From: Sipunculus nudus
Lineage: Eukaryota > Annelida > Sipuncula > Golfingiida > Sipunculidae
Assembly: GCA_026874595.1 (NCBI GenBank)
Contig: CM049308.1
Span: forward strand, 93,983,624-94,047,623
Direction of reading: 5' to 3'
Length of the DNA stretch: 64,000 nucleotides
Part shown: one piece after another, positions 1-64,000 of the stretch
Position numbering within the stretch: position 1 is the stretch's first letter
How the letters are laid out: each line of letters starts with the position of its first letter
Notes under the pieces: model-generated
Told to the model about the DNA's origin: nothing
The model's database searches: none
What the model saw: only the letters and a program-made list of their open reading frames with translations
Made by a program: the position numbers and the translations under genes

Positions 1-938
1 CCTTTGGAAGAAAGACTATTTAAAATGGCTCATGAATGTTGCCTATATGGGACTTGACAGTATTGTCAGCATTATAAAATAAAAATTAAAAAGTTGTTGG
101 ATAGTGTTGTCATGTGCTGGAAACTAATTGGCAGATATCTTTCATATTATGCATATAGATAGATATGGGTAATGTGATGAGTCATTTGCTGGGAACTGCA
201 TGGTGGCACCCCCTACTCTATTTTCTTGTTTTTCCACAATTTATGCTATTGATAAGGAACAAATGACAATTTTTATGACAATATAACAATTTATTACAAA
301 GAACAAAATATGATGTGAAACAAAATATAACAGATATTATTATTTCATTCTCAGACAATATACCTCACTTACATATTGATGTGTGTAGAATTACTCAAAT
401 CTTTGCTTATGTCTGATAACATGATATTACTGTTACAATTACTTGAGTTTTTTATAACAGTGTTTTAGATTTGTTTTGGTCTTTTCATATAATTATTGCT
501 AGTTATTAAATATAATACAGATTTATACCATTAATCACATATATAATAGCAATACTTCCATTTGTATCTCTTGAACTTTTAATGAACATAAAGGATTGTG
601 ACATATGTTTGTAAAATGTGTATGCTAATACATTTTTCATGTGACACATTAGTTATAAATAATATTTATAAATCACATTCAAATGTCACGAAGACTTGCC
701 TGTTTTCTAAGTACTAACAGTGGACCACAATATCATGTAATATTTGCAGGTATCAAAACAATAAAATATATAAAATTTGTTTAGTTAATGTAGTGTTTAC
801 AAGACTTCATTACCAATACCAACATGTCACAAATCTCTAATAATAATGAGTTAAAATAATAGTAACAATTGCTTGCCTGCACACAATCATTCGCTATGTT
901 CCTTTTATAACAATATAAAGTTATATTTGTTAGCTGCT
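1..938. other. AT-rich non-coding DNA
   Basis: No open frame of note on either strand. The stretch is very AT-rich. The segment at about 785-905 resembles 1805-1915 (see that entry). Confidence 0.6.
785..905 (+). repeat. Diverged direct repeat flanking the LINE insertion
   Basis: This segment and 1805-1915 share an ordered series of blocks: 'gtttacaagacttc', 'ttaccaat/ttaccatt', 'aaatctct.ataataat', 'aacaatagtaa' and 'caatcatt'. They read as two diverged copies in the same orientation. The LINE at 955-1764 inserted between them. The parent element is not recognised. Confidence 0.55.
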
Positions 939-954
939 ATCAAAACACTAACTT

Positions 955-1764
955 TTTTTTTTTTTTTTTTTTTTTTGAATACATCACATGAAACAACATA
1001 TGGACAGTACAAATAATGAACATGTAAAACAATATATACAACTACTAATACACTGCACAAAAACATACAATAACAATGCACAGAGATAATTTCAGTATGG
1101 GGATACTTATACAGTTCAGAGACAATTTTATGTAGAGGATTGATTATGGCCTATGATAGTTTGTTTACCAGGTAATTTTAGCTTATATTCTTATATTCTT
1201 CCGGGAGTATGAATCAAATATTTGACACTATAATGACAAATGCATACTTAAGCACACATAAAAAAAAATCATAAGTCTTTGCATATTCAGCAACAACAAT
1301 ATCTGTATCTAGAAACACAAAACTTATATTTGATATATATATCTCAATGTCAAATTGTATAAACAATAATATTTTTTAACACACAAGTGATCCCCACTTC
1401 TTATAATGTACAGATAAAGTTCCATTTCTGTGGGCAATGTTTCTTTCAATGGTGTATATCTGTTCCATATATAGTTTATAATTGATAAACGTTGGCAAAA
1501 TATTTTTGCATTTACACACATATATATATCTTTTAGCTAGTAATAAAAGTATATCTAACAGAGAATTATTTGTGTTGTTGAAGATAATAGTTGTTCTGCT
1601 AAAGCAGTTTTCTGTAAGAAGTATCTTTTGGCTAATCAGCCAGTTTTTCATTTGAGTAAAAATGTTTTGTGTTTCGTTACAGCTATAAAATAGATGCATA
1701 ATAGTTTCTTTCTCTTTTTTACAAAGTGAACAAAGTTCACTGGTTGCTTTCCCTATAGTAAATA
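955..1764 (-). mobile_element. 5'-truncated LINE, C-terminal RT tail with poly(A)
   Basis: On the minus strand an open frame from about 1764 to 1379 ends in a C-X2-C-X8-H-X4-C knuckle (CSLC...HLFYSC, about 1740-1680). This is the zf-RVT type motif at the C-terminus of L1/Tx1-like reverse transcriptases. A 3' untranslated stretch follows, then a 24-nt T run on the plus strand (953-976), which is the poly(A) tail of a minus-strand insertion. A perfect 16-bp direct repeat, atcaaaacactaactt, lies at 939-954 and 1765-1780 and is the expected target-site duplication. No RT core is present, so this is a dead 5'-truncated copy. The exact clade is uncertain. Confidence 0.85.
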
Positions 1765-1927
1765 ATCAAAACACTAACTTGTCAAACTGCATGTGCTTGG
1801 TTCATGTACCGTTTACAAGACTTCTTTACCATTATCAATGTCATAAATCTCTTATAATAATACATGATAACAATAGTAATAACTCACTGCCTACAAACAA
1901 TCATTTTTTTGGTTCCAATTTTATTTT

Positions 1928-2040
1928 GCAGACCCATCGGGACCTGTATATGATTGTTAAAGTTACAATACGAAAACTCATTTTAAGAAATTCAATTCCT
2001 ACCTCTGGGAACCTCTCACTAGCAGTTACACTGACATATG
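1928..2040 (-). mobile_element. Second, decayed endonuclease fragment
   Basis: This segment aligns by eye with 2345-2455 of the neighbouring Helentron-type endonuclease. Both carry 'gacctgta.atg', 'gttaca', 'ttcaat.cc.a.ctctgg.aacct.tcactag' and 'cagttac' in the same order. It is therefore a second diverged copy of the part coding for the 'LPELGIEWIKI' region. It has no open frame. Confidence 0.5.
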
Positions 2041-2045
2041 TATAG

Positions 2046-2975
2046 TTATCGCTTCAACTTTACAAAGACTGGATGATGGTCAATGTAATATGTGTTCAAG
2101 ACTCCTGATTCCAAGATGATACAATTTCTTTGATAAATATGGTCTAGTAAACTTGGCTTGCCAGTGCCTGGATAGTATGTTGCCTCCTTTATAATTTGTT
2201 CAAAGTTAGAGGTGTGAAAACATTTGCTTTTGGGTTTTCACTAATATTCTCATTAAAGTCTCCCAAGATCAAGCATTTCTCATTTACAGGAATGTTTCTT
2301 AACATTACATGCAGCTTCTGTTCCAGTTTTAATTTAGATACACTTGGAGACCTGTAGATGCTTATTATAGTTACACCAGGCAAACAGATTTTGATCCATT
2401 CAATACCCAGCTCTGGCAACCTGTCACTAGTACATACAGTTACATTTCTTGTCATGGTATCTTTTATATATATCCCTACACCACCTCGCCCTGAGTTGTC
2501 TTGTCTGTCACACCTATATATTAAGTAACCTGGGAGTGAGATATCAGGCTCATTAGTGTGAAGCCATGTTTCACATAAACATAAAACATCAGCTGCCATC
2601 ACCTCAGGGTTAGCTCTGATATCTGCTATATGACTGCGCAGACTGTGTATATTGTGACACACAACAGTTATATAGGAATCATCATGCTCACTGAATAATA
2701 GAGGTGTGGACTCTATTGATAATGTTTGCATTTTTCTTAATGCTGTTGTCACTAAAGGGTCACAATATAACACTTTAGGATCATAGTCCATAATGTATAA
2801 TCCTTCTAGAGTTCTGATTCTACCCAGAGCTACATAAGCCATGCCAGGTAGAAACACATGGTCAAGGGAAATCACACCTGAATCTACTGTCATGCCTTGT
2901 GTTTTATGGACTGTACAGGCCCATGCCAGACCTCTCTCCATCTCTCTGAAATCCTGTCTATCCATCTCTTTCTCT
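2046..2975 (-). mobile_element. Helentron-type fragment: Pif1 helicase end fused to endonuclease
   Basis: The minus-strand frame 2965-2189 starts inside the last motifs of a Pif1-family helicase (LAWACTVHKTQGMT, then YVALGRIRTLEGLYI). After a short linker it continues into an EEP/AP-type endonuclease (VVCHNIHSLRSH, LCLCETWLH, GRGGVGIYIKD, LGDFNENI). This helicase-endonuclease order is the C-terminus of Helentrons, a rolling-circle Helitron subgroup. A +1/-1 shift near 2200 moves the frame; in the new frame the endonuclease continues (SLLDHIYQ...DHHPVFVKL) to a TAA at 2046-2048. The Rep domain and most of the helicase are missing upstream. The element is truncated at about 2975, close to the 82-bp array, so it is not autonomous. 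Confidence 0.85.
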
Positions 2976-3240
2976 TTCTTTCTGCTTTACTCTATATTAT
3001 TCTCAAACAAGTTACTCCAAACATACATATACAACTCAATACATCATTAAATATATACTTCTATTTATACATAACCTTTTACATAACAATTGCCTTCACT
3101 TTAAATATTCCTATATTTTGTACAAATGTTTCTCACGTTAATTGCTAAAATACAAATACATCACATTATATCAACAAAATACCACAAAACCTCATTTGTC
3201 TGGCGATACTATGGCACCAGCGGTGCCAAGAAATGTCTAG

Positions 3241-6200
3241 TTTGAGTTTGTTGTAAGAAGACAGTAGAGGTTGAGGTGTTTGATCTTAAGATTCCACTAT
3301 GTTCTGGCTCGTTTAATGATTTTTTGAGCTTGTTGTAAGAAGACAGTAGAGGTTGAGGTGTTTGATCTTGAGGTTCCACTATGTCCTGGCTCGTATAATG
3401 ATTTTTTGAGTTTGTTGTAAGAAGACAGTAGAGGTTGAGGTGTTTGATCTTGAGGTTCCACTATGTTCTGGCTCGTTTAATGATTTTTTGAGTTTGTTGT
3501 AAGAAGACAGTAGAGGTTGAGGTGTTTGATCTTCAGGTTCCACTATGTTCTGGCTCGTTTAATGATTTTTTGAGTTTGTTGTAAGAAGACAGTAGAGGTT
3601 GAGGTGTTTGATCTTGAGGTTCCACTATGTTCTGGCTCGTTTAATGATTTTTTGAGTTTGTTGTAAGGAGACAGTAGAGGTTGAGGTATTTGATCTTGAG
3701 GTTCCACTATGTTCTGGCTCGTTTAATGATTTTTTGAGTTTGTTGTAAGAAGACAGTAGAGGTTGAGGTGTTTGATCTTGAGGTTCCACTATGTCCTGGC
3801 TCGTTTAATGATTTTTTGAGTTTGTTGTAAGGAGACAGTATAGGTTGAGGTGTTTGATCTTGAGGTTCCACTATGTCCTGGCTCGTTTAATGATTTTTTA
3901 AGTTTGTTGTAAGGAGACAGTATAGGTTGAGGTGTTTGATCTTGAGGTTCCACTATGTCCTGGCTCGTTTAATGATTTTTTAAGTTTGTTGTAAGAAGAC
4001 AGTAGAGGTTCAGGTGTTTGATCTTGAGGTTCCACTATGTCCTGGCTCGTTTAATGATTTTTTAAGTTTGTTGTAAGGAGACAGTAGAGGTTCAGGTGTT
4101 TGATCTTGAGGTTCCACCATGTTCTGGCTCGTTTAATGATTTTTTGAGTTTGTTGTAAGGAGACAGTAGAGGTTGAGGTGTTTGATCTTGAGGTTCCACT
4201 ATGTTCTGACTCGTTTAATGATTTTTTGAGTTTGTTGTAAGAAGACAGTAGAGGTTGAGGTGTTTGATCTTGAGGTTCCACTATGTTCTGGCTCGTTTAA
4301 TGATTTTTTGAGTTTGTTGTAAGAAGACAGTAGAGGTTGAGGTGTTTGATCTTGAGTTACACTATGTTCTGACTCGTTTAATGATTTTTTGAGTTTGTTG
4401 TAAGAAGATAGTAGAGGTTGAGGTGTTTGATCTTGAGGTTCAACCATGTTTTGGCTCGTTTTTTATGATTTTTTGAGTTTGTTGTAAGAAGACAGTAGAG
4501 GCTGAGGTGTTTGATCTTGAGGTTCCACTATGTTCTGGCTCGTTTAATGATTTTTTGAGTTTGTTGTAAGGAGACAGTAGAGGTTGAGGTGTTTGATCTT
4601 GAGGTTCCACTATGTCCTGGCTCGTTTAATGATTTTTTGAGTTTGTTGTAAGGAGACAGTAGAGGTTGAGGTGTTTGATCTTGAGGTTCCACTATGTTCT
4701 GGCTCGTTTAATGATTTTTTGAGTTTGTTGTAAGGAGACAGTAGAGGTTGAGGTGTTTGATCTTGAGGTTCCACTATGTTCTGGCTCGTTTAATGATTTT
4801 TTTGAGTTTGTTGTAAGAAGACAGTAGAGGTTGAGGTGTTTGATCTTGAGGAAAATGTTCTGGCTCGTTTAATGATTTTTTGAGTTTGTTGTAAGGAGAC
4901 AGTAGAGGTTGAGGTGTTTGATCTTGAGGTTCCACTATGTCCTGGCTCGTTTAATGATTTTTTGAGTTTGTTGTAAGGAGACAGTAGAGGTTGAGGTGTT
5001 TGATCTTGAGGTTCCACTATGTTCTGGCTCGTTTAATGATTTTTTGAGTTTGTTGTAAGGAGACAGTAGAGGTTCAGGTGTTTGATCTTGAGGTTCCACT
5101 ATGTTCTGGCTCGTTTAATGATTTTTTGAGTTTGTTGTAAGGAGACAGTAGAGGTTGAGGTGTTTGATCTTGAGGTTCCACCATGTTCTGGCTCGTTTAA
5201 TGATTTTTTGAGTTTGTTGTAAGAAGACAGTAGAGGTTGAGGTGTTTGATCTTGAGGTTCCACTATGTTCTGGCTCGTTTAATGATTTTTTGAGTTTGTT
5301 GTAAGAAGACAGTAGAGGTTGAGGTGTTTGATCTTGAGGAAAATGTTCTGGCTCGTTTAATGATTTTTTGAGTTTGTTGTAAGAAGACAGTAGAGGTTGA
5401 GGTGTTTGATCTTGAGGTTCCACTATGTTCTGGCTCGTTTAATGATTTTTTGAGTTTGTTGTAAGAAGACAGTAGAGGTTGAGGTGTTTGATCTTGAGTT
5501 ACACTATGTTCTGACTCGTTTAATGATTTTTTAAGTTTGTTGTAAGAAGATAGTAGAGGTTGAGGTGTTTGATCTTGAGGTTCAACCATGTTTTGGCTCG
5601 TTTTTTATGATTTTTTGAGTTTGTTGTAAGAAGACAGTAGAGGTTGAGGTGTTTGATCTTGAGGTTCAACCATGTTTTGGCTCGTTTTTTATGATTTTTT
5701 GAGTTTGTTGTAAGAAGACAGTAGAGGTTGAGCTGTTTGATCTTGAGGTTCCACTATGTTCTGGCTCGTTTTTTATGATTTTTTGAGTTTGTTGTAAGAA
5801 GACAGTAGAGGTTGAGCTGTTTGATCTTGAGTTTCCACCATGTTCTGGCTCGTTTAATGATTTTTTGAGTTTGTTGTAAGAAGACAGTAGAGGTTGAGCT
5901 GTTTGATCTTGAGGTTCCACCATGTTTTGGCTCGTTTCATGATTTTTTGAGTTTGTTGTAAGAAGACAGTAGAGGTTGAGGTGTTTGATCTTGAGGTTCC
6001 ACCATGTTTTGGCTCGTTTAATGATTTTTTGAGTTTGTTGTAAGGAGACAGTAGAGGTTGAGGTGACTGATCTTGAGGTTCCACTATGTCCTGGCTCGTT
6101 TAATGATTTTTTGAGTTTGTTTTAAGAAGACAGTAGAGGTTGAGGTGTTTGATCTTGAGGTTCCACTATGTTCTGGCTCGTTTCATGATTTTTTGAGTTT

Positions 6201-9200
6201 GTTGTAAGAAGACAGTAGAGGTTGAGGTGTTTGATCTTGAGGTTCCACTATGTTCTGGCTCATTTAATGATTTTTTGAGTTTGTTGTAAGGAGACAGTAG
6301 AGGTTGAGGTGTTTGATCTTGAGGTTCCACTATGTTCTGGCTCGTTTAATGATTTTTTGAGTTTGTTGTAAGAAGACAGTAGAGGTTGAGGTGTTTGATC
6401 TTGAGGTTCCACTATGTTCTGGCTCATTTAATGATTTTTTGAGTTTGTTGTAAGGAGACAGTAGAGGTTGAGGTGTTTGATCTTGAGGTTCCACTATGTT
6501 CTGGCTCGTTTAATGATTTTTTGAGTTTGTTGTAAGGAGACAGTAGAGGTTGAGGTGTTTGATCTTGAGCTTCCACTATGTTCTGGCTCGTTTAATGATT
6601 TTTTGAGTTTTGGCTCGTTTAATGATTTTTTGAGTTTGTTGTAAGAAGACAGTAGAGGTTGAGGTGTTTGATCTTGAGGTTCCACTATGTCCTGGCTCGT
6701 TTAATGATTTTTTGAGTTTGTTGTAAGAAGACAGTAGAGGTTGAGGTGTTTGATCTTGAGGTTCCACTATGTTCTGGCTCGTTTAATGATTTTTTGAGTT
6801 TGTTGTAAGAAGACAGTAGAGGTTGAGGTGTTTGATCTTGAGGTTCCACTATGTTCTGGCTCGTTTAATGATTTTTTGAGTTTGTTGTAAGAAGACAGTA
6901 GAGGTTGAGGTGTTTGATCTTGAGGTTCCACTATGTTCTGGCTCGTTTAATGATTTTTTGAGTTTGTTGTAAGAAGACAGTAGAGGTTGAGGTGTTTGAT
7001 CTTGAGGTTCCACTATGTTCTGGCTCGTTTAATGATTTTTTGAGTTTGTTGTAAGAAGACAGTAGAGGTTGAGGTGTTTGATCTTGAGGTTCCACTATGT
7101 TCTGGCTCGTTTAATGATTTTTTGAGTTTGTTGTAAGGAGACAGTAGAGGTTGAGGTGCTTGATCTTGAGGTTCCACCATGTTCTGGCTCGTTTAATGAT
7201 TTTTTGAGTTTGTTGTAAGGAGACAGTAGAGGTTGAGGTGTTTGATCTTGAGGTTCCACTATGTTCTGGCTCGTTTAATGATTTTTTGAGTTTTTTGTAA
7301 GAAGACAGTAGAGGTTGAGGTGTTTGATCTTGAGTTACACTATGTTCTGACTCGTTTAATGATTTTTTGAGTTTGTTGTAAGAAGACAGTAGAGGTTGAG
7401 GTGTTTGATCTTGAGGTTCAACCATGTTCTGGCTCGTTTAATGATTTTTTGAGTTTGTTGTAAGAAGACAGTAGAGGTTGAGGTGTTTGATCTTGAGGTT
7501 CCACTATGTTCTGGCTCGTTTAATGATTTTTTGAGTTTTTTGTAAGAAGACAGTAGAGGTTGAGGTGTTTGATCTTGAGTTACACTATGTTCTGACTCGT
7601 TTAATGATTTTTTGAGTTTGTTGTAAGAAGATAGTAGAGGTTGAGGTGTTTGATCTTGAGGTTCAACCATGTTTTGGCTCGTTTTTTATGATTTTTTGAG
7701 TTTGTTGTAAGAAGACATGGAGGTTGAGGTGTTTGATCTTGAGGTTCCACTATGTTCTGGCTCGTTTAATGATTTTTTGAGTTTGTTGTAAGAAGACAGT
7801 AGAGGTTGAGGTGTTTGATCTTGAGGTTCCACTATGTTCTGGCTCGTTTAATGATTTTTTGAGTTTGTTGTAAGGAGACAGTAGAGGTTGAGGTGCTTGA
7901 TCTTGAGGTTCCACCATGTTCTGGCTCGTTTAATGATTTTTTGAGTTTGTTGTAAGGAGACAGTAGAGGTTGAGGTGTTTGATCTTGAGGTTCCACTATG
8001 TTCTGGCTCGTTTAATGATTTTTTGAGTTTTTTGTAAGAAGACAGTAGAGGTTGAGGTGTTTGATCTTGAGTTACACTATGTTCTGACTCGTTTAATGAT
8101 TTTTTGAGTTTGTTGTAAGAAGACAGTAGAGGTTGAGGTGTTTGATCTTGAGGTTCAACCATGTTCTGGCTCGTTTAATGATTTTTTGAGTTTGTTGTAA
8201 GAAGACAGTAGAGGTTGAGGTGTTTGATCTTGAGTTACACTATGTTTTGACTCGTTTAATGATTTTTTGAGTTTGTTGTAAGAAGATAGTAGAGGTTGAG
8301 GTGTTTGATCTTGAGGTTCAACCATGTTTTGGCTCGTTTTTTATGATTTTTTGAGTTTGTTGTAAGAAGACATGGAGGTTGAGGTGTTTGATCTTGAGGT
8401 TCCACTATGTTCTGGCTCGTTTAATGATTTTTTGAGTTTGTTGTAAGAAGACAGTAGAGGTTGAGCTGTTTGATCTTGAGTTTCCACTATGTTCTGGCTC
8501 GTTTAATGATTTTTTGAGTTTGTTGTAAGAAGACAGTAGAGGTTGAGGTGTTTGATCTTGAGGTTCCACTATGTTCTGGCTCGTTTAATGATTTTTTGAG
8601 TTTGTTGTAAGAAGACAGTACAGGTTGAGCTGTTTGATCTTGAGTTTCCACTATGTTCTGGCTCGTTTAATGATTTTTTGAGTTTGTTGTAAGAAGACAG
8701 TAGAGGTTGAGGTGTTTGATCTTGAGGTTCCACCATGTTTTGGCTCGTTTCATGATTTTTTGAGTTTGTTGTAAGAAGACAGTAGAGGTTGAGGTATTTG
8801 ATCTTGAGGTTCCACTATGTTCTGGCGCGTTTAATGATTTTTTGAGTTTGTTGTAAGAAGACAGTAGAGGTTGAGGTGTTTGATCTTGAGGTTCCACTAT
8901 GTTCTGGCTCGTTTAATGATTTTTTGAGTTTGTTGTAAGAAGACAGTAGAGGTTGAGGTATTTGATCTTGAGGTTCCACTATGTTCTGGCTCGTTTAATG
9001 ATTTTTTGAGTTTGTTGTAAGAAGACAGTAGAGGTTGAGCTGTTTGATCTTGAGTTTCCACTATGTTCTGGCTCGTTTAATGATTTTTTGAGTTTGTTGT
9101 AAGAAGACAGTAGAGGTTGAGGTGTTTGATCTTGAGGTTCCACCATGTTTTGGCTCGTTTCATGATTTTTTGAGTTTGTTGTAAGAAGACAGTAGAGGTT

Positions 9201-10350
9201 GAGGTATTTGATCTTGAGGTTCCACTATGTTCTGGCGCGTTTAATGATTTTTTGAGTTTGTTGTAAGAAGACAGTAGAGGTTGAGGTGATTGATCTTGAG
9301 GTTCCACTATGTTCTGGCTCGTTTAATGATTTTTTGAGTTTGTTGTAAGAAGACAGTAGAGGTTGAGGTGTTTGATCTTGAGGTTCCACTATGTTCTGGC
9401 TCGTTTAATGATTTTTTGAGTTTTTTGTAAGGAGACAGTAGAGGTTGAGGTGTTTGATCTTGAGGTTCCACTATGTCCTGGCTCGTTTAATGATTTTTTG
9501 AGTTTGTTGTAAGGAGACAGTAGAGGTTGAGGTGACTGATCTTGAGGTTCCACTATGTCCTGGCTCGTTTAATGATTTTTTGAGTTTGTTGTAAGAAGAC
9601 AGTAGAGGTTGAGGTGTTTGATCTTGAGGTTCCACTATGTCCTGGCTCGTTTAATGATTTTTTGAGTTTGTTGTAAGGAGACAGTAGAGGTTGAGGTGAC
9701 TGATCTTGAGGTTCCACTATGTTCTGGCTCGTTTAATGATTTTTTGAGTTTTTTGTAAGAAGACAGTAGAGGTTGAGGTGTTTGATCTTGAGGTTCCACT
9801 ATGTTCTGGCTCGTTTAATGATTTTTTGAGTTTGTTGTAAGAAGACAGTAGAGGTTGAGGTGTTTGATCTTGAGGTTCCACTATGTCCTGGCTCGTTTAA
9901 TGATTTTTTGAGTTTGTTTTAAGAAGACAGTAGAGGTTGAGGTGTTTGATCTTGAGGTTCCACTATGTCCTGGCTCGTTTAATGATTTTTTGAGTTTGTT
10001 GTAAGAAGACAGTAGAGGTTGAGGTGTTTGATCTTGAGGTTCCACTATGTTCTGGCTCGTTTAATGATTTTTTGAGTTTGTTGTAAGAAGACAGTAGAGG
10101 TTGAGGTGTTTGATCTTGAGGTTCCACTATGTCCTGGCTCGTTTAATGATTTTTTGAGTTTGTTGTAAGAAGACAGTAGAGGTTGAGCTGTTTGATCTTG
10201 AGCTTCCACTATGTTCTGGCTCGTTTAATGATTTTTTGAGTTTGTTGTAAGAAGACTGTAGAGGTTGAGGTGATTGATCTTGAGGTTCCACCATGTTCTG
10301 GCTCGTTTAATGATTTTTTGAGTTTGTTGTAAGAAGACAGTAGAGATTGA
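3241..10350. repeat. 82-bp minisatellite array, about 87 units
   Basis: Head-to-tail units of 82 bp, recognisable by 'gttctggctcgtttaatg' followed by 'attttttgagtttgttgtaa' and 'gtgtttgatcttgag'. Single-base variants (aagaagacag/aaggagacag, ctgg/ctga, gttccac/gttacac/gttcaac) and occasional deletions mark subfamilies. Some recur as 3-unit blocks (7111 and 7356, offset 245) and larger blocks (7111 and 7848, offset 737; 8667 and 9077, offset 410 = 5 units). Because 82 is not a multiple of three, the open frames inside switch frame every unit and are by-products, not genes. The array lies just 3' of SelL copy A. Confidence 0.97.
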
Positions 10351-10657
10351 GTTTGAATTATGATCTTTTAAAAGTCCCCAGTTCAGTCCCTGCTGTATGT
10401 TGACTCACCAGAGAAAGAGAGAAAATTACAGATTTACACTTCTTGTTATCTTATTCTCGTATATTTGAAGTAATGGCCTACGAAATCCAGAATCCTGAAT
10501 TAATTATCATATGTTAATTATCATTATCACTCTACCAGTATTAAAGTGGTTCTACTGATTATCATGACCTGTAAAAGTCATGATCCTATCCTGTAACAGT
10601 AATACTTGATATAAAGAAAACTGATGAGTTAATCAAAATTCTATGTGAATAAATATT
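10351..10657. other. Spacer between 82-bp array and SelL copy A 3' end
   Basis: AT-rich sequence with no open frame and no repeat I recognise. It lies beyond the probable poly(A) signal of copy A. Confidence 0.5.
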
Positions 10658-10663
10658 TTTATT
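10658..10663 (-). terminator. Poly(A) signal of SelL copy A
   Basis: The minus strand reads AATAAA here, about 125 nt after the end of the copy A SECIS. That is a normal place for the cleavage signal of the selenoprotein mRNA. Confidence 0.6.
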
Positions 10664-10787
10664 GATATACTCCGGAAAATATTTTTTTCTTCATTCAGTT
10701 ATTTGCATATTCATAAAGATATAACGTTATGTACTCTGGTCCTAACAAATTCTCTGCGGACATGACAACCGATGCTGCAGACTTGAA

Positions 10788-10868
10788 GCTCCATGGCAAC
10801 AGAACCATCCAGAGACAGAGATCCTGACGGGTTTCTTCTGTCACCTTCATAAATTGTCCGCCAGGGGG
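10788..10868 (-). promoter_or_regulatory. SECIS element of SelL copy A
   Basis: The minus-strand RNA can fold into a eukaryotic SECIS, the 3' signal that recruits SBP2/eEFSec and recodes UGA as selenocysteine. The 5' quartet strand is AUGA at 10850-10847 and the 3' quartet strand is GGAU at 10810-10807. The apical A-run (AAA) is at 10834-10832, exactly 12 nt after the AUGA. The upper helix pairs GACAGA with TCTGTC plus A-U, G-C and G-U next to the quartet, with one bulged U. The lower helix pairs TGGCG with TGCCA-type sequence (one G-U) and ACA with TGT, followed by an internal loop. Copy B has the same fold with compensatory changes (44314-44392). An open frame crosses this region (about 10898-10695) but is not needed to explain it. 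Confidence 0.88.
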
Positions 10869-11213
10869 CATCACAGTCTGCCGACACAGTTTCTTCATAT
10901 TTCAGGTTTCTGTGGGTGTGGAGACTTGATATGAAATCTTAACCTTAAATTTCAAACTCAGTTTTAATTAAAATGTACAGTATTATGTATATTGTATAAA
11001 GAACCAAAGTAAAAAAAAAATAATGAAAATAAATAGTTGGTGTAAAAGAACATCAGATCTCAATGTACATAAATTAGGCCTGAGTTTATTTGTGCTGATT
11101 AATTTCAATTAAGAGATCATTAAAAGAAAAATATATTACAAAGTACATATACTGTTGATGTTACTTAAATGCAGTATACTCTGTCCTAGTATGAATAAAT
11201 ATTCATCCGTGAA

Positions 11214-12243
11214 ATCCCTCGTAACCTTTCTGTCTCGTCTAATTCCTCGTAACCTTTCTGTCTCGTCTAATCCCTCGTAACCTTTCTGTCTCGTCTAATC
11301 CCTCGTAACCTTTCTGTCTCGACTAATCCCTCGTAACCTTTCTGTCTCGTCTAATCCCTCGTAACCTTTCTGTCTCGTCTAATCCCTCGTAACCTTTCTG
11401 TCTCGTCTAATCCCTCGTAACCTTTCTGTCTCGTCTAATCCCTCGTAACATTTCTGTCTCGTCTAATCCCTCGTAACCTTTCTGTCTCGTCTAATCCCTC
11501 GTAACCTTTCTGTCTCGTCTAATCCCTCGTAACCTTTCTGTCTCGTCTAATCCCTCGTAACCTTTCTGTCTCGTCTAATCCCTCGTAACCTTTCTGTCTC
11601 GTCTAATCCCTCGTAACCTTTTTGTCTCGTCTAATCCCTCTTAACCTTTCTGTCTCGTCTAATCCCTCGTAACCTTTCTGTCTTGTCTAATCCCTCGTAA
11701 CCTTTCTGTCTCGTCTAATCCCTCGTAACCTTTCTGTCTCGTCTAATCCCTCGTAACCTTTCTGTCTCGTCTAATCCCTCGTAACATTTCTGTCTCGTCT
11801 AATCCCTCGTAACCTTTCTGTCTCGTCTAATCCCTCATAACCTTTCTGCTCGTCTAATCCCTCGTAACCTTTCTGTCTCGTCTTATCCCTCGTAACCTTT
11901 CTGTCTCGTCTAATCCCTCGTAACCTTTCTGTCTCGTCTTATCCCTCGTAACCTTTCTGTCTCGTCTAATCCCTCGTAACCTTTCTGTCTCGTCTAATCC
12001 CTCGTAACCTTTCTGTCTCGTCTAATCCCTCGTAACCTTTCTGTCTCGTGTAATCCCTCGTAACCTGTCTGTCTCGTCTAATCCCTCGTAACCTTTCTGT
12101 CTCGTCTAATCCCTCGTAACCTTTCTGTCTCGTCTAATCCCTCGTAACCTTTCTGTCTCGTCTCATCCCTCGTAACCTTTCTGTCTCGTCTAATCCCTCG
12201 TAACCTTTCTGTCTCGTCTAATCCCTCGTAACCTTTCTGTCTT
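11214..12243. repeat. 28-bp minisatellite, about 37 units
   Basis: Near-perfect head-to-tail units of 28 bp containing 'ctcgtaacctttctgtctcg' followed by 'tctaatcc'. It lies between the last coding exon of SelL copy A (ends 12366) and its SECIS (10788-10868). It is therefore either in a 3'UTR intron or in the 3'UTR itself. Confidence 0.97.
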
Positions 12244-12365
12244 GCGCAGAGACTAAGGCATGTCTTCTAATATATTATTTGTCAAACCCAGAGGAACTAA
12301 CAGACTATTTTGAGGATCCATCTGTTGTAAAAAGCCTGAGTTTTAACTTTATGGACACATGCCTT

Positions 12366-15300
12366 TTATTTGAACCGTCTTAAGGTCTGAAGCATTTGAT
12401 CAATGCTCGGGTGATCTCGGGCATTTTTGCAGCGATGTACCATCAACAGCTTTCCGTCGTGTCCCAGGATGAAGTCACCACCCAGCTAAAAAAATATGAT
12501 CACTGCTGTACAGCTTGTCAAAGTCACATTTAATTGTTTGATAGAATACTTACATTTGCATATAGACGGATAAGTGTCGTTAATATCCTATTCTTTCTTT
12601 ATGTTAACGTTTTCTAAGAATTTCAAGGCTAGCCACTTGATACTAGAAGACATGCAGTATGTATTAGTATGTTTTGTATGTGATGTGTATAAGTATGTGT
12701 GCCATGTGTTTATTTCTTTGTTTTTTAATTGGGTCGTATTTGGATGGCAGTGGATATCGAGTGAAAAGGATATTCATTAAAGCTCTTGTGCTATTTATAC
12801 GATTCAAATGGAAATAAATATGTTAAAACCAAAGTCATTGTTACCCCAGCTGACTGTAAGTCATCTGAGTTACAGTGATATTCAACCGTCCTTGTATTCC
12901 CGGAAACCTTTGATATAAATAGATATGGGGACAATCTCGTGATAACGCAAAATTAGGACAAAATGAGTTGACTGGAAAATCTTTTAGTCAGATTTTAGTC
13001 AAATTTTTCGTAGATTTCTAAATTGCTCCTGAAATGTTTTTCAAATTTTATATCTTAAAACTGAAAAGTTTTTAATTAGAACTTATCCATTTTAAGTTCA
13101 ATCTCAATATTTCACTAATTAATAGTTGGATTGCCATGAAATTTGCTTTGAAGTTTGATCTTGTTGTATATGAGATTTGAGTGGCAAACCAAACACCGAT
13201 ATACATGGAGATATACCTATAAAACACTACATCAACTTTACTCACCTGGTGAGGGTCGTCCCTCAGGTCTTTGTAGGGCTTCATCACGTGACCGGTTGTC
13301 AGTGTCCAAGATGCCCGGGACTTCAGCGAATTCGTGCACCAAACCTGTTTCACATGAATAAATTCTGACGCAGAGTCCGGAATTTTATGATTATTTGTAG
13401 GTTATTGCGGCCTTAGCACGGATTTTTTTATGTTGGCGGGACGAATATTTAGAGATATATGTCAAAGAATCGAAAGTCTATTTTTATCTTTGTTTTTACA
13501 ATTTTTTTTTCAAGAAACAAAACCCGATTTTTTCATGGTCTTTTGTCACGTCTTCCTCTAGACAGATTGTTCTTAGTTTTAAACATCATTTATACAGACA
13601 GTATAAATCGTAACATATGACATTATATTTAAGATTCTAGGATACATAAAAGCTTTAATAACTGAAGCATAGAAGCGTCATTTATAACCTCATATGCATG
13701 GAGATAGAGAGAGAGAGAGAGAGAGGCAGAGACAGACAGCGAAAAGGCTTTGCATTTTACTCTAGATGCATTATTTTTCTAGATATGTTCAATATTTATA
13801 TTTAAGAATTATATTTTATAATGATAAAAGCCTTTCACATATATAATTGGCATGTATTTTTTATTTTGAACTTACTTGATCAAAATTCCTCTTCAAGTGG
13901 AAAAACCGATAAAGCTGCATGTAATCAAACAATATAAAAGATTGGTGTTAGGATTTTGTTTTGGTCTATGCATACAGTTTTTGTGCACTAAGACACTGGT
14001 GTATATGGCTCAATGAGATTGAAATCCAAAAATTAAACGTTAAACCTGATAATAATATTAATTATATTAATTATATATATAATTATATATATTGATATAA
14101 TTAAATCAAAACGTTATCAAAATTTGAAAAATGGGAAATACTTAGGTCAGAATGCCTATGTCAGAATATTTCAACTTACCATGATATTACTTTCTTAGAG
14201 AAAATGCAAACATTTGTCATAAAAATTCATGTGCAGAAGTTATTGAATTTTATAAATACAAATTAGGTATGTTCGCTCTTTTATTCTCTGTGTTCAACTG
14301 GATCTACACCCCTATGCAACAAGGGACCCATGGGTCACGGCGCTCAGCTGATCATGATTGGACTATAAATGTATCACAGTTGTGATACTATATTGAGTAG
14401 ATACAGCTTAGAATATCATGGTCATGTTGGGCTTTTTTAAAGGAATATAATGTAATATGTGAGTAAATGATATATGAAATAACCTGACTGATGGATTAAT
14501 ATGGAGTAAAATATAGTGGTTTATTTTTTATTTATTTGGGAGGGGTCGAAAAAAGCAATTTATTTGAGCAAATATGAATGCAATAACAGTATGCTTAGCA
14601 GTGGTATAATGATGATAAGGCTATTTGTTGAAGGATCTATAGTGTATGGAAAACTGCAAGAGTTCAATTTGACAGATACAATGTTATGATTAACCATGCT
14701 GATAAGGGGATTTATGAATTTGTTACTGTATGACATAATATCTTGACAAGATCGGTCTTGACAAGGTGCATTATTTTGATGCCCCTCACGTCTACATTTT
14801 ACACAATATTGACATAATTTCTGGCATGTACATAGGTACCTAGGGACAAATGGTCAACAGTACTGAACCACCTGGAAGGTTAAAATCTTAAAAATATGAT
14901 GAAATGTAGATAATGTTTGAGAGAAAGAGGTAATCTGGGCCATGGTTGGTTTATATGATTGAAGAAAATGTTGCAAATAATATTTGAGACCTGACCATGC
15001 CTTTCCACTGGTTACCTTTTTGATAAGCTGTTGACAGTTCAACAGTTTACACATTTGTCTGATGAGATCCAATTTATTTGGTAAACCTTTTTTATCAATT
15101 TTATGATATGTATACAGTTGCCATAACGTCCCCATTCCACAGGTGCAATGACTTGATGGGGGGGGGGGGGGGGGGTTGTGTTATGATCAGAGTTACAATG
15201 CCCCTGTCTCTCTGTAGATATTTTCTTTAATTATTAAATTTTATGCTATAGCCATAGAACTATTGTTCACAGTGCCAAGGAGCAAAGCCTCAGTGGGATG

Positions 15301-15688
15301 AAGAAGGGGATGGTGAGAGTTACAACACCCTTGCATATACATACAGGATATGAAATTTAATTCAACAGTGCTTATAAAAAAAAGTTTATTCATGAACTTT
15401 AAATATTTAAAACAGACAGAAAGATGGAGAATCAAAGCAAATAATTTTTTCCCCATTCTACTGAGTCAAGAAAAAATTAACAATATTTGCATTTATTCCT
15501 TTTTTTCATTACATAATTTTAATCCAAGTTTCCAAAATGTTACTATAAATTAACAGTATAACATACATGTAATTGTGAATATTTCAGTTGATTCACATTT
15601 CTAAATTGCATCAACATTTTTAGCTAATGTATCTAGTTTATAGTACCTGTCAACAGAATGGGATGGAGGGAGGAAGGGAGGCAATTAG

Positions 15689-15741
<53 letters not shown>

Positions 15742-18432
15742 AAGAAAGATAGAGAAAGAAAGAGAAAAAGCAGAGGAGAGAGAGAGAGAGAGAAAGAGAG
15801 ACCTAGACTGCCAGAGAGAGAGAGAAAGAGAGGCTCTCTGGTAATTACTGCCTGACCCAGCCTGACCAAGACACTCACAGTGGCAGTAGGTCAGACCTGA
15901 AGGTGTTATGTAACTGCCCAGTACACTGCATTTATACTGATCTGATGTAAACAATGAAGACATGGTACCTGGAAACTTGAATAAAATCTACAGTTTTTGT
16001 TCAATTGGGTTCAAATTTCAGATTTTAACAGATGAAATGTTAATGTGTACATGCTGTGAAAATTAAATCCACAGTACTAACAGGAAAAATTTGAATATTT
16101 ATATTTTTTTAAATGGTATCAGGAAAAAAAGAAAAGTATTCTCAGCTATAAAACTAAAACATGTGTTAAAATTAATCCAAGGATCAAAACACCCTATATA
16201 TCATACCAGGAGCAAACTGGAGTTGGGAATGTTTAATTTTATGAACTGAAATAAAGGACCAGTAATATAAATTTTGATTATTTAGCCAGTATCATGTAAC
16301 AACTGATACAACCATGAGTTATAAGTCAAACAAATTAAAATCTTTAATGAGCACTTGTCTGAGTAATATTTTAAATTTTTGACATAAGTATTTATTATTT
16401 TAATTTTGTAATAAATATAAACCAACAAGTTAAACACCTGGAAAAGACCTGGAAATTTAGATTAATTTAATATAATCAACTGCATCCTTGTCTATCATTA
16501 TCTTGCTTCATATAATCCCTAATAGTAAACAACAATTTATTTTAATTATTTATTTTTCATTTTTATGGTTGAAATGAAAAATACCCAATGGTGACTGCAT
16601 GGTGTCATTTGAAATACAATTTTGGCCATCCATGAAAGAACCATAAATGAACAGTAATTGCAAGGTAATCCCCTGTAACTCATTAACTATAAATTCCTTT
16701 TCCATTATATTTTTTTAGGTTCTTATCATAAACCAAGAATTAAAATAAAGTTTATTGTTATGTTTATGGCCTAAACAAATACTAGTGGAGGGGGTTGGAC
16801 AGTTAGATCCAGTTGAAGCCACCCAAGAGCTGGCTGGCTGCAGAGTGCCTCGCTTCAAGCATGCATAATTGGCCTGAAAGGTCAATGTGGGGACATAAAA
16901 GAGGGGCTTCAGTACAGCCAAGGTGTGATATGGTCTCATAAAAACTTTCATAAAAGCTAGTTTTTGACCAATTCCTTTTATAACTTCAGAATTTAGAAGC
17001 TAAAATCCTTACGTGTGCAAGATATGAAAATTAAATCAACAGTGCTTACAGGGAAAAAACATGCCATGGCCAAAGTTGGGCAAAATTTAAGGTACTGATT
17101 TTATATTTATGCTAATAACTTATAAAATTTGAAAAATTTAGAACTAATTTTGGGAATACAATTGAATCTTGATTAAATAATGTTATATCCCTGGCAAAAA
17201 ATGTCTCCCTTCAGCAATTTTCATGTTAAGAGAGTAAATATATTTCTTGATTTTTTACAAAGTGCATTATGTTTGGGCCTAGAACTTAAAACAATTACAC
17301 AATACTGACATCATTTCTGGCATATGCATAGCGAATGAATAGAAAATATGTATATTATATATGATCAAAGTCAGATCAGTGGTTTTGATATTAGGCAATC
17401 TTAAAGTGTAACAATGGGGTTCTAATGGAAAAATGAAGTTTTTTCTTAATATCTCGAAGGAATGCAGTCCTAGTGACCAAACTTTTAGTATGGTAGAGGA
17501 TTTGGGGGATATCTCACTGTATGCAAAATTTAAGGAACATATACCTGAAGCTGGGGAGCTGAGCTGTATTAAACTGCATAACACTAGCTTGATGTAAACG
17601 ATATGTGACATGGTGCTTGAAAACTTGAATAAAAGCTACAGTTTTTGATCAACTGGATTCAATTTTTTTGTTTTAACAGTTGAAATGGTAACAAAAACAT
17701 GCTTTGAAAATTAAATCCACACCAGTTACAGGAAAAAAACGTGCCATGGTCAAACTTGGGCAAAATTTAAGGTACCAATTTTAAATTTTTGCCAATATTT
17801 AAAAAAAATTTAACAGATTTTGATCTAATTTTTGGTATACAATTAAATTTTGATTATTTAAAGTAGTATTACTGAAAAAAATTCCTACCTTTAACACTTT
17901 TGGTCTTAAGTGACAAAATATCTTTCCTCATTTTTTTACAAAGTCCATTATGTTTGGGCCCATAACTTTTTTAAATTTAATAATACTGACTTAATTTCTG
18001 GCATAGAGGAATATTTATGGTAAAAATTAAGAAAACCAGATGAGTGGTTTTGATATTAGGCAGTCCTGAAGTGTGAAAAAAGATTTCTATTAAAAAATTG
18101 AGGTTTTTCCTTAATATCTCGAAGGAACGAAGTCATATTGACCCAATTTTTGGCATGGTAGGAGATTTTTTGGGACATCTAACTGTATGCCGAATTTCAG
18201 ATTCGTAGGTCCAACGGTGTCGAAACGTGCCAGTCTTACGGACGGACATCCAGACGGACGGACATCCAGACGGACGGACGGACAGACGGACGGACGACGG
18301 ACAATGGACCACAACTATAGCTCAGATGACTTATAGTCAGCTGAGCTAAAAATGATTCCGTACGTGTTGTGAATGATAACAGAATCCTGCACATATATAT
18401 ATATATATATATAAATATATGTTAACGTATAT

Positions 18433-18486
<54 letters not shown>

Positions 18487-21400
18487 TTACCTTCCTCTCC
18501 TCGTCCATCACCATCTTCATGCTGCAACCTGTATCCCTCATCCACTCTAACGCCCCCTCACGCCACCCATGTGTAACCACTATCACATGACCTCCAGCAG
18601 CCTCGATTTCAGCCTAATGAGCATGATATAAAATCTTTATGATATATATATATATATTTATATTTTTATATATCATATTATATTTCTTATCTTCTGATTC
18701 AATATAAACTCTCATGATGATATTAGTCCCTGTCCACGTCAGATTCAGCTTTTTTCAAGCTGTTTTGTTAATTGTTTTATACCGGCAATTGTAAACGTCA
18801 GAAGTCAGGTAATTCATACTTATCTAGGGTGAGGGTTGAGGGGTGCATGAGCTCTGCAACACCCCCTCCTTTAGATACGCCCCCTATATTCTAAAAAGAG
18901 TCTAACCATCTTCAATCTTAATGGACAAGCGGAATATCCATCATTTATCCAAAATGTCCCATAATGTTTATTTTGAAGAGACCACTGTCCATCACTAGAC
19001 TGTGAATGTTAGACTATGTAAATAGTTTGGTGTTGTATATTTCTACCTGCTGTTTCTGGACCTGCGTTACATGGCGACGTCATGGGGGTCAGGCAAAGTG
19101 ACGTAAGAGGATTAGAACCAGTTTCCTCGTGGCCAGTTCGTCGCCCAGGCGAACCTGATCTCCAGTTCTGACGTCAGACAAGACAGTATCGACTGGTCCC
19201 AGGTCTCCTACCACGGGAACCTCTCCGGGAAACGGCAGACTGATGCTCTCATTTACTGTTTTTAAGAATCTGTTCCAAATTTCCTGAAAACAGTTAATCC
19301 AACACGTTAGTGGTAGTATTAGCGGTGCACCGGCGGTATATCGCTATACAAATTCAAGTATCGTTAGATATTCTTGTATCGATACGCTGGCAATGCGTGT
19401 AGTTGTTAATCCGATGTACAAGTGATATCAGACATTTAAAATACTCTCGGCGTGATATGAGACGTGAAATGTCAGTCTGAATCCAATTAAAAGGCATCTG
19501 ATTGTCAGATCGTTTGGACAGAGTACTCGTGCTTCATAATACGGAGATCAACCCTCTTCACTCGATTGGCAGTTAACCTTCTATATAGGCTGTGGTATAA
19601 AGATTCTTAAGTTTTAGTGGGTTAAATTTCTTGACTAATTCCTATGGGCTTTTAGGCCTTTATTTATTGTTGAAGAGGATGAATATTTGTATAGAGAGTA
19701 CTACATTCGTATGGAGGTACATTTTCACATTATGAGTCAACAAGAAGTGAGATTTAAAACATTGTGTAATGTGTAACATGCCTATAAAGGACATTAATCG
19801 TTGATATAATATCCATGTATGCTGACAGATGATCATGCATTACCTCAGTTCAAAGCCAATAAACCCCAACAACGCAGATGTTAAAGGCTGCATATACACC
19901 GCGGTAATGTAAATAAGACCCTTGAGTGCTAATAAATCAAATGTAAATACTTTTCACACCACCTGGCAATTAAAGGGTCAAGACCTCATTTTGTGCATAA
20001 CTTTGACTTACAGATGCACAGAGCCTCGGGCAATAAAGTTTATATATTTAATTTAAAATTGCAGTAAAACGTAAGCTGTACGAATATATAACACCTATAG
20101 CTACTTCCTTTTTCACTGGGTATCCAAGGTATTGTTATGTATTCGGTATGTAAAACAAGAAATCATTTCAGCACATTTTTCATCTTCACGAATTGGCACT
20201 GGTTATGTTATATTGATATGGCACATACCCTTGTGGAGCACACTGATCGACATAACAATAAACAAGTCGTATGTCATTTATGCTCTGGGACATGTTCCGG
20301 TGACTGTTCCGTAGTTTTAGTTGTTATTCATTTATACACAAGGTTGACCGTGTTGTGATATATGTGTTTAAATTTTGGGTTTTTTTTCTTGAAGTAACTC
20401 GTGCATTGGGTAAAGAAGCAATCACTCGCCTTCTTTCTCACCTCCCGGGTTATGTCAAATGGCAGCGATGGCCGCCGTTTTCTTACTTATCTCTGCGTTA
20501 ATATTTTTCAGAAAATCTCAACCAACGTCAGTCAGCATGAAAACTAAGATTCTTACCACCAAACGACTTAAGTCAACTTTTCTCAACAAACACGACATCT
20601 GTTGTCAACGACTGATGCAAAGTGTTTGGGTCGGGCTTTTTCCCCACGAAGAACAATCGTATTTGTTATAATTTTTCCAGTGTTCAATGTGAATATCATT
20701 ATCTTTTTAAATGTGAGCTTCCAGTCGGAGTCTCTAGCATGCGTGTCCTGTTTCTTTTAAAAAGACCCGGCCCACGAGGCCTCTGACTGCAGCACTCATC
20801 GAAAAGGCGAATTCACCTCCGCCCGTAATTGAAATTCAAATTTATGTTGTTAGATTAAAATTAATTGGTCATTCCTCAGACGATTTTACTTGATTTTCAG
20901 TTATACATAAAATCTGACCTCTTTTTCCAGTAGTTCTTCATTGAAAAGGCGAATTCACCTCCGCCCGTAATTGAAATTCAAATTATGTGGTTAGATTGAA
21001 ATTAATTGGTCATTCCTTAGACGATTTTACTTGATTTTCAGTTATACATTAAATCTGACCTCTTTTCTCAGTAGCTCTTCAAACTTCGCCTGAACTTCTG
21101 AATTTCTGTTTACAAGAAAAAATAAACAAAGTACCAGAATAAATTAAAAACAAAACACACCAATATAAATGTCATAAATAAACTGTAACATGCGAGTATG
21201 CTGTCGTTTGATAGTTTAAATTTACATTGATCTGACATGGAGCAAAAAACGGTGTCCGTATATATCCACTGGTGCTTGGTGATTTCTCAGAATAATAAAC
21301 AAAAAATAAAAATGAAAATACTAAAGCATTTAGCTGTAGTCTATGATTATAAGAGGTTAAAATAGCATTTGATTTGTAATTGCACGTAATATATTTGTTT

Positions 21401-24400
21401 CTATGACATGATGACCATTAAGGTCCAGCATGCCTTGCTCGTGTACCTACAGGAATTGCTTCTTGCAGATGTTCTCCATTTCTTCCCGCGTTCCGACGCC
21501 AAGACTGCGTGCGCAAAAAAAATAATTAAAAGTAGAAAATAGACGGAATCAATGTTTCAATATTCAAAGTAAATTCAAAGGGTGACCGTAAAAAAGTTTG
21601 TCAATTAATTTAACTGCATTTACATTTTAAAAATCACACTAAATGCAGAAATTTAAAAGAATGATTCATAAACTTTAATTATGCTGTGATTTTCACACAC
21701 ACTTAAAATATTATAAATAGGTCTCTGACGTATCTTAGCTACCTTTTGAAGCAATCAGCGTAAGCTGTGATCATTGTTACCATGCAACTGTACTTTGAAC
21801 TTGAGAATTCTTCCACGGATTCTGAAAAAAATATATATATTGCTAATTATTTTGGTAATAAATCTGTGATTAATTATGTAATATCTACAATATATTCGAA
21901 TGACATAATTAACTTGCTCCAAAGTATGTTAATCACCGCTCGCAACACAACCTATGTTTAGGCTCCGTGTTTGTCGGAGGCAGGTTAGTATAGAAGCAAG
22001 TCTAGAGGAAAAAAATTCCATCGGAAAACTACATACAGATACTGACTATTAGGGTAATACATTGAAAGGGAAAAGTAATGCACGCGTTGTCGAGATATGA
22101 AATCTATTAATCACAATCGTGGTAGTTTGAAGAATATCCACAGAACCACATCAGGTCTGTCAAAGGTTAAGACATACAGAAAAAAGTCGTCCACAGAACC
22201 ACATCGGGTCTGTCAAAGGTTAAGACATACAGAAAAAAAGTCGTCCACAGAACCACATCAGGTCTGTCAAAGGTTAAGACAAACAGAAAAAAAGTCGTCC
22301 ACAGAACCACATCGGGTCTGTCTAAGGTTAAGACATACAGAAAAAAGTCGTCCACAGAACCACATCAGGTCTGTCAAAGGTTAAGACATACAGAAAAAGT
22401 CGTCCACAGAACAACATCAGGTCTGTCAAAGGTTAAGGCATACAGAAAAAAATTGGCCACAGAACCACATCAGGTCATTCAAAGGTTAAGACATACAGAA
22501 ATGAGTCGTCCACAGAACCACATCGGGTCTGTCAAAGGTTAAGGCATACAGAAAAAAGTCGTCCACAGAACCACATCAGGTCTGTCAAAGGTTAAGACAT
22601 ACAGAAAAAAAGTCGTCCGCAGAACAACATCTAGTCTGTCAAAGGTTAAGACATACAGAAAAAAAGTGGTCCGCAGAACCACATCAGGTCTGTCAAAGAT
22701 TAAGACATACAGAAAAAAGTCGTCCACAGAACCACATCAGGTCTGTCAAAGGTTAAGGCATACAGAAAAAAAGTCGTCCACAGAACCACATCAGGTCTGT
22801 CAAAGGTTAAGACATACAGAAAAAAAGTCGTTCATTGAACCACATCAGGTCTGTCAAAGGTTAAAACATACAGAAAAAAGTCGTCCACAGAACCACATCA
22901 GGTCTGTCAAAGGTTAAGACATACAGAAAAAAGTCGTTCACAGATTCACATCAGGTCTGTCAAAGGTTAAGACATACAGAAAAAAAGTCGTCCACAGAAC
23001 CACATCAGGTCTGTCAAAGGTTAAGACATACAGAAAAAAATTGTCCACAGAACCACATCAGGTCTGTCAAAGGTTAAGACATACAGAAAAAAGTCGTCCA
23101 CAGATTCACATCAGGTCTGTCAAAGGTTAAGACATACAGAAAAAAAGTCGTCCACAGAACCACATCAGGTCTGTCAAAGGTTAAGACATACAGAAAAAAG
23201 TCGTCCACAGAACCACATCAGGTCTGTCAAAGGTTAAGACATACAGAAAAAAGTCGTTCGCAGATTCAAATCAGGTCTGTCAAGGGTTAAGACATACAGA
23301 AAAAAGTCGTCCACAGAACCACATCAGGTCTGTCAAAGGTTAAGACATACAGAAAAAAGTCGTCCACAGAACCACATCAGGTCTGTCAAAGGTTAAGACA
23401 TACAGAAAAAAGTCGTCCACAGATTCACATCAGGTCTGTCAAAGGTTAAGACATACAGAAAAAAAGTCGTCCGCAGAACCACATCAGGTCTGTCAAAGGT
23501 TAAGACATACAGAAAAAAAGTCGTCCACAGAACCACATCAGGTCTGTCAAAGGTTAAAACATACAGAAAAAAAGTCGTCCACAGAACCACATCGGGTCTG
23601 TCAAAGGTTAAGACATACAGAAAAAAGGTCGTCCACAGAACCACATCAAGTCTGTCAAAGGTTAAGACATACAGAAAAAAAGTCGTCCGCAGAACCACAT
23701 CGGGTCTGTCAAAGGTTAAGACATACAGAAAAAAGGTCGTCCACAGAACCACATCAAGTCTGTCAAAGGTTAAGACATACAGAAAAAAAGTCGTCCGCAG
23801 AACCACATCGGGTCTGTCAAAGTTTAAGACATACAGAAAAAAAGTCGTCCACAGAACCACATCAGGTCTGTCAAAGGTTAAGACATACAGAAAAAAGTCG
23901 TCCACAGAACCACATCAGGTCTGTCAAAGGTTAGGGCATACAGAAAAAAGTCGTCCACAGAACCACATCAGGTCTGTCTAGGGTTAAGGCATACAGAAAA
24001 AGTCGTCGACAGAACCACATCAGGTCTGTCAAAGGTTAAGGCATACAGAAAAAAGTCGTTCATTGAACCACATCAGGTCTGTCAAAGGTTAAGACATACA
24101 GAAAAAAGTCGTTCATTGAACCACATCAGGTCTGTCAAAGGTTAAGACATACAGAAAAAAGTCGTTCATTGAACTACATCAGGTCTGTCAAAGGTTAAGA
24201 CATACAGAAAAAAGTCGTTCATTGAACCACATCAGGTCTGTCAAAGGTTAAGACATACAGAAAAAAGTCGTCCACAGAACCACATCAGGTCTGTCAAAGG
24301 TTAAGACATACAGAAAAAAGTCGTTCATTGAACCACATCAGGTCTGTCAAAGGTTAAGACATACAGAAAAAAAGTCGTCCACAGAACCACATCAGGTCTG

Positions 24401-27400
24401 TCAAAGGTTAAGACATACAGAAAAAAAGTCGTCCACAGAACCACATCAAGTCTGTCAAAGGTTAAGACATACAGAAAAAAAGTCGTCCACAGAACCACAT
24501 CAGGTCTGTCAAAGGTTAAGACATACAGAAAAAAATTCGTCCACAGAACCACATCAGGTCTGTCAAAGGTTAAGACATACAGAAAAAAGTCGTCCACAGA
24601 ACCACATCAGGTCTGTCAAAGGTTAAGACATACAGAAAAAAGTCGTCCACAGATTCACACCAGGTCTGTCAAAGGTTAAGACATACAGAAAAAAAGTCGT
24701 CCACAGAACCACATCAGGTCTGTCAAAGGTTAAGACATACAGAAAAAAAGTCGTCCACAGAACCACATCAGGTCTGTCAAAGGTTAAGACATACAGAAAA
24801 AAGTCGTCCACAGAACCACATCAGGTCTGTCAAAGGTTAAGACATACAGAAAAAAAGTCGTCCACAGAACCACATCAGGTCTGTCAAAGATTAAGACATA
24901 GAGAAAAAAGTCGTCCACAGAACCACATCAGGTCTGTCAAAGGTTAAGACATACAGAAAAAAGTCGTCCACAGAACCACATCAGGTCTGTCAAAGGTTAA
25001 GACATACAGAAAAAAGTCGTCCACAGAACCACATCAGGTCTATCAAAGGTTAAGACATACAGAAAAAAGTCGTCCACAGAACCACATCAGGTCTGTCAAA
25101 GGTTAAGACATACAGAAAAAAGTCGTCCACAGAACCACATCAGGTCTGTCAAAGGTTAAGACATACAGAAAAAAAGTCGTCCACAGAACCACATCAGGTC
25201 TGTCAAAGGTTAAGACATACAGAAAAAAAGTCGTCCACAGAACCACATCAGGTCTGTCAAAGGTTAAGACATACAGAAAAAAGTCGTCCACAGAACCACA
25301 TCAGGTCTGTCAAAGGTTAAGCCATACAGAAAAAAGTCGTTCACAGATTCACATCAGGTCTGTCAAAAGTTAAGACATACAGAAAAAAGTCGTCCGCAGA
25401 ACCACATCAGGTCTGTCAAAGGTTAAGACATACAGAAAAAAAGTCGTCCACAGAACCACATCAGGTCTGTCAAAGGTTAAGACATACAGAAAAAGTCGTC
25501 CACAGAACAACATCAGGTCTGTCAAAGGTTAAGACATACAGAAAAAAGTCGTCCACAGAACCACATCGGGTCTGTCAAAGTTTAAGACATACAGAAAAAA
25601 AGTCGTCCACAGAACCACATCAGGTCTGTCAAAGGTTAAGACATACAGAAAAAAGTCGTCCACAGAACCACATCAGGTCTGTCAAAGGTTAAGGCATACA
25701 GAAAAAAGTCGTCCACAGAACCACATCAGGTCTGTCTAGGGTTAAGGCATACAGAAAAAGTCGTCGACAGAACCACATTAGGTCTGTCAAAGGTTAAGGC
25801 ATACAGAAAAAAGTCGTTCATTGAACCACATCAGGTCTGTCAAAGGTTAAGACATACAGAAAAAAGTCGTTCATTGAACCACATCAGGTCTGTCAAAGGT
25901 TAAGACATACAGAAAAAAGTCGTTCCTTGAACCACATCAGGTCTGTCAAAGGTTAAGACATACAGAAAAAAGTCGTCCACAGAACCACATCAGGTCTGTC
26001 AAAGGTTAAGACATACAGAAAAAAGTCGTTCATTGAACCACATCAGGTCTGTCAAAGGTTAAGACATACAGAAAAAAGTCGTCCACAGAACCACATCAGG
26101 TCTTTCAAAGGTTAAGACATACAGAAAAAAGGTCGTTCATTGAACCACATCAGGTCTGTCAAAGGTTAAGACATACAGAAAAAAGTCGTCCACAGAACCA
26201 CATCAGGTCTGTCAAAGGTTAAGACATACAGAAAAAAGTCGTTCATTGAACCACATCAGGTCTGTCAAAGGTTAAGACATACAGAAAAAAGGTCGTTCAT
26301 TGAACCACATCAGGTCTGTCAAAGTTTAAGACATACAGAAAAAAGTCGTCCACAGAACCACATTAGGTCTGTCAAAGGTTAAGACATACAGAAAAAAGTC
26401 GTTCATTGAACCACATCAGGTCTGTCAAAGGTTAAGACATACAGAAAAAAGTCGTCCACAGAACCACATCAGGTCTGTCAAAGGTTAAGACATACAGAAA
26501 AAAGTCGTCCACAGATCCACATCAGGTCTGTCAAAGGCTAAGACATACAGAAAAAATCGTTCATTGAACCACATCAGGTCTGTCAAAGGTTAAGGCATAC
26601 AGAAAAAAGTCGTTCATTGAACCACATCAGGTCTGTCAAAGGTTAAGACATACAGAAATAAGTCGTTCATTGAACCACATCAGGTCTGTCAAAGGTTAAG
26701 GCATACAGAAAAAAGTCGTTCATTGAACCACATCAGGTCTGTCAAAGGTTAAGGCATACAGAAAAAAAGTCGTTCATTGAAATACATCAGGTCTGTCAAA
26801 GGTTAAGGCATACAGAAATAAGTCGTTCATTGAACCAAATCAGGTCTGTCAAAGGTTAAGGCATACAGAAAAAAGTCGTTCATTGAACGCCATCAGGTCT
26901 GTCAAAGGTTAAGGCATACAGAAAAAAGTCGTTCATTGAACCACATCAGGTCTGTCAAAGGTTAAGACATACAGAAAAAAAGTCGTCCACAGAACCACAT
27001 CAGGTCTGTCTATGGTTAAGACATACAGGAAAAAGTCGTCCACAGAACCACATCAGGTCTGTCAAAGGCTAAGACATACAGAAAAAAGTCGTTCATTGAA
27101 CCACATCAGGTCTGTCAAAGGTTAAGGCATACAGAAAAAAGTCGTTCATTGAACCACATCAGGTCTGTAAAAGGTTAAGACATACAGAAAAAAAGTCGTC
27201 CTCAGAACCACATCAGGTCTGTCAAAGGTTAAGAAATACAGAAAAAAGTCGTCCACAGAACCACATCAGGTCTGTCAAAGGCTAAGACATACAGAAAAAA
27301 GTCGTTCAATGAACCACATCAGGTCTGTCAAAGGTTAAGGCATACAGAAAAAAGTCGTTCATTGAACCACATCAGGTCTGTCAAAGGTTAAGACATACAG

Positions 27401-30400
27401 AAAAAAAGTCGTTCATTGAACCTGATCAGGTCTGACAAAGGTTAAGGCATACAGAAATAAGTCGTTCATTGAACCACATCAGGTCTGTCAAAGGTTAAGG
27501 CATACAGAAAAAAGTCGTCCACAGAACCACATCAGGTCTGTCAAAGGTTAAGGCATACAGAAAAAAGTCGTCCACAGATTCACACCAGGTCTGTCAAAGG
27601 TTAAGGCATACAGAAAAAAGTCGTCCACAGAACCACATCAGGTCTGTCAAAGGTTAAGGCATACAGAAAAAGTCGTCCACAGATTCACATCAGGTTTGTC
27701 AAAGGTTAAGACATACAGAAAAAAGTCATCCACAGAACCACATCAGGTCTGTCAAAGGTTAAGACATACAGAAAAAAGGTCGTTCATTGAACCACATCAG
27801 GTCTGTCAAAGGTTAAGACATACAGAAAAAAGTCGTTCATTGAACCACATCAGGTCTGTCAAAGGTTAAGACATACAGAAAAAAGTCGTTCATTGAACCA
27901 CATCAGGTCTGTCAAAGGTTAAGACATACAGAAAAAAGTCGTTCCTTGAACCTCATCGGGTCTGTCAAAGGTTAAGGCATACAGAAAAAAGTCGTTCATT
28001 GAACCACATCAGGTCTGTCAAAGGCTAAGACATACAGAAAAAATCGTTCATTGAACCACATCACGTCTGTCAAAGGTTAAGGCATACAGAAAAAAGTCGT
28101 TCATTGAACCACATCAGGTCTGTCAAAGGTTAAGACATACAGAAATAAGTCGTTCATTGAACCACATCAGGTCTGTCAAAGGTTAAGGCATACAGAAAAA
28201 AGTCGTTCATTGAACCACATCAGGTCTGTCAAAGGTTAAGGCATACAGAAAAAAAGTCGTTCATTGAAATACATCAGGTCTGTCAAAGGTTAAGGCATAC
28301 AGAAATAAGTCGTTCATTGAACCAAATCAGGTCTGTCAAAGGTTAAGGCATACAGAAAAAAGTCGTTCATTGAACGCCATCAGGTCTGTCAAAGGTTAAG
28401 GCATACAGAAAAAAGTCGTTCATTGAACCACATCAGGTCTGTCAAAGGTTAAGACATACAGAAAAAAAGTCGTCCACAGAACCACATCAGGTCTGTCTAT
28501 GGTTAAGACATACAGGAAAAAGTCGTCCACAGAACCACATCAGGTCTGTCAAAGGCTAAGACATACAGAAAAAAGTCGTTCATTGAACCACATCAGGTCT
28601 GTCAAAGGTTAAGGCATACAGAAAAAAGTCGTTCATTGAACCACATCAGGTCTGTAAAAGGTTAAGACATACAGAAAAAAAGTCGTCCACAGAACCACAT
28701 CAGGTCTGTCAAAGGTTAAGAAATACAGAAAAAAGTCGTCCACAGAACCACATCAGGTCTGTCAAAGGCTAAGACATACAGAAAAAAGTCGTTCAATGAA
28801 CCACATCAGGTCTGTCAAAGGTTAAGGCATACAGAAAAAAGTCGTTCATTGAACCACATCAGGTCTGTCAAAGGTTAAGACATACAGAAAAAAAGTCGTT
28901 CATTGAACCTGATCAGGTCTGACAAAGGTTAAGGCATACAGAAATAAGTCGTTCATTGAACCACATCAGGTCTGTCAAAGGTTAAGGCATACAGAAAAAA
29001 GTCGTCCACAGAACCACATCAGGTCTGTCAAAGGTTAAGATATACAGAAAAAAGTCGTCCACAGATTCACACCAGGTCTGTCAAAGGTTAAGGCATACAG
29101 AAAAAAGTCGTCCACAGAACCACATCAGGTCTGTCAAAGGTTAAGGCATACAGAAAAAAGTCGTCCACAGATTCACATCAGGTTTGTCAAAGGTTAAGAC
29201 ATACAGAAAAAAGTCATCCACAGAACCACATCAGGTCTGTCAAAGGTTAAGACATACAGAAAAAAGGTCGTTTATTGAACCACATCAGGTCTGTCAAAGG
29301 TTAAGACATACAGAAAAAAGTCGTTCATTGAACCACATCAGGTCTGTCAAAGGTTAAGACATACAGAAAAAAGTCGTTCATTGAACCACATCAGGTCTGT
29401 CAAAGGTTAAGACATACAGAAAAAAGTCGTTCCTTGAACCTCATCGGGTCTGTCAAAGGTTAAGGCATACAGAAAAAAGTCGTTCATTGAACCACATCAG
29501 GTCTGTCAAAGGTTAAGGCATACAGAAAAAAGTCGTTCATTGAACCACATCAGGTCTGTCAAAGGTTAAGGCATACAGAAAAAAGTCGTTCATTGAACCA
29601 CATCAGGTCTGTCAAAGGTTAAGGCATACAGAAAAAAGTCGTCCGCAGAACCACATCAGGTCTGTCAAAGATTAAGGCATACAGAAAAAAGTCGTTCATT
29701 GAACCACATCAGGTCTGTCAAAGGTTAAGGCATACAGAAAAAAGTCGTTCATTGAACCACATCAGGTCTGTCAAAGGTTAAGGCATACAGAAAAAAGTCG
29801 TCCACAGAACCACATCAGGTCTGTCAAAGGTTAAGACATACAGAAAAAAGTCGTCCACAGAACCACATCAGGTCTGTCAAAGGCTAAGACATACAGAAAA
29901 AAGTCGTTCAATGAACCACATCAGGTCTGTCAAAGGTTAAGGCATACAGAAAAAAAGTCGTCCGCAGAACCACATCAGGTCTGTCAAAGGTTAAGGCATA
30001 CAGAAAAAAGTCGTCCACAGAATCACATCAGGTCTGTCAAAGGTTAAGGCATACAGAAAAAAGTCGTCCACAGATTCACATCAGGTCTGTCAAAGGTTAA
30101 GGCATAAAGAAAAAAGTCGTTCATTGAACCACATCAGGTCTGTCAAAGGTTAAGGCATACAGAAAAAAAGTCGTCCGCAGAACCACATCAGGTCTGTCAA
30201 AGGTTAAGGCATACAGAAAAAAGTCGTCCACAGAACCACATCAGGTCTGTCAAAGGTTAAGGCATACAGAAAAAAGTCGTCCACAGATTCACATCAGGTC
30301 TGTCAAAGGTTAAGGCACACAGAAAAAAGTCGTCCACAGAACCACATCAGGTCTGTCAAAGGTTAAGGCATACAGAAAAAAGTCGTCCTCAGAACCACAT

Positions 30401-33400
30401 CAGGTCTGTCAAAGGTTAAGGCATACAGAAAAAAGTCGTCCACAGATTCACATCAGGTCTGTCAAAGGTTAAGGCATACAGAAAAAAGTCGTCCACAGAA
30501 CCACATCAGGTCTGTCAAAGGTTAAGGCATACAGAAAAAAGTCGTCCACAGAACCACATCAGGTCTGTCAAAGGTTAAGGCATACAGAAAAAAGTCGTCC
30601 ACAGATTCACATCAGGTCTGTCAAAGGTTAAGGCATACAGAAAAAAGTCATCCACAGAACCACATCAGGTCTGTCAAAGGTTAAGGCATACAGAAAAAAG
30701 TCGTCCACAGATTCACATCAGGTCTGTCAAAGGTAAAGGCATACAGAAAAAAGTCGTTCGCAGAACCACATCAGGTCTGTCAAAGGTTAAGGCATACAGA
30801 AAAAAAGTCGTCCACAGAACCACATCAGGTCTGTCAAAGGTTAAGGCATACAGAAAAAAGTCGTCCACAGATTCACATCAGGTCTGTCAAAGGTTAAGGC
30901 ATACAGAAAAAAGTCGTCCACAGAACCACATCAGGTCTGTCAAAGGTTAAGGCATACAGAAAAAAGTCGTCCACAGATTCACATCAGGTCTGTCAAAGGT
31001 TAAGACATACAGAAAAAAGTCGTTCATTGAACCACATCAGGTCTGTCAAAGGTTAAGACATACAGAAAAAAAAGTCGTCAACAGAACCACATCAGGTCTA
31101 TCAAAGGTTAAGACATACAGAAAAAAGTCGTCCACAGAACCACATCAGGTTTGTCAAAGGTTAAGGCATACAGAAAAAAGTCGTCCACAGAACCACATCA
31201 GGTCTGTCAAAGGTTAAGGCATACAGAAAAAAGTCGTTCATTGAACCACATCAGGTCTGTCAAAGGTTAAGGCATACAGAAAAAAGTCGTCCACAGAACC
31301 ACATCAGGTCTGTCAAAGGTTAAGACATACAGAAAAAAGTCGTCCACAGAACCACATCAGGTCTGTCAAAGGCTAAGACATACAGAAAAAAGTCGTTCAA
31401 TGAACCACATCAGGTCTGTCAAAGGTTAAGGCATACAGAAAAAAAGTCGTCCGCAGAACCACATCAGGTCTGTCAAAGGTTAAGGCATACAGAAAAAAGT
31501 CGTCCACAGAATCACATCAGGTCTGTCAAAGGTTAAGGCATACAGAAAAAAGTCGTCCACAGATTCACATCAGGTCTGTCAAAGGTTAAGGCATACAGAA
31601 AAAAGTCGTTCATTGAACCACATCAGGTCTGTCAAAGGTTAAGGCATACAGAAAAAAAGTCGTCCGCAGAACCACATCAGGTCTGTCAAAGGTTAAGGCA
31701 TACAGAAAAAAGTCGTCCACAGAACCACATCAGGTCTGTCAAAGGTTAAGGCATACAGAAAAAAGTCGTCCACAGATTCACATCAGGTCTGTCAAAGGTT
31801 AAGGCACACAGAAAAAAGTCGTCCACAGAACCACATCAGGTCTGTCAAAGGTTAAGGCATACAGAAAAAAGTCGTCCTCAGAACCACATCAGGTCTGTCA
31901 AAGGTTAAGGCATACAGAAAAAAGTCGTCCACAGATTCACATCAGGTCTGTCAAAGGTTAAGGCATACAGAAAAAAGTCGTCCACAGAACCACATCAGGT
32001 CTGTCAAAGGTTAAGGCATACAGAAAAAAGTCGTCCACAGAACCACATCAGGTCTGTCAAAGGTTAAGGCATACAGAAAAAAGTCGTCCACAGATTCACA
32101 TCAGGTCTGTCAAAGGTTAAGGCATACAGAAAAAAGTCATCCACAGAACCACATCAGGTCTGTCAAAGGTTAAGGCATACAGAAAAAAGTCGTCCACAGA
32201 TTCACATCAGGTCTGTCAAAGGTAAAGGCATACAGAAAAAAGTCGTTCGCAGAACCACATCAGGTCTGTCAAAGGTTAAGGCATACAGAAAAAAAGTCGT
32301 CCACAGAACCACATCAGGTCTGTCAAAGGTTAAGGCATACAGAAAAAAGTCGTCCACAGATTCACATCAGGTCTGTCAAAGGTTAAGGCATACAGAAAAA
32401 AGTCGTCCACAGAACCACATCAGGTCTGTCAAAGGTTAAGGCATACAGAAAAAAGTCGTCCACAGATTCACATCAGGTCTGTCAAAGGTTAAGACATACA
32501 GAAAAAAGTCGTTCATTGAACCACATCAGGTCTGTCAAAGGTTAAGACATACAGAAAAAAAAGTCGTCAACAGAACCACATCAGGTCTATCAAAGGTTAA
32601 GACATACAGAAAAAAGTCGTCCACAGAACCACATCAGGTCTGTCAAAGGTTAAGGCATACAGAAAAAAGTCGTCCACAGAACCACATCAGGTCTGTCAAA
32701 GGTTAAGGCATACAGAAAAAAAGTCGTCCACAGAACCACATCAGGTCTGTCAAAGGTTAAGACATACAGAAAAAAAGTCGTCCACAGAACCACATCAGGT
32801 CTGTCAAAGGTTAAGACTTACAGAAAAAAAGTCGTCCACAGAACCACATCAGGTCTGTCAAAGGTTAAGACATACAGAAAAAAGTCGTCCACAGAACCAC
32901 ATCAGGTCTGTCAAAGGTTAAGGCATACAGAAAAAAAGTCCGCAGAACCACATCAGGTCTGTCAAAGGTTAAGGCATACAGAAAAAAAGTCGTTCATTGA
33001 ACCACATCAGGTCTGTCAAAGGTTAAGGCATACAGAAAAAAGTCGTTCATTGAACCACATCAGGTCTGTCAAAGGTTAAGGCATACAGAAAAAAGTCGTC
33101 AGTTAAAACGACAGTTAAAGTTGGAAAACATAAGTGATGCCTGAAAGAGTGAAAAGACTTATAAGTGTAACTGTCCCTAAACATGAAAAATAATGAGTAT
33201 TTTTGAGTGATTTGGCTTGTGTTCGCGTGCATATGTCATTCTGTACACCTTGTTCGTATCATGCGGATTTCGCTAGTTTGTATGCCATAATATAAAGTGG
33301 CAGTTAATGAGAAACTTCAACTGGTAATGTGAATGCAAATAAAAAACAGCAAAAAAAGGGAAAATAGCAAAAAAACTACCTCTTAGCTACAGCCGTCTTT

Positions 33401-33596
33401 TCAGATATATCATGAACATTTTATACACTTCGCCACTAGATGGCAGAACGTCCATCTTGAGATCGTCCGTGTAACTGTGAGAAGCTGAAGTACAAGACCT
33501 ACCTTCAAAGTGTCCTTTTGCTTCTTTGAGAGTGGCGTCTAAATTCTGGTGGACAGTGGTCAAGGCCGCCACCAACTGCCCTGTGTCCACCTCCAT
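12366..33596 (-). CDS. SELENOL: Selenoprotein L-like peroxiredoxin-fold protein, copy A (9 coding exons)
   Basis: Minus-strand gene for a redox protein of the SelL/PRXL2 (AhpC-TSA) group, thought to act through a Sec-x-x-Sec pair. Exons, 5' to 3': 33596-33503, 21821-21743, 21504-21451, 21105-21060, 19283-19047, 18613-18491, 13914-13876, 13344-13246, 12485-12366. All introns are GT-AG and phases match throughout. The product is about 296 aa from ATG (MEVDTGQLVAALTTV) to TAA after LRRFK. Residues 1-91 are a probable helical extension. From about 115 comes a thioredoxin fold: TRKLVLILLRHFA, then U156-P-P-U159, then AEIEAAGGHVIVVTHG, DTGCSMKMVMDEERK, LYRFFHLKRN and LGGDFILGHDGKLLMVH. The two TGA codons are at 19091-19089 and 19082-19080; a SECIS follows at 10788-10868. 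Intron 1 (about 11.7 kb) is almost wholly a minisatellite. The splice donor used after the last coding exon in copy B is not conserved here (GTAACC there, TTCAAA here), so the 3' end model is less sure. The family name rests on UxxU plus fold motifs recognised by eye; no search was run. Confidence 0.88.
12486..13245 (-). other. Intron 8 of SelL copy A
   Basis: Intron sequence between exon 9 (acceptor TTTTTTTAG at 12485/12486) and exon 8 (donor GTGAGT at 13245-13240). AT-rich. It includes 'agctgactgtaagtcatctgag' type repeat debris near 12850. No independent gene seen. Confidence 0.6.
13700..13730. repeat. (GA)n microsatellite
   Basis: Short GA run within intron 7 of SelL copy A. An AT-only stretch follows at about 14055-14105 in intron 6. 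Confidence 0.8.
14790..15175. repeat. Dispersed repeat fragment ending in an 18-nt G run
   Basis: The part around 14795-14830 ('acacaatattgacataattt' then 'ctggcat') matches the units at about 17285-17325 and 17975-18005 in the same intron, so it is a fragment of the same dispersed repeat. A homopolymer of 18 G lies at 15158-15175. Confidence 0.55.
15685..15835. repeat. GA-rich microsatellite
   Basis: An interrupted (GA)n/(GAAA)n purine run of about 145 bp in intron 6 of SelL copy A. The antisense Ser/Leu-rich open frames over it are composition artefacts. Confidence 0.9.
15958..18355 (+). repeat. Tandemly duplicated dispersed repeat with (GACG)n tail
   Basis: At least three diverged units lie head-to-tail in intron 6 of SelL copy A. 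'acttgaataaaa.ctacagt' occurs at about 15975 and 17625, with a decayed form near 16945. 'aaattaaatc.acag' plus a 'gccatgg.caaa.ttgggc' block occurs at about 17030 and 17740. 'aatatctcgaaggaa' occurs at about 17446 and 18112. The last unit ends in a (GACGGAC)n run at 18238-18302 and the terminus 'tcagctgagctaaaa'. The reverse complement of that terminus begins the repeat at about 54000. Such elements are common in mollusc genomes. No coding capacity is seen. Confidence 0.7.
18392..18484. repeat. (TA)n microsatellite abutting a splice donor
   Basis: An interrupted (TA)n tract running up to the GTAAGT donor of SelL copy A exon 6 (18490-18485). On the minus strand the intron begins GTAAGTATATATAT. 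Confidence 0.92.
19047..19283 (-). CDS. SELENOL: SelL copy A exon 5: the UxxU exon
   Basis: A 237-nt exon (79 codons, phase 0 at both ends). The acceptor is TTTTCAG before 19283 and the donor is GTAGAA after 19047. The frame reads EIWNRFLKTVNES ... TRKLVLILLRHFA, then TGA CCC CCA TGA, then RRHVTQVQKQQ. Both TGAs lie in open frame with conserved residues on each side, at the place of the CxxC of cysteine homologues (RHF-x-C-x-x-C type). A standard ORF search stops at the first TGA and so truncates the protein at residue 155. Confidence 0.9.
20801..21084. repeat. 142-bp tandem duplication including the 3' part of exon 4 (copy A)
   Basis: Two units, 20801-20942 and 20943-21084, share 'gaaaaggcgaattcacctcc' and 'cgattttacttgattttcag' at an offset of 142 bp. 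The second unit ends inside real exon 4 (21105-21060). The first carries a diverged copy of its last codons plus donor (minus strand EELLEKE then GTCAGA) at about 20941-20918, without the upstream half or acceptor. It is a partial exon duplication in intron 4 and probably not spliced. Confidence 0.8.
22137..33100. repeat. 53-54-bp minisatellite array, about 205 units, in SelL copy A intron 1
   Basis: Nearly 11 kb of head-to-tail units of 53-54 bp. Each carries 'accacatcaggtctgtcaaa', then 'ggttaag' + a/g + 'catacag', then a run of 5-8 A and 'gtcgt'. Three main unit types differ at one block: tccacagaac, ttcattgaac and tccacagatt. 'aagacatac' units dominate the left half and 'aaggcatac' units the right. 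Higher-order duplications of about 1.49 kb are visible (26.5-28.0 against 28.0-29.5 kb; 29.9-31.3 against 31.3-32.8 kb). The Phe/Leu-rich antisense frames (FFLYVLTFDRPDVVLWT) exist only because some neighbouring units are 54 bp. Confidence 0.98.
33101..33502 (-). other. 5' end of intron 1, SelL copy A
   Basis: Unique AT-rich sequence between the array and the exon 1 donor (GTAGGT at 33502-33497). No gene seen. Confidence 0.6.
33503..33596 (-). CDS. SELENOL: SelL copy A exon 1 (start exon)
   Basis: 94-nt coding part, phase 1 at its end: MEVDTGQLVAALTTV ... KEAKGHFE. It matches copy B exon 1 (52143-52050) at nearly every residue and ends in the same GAAG/GTAGGT donor. The ATG is chosen because conservation between the copies stops there: upstream only a short GC-rich 'gcac.ctgc.c' motif is shared. 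Confidence 0.88.
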
Positions 33597-33743
33597 TGCG
33601 CAGCGTGCTACGACACTCTCTTGATTGATATAATTAGATATGATAAATATATTAAATATAAATAAAACATTTGAAGAAACCGTCTTCTACTTAAGCGTCT
33701 CATTACATTCACATATAGAATTCTTTTAAACAAAAAACGCCGC

Positions 33744-33751
33744 TGACGTCA
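33744..33751. promoter_or_regulatory. CRE-like palindrome upstream of copy A
   Basis: TGACGTCA, a perfect CREB/ATF site, about 150 bp upstream of the copy A ATG. A single 8-bp match can occur by chance; no TATA or initiator was recognised nearby. Confidence 0.25.
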
Positions 33752-34917
33752 AGTATGCAATGATTGATATCCGATCTGAGGACACTCACATGTACAATTA
33801 TAATACAGTAAAATGTTGGGTATAATAAATACGCCAGTACATTGGGATCAACATTGTAGGCAATCGGAGTTCATTGTAAAAACAACCATTAAAGAACCCC
33901 GTGTAAATCCTCGTATAATAACAGCCCGTAGTGCGTTGTATAAATATTGAATAAATGTTTGCTCACATTATTACACCCAAATGGCAGGGGTCTTTTTTAC
34001 GCAAATACCGATTTGAGCAGTTAAAACCTATAGGCCTTGTAATATATATAGTCACCTTATAAAGCTTGGACTACTGGCAGATATCTCCAGCAAAATGTGG
34101 CACGGCTAAAGCCTCCCTCTACACGCTCACCTGTAACCTTGTGACGAAGAGTTGGGGACAGGTATCGACTGACATATAACCTGAACCACGTTTATGTTTT
34201 ATTATCCGTGTGACACATCTGTCTGTTTTAGAAGACGCTTCAGCAAGTGATAATGCATGATACGAATCACACCATGTGCACTTACAGTACAAAGGCCACC
34301 TCAAACAAACCTTTAATCAGCACGTTCCAGATCTAACCTTATTCTTAAAATGGTCTATACTCCGATATCTGTGGCCTGTTAATTAAAAACAATCCCTTGA
34401 ACCTTTTATTACAAAGGCACAGGCTGTTACTTTTGTTTATATCCATGTGTTTATAACAGGTGGAGGCCAAAACGATGCAAACATATTCTGCATGGACATC
34501 TGTAGCATGTCAGGCGAACCAGAGTTATGCAAAGGGCGTTTTGCATCCAGTGACCATTCAACATTCTCATATATGAAACCTACCACCTTAGGTTTCATGT
34601 TGTTATTTTTGTCAACATTGCTATGTTTATTAACAGCTTGTTGATAAACAAGCCCAGCTGATGTCACTTAAAAAGGCGTTATAAGAACATTCCTTAACAG
34701 GAATTACCTACAGTTAATTAATACGTTCGTAATCTAGCAATCACATAATATGTACTGAAAGATTAGGTGTATAGCTGGCTTTACTTCATGTATATATTTG
34801 TTGGTTTATTAAAGTAGATTTTTTTCGTGTTCGCTTAATAAACCTCTGACAACCTAAGCTTAATGTCATCTCTTCACTGAAGGTAACTATAGGAACGATA
34901 TTGGGCTGGTTATAATA

Positions 34918-34919
<2 letters not shown>
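33752..34919. other. Intergenic DNA upstream of SelL copy A
   Basis: No gene, RNA or clear repeat recognised on either strand. The short overlapping open frames near 34437-34667 lie on opposite strands and lack family motifs. Confidence 0.5.

Positions 34920-34988
<69 letters not shown>
34920..34988. repeat. (TA)n microsatellite
   Basis: A nearly pure TA dinucleotide run of about 68 bp. Confidence 0.97.
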
Positions 34989-34990
<2 letters not shown>

Positions 34991-35379
34991 ATTCGATGGG
35001 CTTCTCACTACCTTTGTGATTTAAACTGTAATGCAAAAAAAATATGATTGCTCTGGACTCTGAGAACAAGAGTAAATTTATAAAATTTTGTTTTATTTAC
35101 GAGTCGAGACAAAATACATAGAACTTTGCGACCCTCCCAGACAAAAAATACAAACACTCGCGAAATCGTGCATTTAATCAACACGATTTAATGTCAATTT
35201 TAAATAACTGTAAGATTCCTAAAATAGAATCTATGGGCAAGAACACAAATAAGCAACATTACCGGGTTCCTGATCCTCATCTGAAAACATAATCCATGAA
35301 AACATGGGACGGCGCCAGCGCAGAACAACTAATAATTTTAATTTAAAAAAAGCCCTGACAGATCCGGTCACGTATAGCC

Positions 35380-35615
35380 AGAGCTAGATCCAGTTTTTTT
35401 TAATCACTAGACAAACCCGGTTGAGGTGATCTCGGATCACCGCCCCGGTTGTCTCTTTAGACTATTAAATTTTGCTGAGCCGATAGACGCGACGCTAAAG
35501 ACAAGCCAAGCCCCCAGGAGCCAAGAGAGGGAGCCACCTACCCGCACCAAGGATCCAGAAGACAGAGAGGAGTCGAAGAGCAGAGAGACACAGCGCCACA
35601 CCCTAACAAAGTAAT
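35380..35615 (+). other. Unexplained GC-rich island with a short charged open frame
   Basis: This segment is clearly richer in G+C than its surroundings. It holds a 62-codon plus-strand frame (35426-35614) rich in Arg, Glu, Pro and Thr. A small palindrome 'gtgatctcggatcac' lies at about 35426-35441. The base bias alone could give such a frame. I do not recognise a family, and it may be debris of a transposon or a 5' exon. Confidence 0.3.
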
Positions 35616-35743
35616 TTCAACATCGCAAGTAATTACATCATCGTATAGATACGTGACTTGCTTATATTTCAAAAGATTACATACAAAGTATATATTATAA
35701 ACTTATTTATTTTACATGGATTGTACAAACAGTTATTATAACT

Positions 35744-35935
35744 AATCGAGGCACTCTCCATGGCTCCGGTGATGGCGTAGGGTAGTCTGCAGGGGTGGAG
35801 GAAACCGGAGTACCCGGAGAAAACCACCGGCCATGGACGGGCAACTACAACCCACTCTCATAGCCACGCCGGGGATCGAACCAGGGTCGCCAGCGGAGAG
35901 AGCCAAGCGTTTTACCACTCAGCTGTCCAGGCCCC
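35744..35935 (-). mobile_element. tRNA-derived SINE
   Basis: On the minus strand the element starts GGGGCCTGGACAGCTGAGTGG, with a Pol III box A-like CAGCTGAGTGG at about 35926-35915. A box B match GGTTCGATCCC lies at 35882-35872. The body contains CTCCGGGTACTCCGGTTTCC, a block found in several metazoan tRNA SINE families. The spacing of boxes A and B fits a tRNA-derived promoter. A tail and target-site duplication were not clearly seen, so this is probably an old copy. Confidence 0.75.
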
Positions 35936-37085
35936 TTTATTTGTATTTTAATAGGTATCTTGCACAGGTCATTTGCCAACGACTAAATGTTTCTTTATGA
36001 TACAAGACATTATTTTTCATTAATGTTTACATTAATAATTTTTTGGTATTTTAAATATTGTAATTTCTTAAGTTTTATTAATATTGGAAGACAGGTGATC
36101 AATCCTTTTTGACATTATCCAAAAGCTTTTATTTGTTGTCACTAGGGGGCGCCAAAATGATCAACCACCAATATGTCAACTCCACCCGTGTGCCCAACGA
36201 TAACAAAATAATATTTTCTATACGGACCCTGGAACCAAACTATGGTCAGGCGAGCGATTTTATTTTAATTTACCTGTTGAGACAAAAATAAGTGAAATTT
36301 CACCAACTTGAAAGAAAGCTACAAAAATGTGCGACAATTTTGACATTGTACCATGAACAACTAAACAAGAGGTCCAATTTAATCTTTGTGAATGAAAATT
36401 TCTTGTCTTAAAACCCGTTATGGTTTCTTTGAAGGAATAAAGGCAAGAGCAGAAATTATCCACAGAATTATGGGGGACATGGCGCTGATTCACCAAAAAT
36501 ATAATCCATGAAAAAATGGTACCGGCGATACCTTAATTGGAATAATTATTTTTTTATTTTATATTATTATTTATTTGTTTATTTTGGTTATTCTTAATAG
36601 ATTACTTCAGCAGACCTGCCGTGCCGTTAAACTGTGATATCAGTTTGGTGTGGGTAACAGTTATATTTGTGCCACACATGAGTATTTGAAACTCATAACA
36701 GCACATAAAATACGCTTAGAAAAAAACTTTGTCAGTAACCGCCCCCCCCCCCCCCCCAGTGTATATTATTTGTGAATTATTTTATTTTTGTTGACAATAT
36801 TTCTGCGTCAAGGAGATATTCCAAGCACCGTCTTGTACCTCAGGTTTGAAGTTTCCAGGTCTAACGGTTAAGAATTGTGGCCCATGTGAAAGGACTGACC
36901 GCCCATCTGGACGACGGAAAAAGAAAAGTTTACATAATATGATGTCAGCTTAGCTTAAATATGGTAAAAATATAGTAAGTACAGAGGCCTTGCTTCAATA
37001 CTGATTTGTTCAAATGATGCCATCATTGAACTTATATTAATACGTATAGTGGTCAAGGCGTAGGAGAAAAAGGGGCAGGGATGGT
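35936..37085. other. AT-rich intergenic DNA with a C run
   Basis: No supported gene. A 16-nt C homopolymer lies at 36742-36757. The open frames at 36109-36291 and 36260-36496 carry no recognisable motif. Confidence 0.5.
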
Positions 37086-37089
37086 GTTA

Positions 37090-37260
37090 CTACACTGTAA
37101 ACATAGGGTTGTCAAATCGACAACTTTAGGGTTGTAAAATTGGGTGTACCTAAAACAACAACCCAGGTTGTCAAAATTTCAATTTGACAACTCTCTAGGG
37201 TTGTAAAAAGGGTTGTCAAATGTTTGCTGTGACAACCTATGAGTTGTCATGGACTTGTCA
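37090..37260. repeat. Short element rich in GTTGTC/GACAAC inverted motifs
   Basis: Begins near 'tacactgtaaa', a terminus common in animal MITE-like elements. It then carries many copies of GGTTGT(C/A)AAA and its complement TTTGACAAC in both orientations, so the strand could fold into several hairpins. It may be a small non-autonomous element. No ends or target-site duplication could be fixed. Confidence 0.35.
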
Positions 37261-37286
37261 GGTTCATCCGTATTCACTTTTTCTCT

Positions 37287-38979
<1,693 letters not shown>

Positions 38980-39000
38980 CCCCCCCCCCCCCCCCTACTT

Positions 39001-42000
39001 TACAAATTTCAACTTACCGAACTTGACTGTCACACAGAAGACATACACTATGTGGTTCATTGTTTAGAAATTTCGACACAGCTAAAGTATTAAAATTAGT
39101 GCCTGTTCTTAACAAATTACTCACTTTTCAGAAACAGCAATTTATACAATTCACCTACTTACCGAACTTGACTGTCACACAGAAGACATACACTATGTGG
39201 TTCATTGTTTAGAAATTTCGACACAGCTAAAGTATTAAAATTAGTGCCTGTTCTTAACAAATTACTCACTTTTCAGAAACAGCAATTTATACAATTCACC
39301 TACTTACCGAACTTGACTGTCACACAGAAGACATACACTATGTGGTTCATTGTTTAGAAATTTCGACACAGCTAAAGTATTAAAATTAGTGCCTGTTCTT
39401 AACAAATTACTCACTTTTCAGAAACAGCAATTTATACAATTCACCTACTTACCGAACTTGACTGTCACACAGAAGACATACACTATGTGGTTCATTGTTT
39501 AGAAATTTCGACACAGCTAAAGTATTAAAATTAGTGCCTGTTCTTAACAAATTACTCACTTTTCAGAAACAGCAATTTATACAATTCACCTACTTACCGA
39601 ACTTGACTGTCACACAGAAGACATACACTATGTGGTTCATTGTTTAGAAATTTCGACACAGCTAAAGTATTAAAATTAGTGCCTGTTCTTAACAAATTAC
39701 TCACTTTTCAGAAACAGCAATTTATACAATTCACCTACTTACCGAACTTGACTGTCACACAGAAGACATACACTATGTGGTTCATTGTTTAGAAATTTCG
39801 ACACAGCTAAAGTATTAAAATTAGTGCCTGTTCTTAACAAATTACTCACTTTTCAGAAACAGCAATTTATACAATTCACCTACTTACCGAACTTGACTGT
39901 CACACAGAAGACATACACTATGTGGTTCATTGTTTAGAAATTTCGACACAGCTAAAGTATTAAAATTAGTGCCTGTTCTTAACAAATTACTCACTTTTCA
40001 GAAACAGCAATTTATACAATTCACCTACTTACCGAACTTGACTGTCACACAGAAGACATACACTATGTGGTTCATTGTTTAGAAATTTCGACACAGCTAA
40101 AGTATTAAAATTAGTGCCTGTTCTTAACAAATTACTCACTTTTCAGAAACAGCAATTTATACAATTCACCTACTTACCGAACTTGACTGTCACACAGAAG
40201 ACATACACTATGTGGTTCATTGTTTAGAAATTTCGACACAGCTAAAGTATTAAAATTAGTGCCTGTTCTTAACAAATTACTCACTTTTCAGAAACAGCAA
40301 TTTATACAATTCACCTACTTACCGAACTTGACTGTCACACAGAAGACATACACTATGTGGTTCATTGTTTAGAAATTTCGACACAGCTAAAGTATTAAAA
40401 TTAGTGCCTGTTCTTAACAAATTACTCACTTTTCAGAAACAGCAATTTATACAATTCACCTACTTACCGAACTTGACTGTCACACAGAAGACATACACTA
40501 TGTGATTCATTGTTTAGAAATTTCGACACAGCTAAAGTATTAAAATTAGTGCCTGTTCTTAACAAATTACTCACTTTTCAGAAACAGCAATTTATACAAT
40601 TCACCTACTTACCGAACTTGACTGTCACACAGAAGACATACACTATGTGGTTCATTGTTTAGAAATTTCGACACAGCTAAAGTATTAAAATTAGTGCCTG
40701 TTCTTAACAAATTACTCACTTTTCAGAAACAGCAATTCATACAATTCACCTACTTACCGAACTTGACTGTCACACAGAAGACATACACTATGTGGTTCAT
40801 TGTTTAGAAATTTCGACACAGCTAAAGTATTAAAATTAGTGCCTGTTCTTAACAAATTACTCACTGTTCAGAAACAGCAATTTATACAATTCACCTACTT
40901 ACCGAACTTGACTGTCACGCAGAAGACATACACTATGTGGTTCATTGTTTAGAAATTTCGACACAGCTAAAGTATTAAAATTAGTGCCTGTTCTTAACAA
41001 ATAACTCACTTTTCAGAAACAGCAATTTATACAATTCACCTACTTACCGAACTTGACTGTCACGCAGAAGACATACACTATGTGGTTCATTGCTTAGAAA
41101 TTTCGACACAGCTAAAGTATTAAAATTAGTGCCTGTTCTTAACAAATTACTCACTTTTCAGAAACAGCAATTTATACAATTCACCTACTTACCGAACTTG
41201 ACTGTCACGCAGAAGACATACACTATGTGGTTCATTGTTTAGAAATTTCGACACAGCTAAAGTATTAAAATTAGTGCCTGTTCTTAACAAATTACTCACT
41301 TTTCAGAAACAGCAATTTATACAATTCACCTACTTACCGAACTTGACTGTCACACAGAAGACATACACTATGTGGTTCATTGTTTAGAAATTTCGACACA
41401 GCTAAAGTATTAAAATTAGTGCCTGTTCTTAACAAATTACTCACTTTTCAGAAACAGCAATTTATACAATTCACCTACTTACCGAACTTGACTGTCACAC
41501 AGAAGACATACACTATGTGGTTCATTGTTTAGAAATTTCGACACAGCTAAAGTATTAAAATTAGTGCCTGTTCTTAACAAATTACTCACTTTTCAAAAAC
41601 AGCAATTTATACAATTCACCTACTTACCGAACTTGACTGTCACACAGAAGACATACACTATGTGGTTCATTGTTTAGAAATTTCGACACAGCTAAAGTAT
41701 TAAAATTAGTGCCTGTTCTTAACAAATTACTCACTTTTCAGAAACAGCAATTTATACAATTCACCTACTTACCGAACTTGACTGTCACACAGAAGACATA
41801 CACTATGTGGTTCATTGTTTAGAAATTTTGACACAGCTAAAGTATTAAAATTAGTGCCTGTTCTTAACAAATTACTCACTTTTCAGAAACAGCAATTTAT
41901 ACAATTCACCTACTTACCGAACTTGACTGTCACACAGAAGACATACACTATGTGGTTCATTGTTTAGAAATTTCGACACAGCTAAAGTATTAAAATTAGT

Positions 42001-42497
42001 GCCTGTTCTTAACAAATTACTCACTTTTCAGAAACAGCAATTTATACAATTCACCTACTTACCGAACTTGACTGTCACACAGAAGACATACACTATGTGG
42101 TTCATTGTTTAGAAATTTCGACACAGCTAAAGTATTAAAATTAGTGCCTGTTCTTAACAAATTACTCACTTTTCAGAAACAGCAATTTATACAATTCACC
42201 TACTTACCGAACTTGACTGTCACACAGAAGACATACACTATGTGGTTCATTGTTTAGAAATTTCGACACAGCTAAAGTATTAAAATTAGTGCCTGTTCTT
42301 AACAAATTACTCACTTTTCAGAAACAGCAATTTATACAATTCACCTACTTACCGAACTTGACTGTCACACAGAAGACATACACTATGTGGTTCATTGTTT
42401 AGAAATTTCGACACAGCTAAAGTATTAAAATTAGTGCCTGTTCTTAACAAATTACTCACTTTTCAGAAACAGCAATTTATACAATTCACCTACTCAC
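39001..42497. repeat. 145-bp tandem array, 24 nearly identical units
   Basis: Units start every 145 bp; the tag 'accgaacttgactgtcac' falls at 39016, 39161, 39306 ... 42351. Only a few single-base differences are visible across 3.5 kb (for example cacac/cacgc, gattcat, aaaaacagc), so expansion or homogenisation was recent. On the minus strand every unit carries TTTAG/CTGTGTCG and, 64 nt later, TTCG/GTAAGTAG. That is a possible acceptor-donor pair around a frame open in one register (VSKFLNNEPHSVCLLCDSQV). The array ends at the donor of the candidate exon 42608-42498. Confidence 0.97.
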
Positions 42498-42608
42498 CGG
42501 CCGACTTGACTGGCTATAACTCGACAGTACTTTCAATATACGATGCACTGCAATCGCTTGGGCAGGGACGACGACGATGATTGTTGTGAAGACTGCAAAA
42601 CGACCCAT
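42498..42608 (-). CDS. Candidate first exon with signal-peptide-like start
   Basis: Minus-strand ATG followed by 37 codons (MGRFAVFTTIIVVVPAQAIA ...) with a hydrophobic N-terminus. It ends in phase 0 at a good donor (CCG/GTGAGT). The sequence around this donor (gacttgactgg ... cacctactcac) is homologous to the donor-like edge of each 145-bp unit. No family is recognised and no following coding exon could be joined, so this may be a small secreted-protein exon, a relic, or chance. Confidence 0.25.
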
Positions 42609-43140
42609 ACTGACTTATACTATCACATGCTGAACTAATGTTACACCGACACACATATATGTGAAGTTGTTCCCGGTCATCCGTCCGTCAACTGAGTGAA
42701 TGCAAACAAAACGTATTTTGCCTTATTTTCAGATATCTACTCATTAAACGAACAGCTTTTGATTTTGATAGGTTTGGTAGTTTTTGTTATGCACATACTT
42801 CTAATATTATTCGCATATATTCATACTGGCCAGTTTCTAAGAGAATTAGCTGTTATGGTTATGTGGCATTTTAAAGGCTCTAACACGGATCTCGTCATAT
42901 GTGTCCTTTCTGCACTGAAATGTACATGTTATATGGCACCTTTTAGGCTTTTACAGTAGAAAGTTGATTAAACCAAGCGAAAATAGCACAGTCATGTCCT
43001 GTTAAATCTGCCAAGTTATTTACGTCACAGGTAGGCTATAGGCCAGATATTTATAACTTTTTTAGTTAAACACTTGACAGTTGATTCCGTGAGATCATAT
43101 GCCTTCAGATTGTTAAGTTGCGTCGTGATGAATCCCCCCC
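42609..43140. other. AT-rich intergenic DNA
   Basis: A plus-strand open frame (42696-42959) with Leu/Ile/Val-rich stretches lies here. It has no family motif and no splice or promoter support, so it is not called as a gene. Confidence 0.4.
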
Positions 43141-43142
43141 CT

Positions 43143-43143
43143 A

Positions 43144-43187
<44 letters not shown>
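43143..43187. repeat. (CT)n-(CA)n compound microsatellite
   Basis: A CT run followed by a CA run, 45 bp in all. Confidence 0.95.
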
Positions 43188-43286
43188 TCACAAGTTAAGA
43201 CTGTTCCAACAGTACGAGGATTTATTAATTTTATCAGATTAACTTCAGAACTCATCTGGAATATCAAGTTAACTAAAACTATGTCG

Positions 43287-43736
43287 TCGTCACTATAAAT
43301 AAAGTACCAGCTGTACTCGTCACTATAAATAAAGTACCAGCTGTATTCGTCACTATAAATAAAGTACCAGCTGTACTCGTCACTATAAATAAAGTACCAG
43401 CTGTACTCGTCACTATAAATAAAGTACCAGCTGTACTCGTCACTATAAATAAAGTACCAGCTGTACTCGTCACTATAAATAAAGTACCAGCTGTACTCGT
43501 CACTATAAATAAAGTACCAGCTGTACTCGTCACTATAAATAAAGTACCAGCTGTACTCGTCACTATAAATAAAGTACCAGCTGTACTCGTCACTATAAAT
43601 AAAGTACCAGCTGTACTCGTCACTATAAATAAAGTACCAGCTGTACTCGTCACTATAAATAAAGTACCAGCTGTACTCGTCACTATAAATAAAGTACCAG
43701 CTGTAGTCGTCACTATAAATAAAGTACCAGCTGTAC
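43287..43736. repeat. 30-bp minisatellite, 15 units
   Basis: Fifteen nearly perfect 30-bp units with 'cgtcactataaataaagtac' and 'cagctgtact'. The unit length is a multiple of three, so one minus-strand frame stays open for 154 codons (repeating STAGTLFIVT). There is no promoter or unique flank to support translation. A 15-nt G run follows at 43764-43778. Confidence 0.97.
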
Positions 43737-43779
43737 TTGGCACAAGAACACGTAAGCGTGGGAGGGGGGGGGGGGGGGC

Positions 43780-44240
43780 ATCACACAGACATTATAGACC
43801 TATGATCAATGTCATACGTGTCTATTTACACAGACGGCTGGAGGACAAGAATATTTTGTTTTAATGAAAATTATCGATGTCGTATGTAAACAATGTCATA
43901 AACCATGAGTGACACAATTCCCATGAATTATATCGTCATCAGTAGGCCTGGATGTAAAGAGTTATGAGCAATAGTTCATTAACACTTGGGAAAAGTAATG
44001 CATATCACACCCGTCATGCATGTAACGTTTTGCAAGACAACGAATCGCTCTGTATCAAATTAAAGACGGGGATCATAGTTGTTGTTTTTTTTATATATAT
44101 ATATACACAATGCAGTTCCGAAGAAGGATCCATTTTTATGATAAAACTGAGAAACAATTTAGCTGTGTCTATGATGCATCAGACATAACCTTATTACACG
44201 TTATTTCTCGTCCTTGAAGGTCATATATTCATATAACATG
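43780..44240. other. Spacer downstream of SelL copy B
   Basis: No supported gene. The 3' end of the copy B transcript should lie near or within this stretch. No canonical AATAAA was found close to the SECIS; a TATAAA variant is present on the minus strand at about 44263-44258. Confidence 0.4.
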
Positions 44241-44313
44241 TCACTACAAAGTTTTTTTTATATAGTATTGATAATGTCTCGTTGACATGACAACCGAAAC
44301 TGCAGACATGAAG

Positions 44314-44392
44314 CTCCATGACGACAGGACCATCCAGCGACAGAGCTCCTGTCGGTTTTCTTCTGTCATCTTCATAAACTGTCCACCAGGGA
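44314..44392 (-). promoter_or_regulatory. SECIS element of SelL copy B
   Basis: Same SECIS layout as copy A. AUGA is at 44375-44372 and the apical A-run (AAAA) at 44359-44356, again 12 nt after the quartet. GGAU is at 44335-44332, with 36 nt between the two quartet strands as in copy A. The upper helix keeps GACAGA/TCTGTC. The lower helix pairs TGGTG with CGTCA (through G-U pairs) and ACAG with CTGT, where copy A has TGGCG/TGCCA. The helix is thus kept while the sequence changes. It begins about 20 nt after the stop codon, in the last exon, as expected for a 3'UTR SECIS. Confidence 0.9.
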
Positions 44393-44410
44393 GCATCACA
44401 GTCTGCTGAC

Positions 44411-47400
44411 TCAGTTCTTCTGCCTCTGTATAGAAAGAGTCAAAGCAGTTGTCCTTCAATTTTAATCGAAGTCACCTCGCTGTTGCGTCTTAACAACCTG
44501 TAAAAAATATTAAAATATCAGTAGATGTAAGAAATATTGCAATAATTACTTATAGGTCACAACTCATATACATGTGAGCCACTTCTGCAGAAAGTGATCG
44601 TTTGTGACATCACAATATGAAATCTTAAACACATAAAACAAAAGTAAAGTAGCCCTGTCATGTCAATATAGGCCCTACAGCTCTATAATACACTCCACCC
44701 GGTGGTTTACCTTAAATACAGTGGTCCTGTAATGTCAATATACAGCTCTGTAATACACGCAACCTTGTGGTTTACCTTAAGTACAGTGGCCCCGTCATGT
44801 CAATATACATTTCTGGAATCCACGCAACCCCGTGGTTTACCTTAAGTACAGTGACCTTGTCATATCATTATACAGCTCTGTAATACACACAACCCGGTGG
44901 TTAACCTAAAGTACATTTGCCCTGTCATGTCATTATACAGCTCTTTAATAAACACAACCCGGTGGTTTACCTAAAGTACAGTAGCCCTGTCATGTAAAAT
45001 ACAGCTCTAAAATACACACAACCCAGTGGTTACCTTTTTTAGCGCATGTAGTATCTGTTCTACGTCAGGACGGTCAGATGCGGTTTTACTGGCGTGCACC
45101 ATCAGTAATGTTCCATCACGGTCCACGATGAAATCTCCTCCCATCTACCGATAGAGTAAAACAAGAATCAGAATGACGTTATCAGGATGACCACAGCTCC
45201 ATTCACATGTTGATTTAAGAGCTGAGTGCCTAGTGCCTTAAAACTGGACACTCCATATTGTCCATGGACTAGGCACTCCATATTGTCCATGGACTGGACA
45301 CTCCATATTGTCCATGGACTCGACACTCCATATTGTCCATGGACTAGGCACTCCATATTGTCCATGGACTGGACACTCCATATTATCCATGGACTGGACA
45401 CTTCACATTATCCATTGACTGGACATTCCAATTTGTCTATGGACTGGACACTCCATATTGTCCATGGACTGGACACTCGATATTGTCCATTGACTGGTTA
45501 AGTATTTTATCCGACTGTTCGGGCGCACTATATGCTTGTACTTTTTCATACAATCAGAGGTAATATTAATCATATTGTTACAGCCAAGCACAGAACATTG
45601 AAAACTGACGATTTATTTTCGTATTTTACATGGATACATCCAGCATACACTCTGTAAGAAATAATTGTTGAATTAATCAAATATTCTACATGGGATGAAT
45701 TGATATGCACCTTTAACACGAATCAGACAGATTAACAAGTCGCTAGGGTGGCACCATTATGGTTTGTGATATCTGTGTTTACATATAAACATTAGGATAC
45801 TGAGTCTCGTCCTGTCTTTCTTACTACTCCAAATCCGCTACCGACTTTATGAATATTTCGCCAGAGACTACTACTGATTCTGTGCACGAAATATGGGTAA
45901 AAGTTAGTTTTCCATGTTAAACTCACTTGATGCGGGTCGTCCTTAATGTTTTTATACGGTTTGAGTAATTGATCACCAGATGACACCACCGACGCATAGA
46001 TCATGAGTTGGTCAATCCCCCAGGCCTGTTGTATAAAATAAACATATACATGAAAGTCAGATACGTCAGTACAGGCCCGAAGGGAATAAGAAAAAGGCTT
46101 TGACTCCCAATTATTGATGAAGATACCAAGTTAACAATGTGTTACGTGGTGACATAAAAGTGGACCGAACTGTCTCGCTGGTGAAGCTTGCTTTTCTAGT
46201 GAAGATGTTGGAATGCCTGATATGTGCACCACCGACATGGGTTCAAATCCCGGATCGGCCCAATATTTTCCCCTGAGCAAGTTGTCTTCGTGACAAATGG
46301 AATTAACTAAATATCCTACTGGGTAATTCCTATAGCCTTCCCATGGGGTTCATAGTCCAAGCTGACACATCACATGCCCTACGGAATGCAAATCGCTCTA
46401 AACTGATCTCATGAATACATGAGCTGTGCAATTTTGTTCCAAGTTTAAGAGGCCAAGGTGAACCCTTGTAGTATAAATCTTGAGAAACAACGACTTTTTT
46501 TTTTAAAACAAACGGACCCGAATACTTAGTGTAGGTCACTAACATATGAAGTCGCTGGCCTTATAAAAAAGCTATTACTTACAGCTGCGAATTTCCTCTT
46601 CAAGTTGAAAAACGTATAGAGCTGTAAAAACAAGTGTATAACTAAAACACTTCAATAGATGATGTTCATGCCGTACATGAAGTTGCAATAATCGACTGAT
46701 ATTCTTTTAGAGGAAATATTTGTGTTATGGGTGTTCAAGTAAGGCAATAAAAGGGAACACCTAACATGATTTGTTTGTCCGTATTTATAAGTATAAGCTG
46801 AGTGTCTAGATTAAATTCCGTTAGCCAGATTTTACACGTAATAAGAGTACAGAGAGTGCAGGCTAATGTCATAATTATACATGTGTAATTTGTGTACAGT
46901 CAACTTTTTAATTATCATATTTTGTCATGCGATATATGTTTGAGCAAAATAATATGCCCACCTGGTTTAATTTAGCTACTACTTGAATCCGATGTGAAAT
47001 GCATTGGCTTAAACCATTTGAAATCATTATTTTTTTAACATAATCGAACAACTTAATGTCTACCTTTCTTTCTTCATCAGTAACCATCTGAAAGCTGCAT
47101 CCTGTGTCCTTTATCCACTGTAACGCACCTTCACGCGGCCCAAACGTAACCACCATCACGTGACCTCCAGCAGCCTCGATTTCAGCCTGAAAGTTAAAGA
47201 ATATATATATGAGTGCTCCGAACATTATCACCATCGTGTCACCTCGGTCAGTTTCGTTGCCAGGGTGATAGGTAAGAAAATATTTCAACTACAAATGTAA
47301 TAACAGTCAAGAAACCTTGCATTACCTTTCAGAATTCTTTCTGCACTGACATATCTAAAGTTTCCTGTCTCTCTATACAACTCAGCCACAGGCATGGTTG

Positions 47401-50400
47401 TGGTTTGGGTTGTTACAAACGCGTGAATAAAATCAAAGGAATGGTCCTAGAACACCTCACAAGGCACTATTAACCATATAATGTGATGTTTTAAAATACC
47501 TAGTATACGCGGCTTCAGGCTGATTGCCTATCTAGCCTATTTCTGCCAACGCATTGCTGTGAAATAATATTACATTTTATTTTATTTATGAAATTACAAA
47601 TATCTTATAAATAGATAATATTATACTTAACTTACATTTTCTTATATATAGAAAAGGTTTAAAATTATGTACACCTTTTAAAATATTTGTAACAATTTAT
47701 TTCTGTTTTATTTCTGATTTATGTAACTTAAACTTATTGAGGTTATATATCGAGTCTGTGATTATCTTGTCTGTAAATGGATCTGCATGTTTGATATTTT
47801 TTCTTTGCTTTATAAGATTTACTATGTGTTTCTATGCTGATGTTTTGCTGTGATATATAAAGGACATTTTCTGTGATAAAAAAAGGCTTCCTATTGAGTC
47901 AACTTCTTAATTTTTATAATAATGGATTTCTATGAATATGTATTTGTATATAACATCTAATGATAAGACATTCCGTTCAGCATCCTGATCTAATTAGGAC
48001 CACTGTGGAAATAGTAAACTTAGTAAACTTTTTAGTGCTATCCCAGGTGCGTTTCAGGATGCATGTTTTTTTGGGGGGGGGTACATGTTGTTACCTGAAT
48101 AACATAAATCAATCATGCATATAAACTGGCTGTAAACTAAGTTGTTTGTTCATGCTTCACTCGCCTACTTGTCATAATTAAATGTACAGTGTACAGAAGT
48201 ATATTATACTGTCTTACAGATATGATTGGATGTTACTTTAAAAAAACTGCTGAAATATTGCTGATGGTTTGAACGATTCAAGATGAAAAGAAATCTTGTA
48301 CATTTAATATATTGTTGTAAATTCTATACGGTTTCGATAGACGGCGAACAATTTGTATGGGTGCGTGTGTGGGTGTGCGTGTCTGCGTAGGATAATGACT
48401 GTTGTATGTGGCAGCCCATTTCAAAGTCTTGTTATATCAACAGTGTAAAGAAACCAACATTATCCAGAATATATTCTTTATGTATTTTATGGATGAAGTA
48501 TATTTAGATAAGATGTGATTTAAGGGGACACGCAACATTTCTAGAGCAGATGGTTTCGTTGAACACCCATACTATGGGACACCTCTATGAAGCAAGTAGA
48601 ATCAAACTGTGAACAAGTTTTAGTTGTGGACATCAATTTTTATACATATCGGGTATTTTCAAAAGCGAGTAACTACAGCAGGTACATCAGGATTGCTTGT
48701 CTGTCAACGAAAGAATATGTGTATTTACTTTAATTTTTTTTATCCTTACATAAAAGCCAAGAACCTCGTGAACAATACTTATCACAATTCACAACATCCA
48801 AACAAGACAGTAGTTTGACGCACACATCTTGCATGGCTTTCTCGTGCACAAGACTGGTAACGCCATCTACGATCATTTTGCGTGACGTTCGTTCGTTCAT
48901 CTATTTTGAGTGAAAATCATACAGATTTCATGTTCATTCATCTTTATTACCAGTATCCACAGAACATGATCTGTGACACCACCTTGGACCATGTGTATGA
49001 TGAGGGACCAGAAGACAAATAAGGTCACTTTAAAAGGTACGTGGTATTGCAAATTTCTGGGAATACTTTAATTGGCATCTCTGATTTCAGGAACTGGGAC
49101 CTGACGTCAGTAAACACACGCGATGCCTTCCATAGTGTAAGATAAGTCGGATATACGTGTCTACAGCTCGTATTCTAGTTTGTATGGTACAGATTAACTG
49201 GTCTGCTGTATTTCAACAAGAGATAAAATCAGCGCTGCCGCCGACCTGCATTCGACACCAACCGTCTTCATAACAACCATTGGTATAAGAATCAGCTGGT
49301 GCCACTAGCGTTGAAACAATCAGCACTGTACATTCCTGAAGGATGTTCAACGAATGTTCTACCAATTTTCTGTCTTCCGTCTGTTACTTTTAGAAGGACC
49401 GTAAGGCCTGAACTGAGAAATGAAGAATACAGACAGAACCGGGACTTCTCAGCCACAAGGACAACCTAGTCCTTCATCTGCGACAGACCGGAAAAGTTAT
49501 TTGTGGAAGGTGATGAACCACTTCATTAATTTGATGCTTTATTATGCATGATTTGTTGGTTGGACTTTTGAATTATAGAGCTATGCCTGTGCTTAGCTCA
49601 AAACAACTTGAAAATCTGAAATGAAAACAAAAAGCATTCAAAATTTTCCTAGGATACTTTAATCCTATCGACATTTTTAACATTCTGAATATATTAACAA
49701 AGGCACATACTCGCCGTTCCTGGATCTGTATCACGTGATCACGTCATGGTTTTCATGCGAACTTGCGTAACAGAATGAGGACAAGTTTTCTGGTTCCCAG
49801 ACCGTCACCAACACGGAGTGGTTCCCCTGTCCTTGCATCTGTCACCATGACATTAACAGGACCCCTGTCTCCGATAAAACGCTCCATTTCTGGATGATCA
49901 GGAAGGATGCTCCCATCTACAGTCTCCAGGAAGCTGCTCCACATTTCCTGGAAGTCAACAAAGTTCACAGTTATAGTTCGTAGTCTTCGCTTGTAGCTAT
50001 GTCCGGAATCAAGTAGTCCAGTTGTCAGACAGTATATATTAATATAGCATCCACCTGATTTAAATACACCCTCTCGCTGTCATAACATGCTGCGACATAG
50101 AGATTAGAAAAAACTTGTTATCCTTATTCTTTTATCGATCTTTTTGTTAAGAGAAATCTAAACACTTAATTTCATTGGTTAATGTATCTTGTCGATTTAT
50201 CAAGGGACTTCCGTGAACACATGAATGCTTCTGGAATTGCTGTGGAGAATAATAGACCGACCAACTGTACCACATTCGTGTAAAACGTTCATTTAAACCT
50301 TTAGATACTAGCTCAGAGTAAACGGAAAGTAAAGAAATTAAAAGGGTCAGCTGACCTCTTGTCCTGTCAGTTCTTCAAAACATTCTCGAACTTCTGAATT

Positions 50401-52143
50401 CCTATAATAAAGAGAAGCATATAACAGTTTTAGCAACAAGTTAAACATGAATTTCAGAATGTGTGTTTGTTACCTTATCAAAACTGTTCAGTGTAGGCAT
50501 ACTCAGAGATGTTACATTCTGTCATGTAAAAATAATAAAATATGAATCTCTAACATTCTTACGGTAAATCTCAAACGTCATGCTTGCTCATATTTAAATA
50601 TATTTATACACATCCACACACGGTTATAATTTTGTGCTCTCTTTTAAAAAAGTGTAATGCTAAATCTATGAATGTTAACCAAGCCATTAACAATTCGAAC
50701 ACATGCCCACCTGAACTGCTGCTTACATATGTCATCCAGGTCCTTCCTTGTTGTGACTCCAAGACTAAAAAGCACTCAAAAATCAAGCATAATACACAAC
50801 ACAAAAACAATGGGTGCTCGCATGGTGAAGAATAATGTGCATGCCCGCGTGTTTCAAGGATGCCACGGCAATATTAAAAATATTAACAATTTTAATATAT
50901 CCTTTACTGTCAGTAATACACATATATCGCTTATAAACCGCACTGAAAGCATTTTTCCGTGAAATGTTTGTTAGTCTAGAACAGATTCCATCAGGATTCA
51001 ATCAAAACCTATACTACAGCCAAGGAGGTTATGAGTCTCGTGACAACATAATAAGTCATACCTACTAATGATCTGTCCTTAATTATTTATATTTTACCTG
51101 TTAAACCCCTGAACGTAGACGTCTATCATCCGAGCCAGACAACTGTACTTAGAGTCAACAAAATCCTCCTGGGATTCTGAAATATATTACACCAGCTGAT
51201 GAACCCGGTTACCAGGCCTTTTATCGGGTTTGGGGGTATACATTGAATGGGATGAATAATTTTGGCTCAATTATTTTTTTTTAATTCTGAAAATTAAAAC
51301 AAAATATAGATTTTCAGTGGGATACTCTATACAAATTTGTTTATGTTTTTGTGGCTATGCCTATGAGGCTTGATATTCATACATCGGTGTGTTCACTTTG
51401 AAGACCGGAACCGGAATAGGACACGGGGGCATTCAAAGTTTAGAAGATCTTTGACTGGTTACATATATTATTATTGTAAGACGTATAAAGGATATATTGA
51501 TTTAAGGAAGATATGAAAGATGACTTAAATTCCTAAAGAAAGAACCGGGAATACGCATGCCCTGTTTGTCACAGAAGTGGAACCAAGGGGATCCAGGAGG
51601 TCCGGACGTCCCCCTCCCCCTTTTTTTAAGGTTTTCAGACCGGACCGTTGGAACTTTTTTTTTTTTTAGTTTTTGTATTGCTTAAATATTGTACTAAAGG
51701 TGGGAAACTACTCAAATTAAGGAATAATTTTGTTAGATGGAGCTTGCGATCCAACACCATTATCAAAACTCGAGTCTTTCTGCGTGTATTGTTGAATGAC
51801 AAGCTTCCCAGTTTTTTAGATAACATAGTAAAATTAAAAAAATGAATCATGAAATGAAGACGGTAGTAACACGGAAAAAAAAAACATTTTCACATAGACC
51901 TGTACTCTATATACACAACATGGACAGCCCTCTGAAATGACGGAATAATGTAAATTATACTTGTACGATAAAGATAGAGAGACATATATGAAGCTTACTG
52001 CATGTTTCACATGATGCACTTTAAAACGGCCATACTCCATGGGACCTACCTTCGAAGTGTCCTTTTGCTTCTTTGAGAGTGGCGTCCAAACTTCGATAGA
52101 CAGTGGTCAGGGCCGCCACCAAATGCCCTGTGTCCACCTCCAT
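44411..52143 (-). CDS. SELENOL: Selenoprotein L-like peroxiredoxin-fold protein, copy B (10 exons)
   Basis: Second SelL-type gene, same strand and order as copy A. Exons: 52143-52050, 51176-51098, 50764-50711, 50401-50356, 49947-49711, 47186-47064, 46621-46583, 46025-45927, 45144-45034, 44425-44411 (then 3'UTR with SECIS). All introns are GT-AG. The product is about 298 aa, from MEVDTGHLVAALTTVYRSL to ...HALKKRQKN and TGA. The thioredoxin-fold part has TRKLVLILLRKFA, U156-K-P-U159, AEIEAAGGHVMVVTFG, DTGCSFQMVTDEERK, LYTFFNLKRK and MGGDFIVDRDGTLLMVH. Exons 1-8 equal those of copy A in length, yet for example exon 6 differs at 9 of 41 residues. The likely role is a selenium-dependent thiol/diselenide oxidoreductase; no signal peptide is evident, so cytosolic location is inferred. 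The terminal TGA (44413-44411) is an ordinary stop in this model; whether the nearby SECIS lets it be read through is unknown, but the frame beyond it is not conserved. Introns are short compared with copy A. Confidence 0.9.
44648..45033. repeat. Degenerate 64-70-bp tandem repeat at the start of intron 9, copy B
   Basis: About six units marked by 'ccctgtcatgtcaatatac' like sequence (about 44655, 44727, 44791, 44855, 44922, 44987) followed by 'acacaacccggtggtttacc'. The last unit ends in 'ggttacc', which is the GTAACC donor of exon 9 itself (45033-45028). Each unit therefore carries a copy of the donor region, mostly mutated to GGTAAACC or GGTTAACC. Confidence 0.85.
45241..45497. repeat. 25-bp minisatellite in intron 8, copy B
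   Basis: About ten units of 25 bp with 'ctccatattgtccatggact' plus ggaca/aggca. Each unit contains the short palindrome 'gtccatggac'. Open frames on both strands over it are repeat artefacts. Confidence 0.95.
46150..46330 (+). mobile_element. Possible tRNA-derived SINE relic
   Basis: A perfect Pol III box B (GGTTCAAATCC) at 46240-46250 is followed by 'cggatcggccc' and 'cccctgagcaag'. A weak box A-like stretch (tgtctcgctgg) lies about 70 nt upstream, further than in a normal tRNA gene. It lies in intron 7 of SelL copy B. It is not a functional tRNA as far as I can fold it. Confidence 0.35.
47187..49710 (-). other. Intron 5 of SelL copy B
   Basis: AT-rich intron between the UxxU exon and exon 6. 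A 9-nt G run lies near 48073. I see no independent gene; a short plus-strand coding-like peptide near 48955-49020 has no further support. Confidence 0.5.
49711..49947 (-). CDS. SELENOL: SelL copy B exon 5: the UxxU exon
   Basis: 237 nt, 79 codons, same length and phase as copy A exon 5. The acceptor is CTTCCAG before 49947 and the donor is GTATGT after 49711. The frame reads EMWSSFLETVDGS ... TRKLVLILLRKFA, then TGA (49755-49753) AAA CCA TGA (49746-49744), then RDHVIQIQERR. Two in-frame TGAs nine bases apart, kept at the same place in two diverged genes with intact sequence after them, point to Sec rather than decay. A Glu/Asp-rich stretch precedes the fold (residues about 101-120). Confidence 0.92.
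52050..52143 (-). CDS. SELENOL: SelL copy B exon 1 (start exon)
   Basis: 94-nt coding part: MEVDTGHLVAALTTV, then KEAKGHFE, with the GAAG/GTAGGT donor as in copy A. A possible acceptor TATTTTAG lies about 65 nt upstream of the ATG (near 52208), which would allow a separate 5' leader exon. Confidence 0.88.
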
Positions 52144-52209
52144 CGTGCAGTGCTTAACAAGAGCGCCCCCTGTATCTACACACTTCAGACCTTTGCCAAA
52201 AAACTAAAA

Positions 52210-53340
52210 TATTACAGATATGTTGTTGTCAGTGATGGTACAAGACAAATCACAGATATGCAAGTTGCGGACAAATAAAAGATTAATTTTGAGGTAATCG
52301 ATAACACAAAATAATGTTAATGTTGAGATTTCATTCAATTTAAGGTTGCCACCTCACATAATTGTCAGGCATACGTTATGACACAGAACCCTTTAGTACA
52401 ATTTCCAGTAGTAACAATATGGTAAAAATAGTAACAGTATAGCCGTGACAACCCGACTCAGTAGGGAATGAAAATTAGGCTGGTAAGCCTACTTGAGTCG
52501 TGACACAAGCAATATCGAGGAATGCATGGCAGTGGTCTTCCATCATATTGCATTCATATTGTTGTAAACAGGGCATAATCTTAACATAATGCTACGAATG
52601 ATGCATAACACAAGATGCATAATAAAATATATTGCAAGACAATACATGTGAGCTAACAAACGCAACTGAAATCCCGTCTCTATGGTAACGAGTCATTTCC
52701 TGTTCGCGTACAAGTTGGCTGCACCCAGTAACCCGTGCGAGCCATGCTTGTATTCATGCGGTCAAAAATTCAACAAACATGCGGAGGGATTTACCAATAT
52801 GTTGAGTTAGAACGGAACTTTTCTCGTTCATGTTGGTGTTGTTAGAAAGTACACTAAAATGCAAACGATTAGTCTGGTTTATGTCAATTGACAGTGCTCC
52901 TGTAGGCCGTGAGGCGTTGTCAGAATTGACGAAAATATTTGCATCCTTATGTGGCCTTATAATGCGTTCCCCAGACCTAGATGTGAGGGCACTCTGGCAG
53001 GCCGGTAATCTGGTGGTGATGTCAGAGGGCCGATATGGCGCTAGTAACAGTACAGTTCCCAATTGTGATTTGTACAGGTTAGATTGGCAATTGTACCATT
53101 ACAGTTGACAATTTTGATTTGTACCAGGATAAATCACAATAACGATTTGTACAGGCACAATTGCGAATCTAACCAGATTGCCATTTGTACCATGACATAA
53201 ATATATATGCACTACTTTTGCATGCATATTGCTTACTGAAGTAGTCATGTGTGGATTTATCTGCGAAGTGCACCACAGTGATACCAGACAACAAATACAA
53301 CCATTTAAAAGACGACAATGCGACAAAAGATAGCCTACTT
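52210..53340. other. DNA upstream of copy B exon 1
   Basis: Possibly intron or promoter of copy B. The overlapping open frames near 52754-53108 lie on both strands with no motif. At 53040-53190 a short motif 'gatttgtaca' and 'gattg.ca.ttgtacca' recurs several times in both orientations, making a small, unclassified repeat cluster. Confidence 0.4.
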
Positions 53341-53342
53341 AC

Positions 53343-53436
53343 TTCACGGGGGAAGGGAAAAAATTTAAAGAGACGTCTGGCTATGTCGACCGCTTGACTA
53401 GCGACCTGCTGGTTTATATAAGATTATGCGCATGCG
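53343..53436 (-). promoter_or_regulatory. Candidate promoter and leader exon for SelL copy B
   Basis: On the minus strand an NRF1-like site (CGCATGCGCA, 53436-53427) is followed by a TATA box (TATATAAA, 53420-53413). About 70 nt later comes a donor, GTGAA/GTAAGT, with the exon edge at 53343. The order fits a core promoter with a short non-coding first exon that could splice to an acceptor near 52208. Nothing in the sequence proves the joining. Confidence 0.35.
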
Positions 53437-53737
53437 ATTGGTAAACCGACATGTACACGCAGTATCCATAGTAACGTCCATTAGCTGTGGCTGTATAATT
53501 ATTCACTAGAATGGTTATTACAGAAAATTCGCATATTAATGATATCTCACTGCAACTATTTGTTCATCATAATATAGCTATTTTTTAGTGTTATATTTAG
53601 TGGTGCGCGGGCATGTCCCCTGTGTGCTCGGCATGTTACTGAGTCCTGGTAATATAGGTGTTTTTACAATGTTGAAGAGACATTGACAGATTTAATTACG
53701 ACATTAACCAAATTTAAAACCTTTTACATCTACTTAC

Positions 53738-53897
53738 TGAACTGGCCCAGGCGGCAGGACACTGGATTAGATGATTCAGACGGAGCCTCCTGTGGCTCGG
53801 CCGGATGTTCGTTCACACCAGTGTCTACTATATACTTTGCTCCCGGCATATACGACACCATTAATCTTAGATCAGTGGTAGGCATGAAAAGTGGCAT
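53738..53897 (-). CDS. Candidate coding exon, unknown gene or alternative start of SelL B
   Basis: Minus-strand ATG with 53 codons (MPLFMPTTDLRLMVSYMPG ...) containing a Glu/Pro/Ser-rich stretch, ending one base into a codon at a good GTAAGT donor (53737-53732). The end phase equals that of SelL exon 1, so it could splice in frame to exon 2 of copy B. No family is recognised. It could equally be the first exon of another gene or chance. Confidence 0.25.
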
Positions 53898-53999
53898 CCT
53901 GCCCTACATTCATATAACATGATCTGTGACCTGTATCCTCACACTGCCTGCCTCAGAGGCACTTGACGTGTAAATCCTGGATAATTCAGTAGTTTTATT

Positions 54000-55085
54000 T
54001 TTTAGCTCAGCTGACGTTCAGTCATGCTGTGCTATAGCGATGGGTCTTTGTCCGTCGTCCTTCCGTCTGCCCGGCGTGCCGTCCGGCCTCCAGCCGGCCG
54101 TCCTTCCCTTAGAACGGCACAAATCGTAACCGTTAGGGCTAGGATCATGAACCCTATGCAGTCTTAGAGGTTCTAAAAAGATCTCCTTGCAAACCTGAAA
54201 TTAGGTCACTGCGACCTATATTCTCCGAGTTACGGGGTGTGTTTGCACCCCTCAGAATTAATTCTTATAGCCAAAATTATTTTCATCCCAAACCTTCCAT
54301 CCTTCACATACGGCTCACCTACCTACAGGGGAAGAACCATAATTATTTTGAGGTCACAGTAGGTCACAGGACCCACTTCTTTGAAAAGCTTGTGGGTGTA
54401 TTTCAAGCCAAACCTTTCATCCAAAACCGTAAATCTTTCACATATGGCTCACCTACCAAATGGGAGAAGAATCCTATAGATTTTGAGATCACAAGGTAAA
54501 AGGTCAAGCTCAGAGGATCCACTTCAAAACATTGTTGACACATTTCATGCTACACTTTTTATTCCAAACCTTCCAGCATTGACATATCGCTTCTCCACCA
54601 ATAGGGGAAAAGACCTATTGATTGTGACGTCAAAGGTCTAGTTCACAGCACCAAGTCCTTGCGTGGAGTCCTTTTAAGGCAAACTTTTCAACCTATACCT
54701 TCCATCTGTCATATATGGCTTACCTACCAATAGAGGGAGAACCCTATTGATGTTGAGTTCAATAGGTCACAGGTCAAGGTCACAATACTAAATTGTTCCA
54801 ATTGCTTGAGAACATATTTCAAGCTAAACTGATTATCCCAAACCTTCAGTCTTTCTCATATGCCTCATCTATGCATCACTCTATTTGATTCAATATCTTC
54901 ATATTTATGGGTCTTTTTGCTTAAAGTAATAACTTATTGATTTTTTGGTCAGCTGGTCAGGAGGTTAAAGGTTGCAGGTAAAAGTTATTCACAAATTGGC
55001 TGCCAAGTGATTACTCCAGTTTTAAGTGGTTAGTAGTTACCCATCACTCTAGACAGAATCAAATTGATATTTGTGCAAAAGGCCA
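54000..55085. repeat. Dispersed repeat with degenerate ~137-bp internal tandem units
   Basis: Starts 'tttttagctcagctgacg', the reverse complement-like partner of the end of the intron 6 repeat at about 18355. A GC-rich tract follows (ccgtcgtccttccgtctgcc). At least five degenerate units then repeat 'cca.accttccat.ctt.aca' and 'ggctcacctacc' about every 135-142 bp (about 54287, 54422, 54560, 54693, 54835). They contain GGTCACAGGTCAAGGTCAC-type blocks. No coding capacity is seen. Confidence 0.7.
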
Positions 55086-55330
55086 AGGTCATACGTCAGG
55101 GATGTTCACAATAAAAACTTACTTTGTAGACCATCTCTATTTTCTTGTATATATAACCATTGCACTCGAACTGGTACAGCTCTCTGTGTTGCAGTAATTG
55201 TGTGCGACACTTTTGATATATGACTCCCTTTTGCATCAACCCATTCAATGATAAGGGCATCATTAGTGCAAAACAAAAAAAAACCACTCTGTTGCTGGGG
55301 GTATTACTAAATGCTTCGGCCAGGCATTAA
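55086..55330. other. Spacer before the 16-bp minisatellite
   Basis: No gene recognised; one short minus-strand open frame (55287-55096) has no family motif. Confidence 0.4.
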
Positions 55331-55344
55331 GACTATGAGAGTAT

Positions 55345-56498
55345 GATGATCAACACAGAGGATGATCAACACAGAGGATGATCAACACAAAGTATGATTA
55401 ACTAAGAGGATGATCAACACAGAGGATGATCATCACATTGGATGATCAACACAGAGGATGATCAATACAGAGGATGATCAACACAAAGTATGCTCCACAC
55501 AGAGGATCATCAACACAGACAATGATCCACACAGAGGATGATCAACACAGAGTATGATCAAAACAGAGGATGATCAACACAGAGGATGATCAACACAGAG
55601 TATGATCCACACAGAGGGTGATCAACACAGAGGATGATCAACACAAAGTATGATCCACACAGAGGATGATCAACACAAAGTATGATCAACACAGAGGATG
55701 ATCAACACAGAGGATGATCAACACAATGTATGATCCACACAGAGGATGATCAACGCAGAGGATGATCACGTGGATGATAATCAACACAGGTAATGATCAA
55801 CACAAAGTATGATCCACACAGATGATCAACACAAAGTATGATCAACACAGAGGATGATCAACACAGAGGATGATCCATATAGAGGACGATCAACGCAGAG
55901 GATGATCACGTGGATGATAATCAACACAGGGTATGATCAACACAAAGAATGATCCACACAGAGGATGATCAACACAAAGAATGATCAACGTCAAGCGTGG
56001 GCGTCTAGATAAGGTAAGAACACGGAGTATGATCAACAGGGGATGATCGACAAATAGAATGATCAACACAGTAATTGATCAACACACAGGATGATCAACA
56101 CAAAGTATGATCAACACAGAGGATGATCAACACAGAGGATGATCAACACAGGGTATGATCAACACAAAGTATGATCCACACAGAGGATGATCAACACACA
56201 GTATGATCCATACAGAGGATGATCAACACAAAGTATGATCAACACAAAGTATGATCAACACAGAGGATGATCAACACAGAGGATGATCAACACAGGGTAT
56301 GATCAACACAAAGTATGACCCACACAGAGGATGACCAACACAAAGTATGATCCATACAGAGGATGATCAACACAAAGTATGATCAACACAGAGGATGATC
56401 AACACAGAGGATAATCAACACAGAGGATGATCAACACAGGAAAGTATGATAAATATAGAGGATGTTCACAGCGGATGACCAACACAGAGGATGGACTA
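55345..56498. repeat. 16-bp minisatellite (GATGATCAACACAGAG), left part
   Basis: More than 60 imperfect head-to-tail 16-bp units, with frequent variants (aaagtatgatc, ccacac, gggtatgatc). A short break lies near 55985-56030. The array is split by the CR1-like LINE and resumes at 59838. Confidence 0.95.
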
Positions 56499-59400
56499 AT
56501 AATAATAATAATTTATTTCTTATATAGCGAATTTCCATTTCAATGTTATGTTCAAATGCGCTTTACGTGGTTTAAATATATAAAGGAATGAATAAAATAA
56601 AAAAATAAAATTACTAACGGTACACACTAAAAATTTCTTAAAATTTCAATGTCAGAAAAAAACTAAGTATTCAGACCAAATCTGAATCATAAACTATAGG
56701 CTTCTATGAATAAGTATGTCTTAAGACATAATTTAAAAGTTTTGTAGCAAGCTAGGTCTTTGATTGCACTTGGCAGAGTGTTCCAGAGATTAGGCGAAGC
56801 AAATGCATAAGCTCTCTTCCCATACTCCTGCTGTCATCTTGGTACAGCCAGTAGGTTTTGATGAGCTGATCGAAGCTCCCTTAGTGAGTATATGGATACA
56901 ACAGCTCTGATACGTATGTGGTTGCCTGATCATGCAGTGCCTTCCATGTAATGGTTAGAATCTTAAAAGCAATGCGTTGTTTGACAGGGAGTCAGTGAAG
57001 ATCTTTCAGTATTGTAGATATACTATTGTATTTTGATGTCCTAGTTAAAACCCTAGCTGCTGTGTTTTGCACTCTTTGTAATTTCTTGAGCAGTTCACAC
57101 GGTAAGCCATATAACAGGGAATTGCAGTTGTCTAATCTGGAGCTGATAAAAGCTCTCCTGGTTAGAGAGCTCCTGATGGCACTGATATTCCTGAGGTGGA
57201 AATAACAGGTTGAGCATATGTTGTTGACATGCTGTTCCAAACTCATGGTATGAATAAACACAACCTAGGTTTCTGGCTTCCGTGTTAGATTTTACCTCTA
57301 GATGTCCGACATGGATGCCAGTGAAAGGAATCTTTTTCAGAGGCCTTGGAAAGTTATGAAGAGCACTTCTGTTTTCTCATCGTTTAATTTCAGTTTGTTC
57401 ATGTTTATCCATGATTTAATTTCTTACACACAGCTTTCAATTTTCGCCATTGCAATGGTAGCTGAAGAGGATGAAGCAAGTTTGTAAGACACATACAACT
57501 ATGAGTCGTCTGCATAATGGTGGGAGTTGGTTTTATGCTTGACAACCATATCACCCAGAAGGCTTATGTAGAGTGAGAACAGGATGGGTCCCAGTACCGA
57601 ACCCTGGGGGACTCCTCACTCCAAGACTCTAGGGTTCGCCGTCTCGCCTGCCTTCACCACTGCTTGGTCGCGTTCCATAAGATACGTCCGCAGCCACTCA
57701 ACAACTCCCCCCAGACATGCCAAATCTCTCCCGCAAGCGACGAAGAAGTATGATATGGTCCACAGTGTCAAAAGCTGCAGAAAGATCCAGTAAAACTAAT
57801 ATGACTCCCGCCTTTTGGTCAAGGGACCTCATCAGATCATTATGAACCCTGAGGAGGGCTGTTTCTACAATATGGTTAGCTCGATAAGCTGACTGAAGAG
57901 AATGGTGCATGTTATTGTCATCCAAGTAATTCCCAAGTTGATAAGCTACGACTCGTTCAATAACCTTGGACGGGAAGGAAAGATTTGACACAGGCCTAAA
58001 ATTCTTCCGGAGATCCGGGTCTAATGATGATTTCTTCAACAGAGGAGTCACAAGTGCATGCTTCGTTTCTGATGGAAACCCTCCATCTGCGAGTGACTGG
58101 TTAACTATCCGGGTGATCGTTGGTAGCGGGACAAAAATATGATCTTTCAGTAGCCAATAAGCCCACGGATCTAAGGCACAGGACTTCGTGGGTGAAGCGA
58201 GGACCATCTTTGAAAGCTCCATCTCACTCACCAGTGTGAAGTGTGACAATGTTGGATCTCCAACAGCTCCTTCCGGTGCCACCTCTGTGATGGTCTCCTC
58301 AAACATTGTCAGGATAGTGCTGATTTTACTAATGAAGTAGTCATTGAAAGTTTCAGCTGACAATGTGCTTACATCATTGCATTTTGGGTCCGTCAAGCTC
58401 CTAACAAGATTGAAGAGCTTCCTTTGGTCAGTTCCACACTCTAGTACCTTTTCCTCGTAGTGATTTACTCTGGCTCGGTGGATCATACTATTGACAAGGT
58501 CACGCTGTTGTCTGTGCATCTGCAGGTGAACTTCAAGTTTGCCTGCTTTCCACATGCGCTCATACTTTCGTCTTTTTCTTTTCTCGATCAGGATTTCTAC
58601 ATTCATCCATTCAGTGTGGGGCCTGGTTGTCCTCACTGGGGCGTGGCGGTCAAGAGCAGATGCAAGTATGGAGTTGTACTGTGTGGTTAGTGTCTAAATA
58701 TCTGTTGATGGATCATTTAAAATGACAGAGTCCTGGATATCACTTAGCAAAGCCTGGTGATCTAACTGATTATATCTGCGAGACGTGACAGTCTTTCGAG
58801 GGAGGGGTGGTCTCAGCAGTCTCAAGGAGCAATCAATCACACGGTGGTCAGTCTCACGAGATGTTACTTTCACAGATGCTGTGATTTCATCCGTCGACCT
58901 TGACATGACAAGGTCAATGATGTGGCCATCTTTGTGTGTTGGGTCGGACACATGTTGTGTGAATGAGAATGATCTGAGAGTTTCAATGAGGTGTTTTGTA
59001 TCTGGGTGGTATTGACAGTTCCAGTGAATGTTGAAATCTCCCGCAACAAGCACAGGTGATTTAGTGTCAATTTGTTGAGAGGTCAGCAAACTCACCATGG
59101 AAATCAGCTGTCCTAAGACCATTGGCTTTTGATGGCGGCGGACGGTACACAGTAATCAGCTTCAAACTCTGTGTGTTATGAGTGAGTGTAAGCTCAAGTG
59201 ACTCAAAAGAAGTTGGTGGTTGTATTGGTGTATGAGTTTTTGCTTTAAAGGTGTTTCTTAAAACCACAGCTTTTCCTCCACCTTTTCCGCGGCGTCTCGG
59301 AGCATGGATGATACAGTAACCACTGGGGACCAACTCAGCATTTATGTGCATCATATTGTTATTATTTATCCATGTTTCATTAATTGCTATGATATCAGAG

Positions 59401-59837
59401 TCCCTGTCTATCACATAGTCTCAAATGGCAGAGGCTTCGTTACATATAGATCTGGCATTGAGAATTGTGAGTCCAAGGTTTGCTGATATTTTGCTTCCAG
59501 CTTATTGCTTATGTAACACATTCTGACTTACTGACCAACTGACCTGGTTTAAGTGCTTCAGATTTGAAGTGTTTACACCAGCTGGCTTATCATATGGCTG
59601 GTGCTTTGGTCTGATGTTTGTTATTCTCAAAGGTATTTTTACCTTGCCAAAGCCTTTTGTTCCCCGCTTGGTCTGTTTTCGTGCGAGAATGCCTAGTTCT
59701 TTTAACCCTCTGGAATGTGACCACTGTTACAAATGCTGCTTAATAGGTGTAATCAAAACATGGGCGAAAATTGTATAAATGCAGGAGTAAATGTTGGGTG
59801 CAACCTACACAAGTGCTACCCCACAGTGTTTTGGACT
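56499..59837 (-). mobile_element. CR1-like LINE with endonuclease and RT, degraded
   Basis: Minus-strand non-LTR retrotransposon of about 3.3 kb. Order from 5' (59837): a basic N-terminal stretch (RKQTKRGTKG), then an AP-type endonuclease (LNARSICNEASAI, INETWI, VTVYRPP-like TVYRPPPS, VAGDFNIHW, DHRVIDC). A reverse transcriptase follows ([52 protein letters not shown] at 57516-57505). Last is a CR1-type C-terminus (LWNTLPSAIKDL...FKLCLKTYLF). The 3' end is a short (ATT)n tail (about 56499-56513), typical of CR1-group elements. Flanking copies of acacagaggatggacta at 56482-56498 and 59838-59854 form a 17-bp target-site duplication. Frameshifts (near 59100, 58650, 57690) and stops, including TAG two codons after YADD (57501-57499), make it inactive. 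Confidence 0.93.
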
Positions 59838-60200
59838 ACACAGAGGATGGACTACATGGTTGATGATCAAAACTGAGGATGATCAACACAGAGGACTTTT
59901 AAAACGTGATGATCAACACAGATGATTATCAAAACATGATGATCAACACAGAGGATGACCAAAACAGATGGTTAACGCAGAGGATAAACACCACAGATGA
60001 TGACTTACACAGAGAATGACCAAAACAGAGGATGACCAACACAGAGGGTGATCAACACAGAGGATGATCAAAACATTATGACCAACACAGAGGATGATCA
60101 AAACATTATGACCAACACTGAGGATGACCAACACAGAGGATGATCAACACAGAGGATGATCAAACATTATGACCAACACAGAGGATTTCACACAGTGGAT
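59838..60200. repeat. 16-bp minisatellite, right part
   Basis: Same unit as 55345-56498, here more degenerate with 'gatgatcaaaacatt' and 'gatgaccaacacagag' variants. Its separation from the left part is explained by the LINE insertion. Confidence 0.92.
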
Positions 60201-60394
60201 GATCTTGGTACCAAGCCGTAAGTATGTCCTAATTTTTTTACCTCAGGCACGTTGCTGGACCGTATATTATATATCACCCTTTGGTTATTTAGTCAGGAAT
60301 CCTATGCAATCGTTCTTAATATATTTACCTGAAACTTGCAGGAGTTAGGTTGTCTGGATCAACTTAATTTTTATTTGATTTTACTCAGGGGCTA

Positions 60395-61115
60395 TCCTTT
60401 CACTCTGGCATAGCTATTTTTTTTGTCCCTGTATGGAGGTAACCAGAGACTGGAGTTATTGAACCGTGACAAACATTTACTGTGTTGCTGTGTAGTTTGA
60501 TTAGGAGTTATTGAACCATGACAAATATTTATTGTTTTGATGTGTAGCTTGATTAAGAGTTATTGAACCATGACAAACATTTACTGTGTTGCTATGAAGT
60601 TTGATTAAGGGTTATTGAACCATGACAAACATTTGCTGTGTTGCTGTGTAGTTTGATTAGGAGTTACTGAACCGTAACAAATATTTACTGTGTTGCTGTG
60701 TAGACTGATTAGGAGTTATTGAACTGTGACAAACATGTATTGTGTTGCTGTGAACTTTGGCATAGCTATTTTTTTTGTCCCTGTATGGAGGTAACCAGTG
60801 ACTGGAGTAATTGAACCGTGACAAAAATGAATTGTGTTGCTGTGTAGTTTGATTAAGAGTTATTGACCCATTACAAGCATTTCCTGTGTTGCCATGTAGT
60901 TTAGTTAGGAGTTATTGAACTGTGACAAACATTTACTGTGTTGCTGGGTAGTTCGATTAGTAGTTATTACACCATGACAAACATGTATTGTGTTGCTGTG
61001 TAGTTTGATTAGGAGTTATTGAGCCGTGACAAACATGTATTGTGTTGCTGTGTAGTTTGATTAGGAGTTATTGAGCCGTGACAAACATGTATTGTGTTGC
61101 TGTGTAGTGATTAGG
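60395..61115. repeat. 52-53-bp tandem repeat with a higher-order block
   Basis: About twelve units marked by 'gattaggagttattgaacc', 'gtgacaaacattta' and 'ctgtgttgctgtgtagttt'. A longer leader ('ggcatagctattttttttgt' then 'ccctgtatggaggtaacca') precedes two blocks, at about 60400 and 60752, so a multi-unit segment was duplicated as a whole. Confidence 0.92.
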
Positions 61116-61889
61116 ATACTTGTGGAATTCATTTAGACATTGACCACTTCTTGTTACTATTACACTTATCTATGTCTGTGCACACAGATTCAGGAGGGTC
61201 CAGGCCTCTCCTGCTTTTCCTGCCACATTTTTTTCCAGACCATGTGAACTAAATCACCAGGATCATCTCAGAATATCCTCAAAGACAATTTTTACCATGG
61301 TATGATGTTTTAATAAACCTGTCAACTGACCCATGAACTAAGGCTTATTTACTATATATCCACCTGTTTGAAGTGGCCCAGTAGTTTGGTTGCTTCACAC
61401 TGCTACATGTCATATTTAATGTACAGTTTATCATGCTATGTGATAGACAGTGCTATACAACTGGTGTGTCAAATTTGAAAAATAAATATGGACACTGAAG
61501 TTATAGGGGTCATAATAATCATTTCTGCAAATTTACCTTGAAGATCAAGGTCAAGCTCATCAGGTTTACACTCATCTGAAAACATGGCAAATACATCTGG
61601 TGTGTCAAAACTGATGGCAGATACATCTGGTGTGTCAAAACTGAGGGATAAATTCTTCTGTATTTAAAAAGTTGAAGGGTTCACATTAATAATACAATTC
61701 CACAGTGTGGACCTTGAAGATCAAGGTCAAGATCACCAATATTTATACACATCTGAGAACATGTCGGACACAATTAGTCTCAACTATGAGGGGAATACAT
61801 GCAGTGCTTTCAAATTGATCAAGATCACCATTAATCCTAAAGGTGATGAACCGTAATTTGACTGGCTTGAACTTGAATATTATAGTAGA
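61116..61889. repeat. Dispersed-repeat debris with GATCAAGGTCAAG motifs
   Basis: Contains two 'accttgaagatcaaggtcaag' blocks (about 61537 and 61711), each followed by 'atctgaaaacatg/catctgagaacatg', and a local duplication of 'acatctggtgtgtcaaaact' (about 61591 and 61622). It resembles the 54-55 kb repeat in style. No gene is seen. Confidence 0.55.
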
Positions 61890-62101
61890 TGTAGGTAGTC
61901 TCACCTCGTAGTACGACCTCAAACACGCCAACAGGCAGCTCCAATCGGACATGGACTCCTCGATGGCTCTCTACAGCTCGGCCCTTATACACACGACACT
62001 CACTGGAGGTCTTCTGGCGTAAAACTGGGGGGGTCCTATGACGGGTCCCGGATCCTTTGGCAGGTCATTTAATCCGTTCCTACTACATTCCTCCCCTTTT
62101 T
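61890..62101 (-). mobile_element. Possible polypurine tract and 3' LTR
   Basis: On the minus strand AAAAAGGGGAGGAA (62101-62088), a polypurine-tract-like run, is followed at once by TGTAGTAGG (62087-62079). About 198 bp on, the segment ends in CTACCTACA (61898-61890), an imperfect inverted partner. A TATA-like GTGTATAAGGGC lies inside (61992-61981). This is the layout of an LTR-retrotransposon 3' end. No second LTR, RT or integrase is visible in the window, so the call is tentative. Confidence 0.4.
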
Positions 62102-62542
62102 GTGAGAGGTGAGCCCATCTTCCAAAAGAATGGACTGAGGCGACTATATCCCAAGACTATGGCTATTGAACGTTTGCAGCTAACAACTGGACAAAGTAGT
62201 CAAAATGGACAGTACACTGGACACTGAACACTAAAATTACCCTGTCGACCTGAGGTCTAAATTACTCTGGCTTGGAACAACACAACATATCTAGTGATGC
62301 CCTAAGGGACAATCAGCTGTACAAAGTCGGAAGGGTCACCGAGGCTTGCCCCGCAGACATTGGCAACGCATCCGTTGTACACTGTACAGCTTCTAATCCT
62401 ATTAAGTTTAAACTGTCTCAACAAAACCTTGCCCTACAGGTAATAACAAGTGAACTATGAAAAGAACTATAAACGAAGAGAGCTATTCCCACTGGAGTAC
62501 AACTTATAAGGGGGACTAGCTGTACGAATACTCTCAGAGGAC
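62102..62542. other. Segment between the TatD frame and the possible LTR
   Basis: Non-coding as far as visible. A stretch 'caccgaggcttgccccgcag' with 'acattggc' (about 62338) is a diverged copy of 'caccgaggggttgcatcgcag' with 'acatcggc' at the end of the TatD frame (about 62544), so a short duplication links them. Confidence 0.5.
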
Positions 62543-64000
62543 TCACCGAGGGGTTGCATCGCAGACATCGGCTGTACCCTCCGGAAAGGCTCCGTACAGC
62601 TCCTGTGCATTAGCATTGCAGTGCATTGCAAAGGTTTCTACTGGTAACCCTCTCAACTGGGCCAAATACTTAACCAGCTCTCCGAGATGCCATGGGGAAG
62701 CAGCGAGGTATGGACTGTCGGACTCGACTAGGATTCGGTTAAGAGGCACTACCGATACTGCTTCCTCTGTTTCCTGACTTCTACGTACTGTAGATGTGAA
62801 CCCGAAGTAACAATTCGGAAGACGACTAACCCACGTCTCTAACTCGTCTTTATTCCCTGAGAAACAATGACGGTGGATCTTATGTCCTTGCAACCCAGAA
62901 TCCAACAGCATGGCTAAGGCTTGTCTAGCCGCCTCCCCCGAGCCGTAATCCCTACAGTGGAGAATGAGGACCTTGGACTGGAAATCCTCCCGGCGCAGAA
63001 GACTAAGAACCTCCCTGAAGAACCCAGTCTGCAAAAGCTGTTCCCTAGTGCTAGTATGAGTGAATTCTAGCCCCACTTCACCCAAAGCTACACAGGAAGG
63101 TAAGGCCAAAAGGTGCTCAAGCGACAATAACTGCTGTTGGCGAGCTGCCCTGGACTTGATGAGGCGAGGGTGGACACCAAAAGAACACTTTATACGTCGG
63201 TCCCCAGACAAACTAAGGTGACTATCCCAGTAATGAGGGAACACAAAGTTCGAAAAATATGCCTAAGACCGCTCGCTCTGGCTCACCCACTGAGGCTTCG
63301 AACTGTGCTAGAGACCTGGCATCTGCCCTGCTAAGCATGACGTCAAGGTGGCAGTGTGAATCTATGATGCCTACTACTGCGGCATGAGTGTTAGAGTCGG
63401 GGACGAACCCTGAGATGGCAGACCTAGTATCAACTGGAAGTGTGGCTAATAGCCTCATTAGAACGTCCCAGTGAATCACACAGATTTCCGAATTAGGGGG
63501 CCTAGCACTAAACACACTGGGTATCTCCCATCCGTACTTAGAAGCTACCTTGGCTAAGAGTACCTGCTCTTCCTCGTTAAACCCTGGCGGATGAGGATTA
63601 GGGTTATGCAACTGGTGTTGAAGGATATATGCCTTGAGATCAGAGGGTTCACCCAAGCCTAATTTTTGGGTAATGAACTGGATGAACTGGTATACCCATA
63701 ATCCCCACAAGTCCTCAAACAGATTACTATCATCGAACTTTTTGCATCCAACCCCTGTATGCCTAAGCCTAAGGAAACATTTGGACGACTCCTGGACTCT
63801 GCACGTCCAGCATGCTGTGAACGGGTGGTGCCACCAGGGCAAATGGTCAGTTGCCACATGCCGGCCAAGGGAACTGCTATCTTCCCCACATATACGACAA
63901 GTGTGTTGGCGCCTGGACTTCCTGATGCTGCCAGTAGCACCGGATTTAGCCCCAGGAACGGGCTCATAATTGGGAACAAATCTGTCCTCCCCAAGACTCT
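62543..64000 (-). CDS. Zinc-finger/TatD-like metal-dependent nuclease (TATDN2-like), frameshifted, partial
   Basis: Minus-strand frame open from the right edge (64000) to about 63222, then continuing in another frame to 62543. The N-terminal part has a C-X2-C...H-X4-H finger (CRICGEDSSSLGRHVATDH) and a second Cys pair (CWTC). A Leu-rich linker follows, then the TatD start motif GIIDSHCHLD (HxH metal site, 63362-63342). After the shift come CSFGVHPR, GEVGLEF, LILHCRD, HRHCFSGN and VESDSPYL, which cover the remaining metal-binding and catalytic positions of the TatD amidohydrolase fold. One base is gained or lost at about 63245-63270: the domain would continue as ...NFVFPHYWDSH... in the second frame. 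Either a mutation or a sequence error explains this. The frame ends at ATPR and a stop; a GTGAGT donor overlaps the end. TATDN2-like genes are often multicopy in molluscs, and the adjacent possible LTR suggests a mobile context. Confidence 0.7.

Follow-up and report, generated by a model that had tools for sequence, protein, structure and literature searches.

Our analysis of a 64-kb window of the Sipunculus nudus genome (C3:93983624-94047623 in an assembly of 1,426,538,692 bases, or 1.43 Gb, and 153 contigs; positions below refer to this whole stretch of DNA) revealed two minus-strand genes of the selenoprotein L (SelL) family, copy A at 33596-12366 and copy B from 52143 to about 44411, and a third gene, copy C, just beyond the window edge. 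An earlier note on this DNA had described eight coding exons of equal length and phase in A and B (94, 79, 54, 46, 237, 123, 39 and 99 nt). A search of each copy for exons 2-8 by length, AG acceptor, GT donor and open phase recovered them all, with a GT donor after each of the eight exons, an AG acceptor before exons 2-8 and compatible phases. The start and end positions were also reproduced, with starts at 33596 and 52143 and ends at 12366 (TAA) and 44411 (TGA). Once spliced, the frames of A and B run open from the ATG and extend into a ninth coding exon, interrupted only by TGAs at codons 156 and 159.

In copy A, exon 1 (94 nt from the ATG, with a GT donor) lies at 33503-33596, exon 2 (79 nt) at 21743-21821, exon 3 (54 nt) at 21451-21504 and exon 4 (46 nt) at 21060-21105. 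Exon 5 (237 nt, 19047-19283) encodes the motif U-P-P-U with TGAs at 19091-19089 and 19082-19080, and is followed by exon 6 (123 nt) at 18491-18613, exon 7 (39 nt) at 13876-13914, exon 8 (99 nt) at 13246-13344 and the coding end of exon 9 with its TAA at 12366-12485, all on the minus strand. Most of intron 1 is filled by a 53-nt minisatellite of about 206 copies (22137-33100). On the same strand, copy B comprises exon 1 (94 nt from the ATG, with a GT donor) at 52050-52143, exon 2 (79 nt) at 51098-51176, exon 3 (54 nt) at 50711-50764, exon 4 (46 nt) at 50356-50401, exon 5 (237 nt) at 49711-49947 with U-K-P-U and TGAs at 49755-49753 and 49746-49744, exon 6 (123 nt) at 47064-47186, exon 7 (39 nt) at 46583-46621 and exon 8 (99 nt) at 45927-46025. 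The ninth coding exon, absent from the earlier list of equal lengths, differs in length between the two genes: it has 117 nt plus the stop in A and 111 nt in B, where it reaches a GT donor without a stop (45034-45144). The C-terminus of B is uncertain because there are at least two candidate acceptors for its last exon, 44425 (the earlier model, 44411-44425, reading RQKN*) or 44497 (VVKTQQRGDFD*, to 44462). The A and B proteins are identical at 174 of 294 residues. Exon 6 is among the best conserved exons, with 9 of 41 residues differing as previously claimed, and in exon 8 the residue differs at 20 of 33 codons.

Apart from these genes, the window contains large minisatellites at 3241-10351 (82-nt unit), 11213-12242 (28 nt), 39012-42499 (145 nt) and 43287-43737 (30 nt). 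A minus-strand frame at 62543-63262 has a TatD-type DNase domain (PF01026, 130.4 bits), and retroelement-like frames with reverse transcriptase and endonuclease domains lie at 57698-59155 and 1376-2986.

Copy C was read from the 60 kb directly beyond the window and occupies C3:94075533-94058106, which corresponds to 91910 down to 74483 if the window numbering is carried rightwards. Its first eight exons match those of A and B in length, its codons 156 and 159 are TGAs (motif U-Q-P-U), and its ninth coding exon ends in TAG directly before a GT; 217 of 293 residues are identical to those of B. This TAG stands at the position of the AAG before the donor in copy B (45034), and the frame of B therefore seems, from this comparison, to have gained a C-terminal extension into its last exon. 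All three copies lie on one strand, and their exon lengths, splice sites and phases are identical. A genome search with the domain of B scored 12 candidates and gave 11 matches (E up to 1), every one of which lies at this locus and belongs to one of the three copies, and a search with its conserved 3′ block found three places, one per SelL copy; both searches score the best candidates only. The proposal of a duplicated locus with diverged paralogues thus held for the duplication and for the maintenance of both copies, but the array consists of three genes rather than two, as copy C had been outside the window.

With Cys written at the TGAs, the proteins matched the NCBIfam model NF040769 (‘SelL-related redox protein’) with 137.4 bits for A and 134.7 for B (cut-off 120), as well as the Pfam family AhpC-TSA_2 (PF13911) with 60.2 and 51 bits (cut-off 27). 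Passing the curated model, with TGAs at the positions of the redox motif, bears out the assignment to selenoprotein L. The TGA residues also align, weakly (best E 0.005), with the CxxC of solved thioredoxin-fold proteins. No protein passed among 766 candidates in a search with full-length copy A, and scans of genomic and viral contigs returned pattern matches with no relative confirmed. A profile of the two domains found 12 proteins among 428 candidates, and a wider profile found 647 among 8000 scored candidates. The best 120 of the 647 were listed, and the matches listed include records named Selenoprotein L from Chiloscyllium, Callorhinchus, Betta and Sparus. NF040769 matched all ten relatives scanned, six of them above the cut-off. 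In the N-terminal region, an ungapped alignment of 72 residues with P0001 gave 23 (A), 22 (B) and 19 (C) identities, which supports the splicing of exons 1-4.

We read 27 of the 123 retrieved relatives in full. Four have Cys at both sites (P0016, P0017, P0019, P0061), two have Trp at both (P0001, P0015) and one has Trp followed by Cys (P0026). Three begin inside the motif at M-P-C, with Cys at the second site (P0011, P0020, P0079), 14 begin downstream of the motif, and in three it is skipped or garbled (P0002, P0006, P0099). Residues other than Sec or Cys at both sites were thus confined among the 27 to the two Trp pairs, which are probably TGA read as Trp. The start of the bacterial records P0011, P0020, P0022 and P0079 at M-P-C, just inside the motif, suggests an unannotated Sec at their first site. 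Most of the relatives' records are cut at the motif, in line with the earlier statement that gene finders truncate such genes, and according to PMC12822975 fewer than 1% of genes are well annotated in Ensembl in a group to which SELENOL belongs.

Both TGAs are kept in all three copies, and the previously described motifs UPPU (A) and UKPU (B) were found again at codons 156 and 159 of the spliced frames. After the TGAs, differences between A and B are distributed over codon positions 1, 2 and 3 as 37, 33 and 72 (chi-square p = 6e-5), and the excess at third positions after the motif is seen in all three pairs (p 6e-5, 1e-5 and 2e-5). The dN/dS values (NG86) for A-B, A-C and B-C are 0.160, 0.162 and 0.244 overall, 0.180, 0.148 and 0.359 before the motif, and 0.113, 0.171 and 0.152 after it; those of A-B and A-C are rough, because dS of about 1.7-1.8 is near saturation. 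The sequence beyond the TGAs, which had been described as intact domain sequence, is therefore under purifying selection (dN/dS 0.11-0.17), with all its exons open. Given the open exons and dN/dS, we also rejected the reading of both A and B as pseudogenes.

Behind each of the three genes, and on the gene's strand, we found a match to the Rfam model SECIS_1, which goes beyond the content of the earlier note. In copy A it scores 26.9 bits at 10858-10795 within a conserved 3′ block (10759-10896, minus strand), in copy B 24.5 bits at 44383-44323 (block 44284-44420, minus strand) and in copy C 25.0 bits in a block 90% identical to that of B, all below the gathering score of 35. No Rfam family reaches its gathering score within the 64-kb window; a permissive search across all of it gave ten matches at E up to 10, of which only two are SECIS, namely those of A and B (E 0.53 and 2.4). 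When the DNA of the A and B loci was compared, the long matches were exon 1 (89.8%), exon 6 (81%) and the 138-nt 3′ block (87.7%); the remaining matches were short and of low complexity. The blocks fold into one long hairpin with z-scores of -2.33 (A) and -3.19 (B) against 200 shuffles each, and 4 of 200 and 1 of 200 shuffles, respectively, folded as well. Compensatory two-sided changes were seen at none of 44 stem pairs across the three copies. The case for these candidate SECIS elements is thus one of position, conservation and model score, not of covariation. We also considered the 3′ block as a coding exon, since it is open in one frame, and rejected this because it lies behind the stop of A, matches SECIS_1 and folds better than most shuffles. 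The element of copy A follows the stop codon at a distance of about 1.5 kb, past the 28-nt minisatellite at 11213-12242. Even without splicing, this distance is within the known range, as UGA-to-SECIS distances of 207 to 5207 nt are given for mammals in the accessible part of PMC3316567.

A genome search for tRNA-Sec returned 52 matches, three of them above the cut-off of 47 bits (80.6, 79.2 and 47.6). The 80.6- and 79.2-bit matches are tRNA-Sec with the anticodon TCA according to ARAGORN. The same loose search gives matches in all of 14 control genomes, above the cut-off in five, so that the high scores and the anticodons carry the weight. Two predicted tRNA-Sec(UCA) genes indicate that the organism decodes Sec.

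The likeness of A and B is beyond chance, as judged by exon lengths and splice sites, third-position excess, the curated family match and the SECIS-like hairpins. A tree was built with 19 relatives selected out of the 123 retrieved; A, B and C group together in it as a single clade (100/100), and it does not order the three. As far as the sampled relatives show, the duplications therefore occurred within this lineage. The tip lengths are 0.46 for A, 0.21 for B and 0.12 for C. At one position copy A carries Arg, whereas Tyr prevails among the 13 other proteins aligned. A recent segmental duplication was rejected, given that the long DNA matches between A and B are limited to exon 1, exon 6 and the 3′ block. 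Upstream of exon 1, B (52500-53000) and C share about 0.5 kb at 71%, which could be a promoter or a repeat. Several intronic stretches common to A and C resemble repeats. Within exon 1 (33503-33596 and 52050-52143), none of 14 fourfold sites differs between A and B, compared with 37 of 60 in exons 2-9, and the similarity ends about 7 nt outside the exon; either exchange between copies or constraint at the nucleotide level could underlie this identity. Which of the three copies stands apart from the other two also depends on the exon (chi-square p 1.9e-8; 0 of 5000 permutations), and exchange between copies and lineage-specific rates both fit this pattern. We make no claim of gene conversion, because three sequences without an outgroup cannot tell it from lineage-specific rates.

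Taken together, the locus is very probably a tandem array of three SelL genes in which the UGAs are read as Sec by means of SECIS elements, with the Sec pair most likely forming a diselenide. The genome sequence itself shows the exon structure of the genes, the SECIS-like hairpins, the match to the SelL family, purifying selection, the number of copies and the tRNA-Sec genes; splicing, Sec insertion, the diselenide and a redox reaction are inferred from what is known of the family. Each gene would encode a protein of about 293-296 residues, leaving the last exon of B aside, with an N-terminal region of about 110 residues common with other animal SelL, followed by a peroxiredoxin-like domain of the thioredoxin fold, in which Sec-x-x-Sec would occupy the CxxC position as UPPU (A), UKPU (B) and UQPU (C). 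After splicing of the mRNA, one SECIS hairpin at its 3′ end would, together with tRNA-Sec, direct Sec at both UGAs, and the Sec pair would most likely cycle between diselenol and diselenide in thiol or peroxide redox chemistry. Few protein families have a Sec-Sec redox pair; SelL is one of them, and little is known about what it does physiologically. We tentatively consider that the middle residues of UPPU, UKPU and UQPU and the diverged exon 8 of A might tune redox potential or partner, so that the array could hold three distinct diselenide enzymes, although we would not regard this as the likelier outcome.

One of the copies, most likely A, could instead be decaying or undecoded, so that its first TGA is a real stop yielding a truncated protein and B and C are the working SelL genes. 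Copy A has the longest branch (0.46), an exon 8 that encodes a different residue from that of B at 20 of 33 codons, and minisatellites both in intron 1 (53 nt) and between stop and SECIS (28 nt). However, its nine coding exons are open apart from the two TGAs, and comparison with B gives a dN/dS of 0.160 overall and 0.113 after the motif, with corresponding values of 0.162 and 0.171 for the comparison with C. The SECIS block of A is 88% identical to that of B and scores highest against SECIS_1 among the three copies (26.9 bits). We therefore consider decay of this copy improbable. The identity of the inserted residue can also be questioned. Trp appears at both sites in P0001 and P0015 and at the first site in P0026, as if the TGA were read as Trp or by plain readthrough. 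We regard this as extremely unlikely, since Trp is what a gene caller using code 4 writes for TGA, the TGA sites align with the CxxC of other relatives, a SECIS-like hairpin lies behind every copy, tRNA-Sec(UCA) genes are present in the genome, and many other relatives' records are cut at the motif, as expected if UGA stands there.

Even with Sec at both sites, the two residues might not bond to each other; one could be catalytic while the second is paired with the thiol of a partner or is not needed. That the two sites can differ is seen in the bacterial records P0011, P0020, P0079 and P0026, which have Cys at the second site and a first site that is missing or Trp. Both TGAs are nevertheless kept in all three copies, although A and B differ at 120 of 294 residues, and a diselenide is reported for SelL in PMC2397514 and PMC12822975, so that we consider two unbonded Sec residues unlikely. 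Under the preferred reading of a diselenide-forming SelL array, three intact and diverged copies allow diselenide motifs, and likewise three SECIS elements, to be compared in a natural setting. The array also indicates that an animal lineage can gain additional SelL copies, and the locus illustrates clearly how standard annotation tends to cut such genes short.

Among known systems, the bacterial SelL-related redox proteins (NF040769; Chloroflexota-type) have the same domain, with CLPC in P0061 and WLPC in P0026, but the N-terminal region of the animal proteins is missing from the bacterial records read. Bacteria that insert Sec rely on signals different from the eukaryotic SECIS. Members of the AhpC-TSA_2 or peroxiredoxin-like 2 family (PF13911), such as prostamide/prostaglandin F synthase, are matched by both A and B at the level of the Pfam model, and the solved prostamide synthase matches weakly (E 0.23). 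Unlike SelL, this family is distant, and the match implies neither a Sec pair nor a substrate. The closest counterpart is SelL (SELENOL) of fish and aquatic invertebrates, which has the same domain and curated model, a Sec pair with one SECIS and a similar N-terminal region. Published accounts of SelL cover fish, invertebrates and marine bacteria (PMC2397514, PMC3473315, PMC3316567), it is also listed for algae (PMC7539508), and one SECIS is reported to serve its two Sec residues, two residues apart (PMC3316567). The middle residues of the motif are PP, KP and QP here versus LP in P0001 and P0015. The main difference is in copy number: Table 1 of PMC3473315, as far as accessible, gives one SelL copy in each of five invertebrates and none in a sixth, in contrast to the three tandem copies in our array. 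A multi-copy SelL array is not announced in the SelL literature surveyed, which covers few of the subscription papers and is thus no proof of absence. The family itself was already known, and the three-gene SelL array is the new part.
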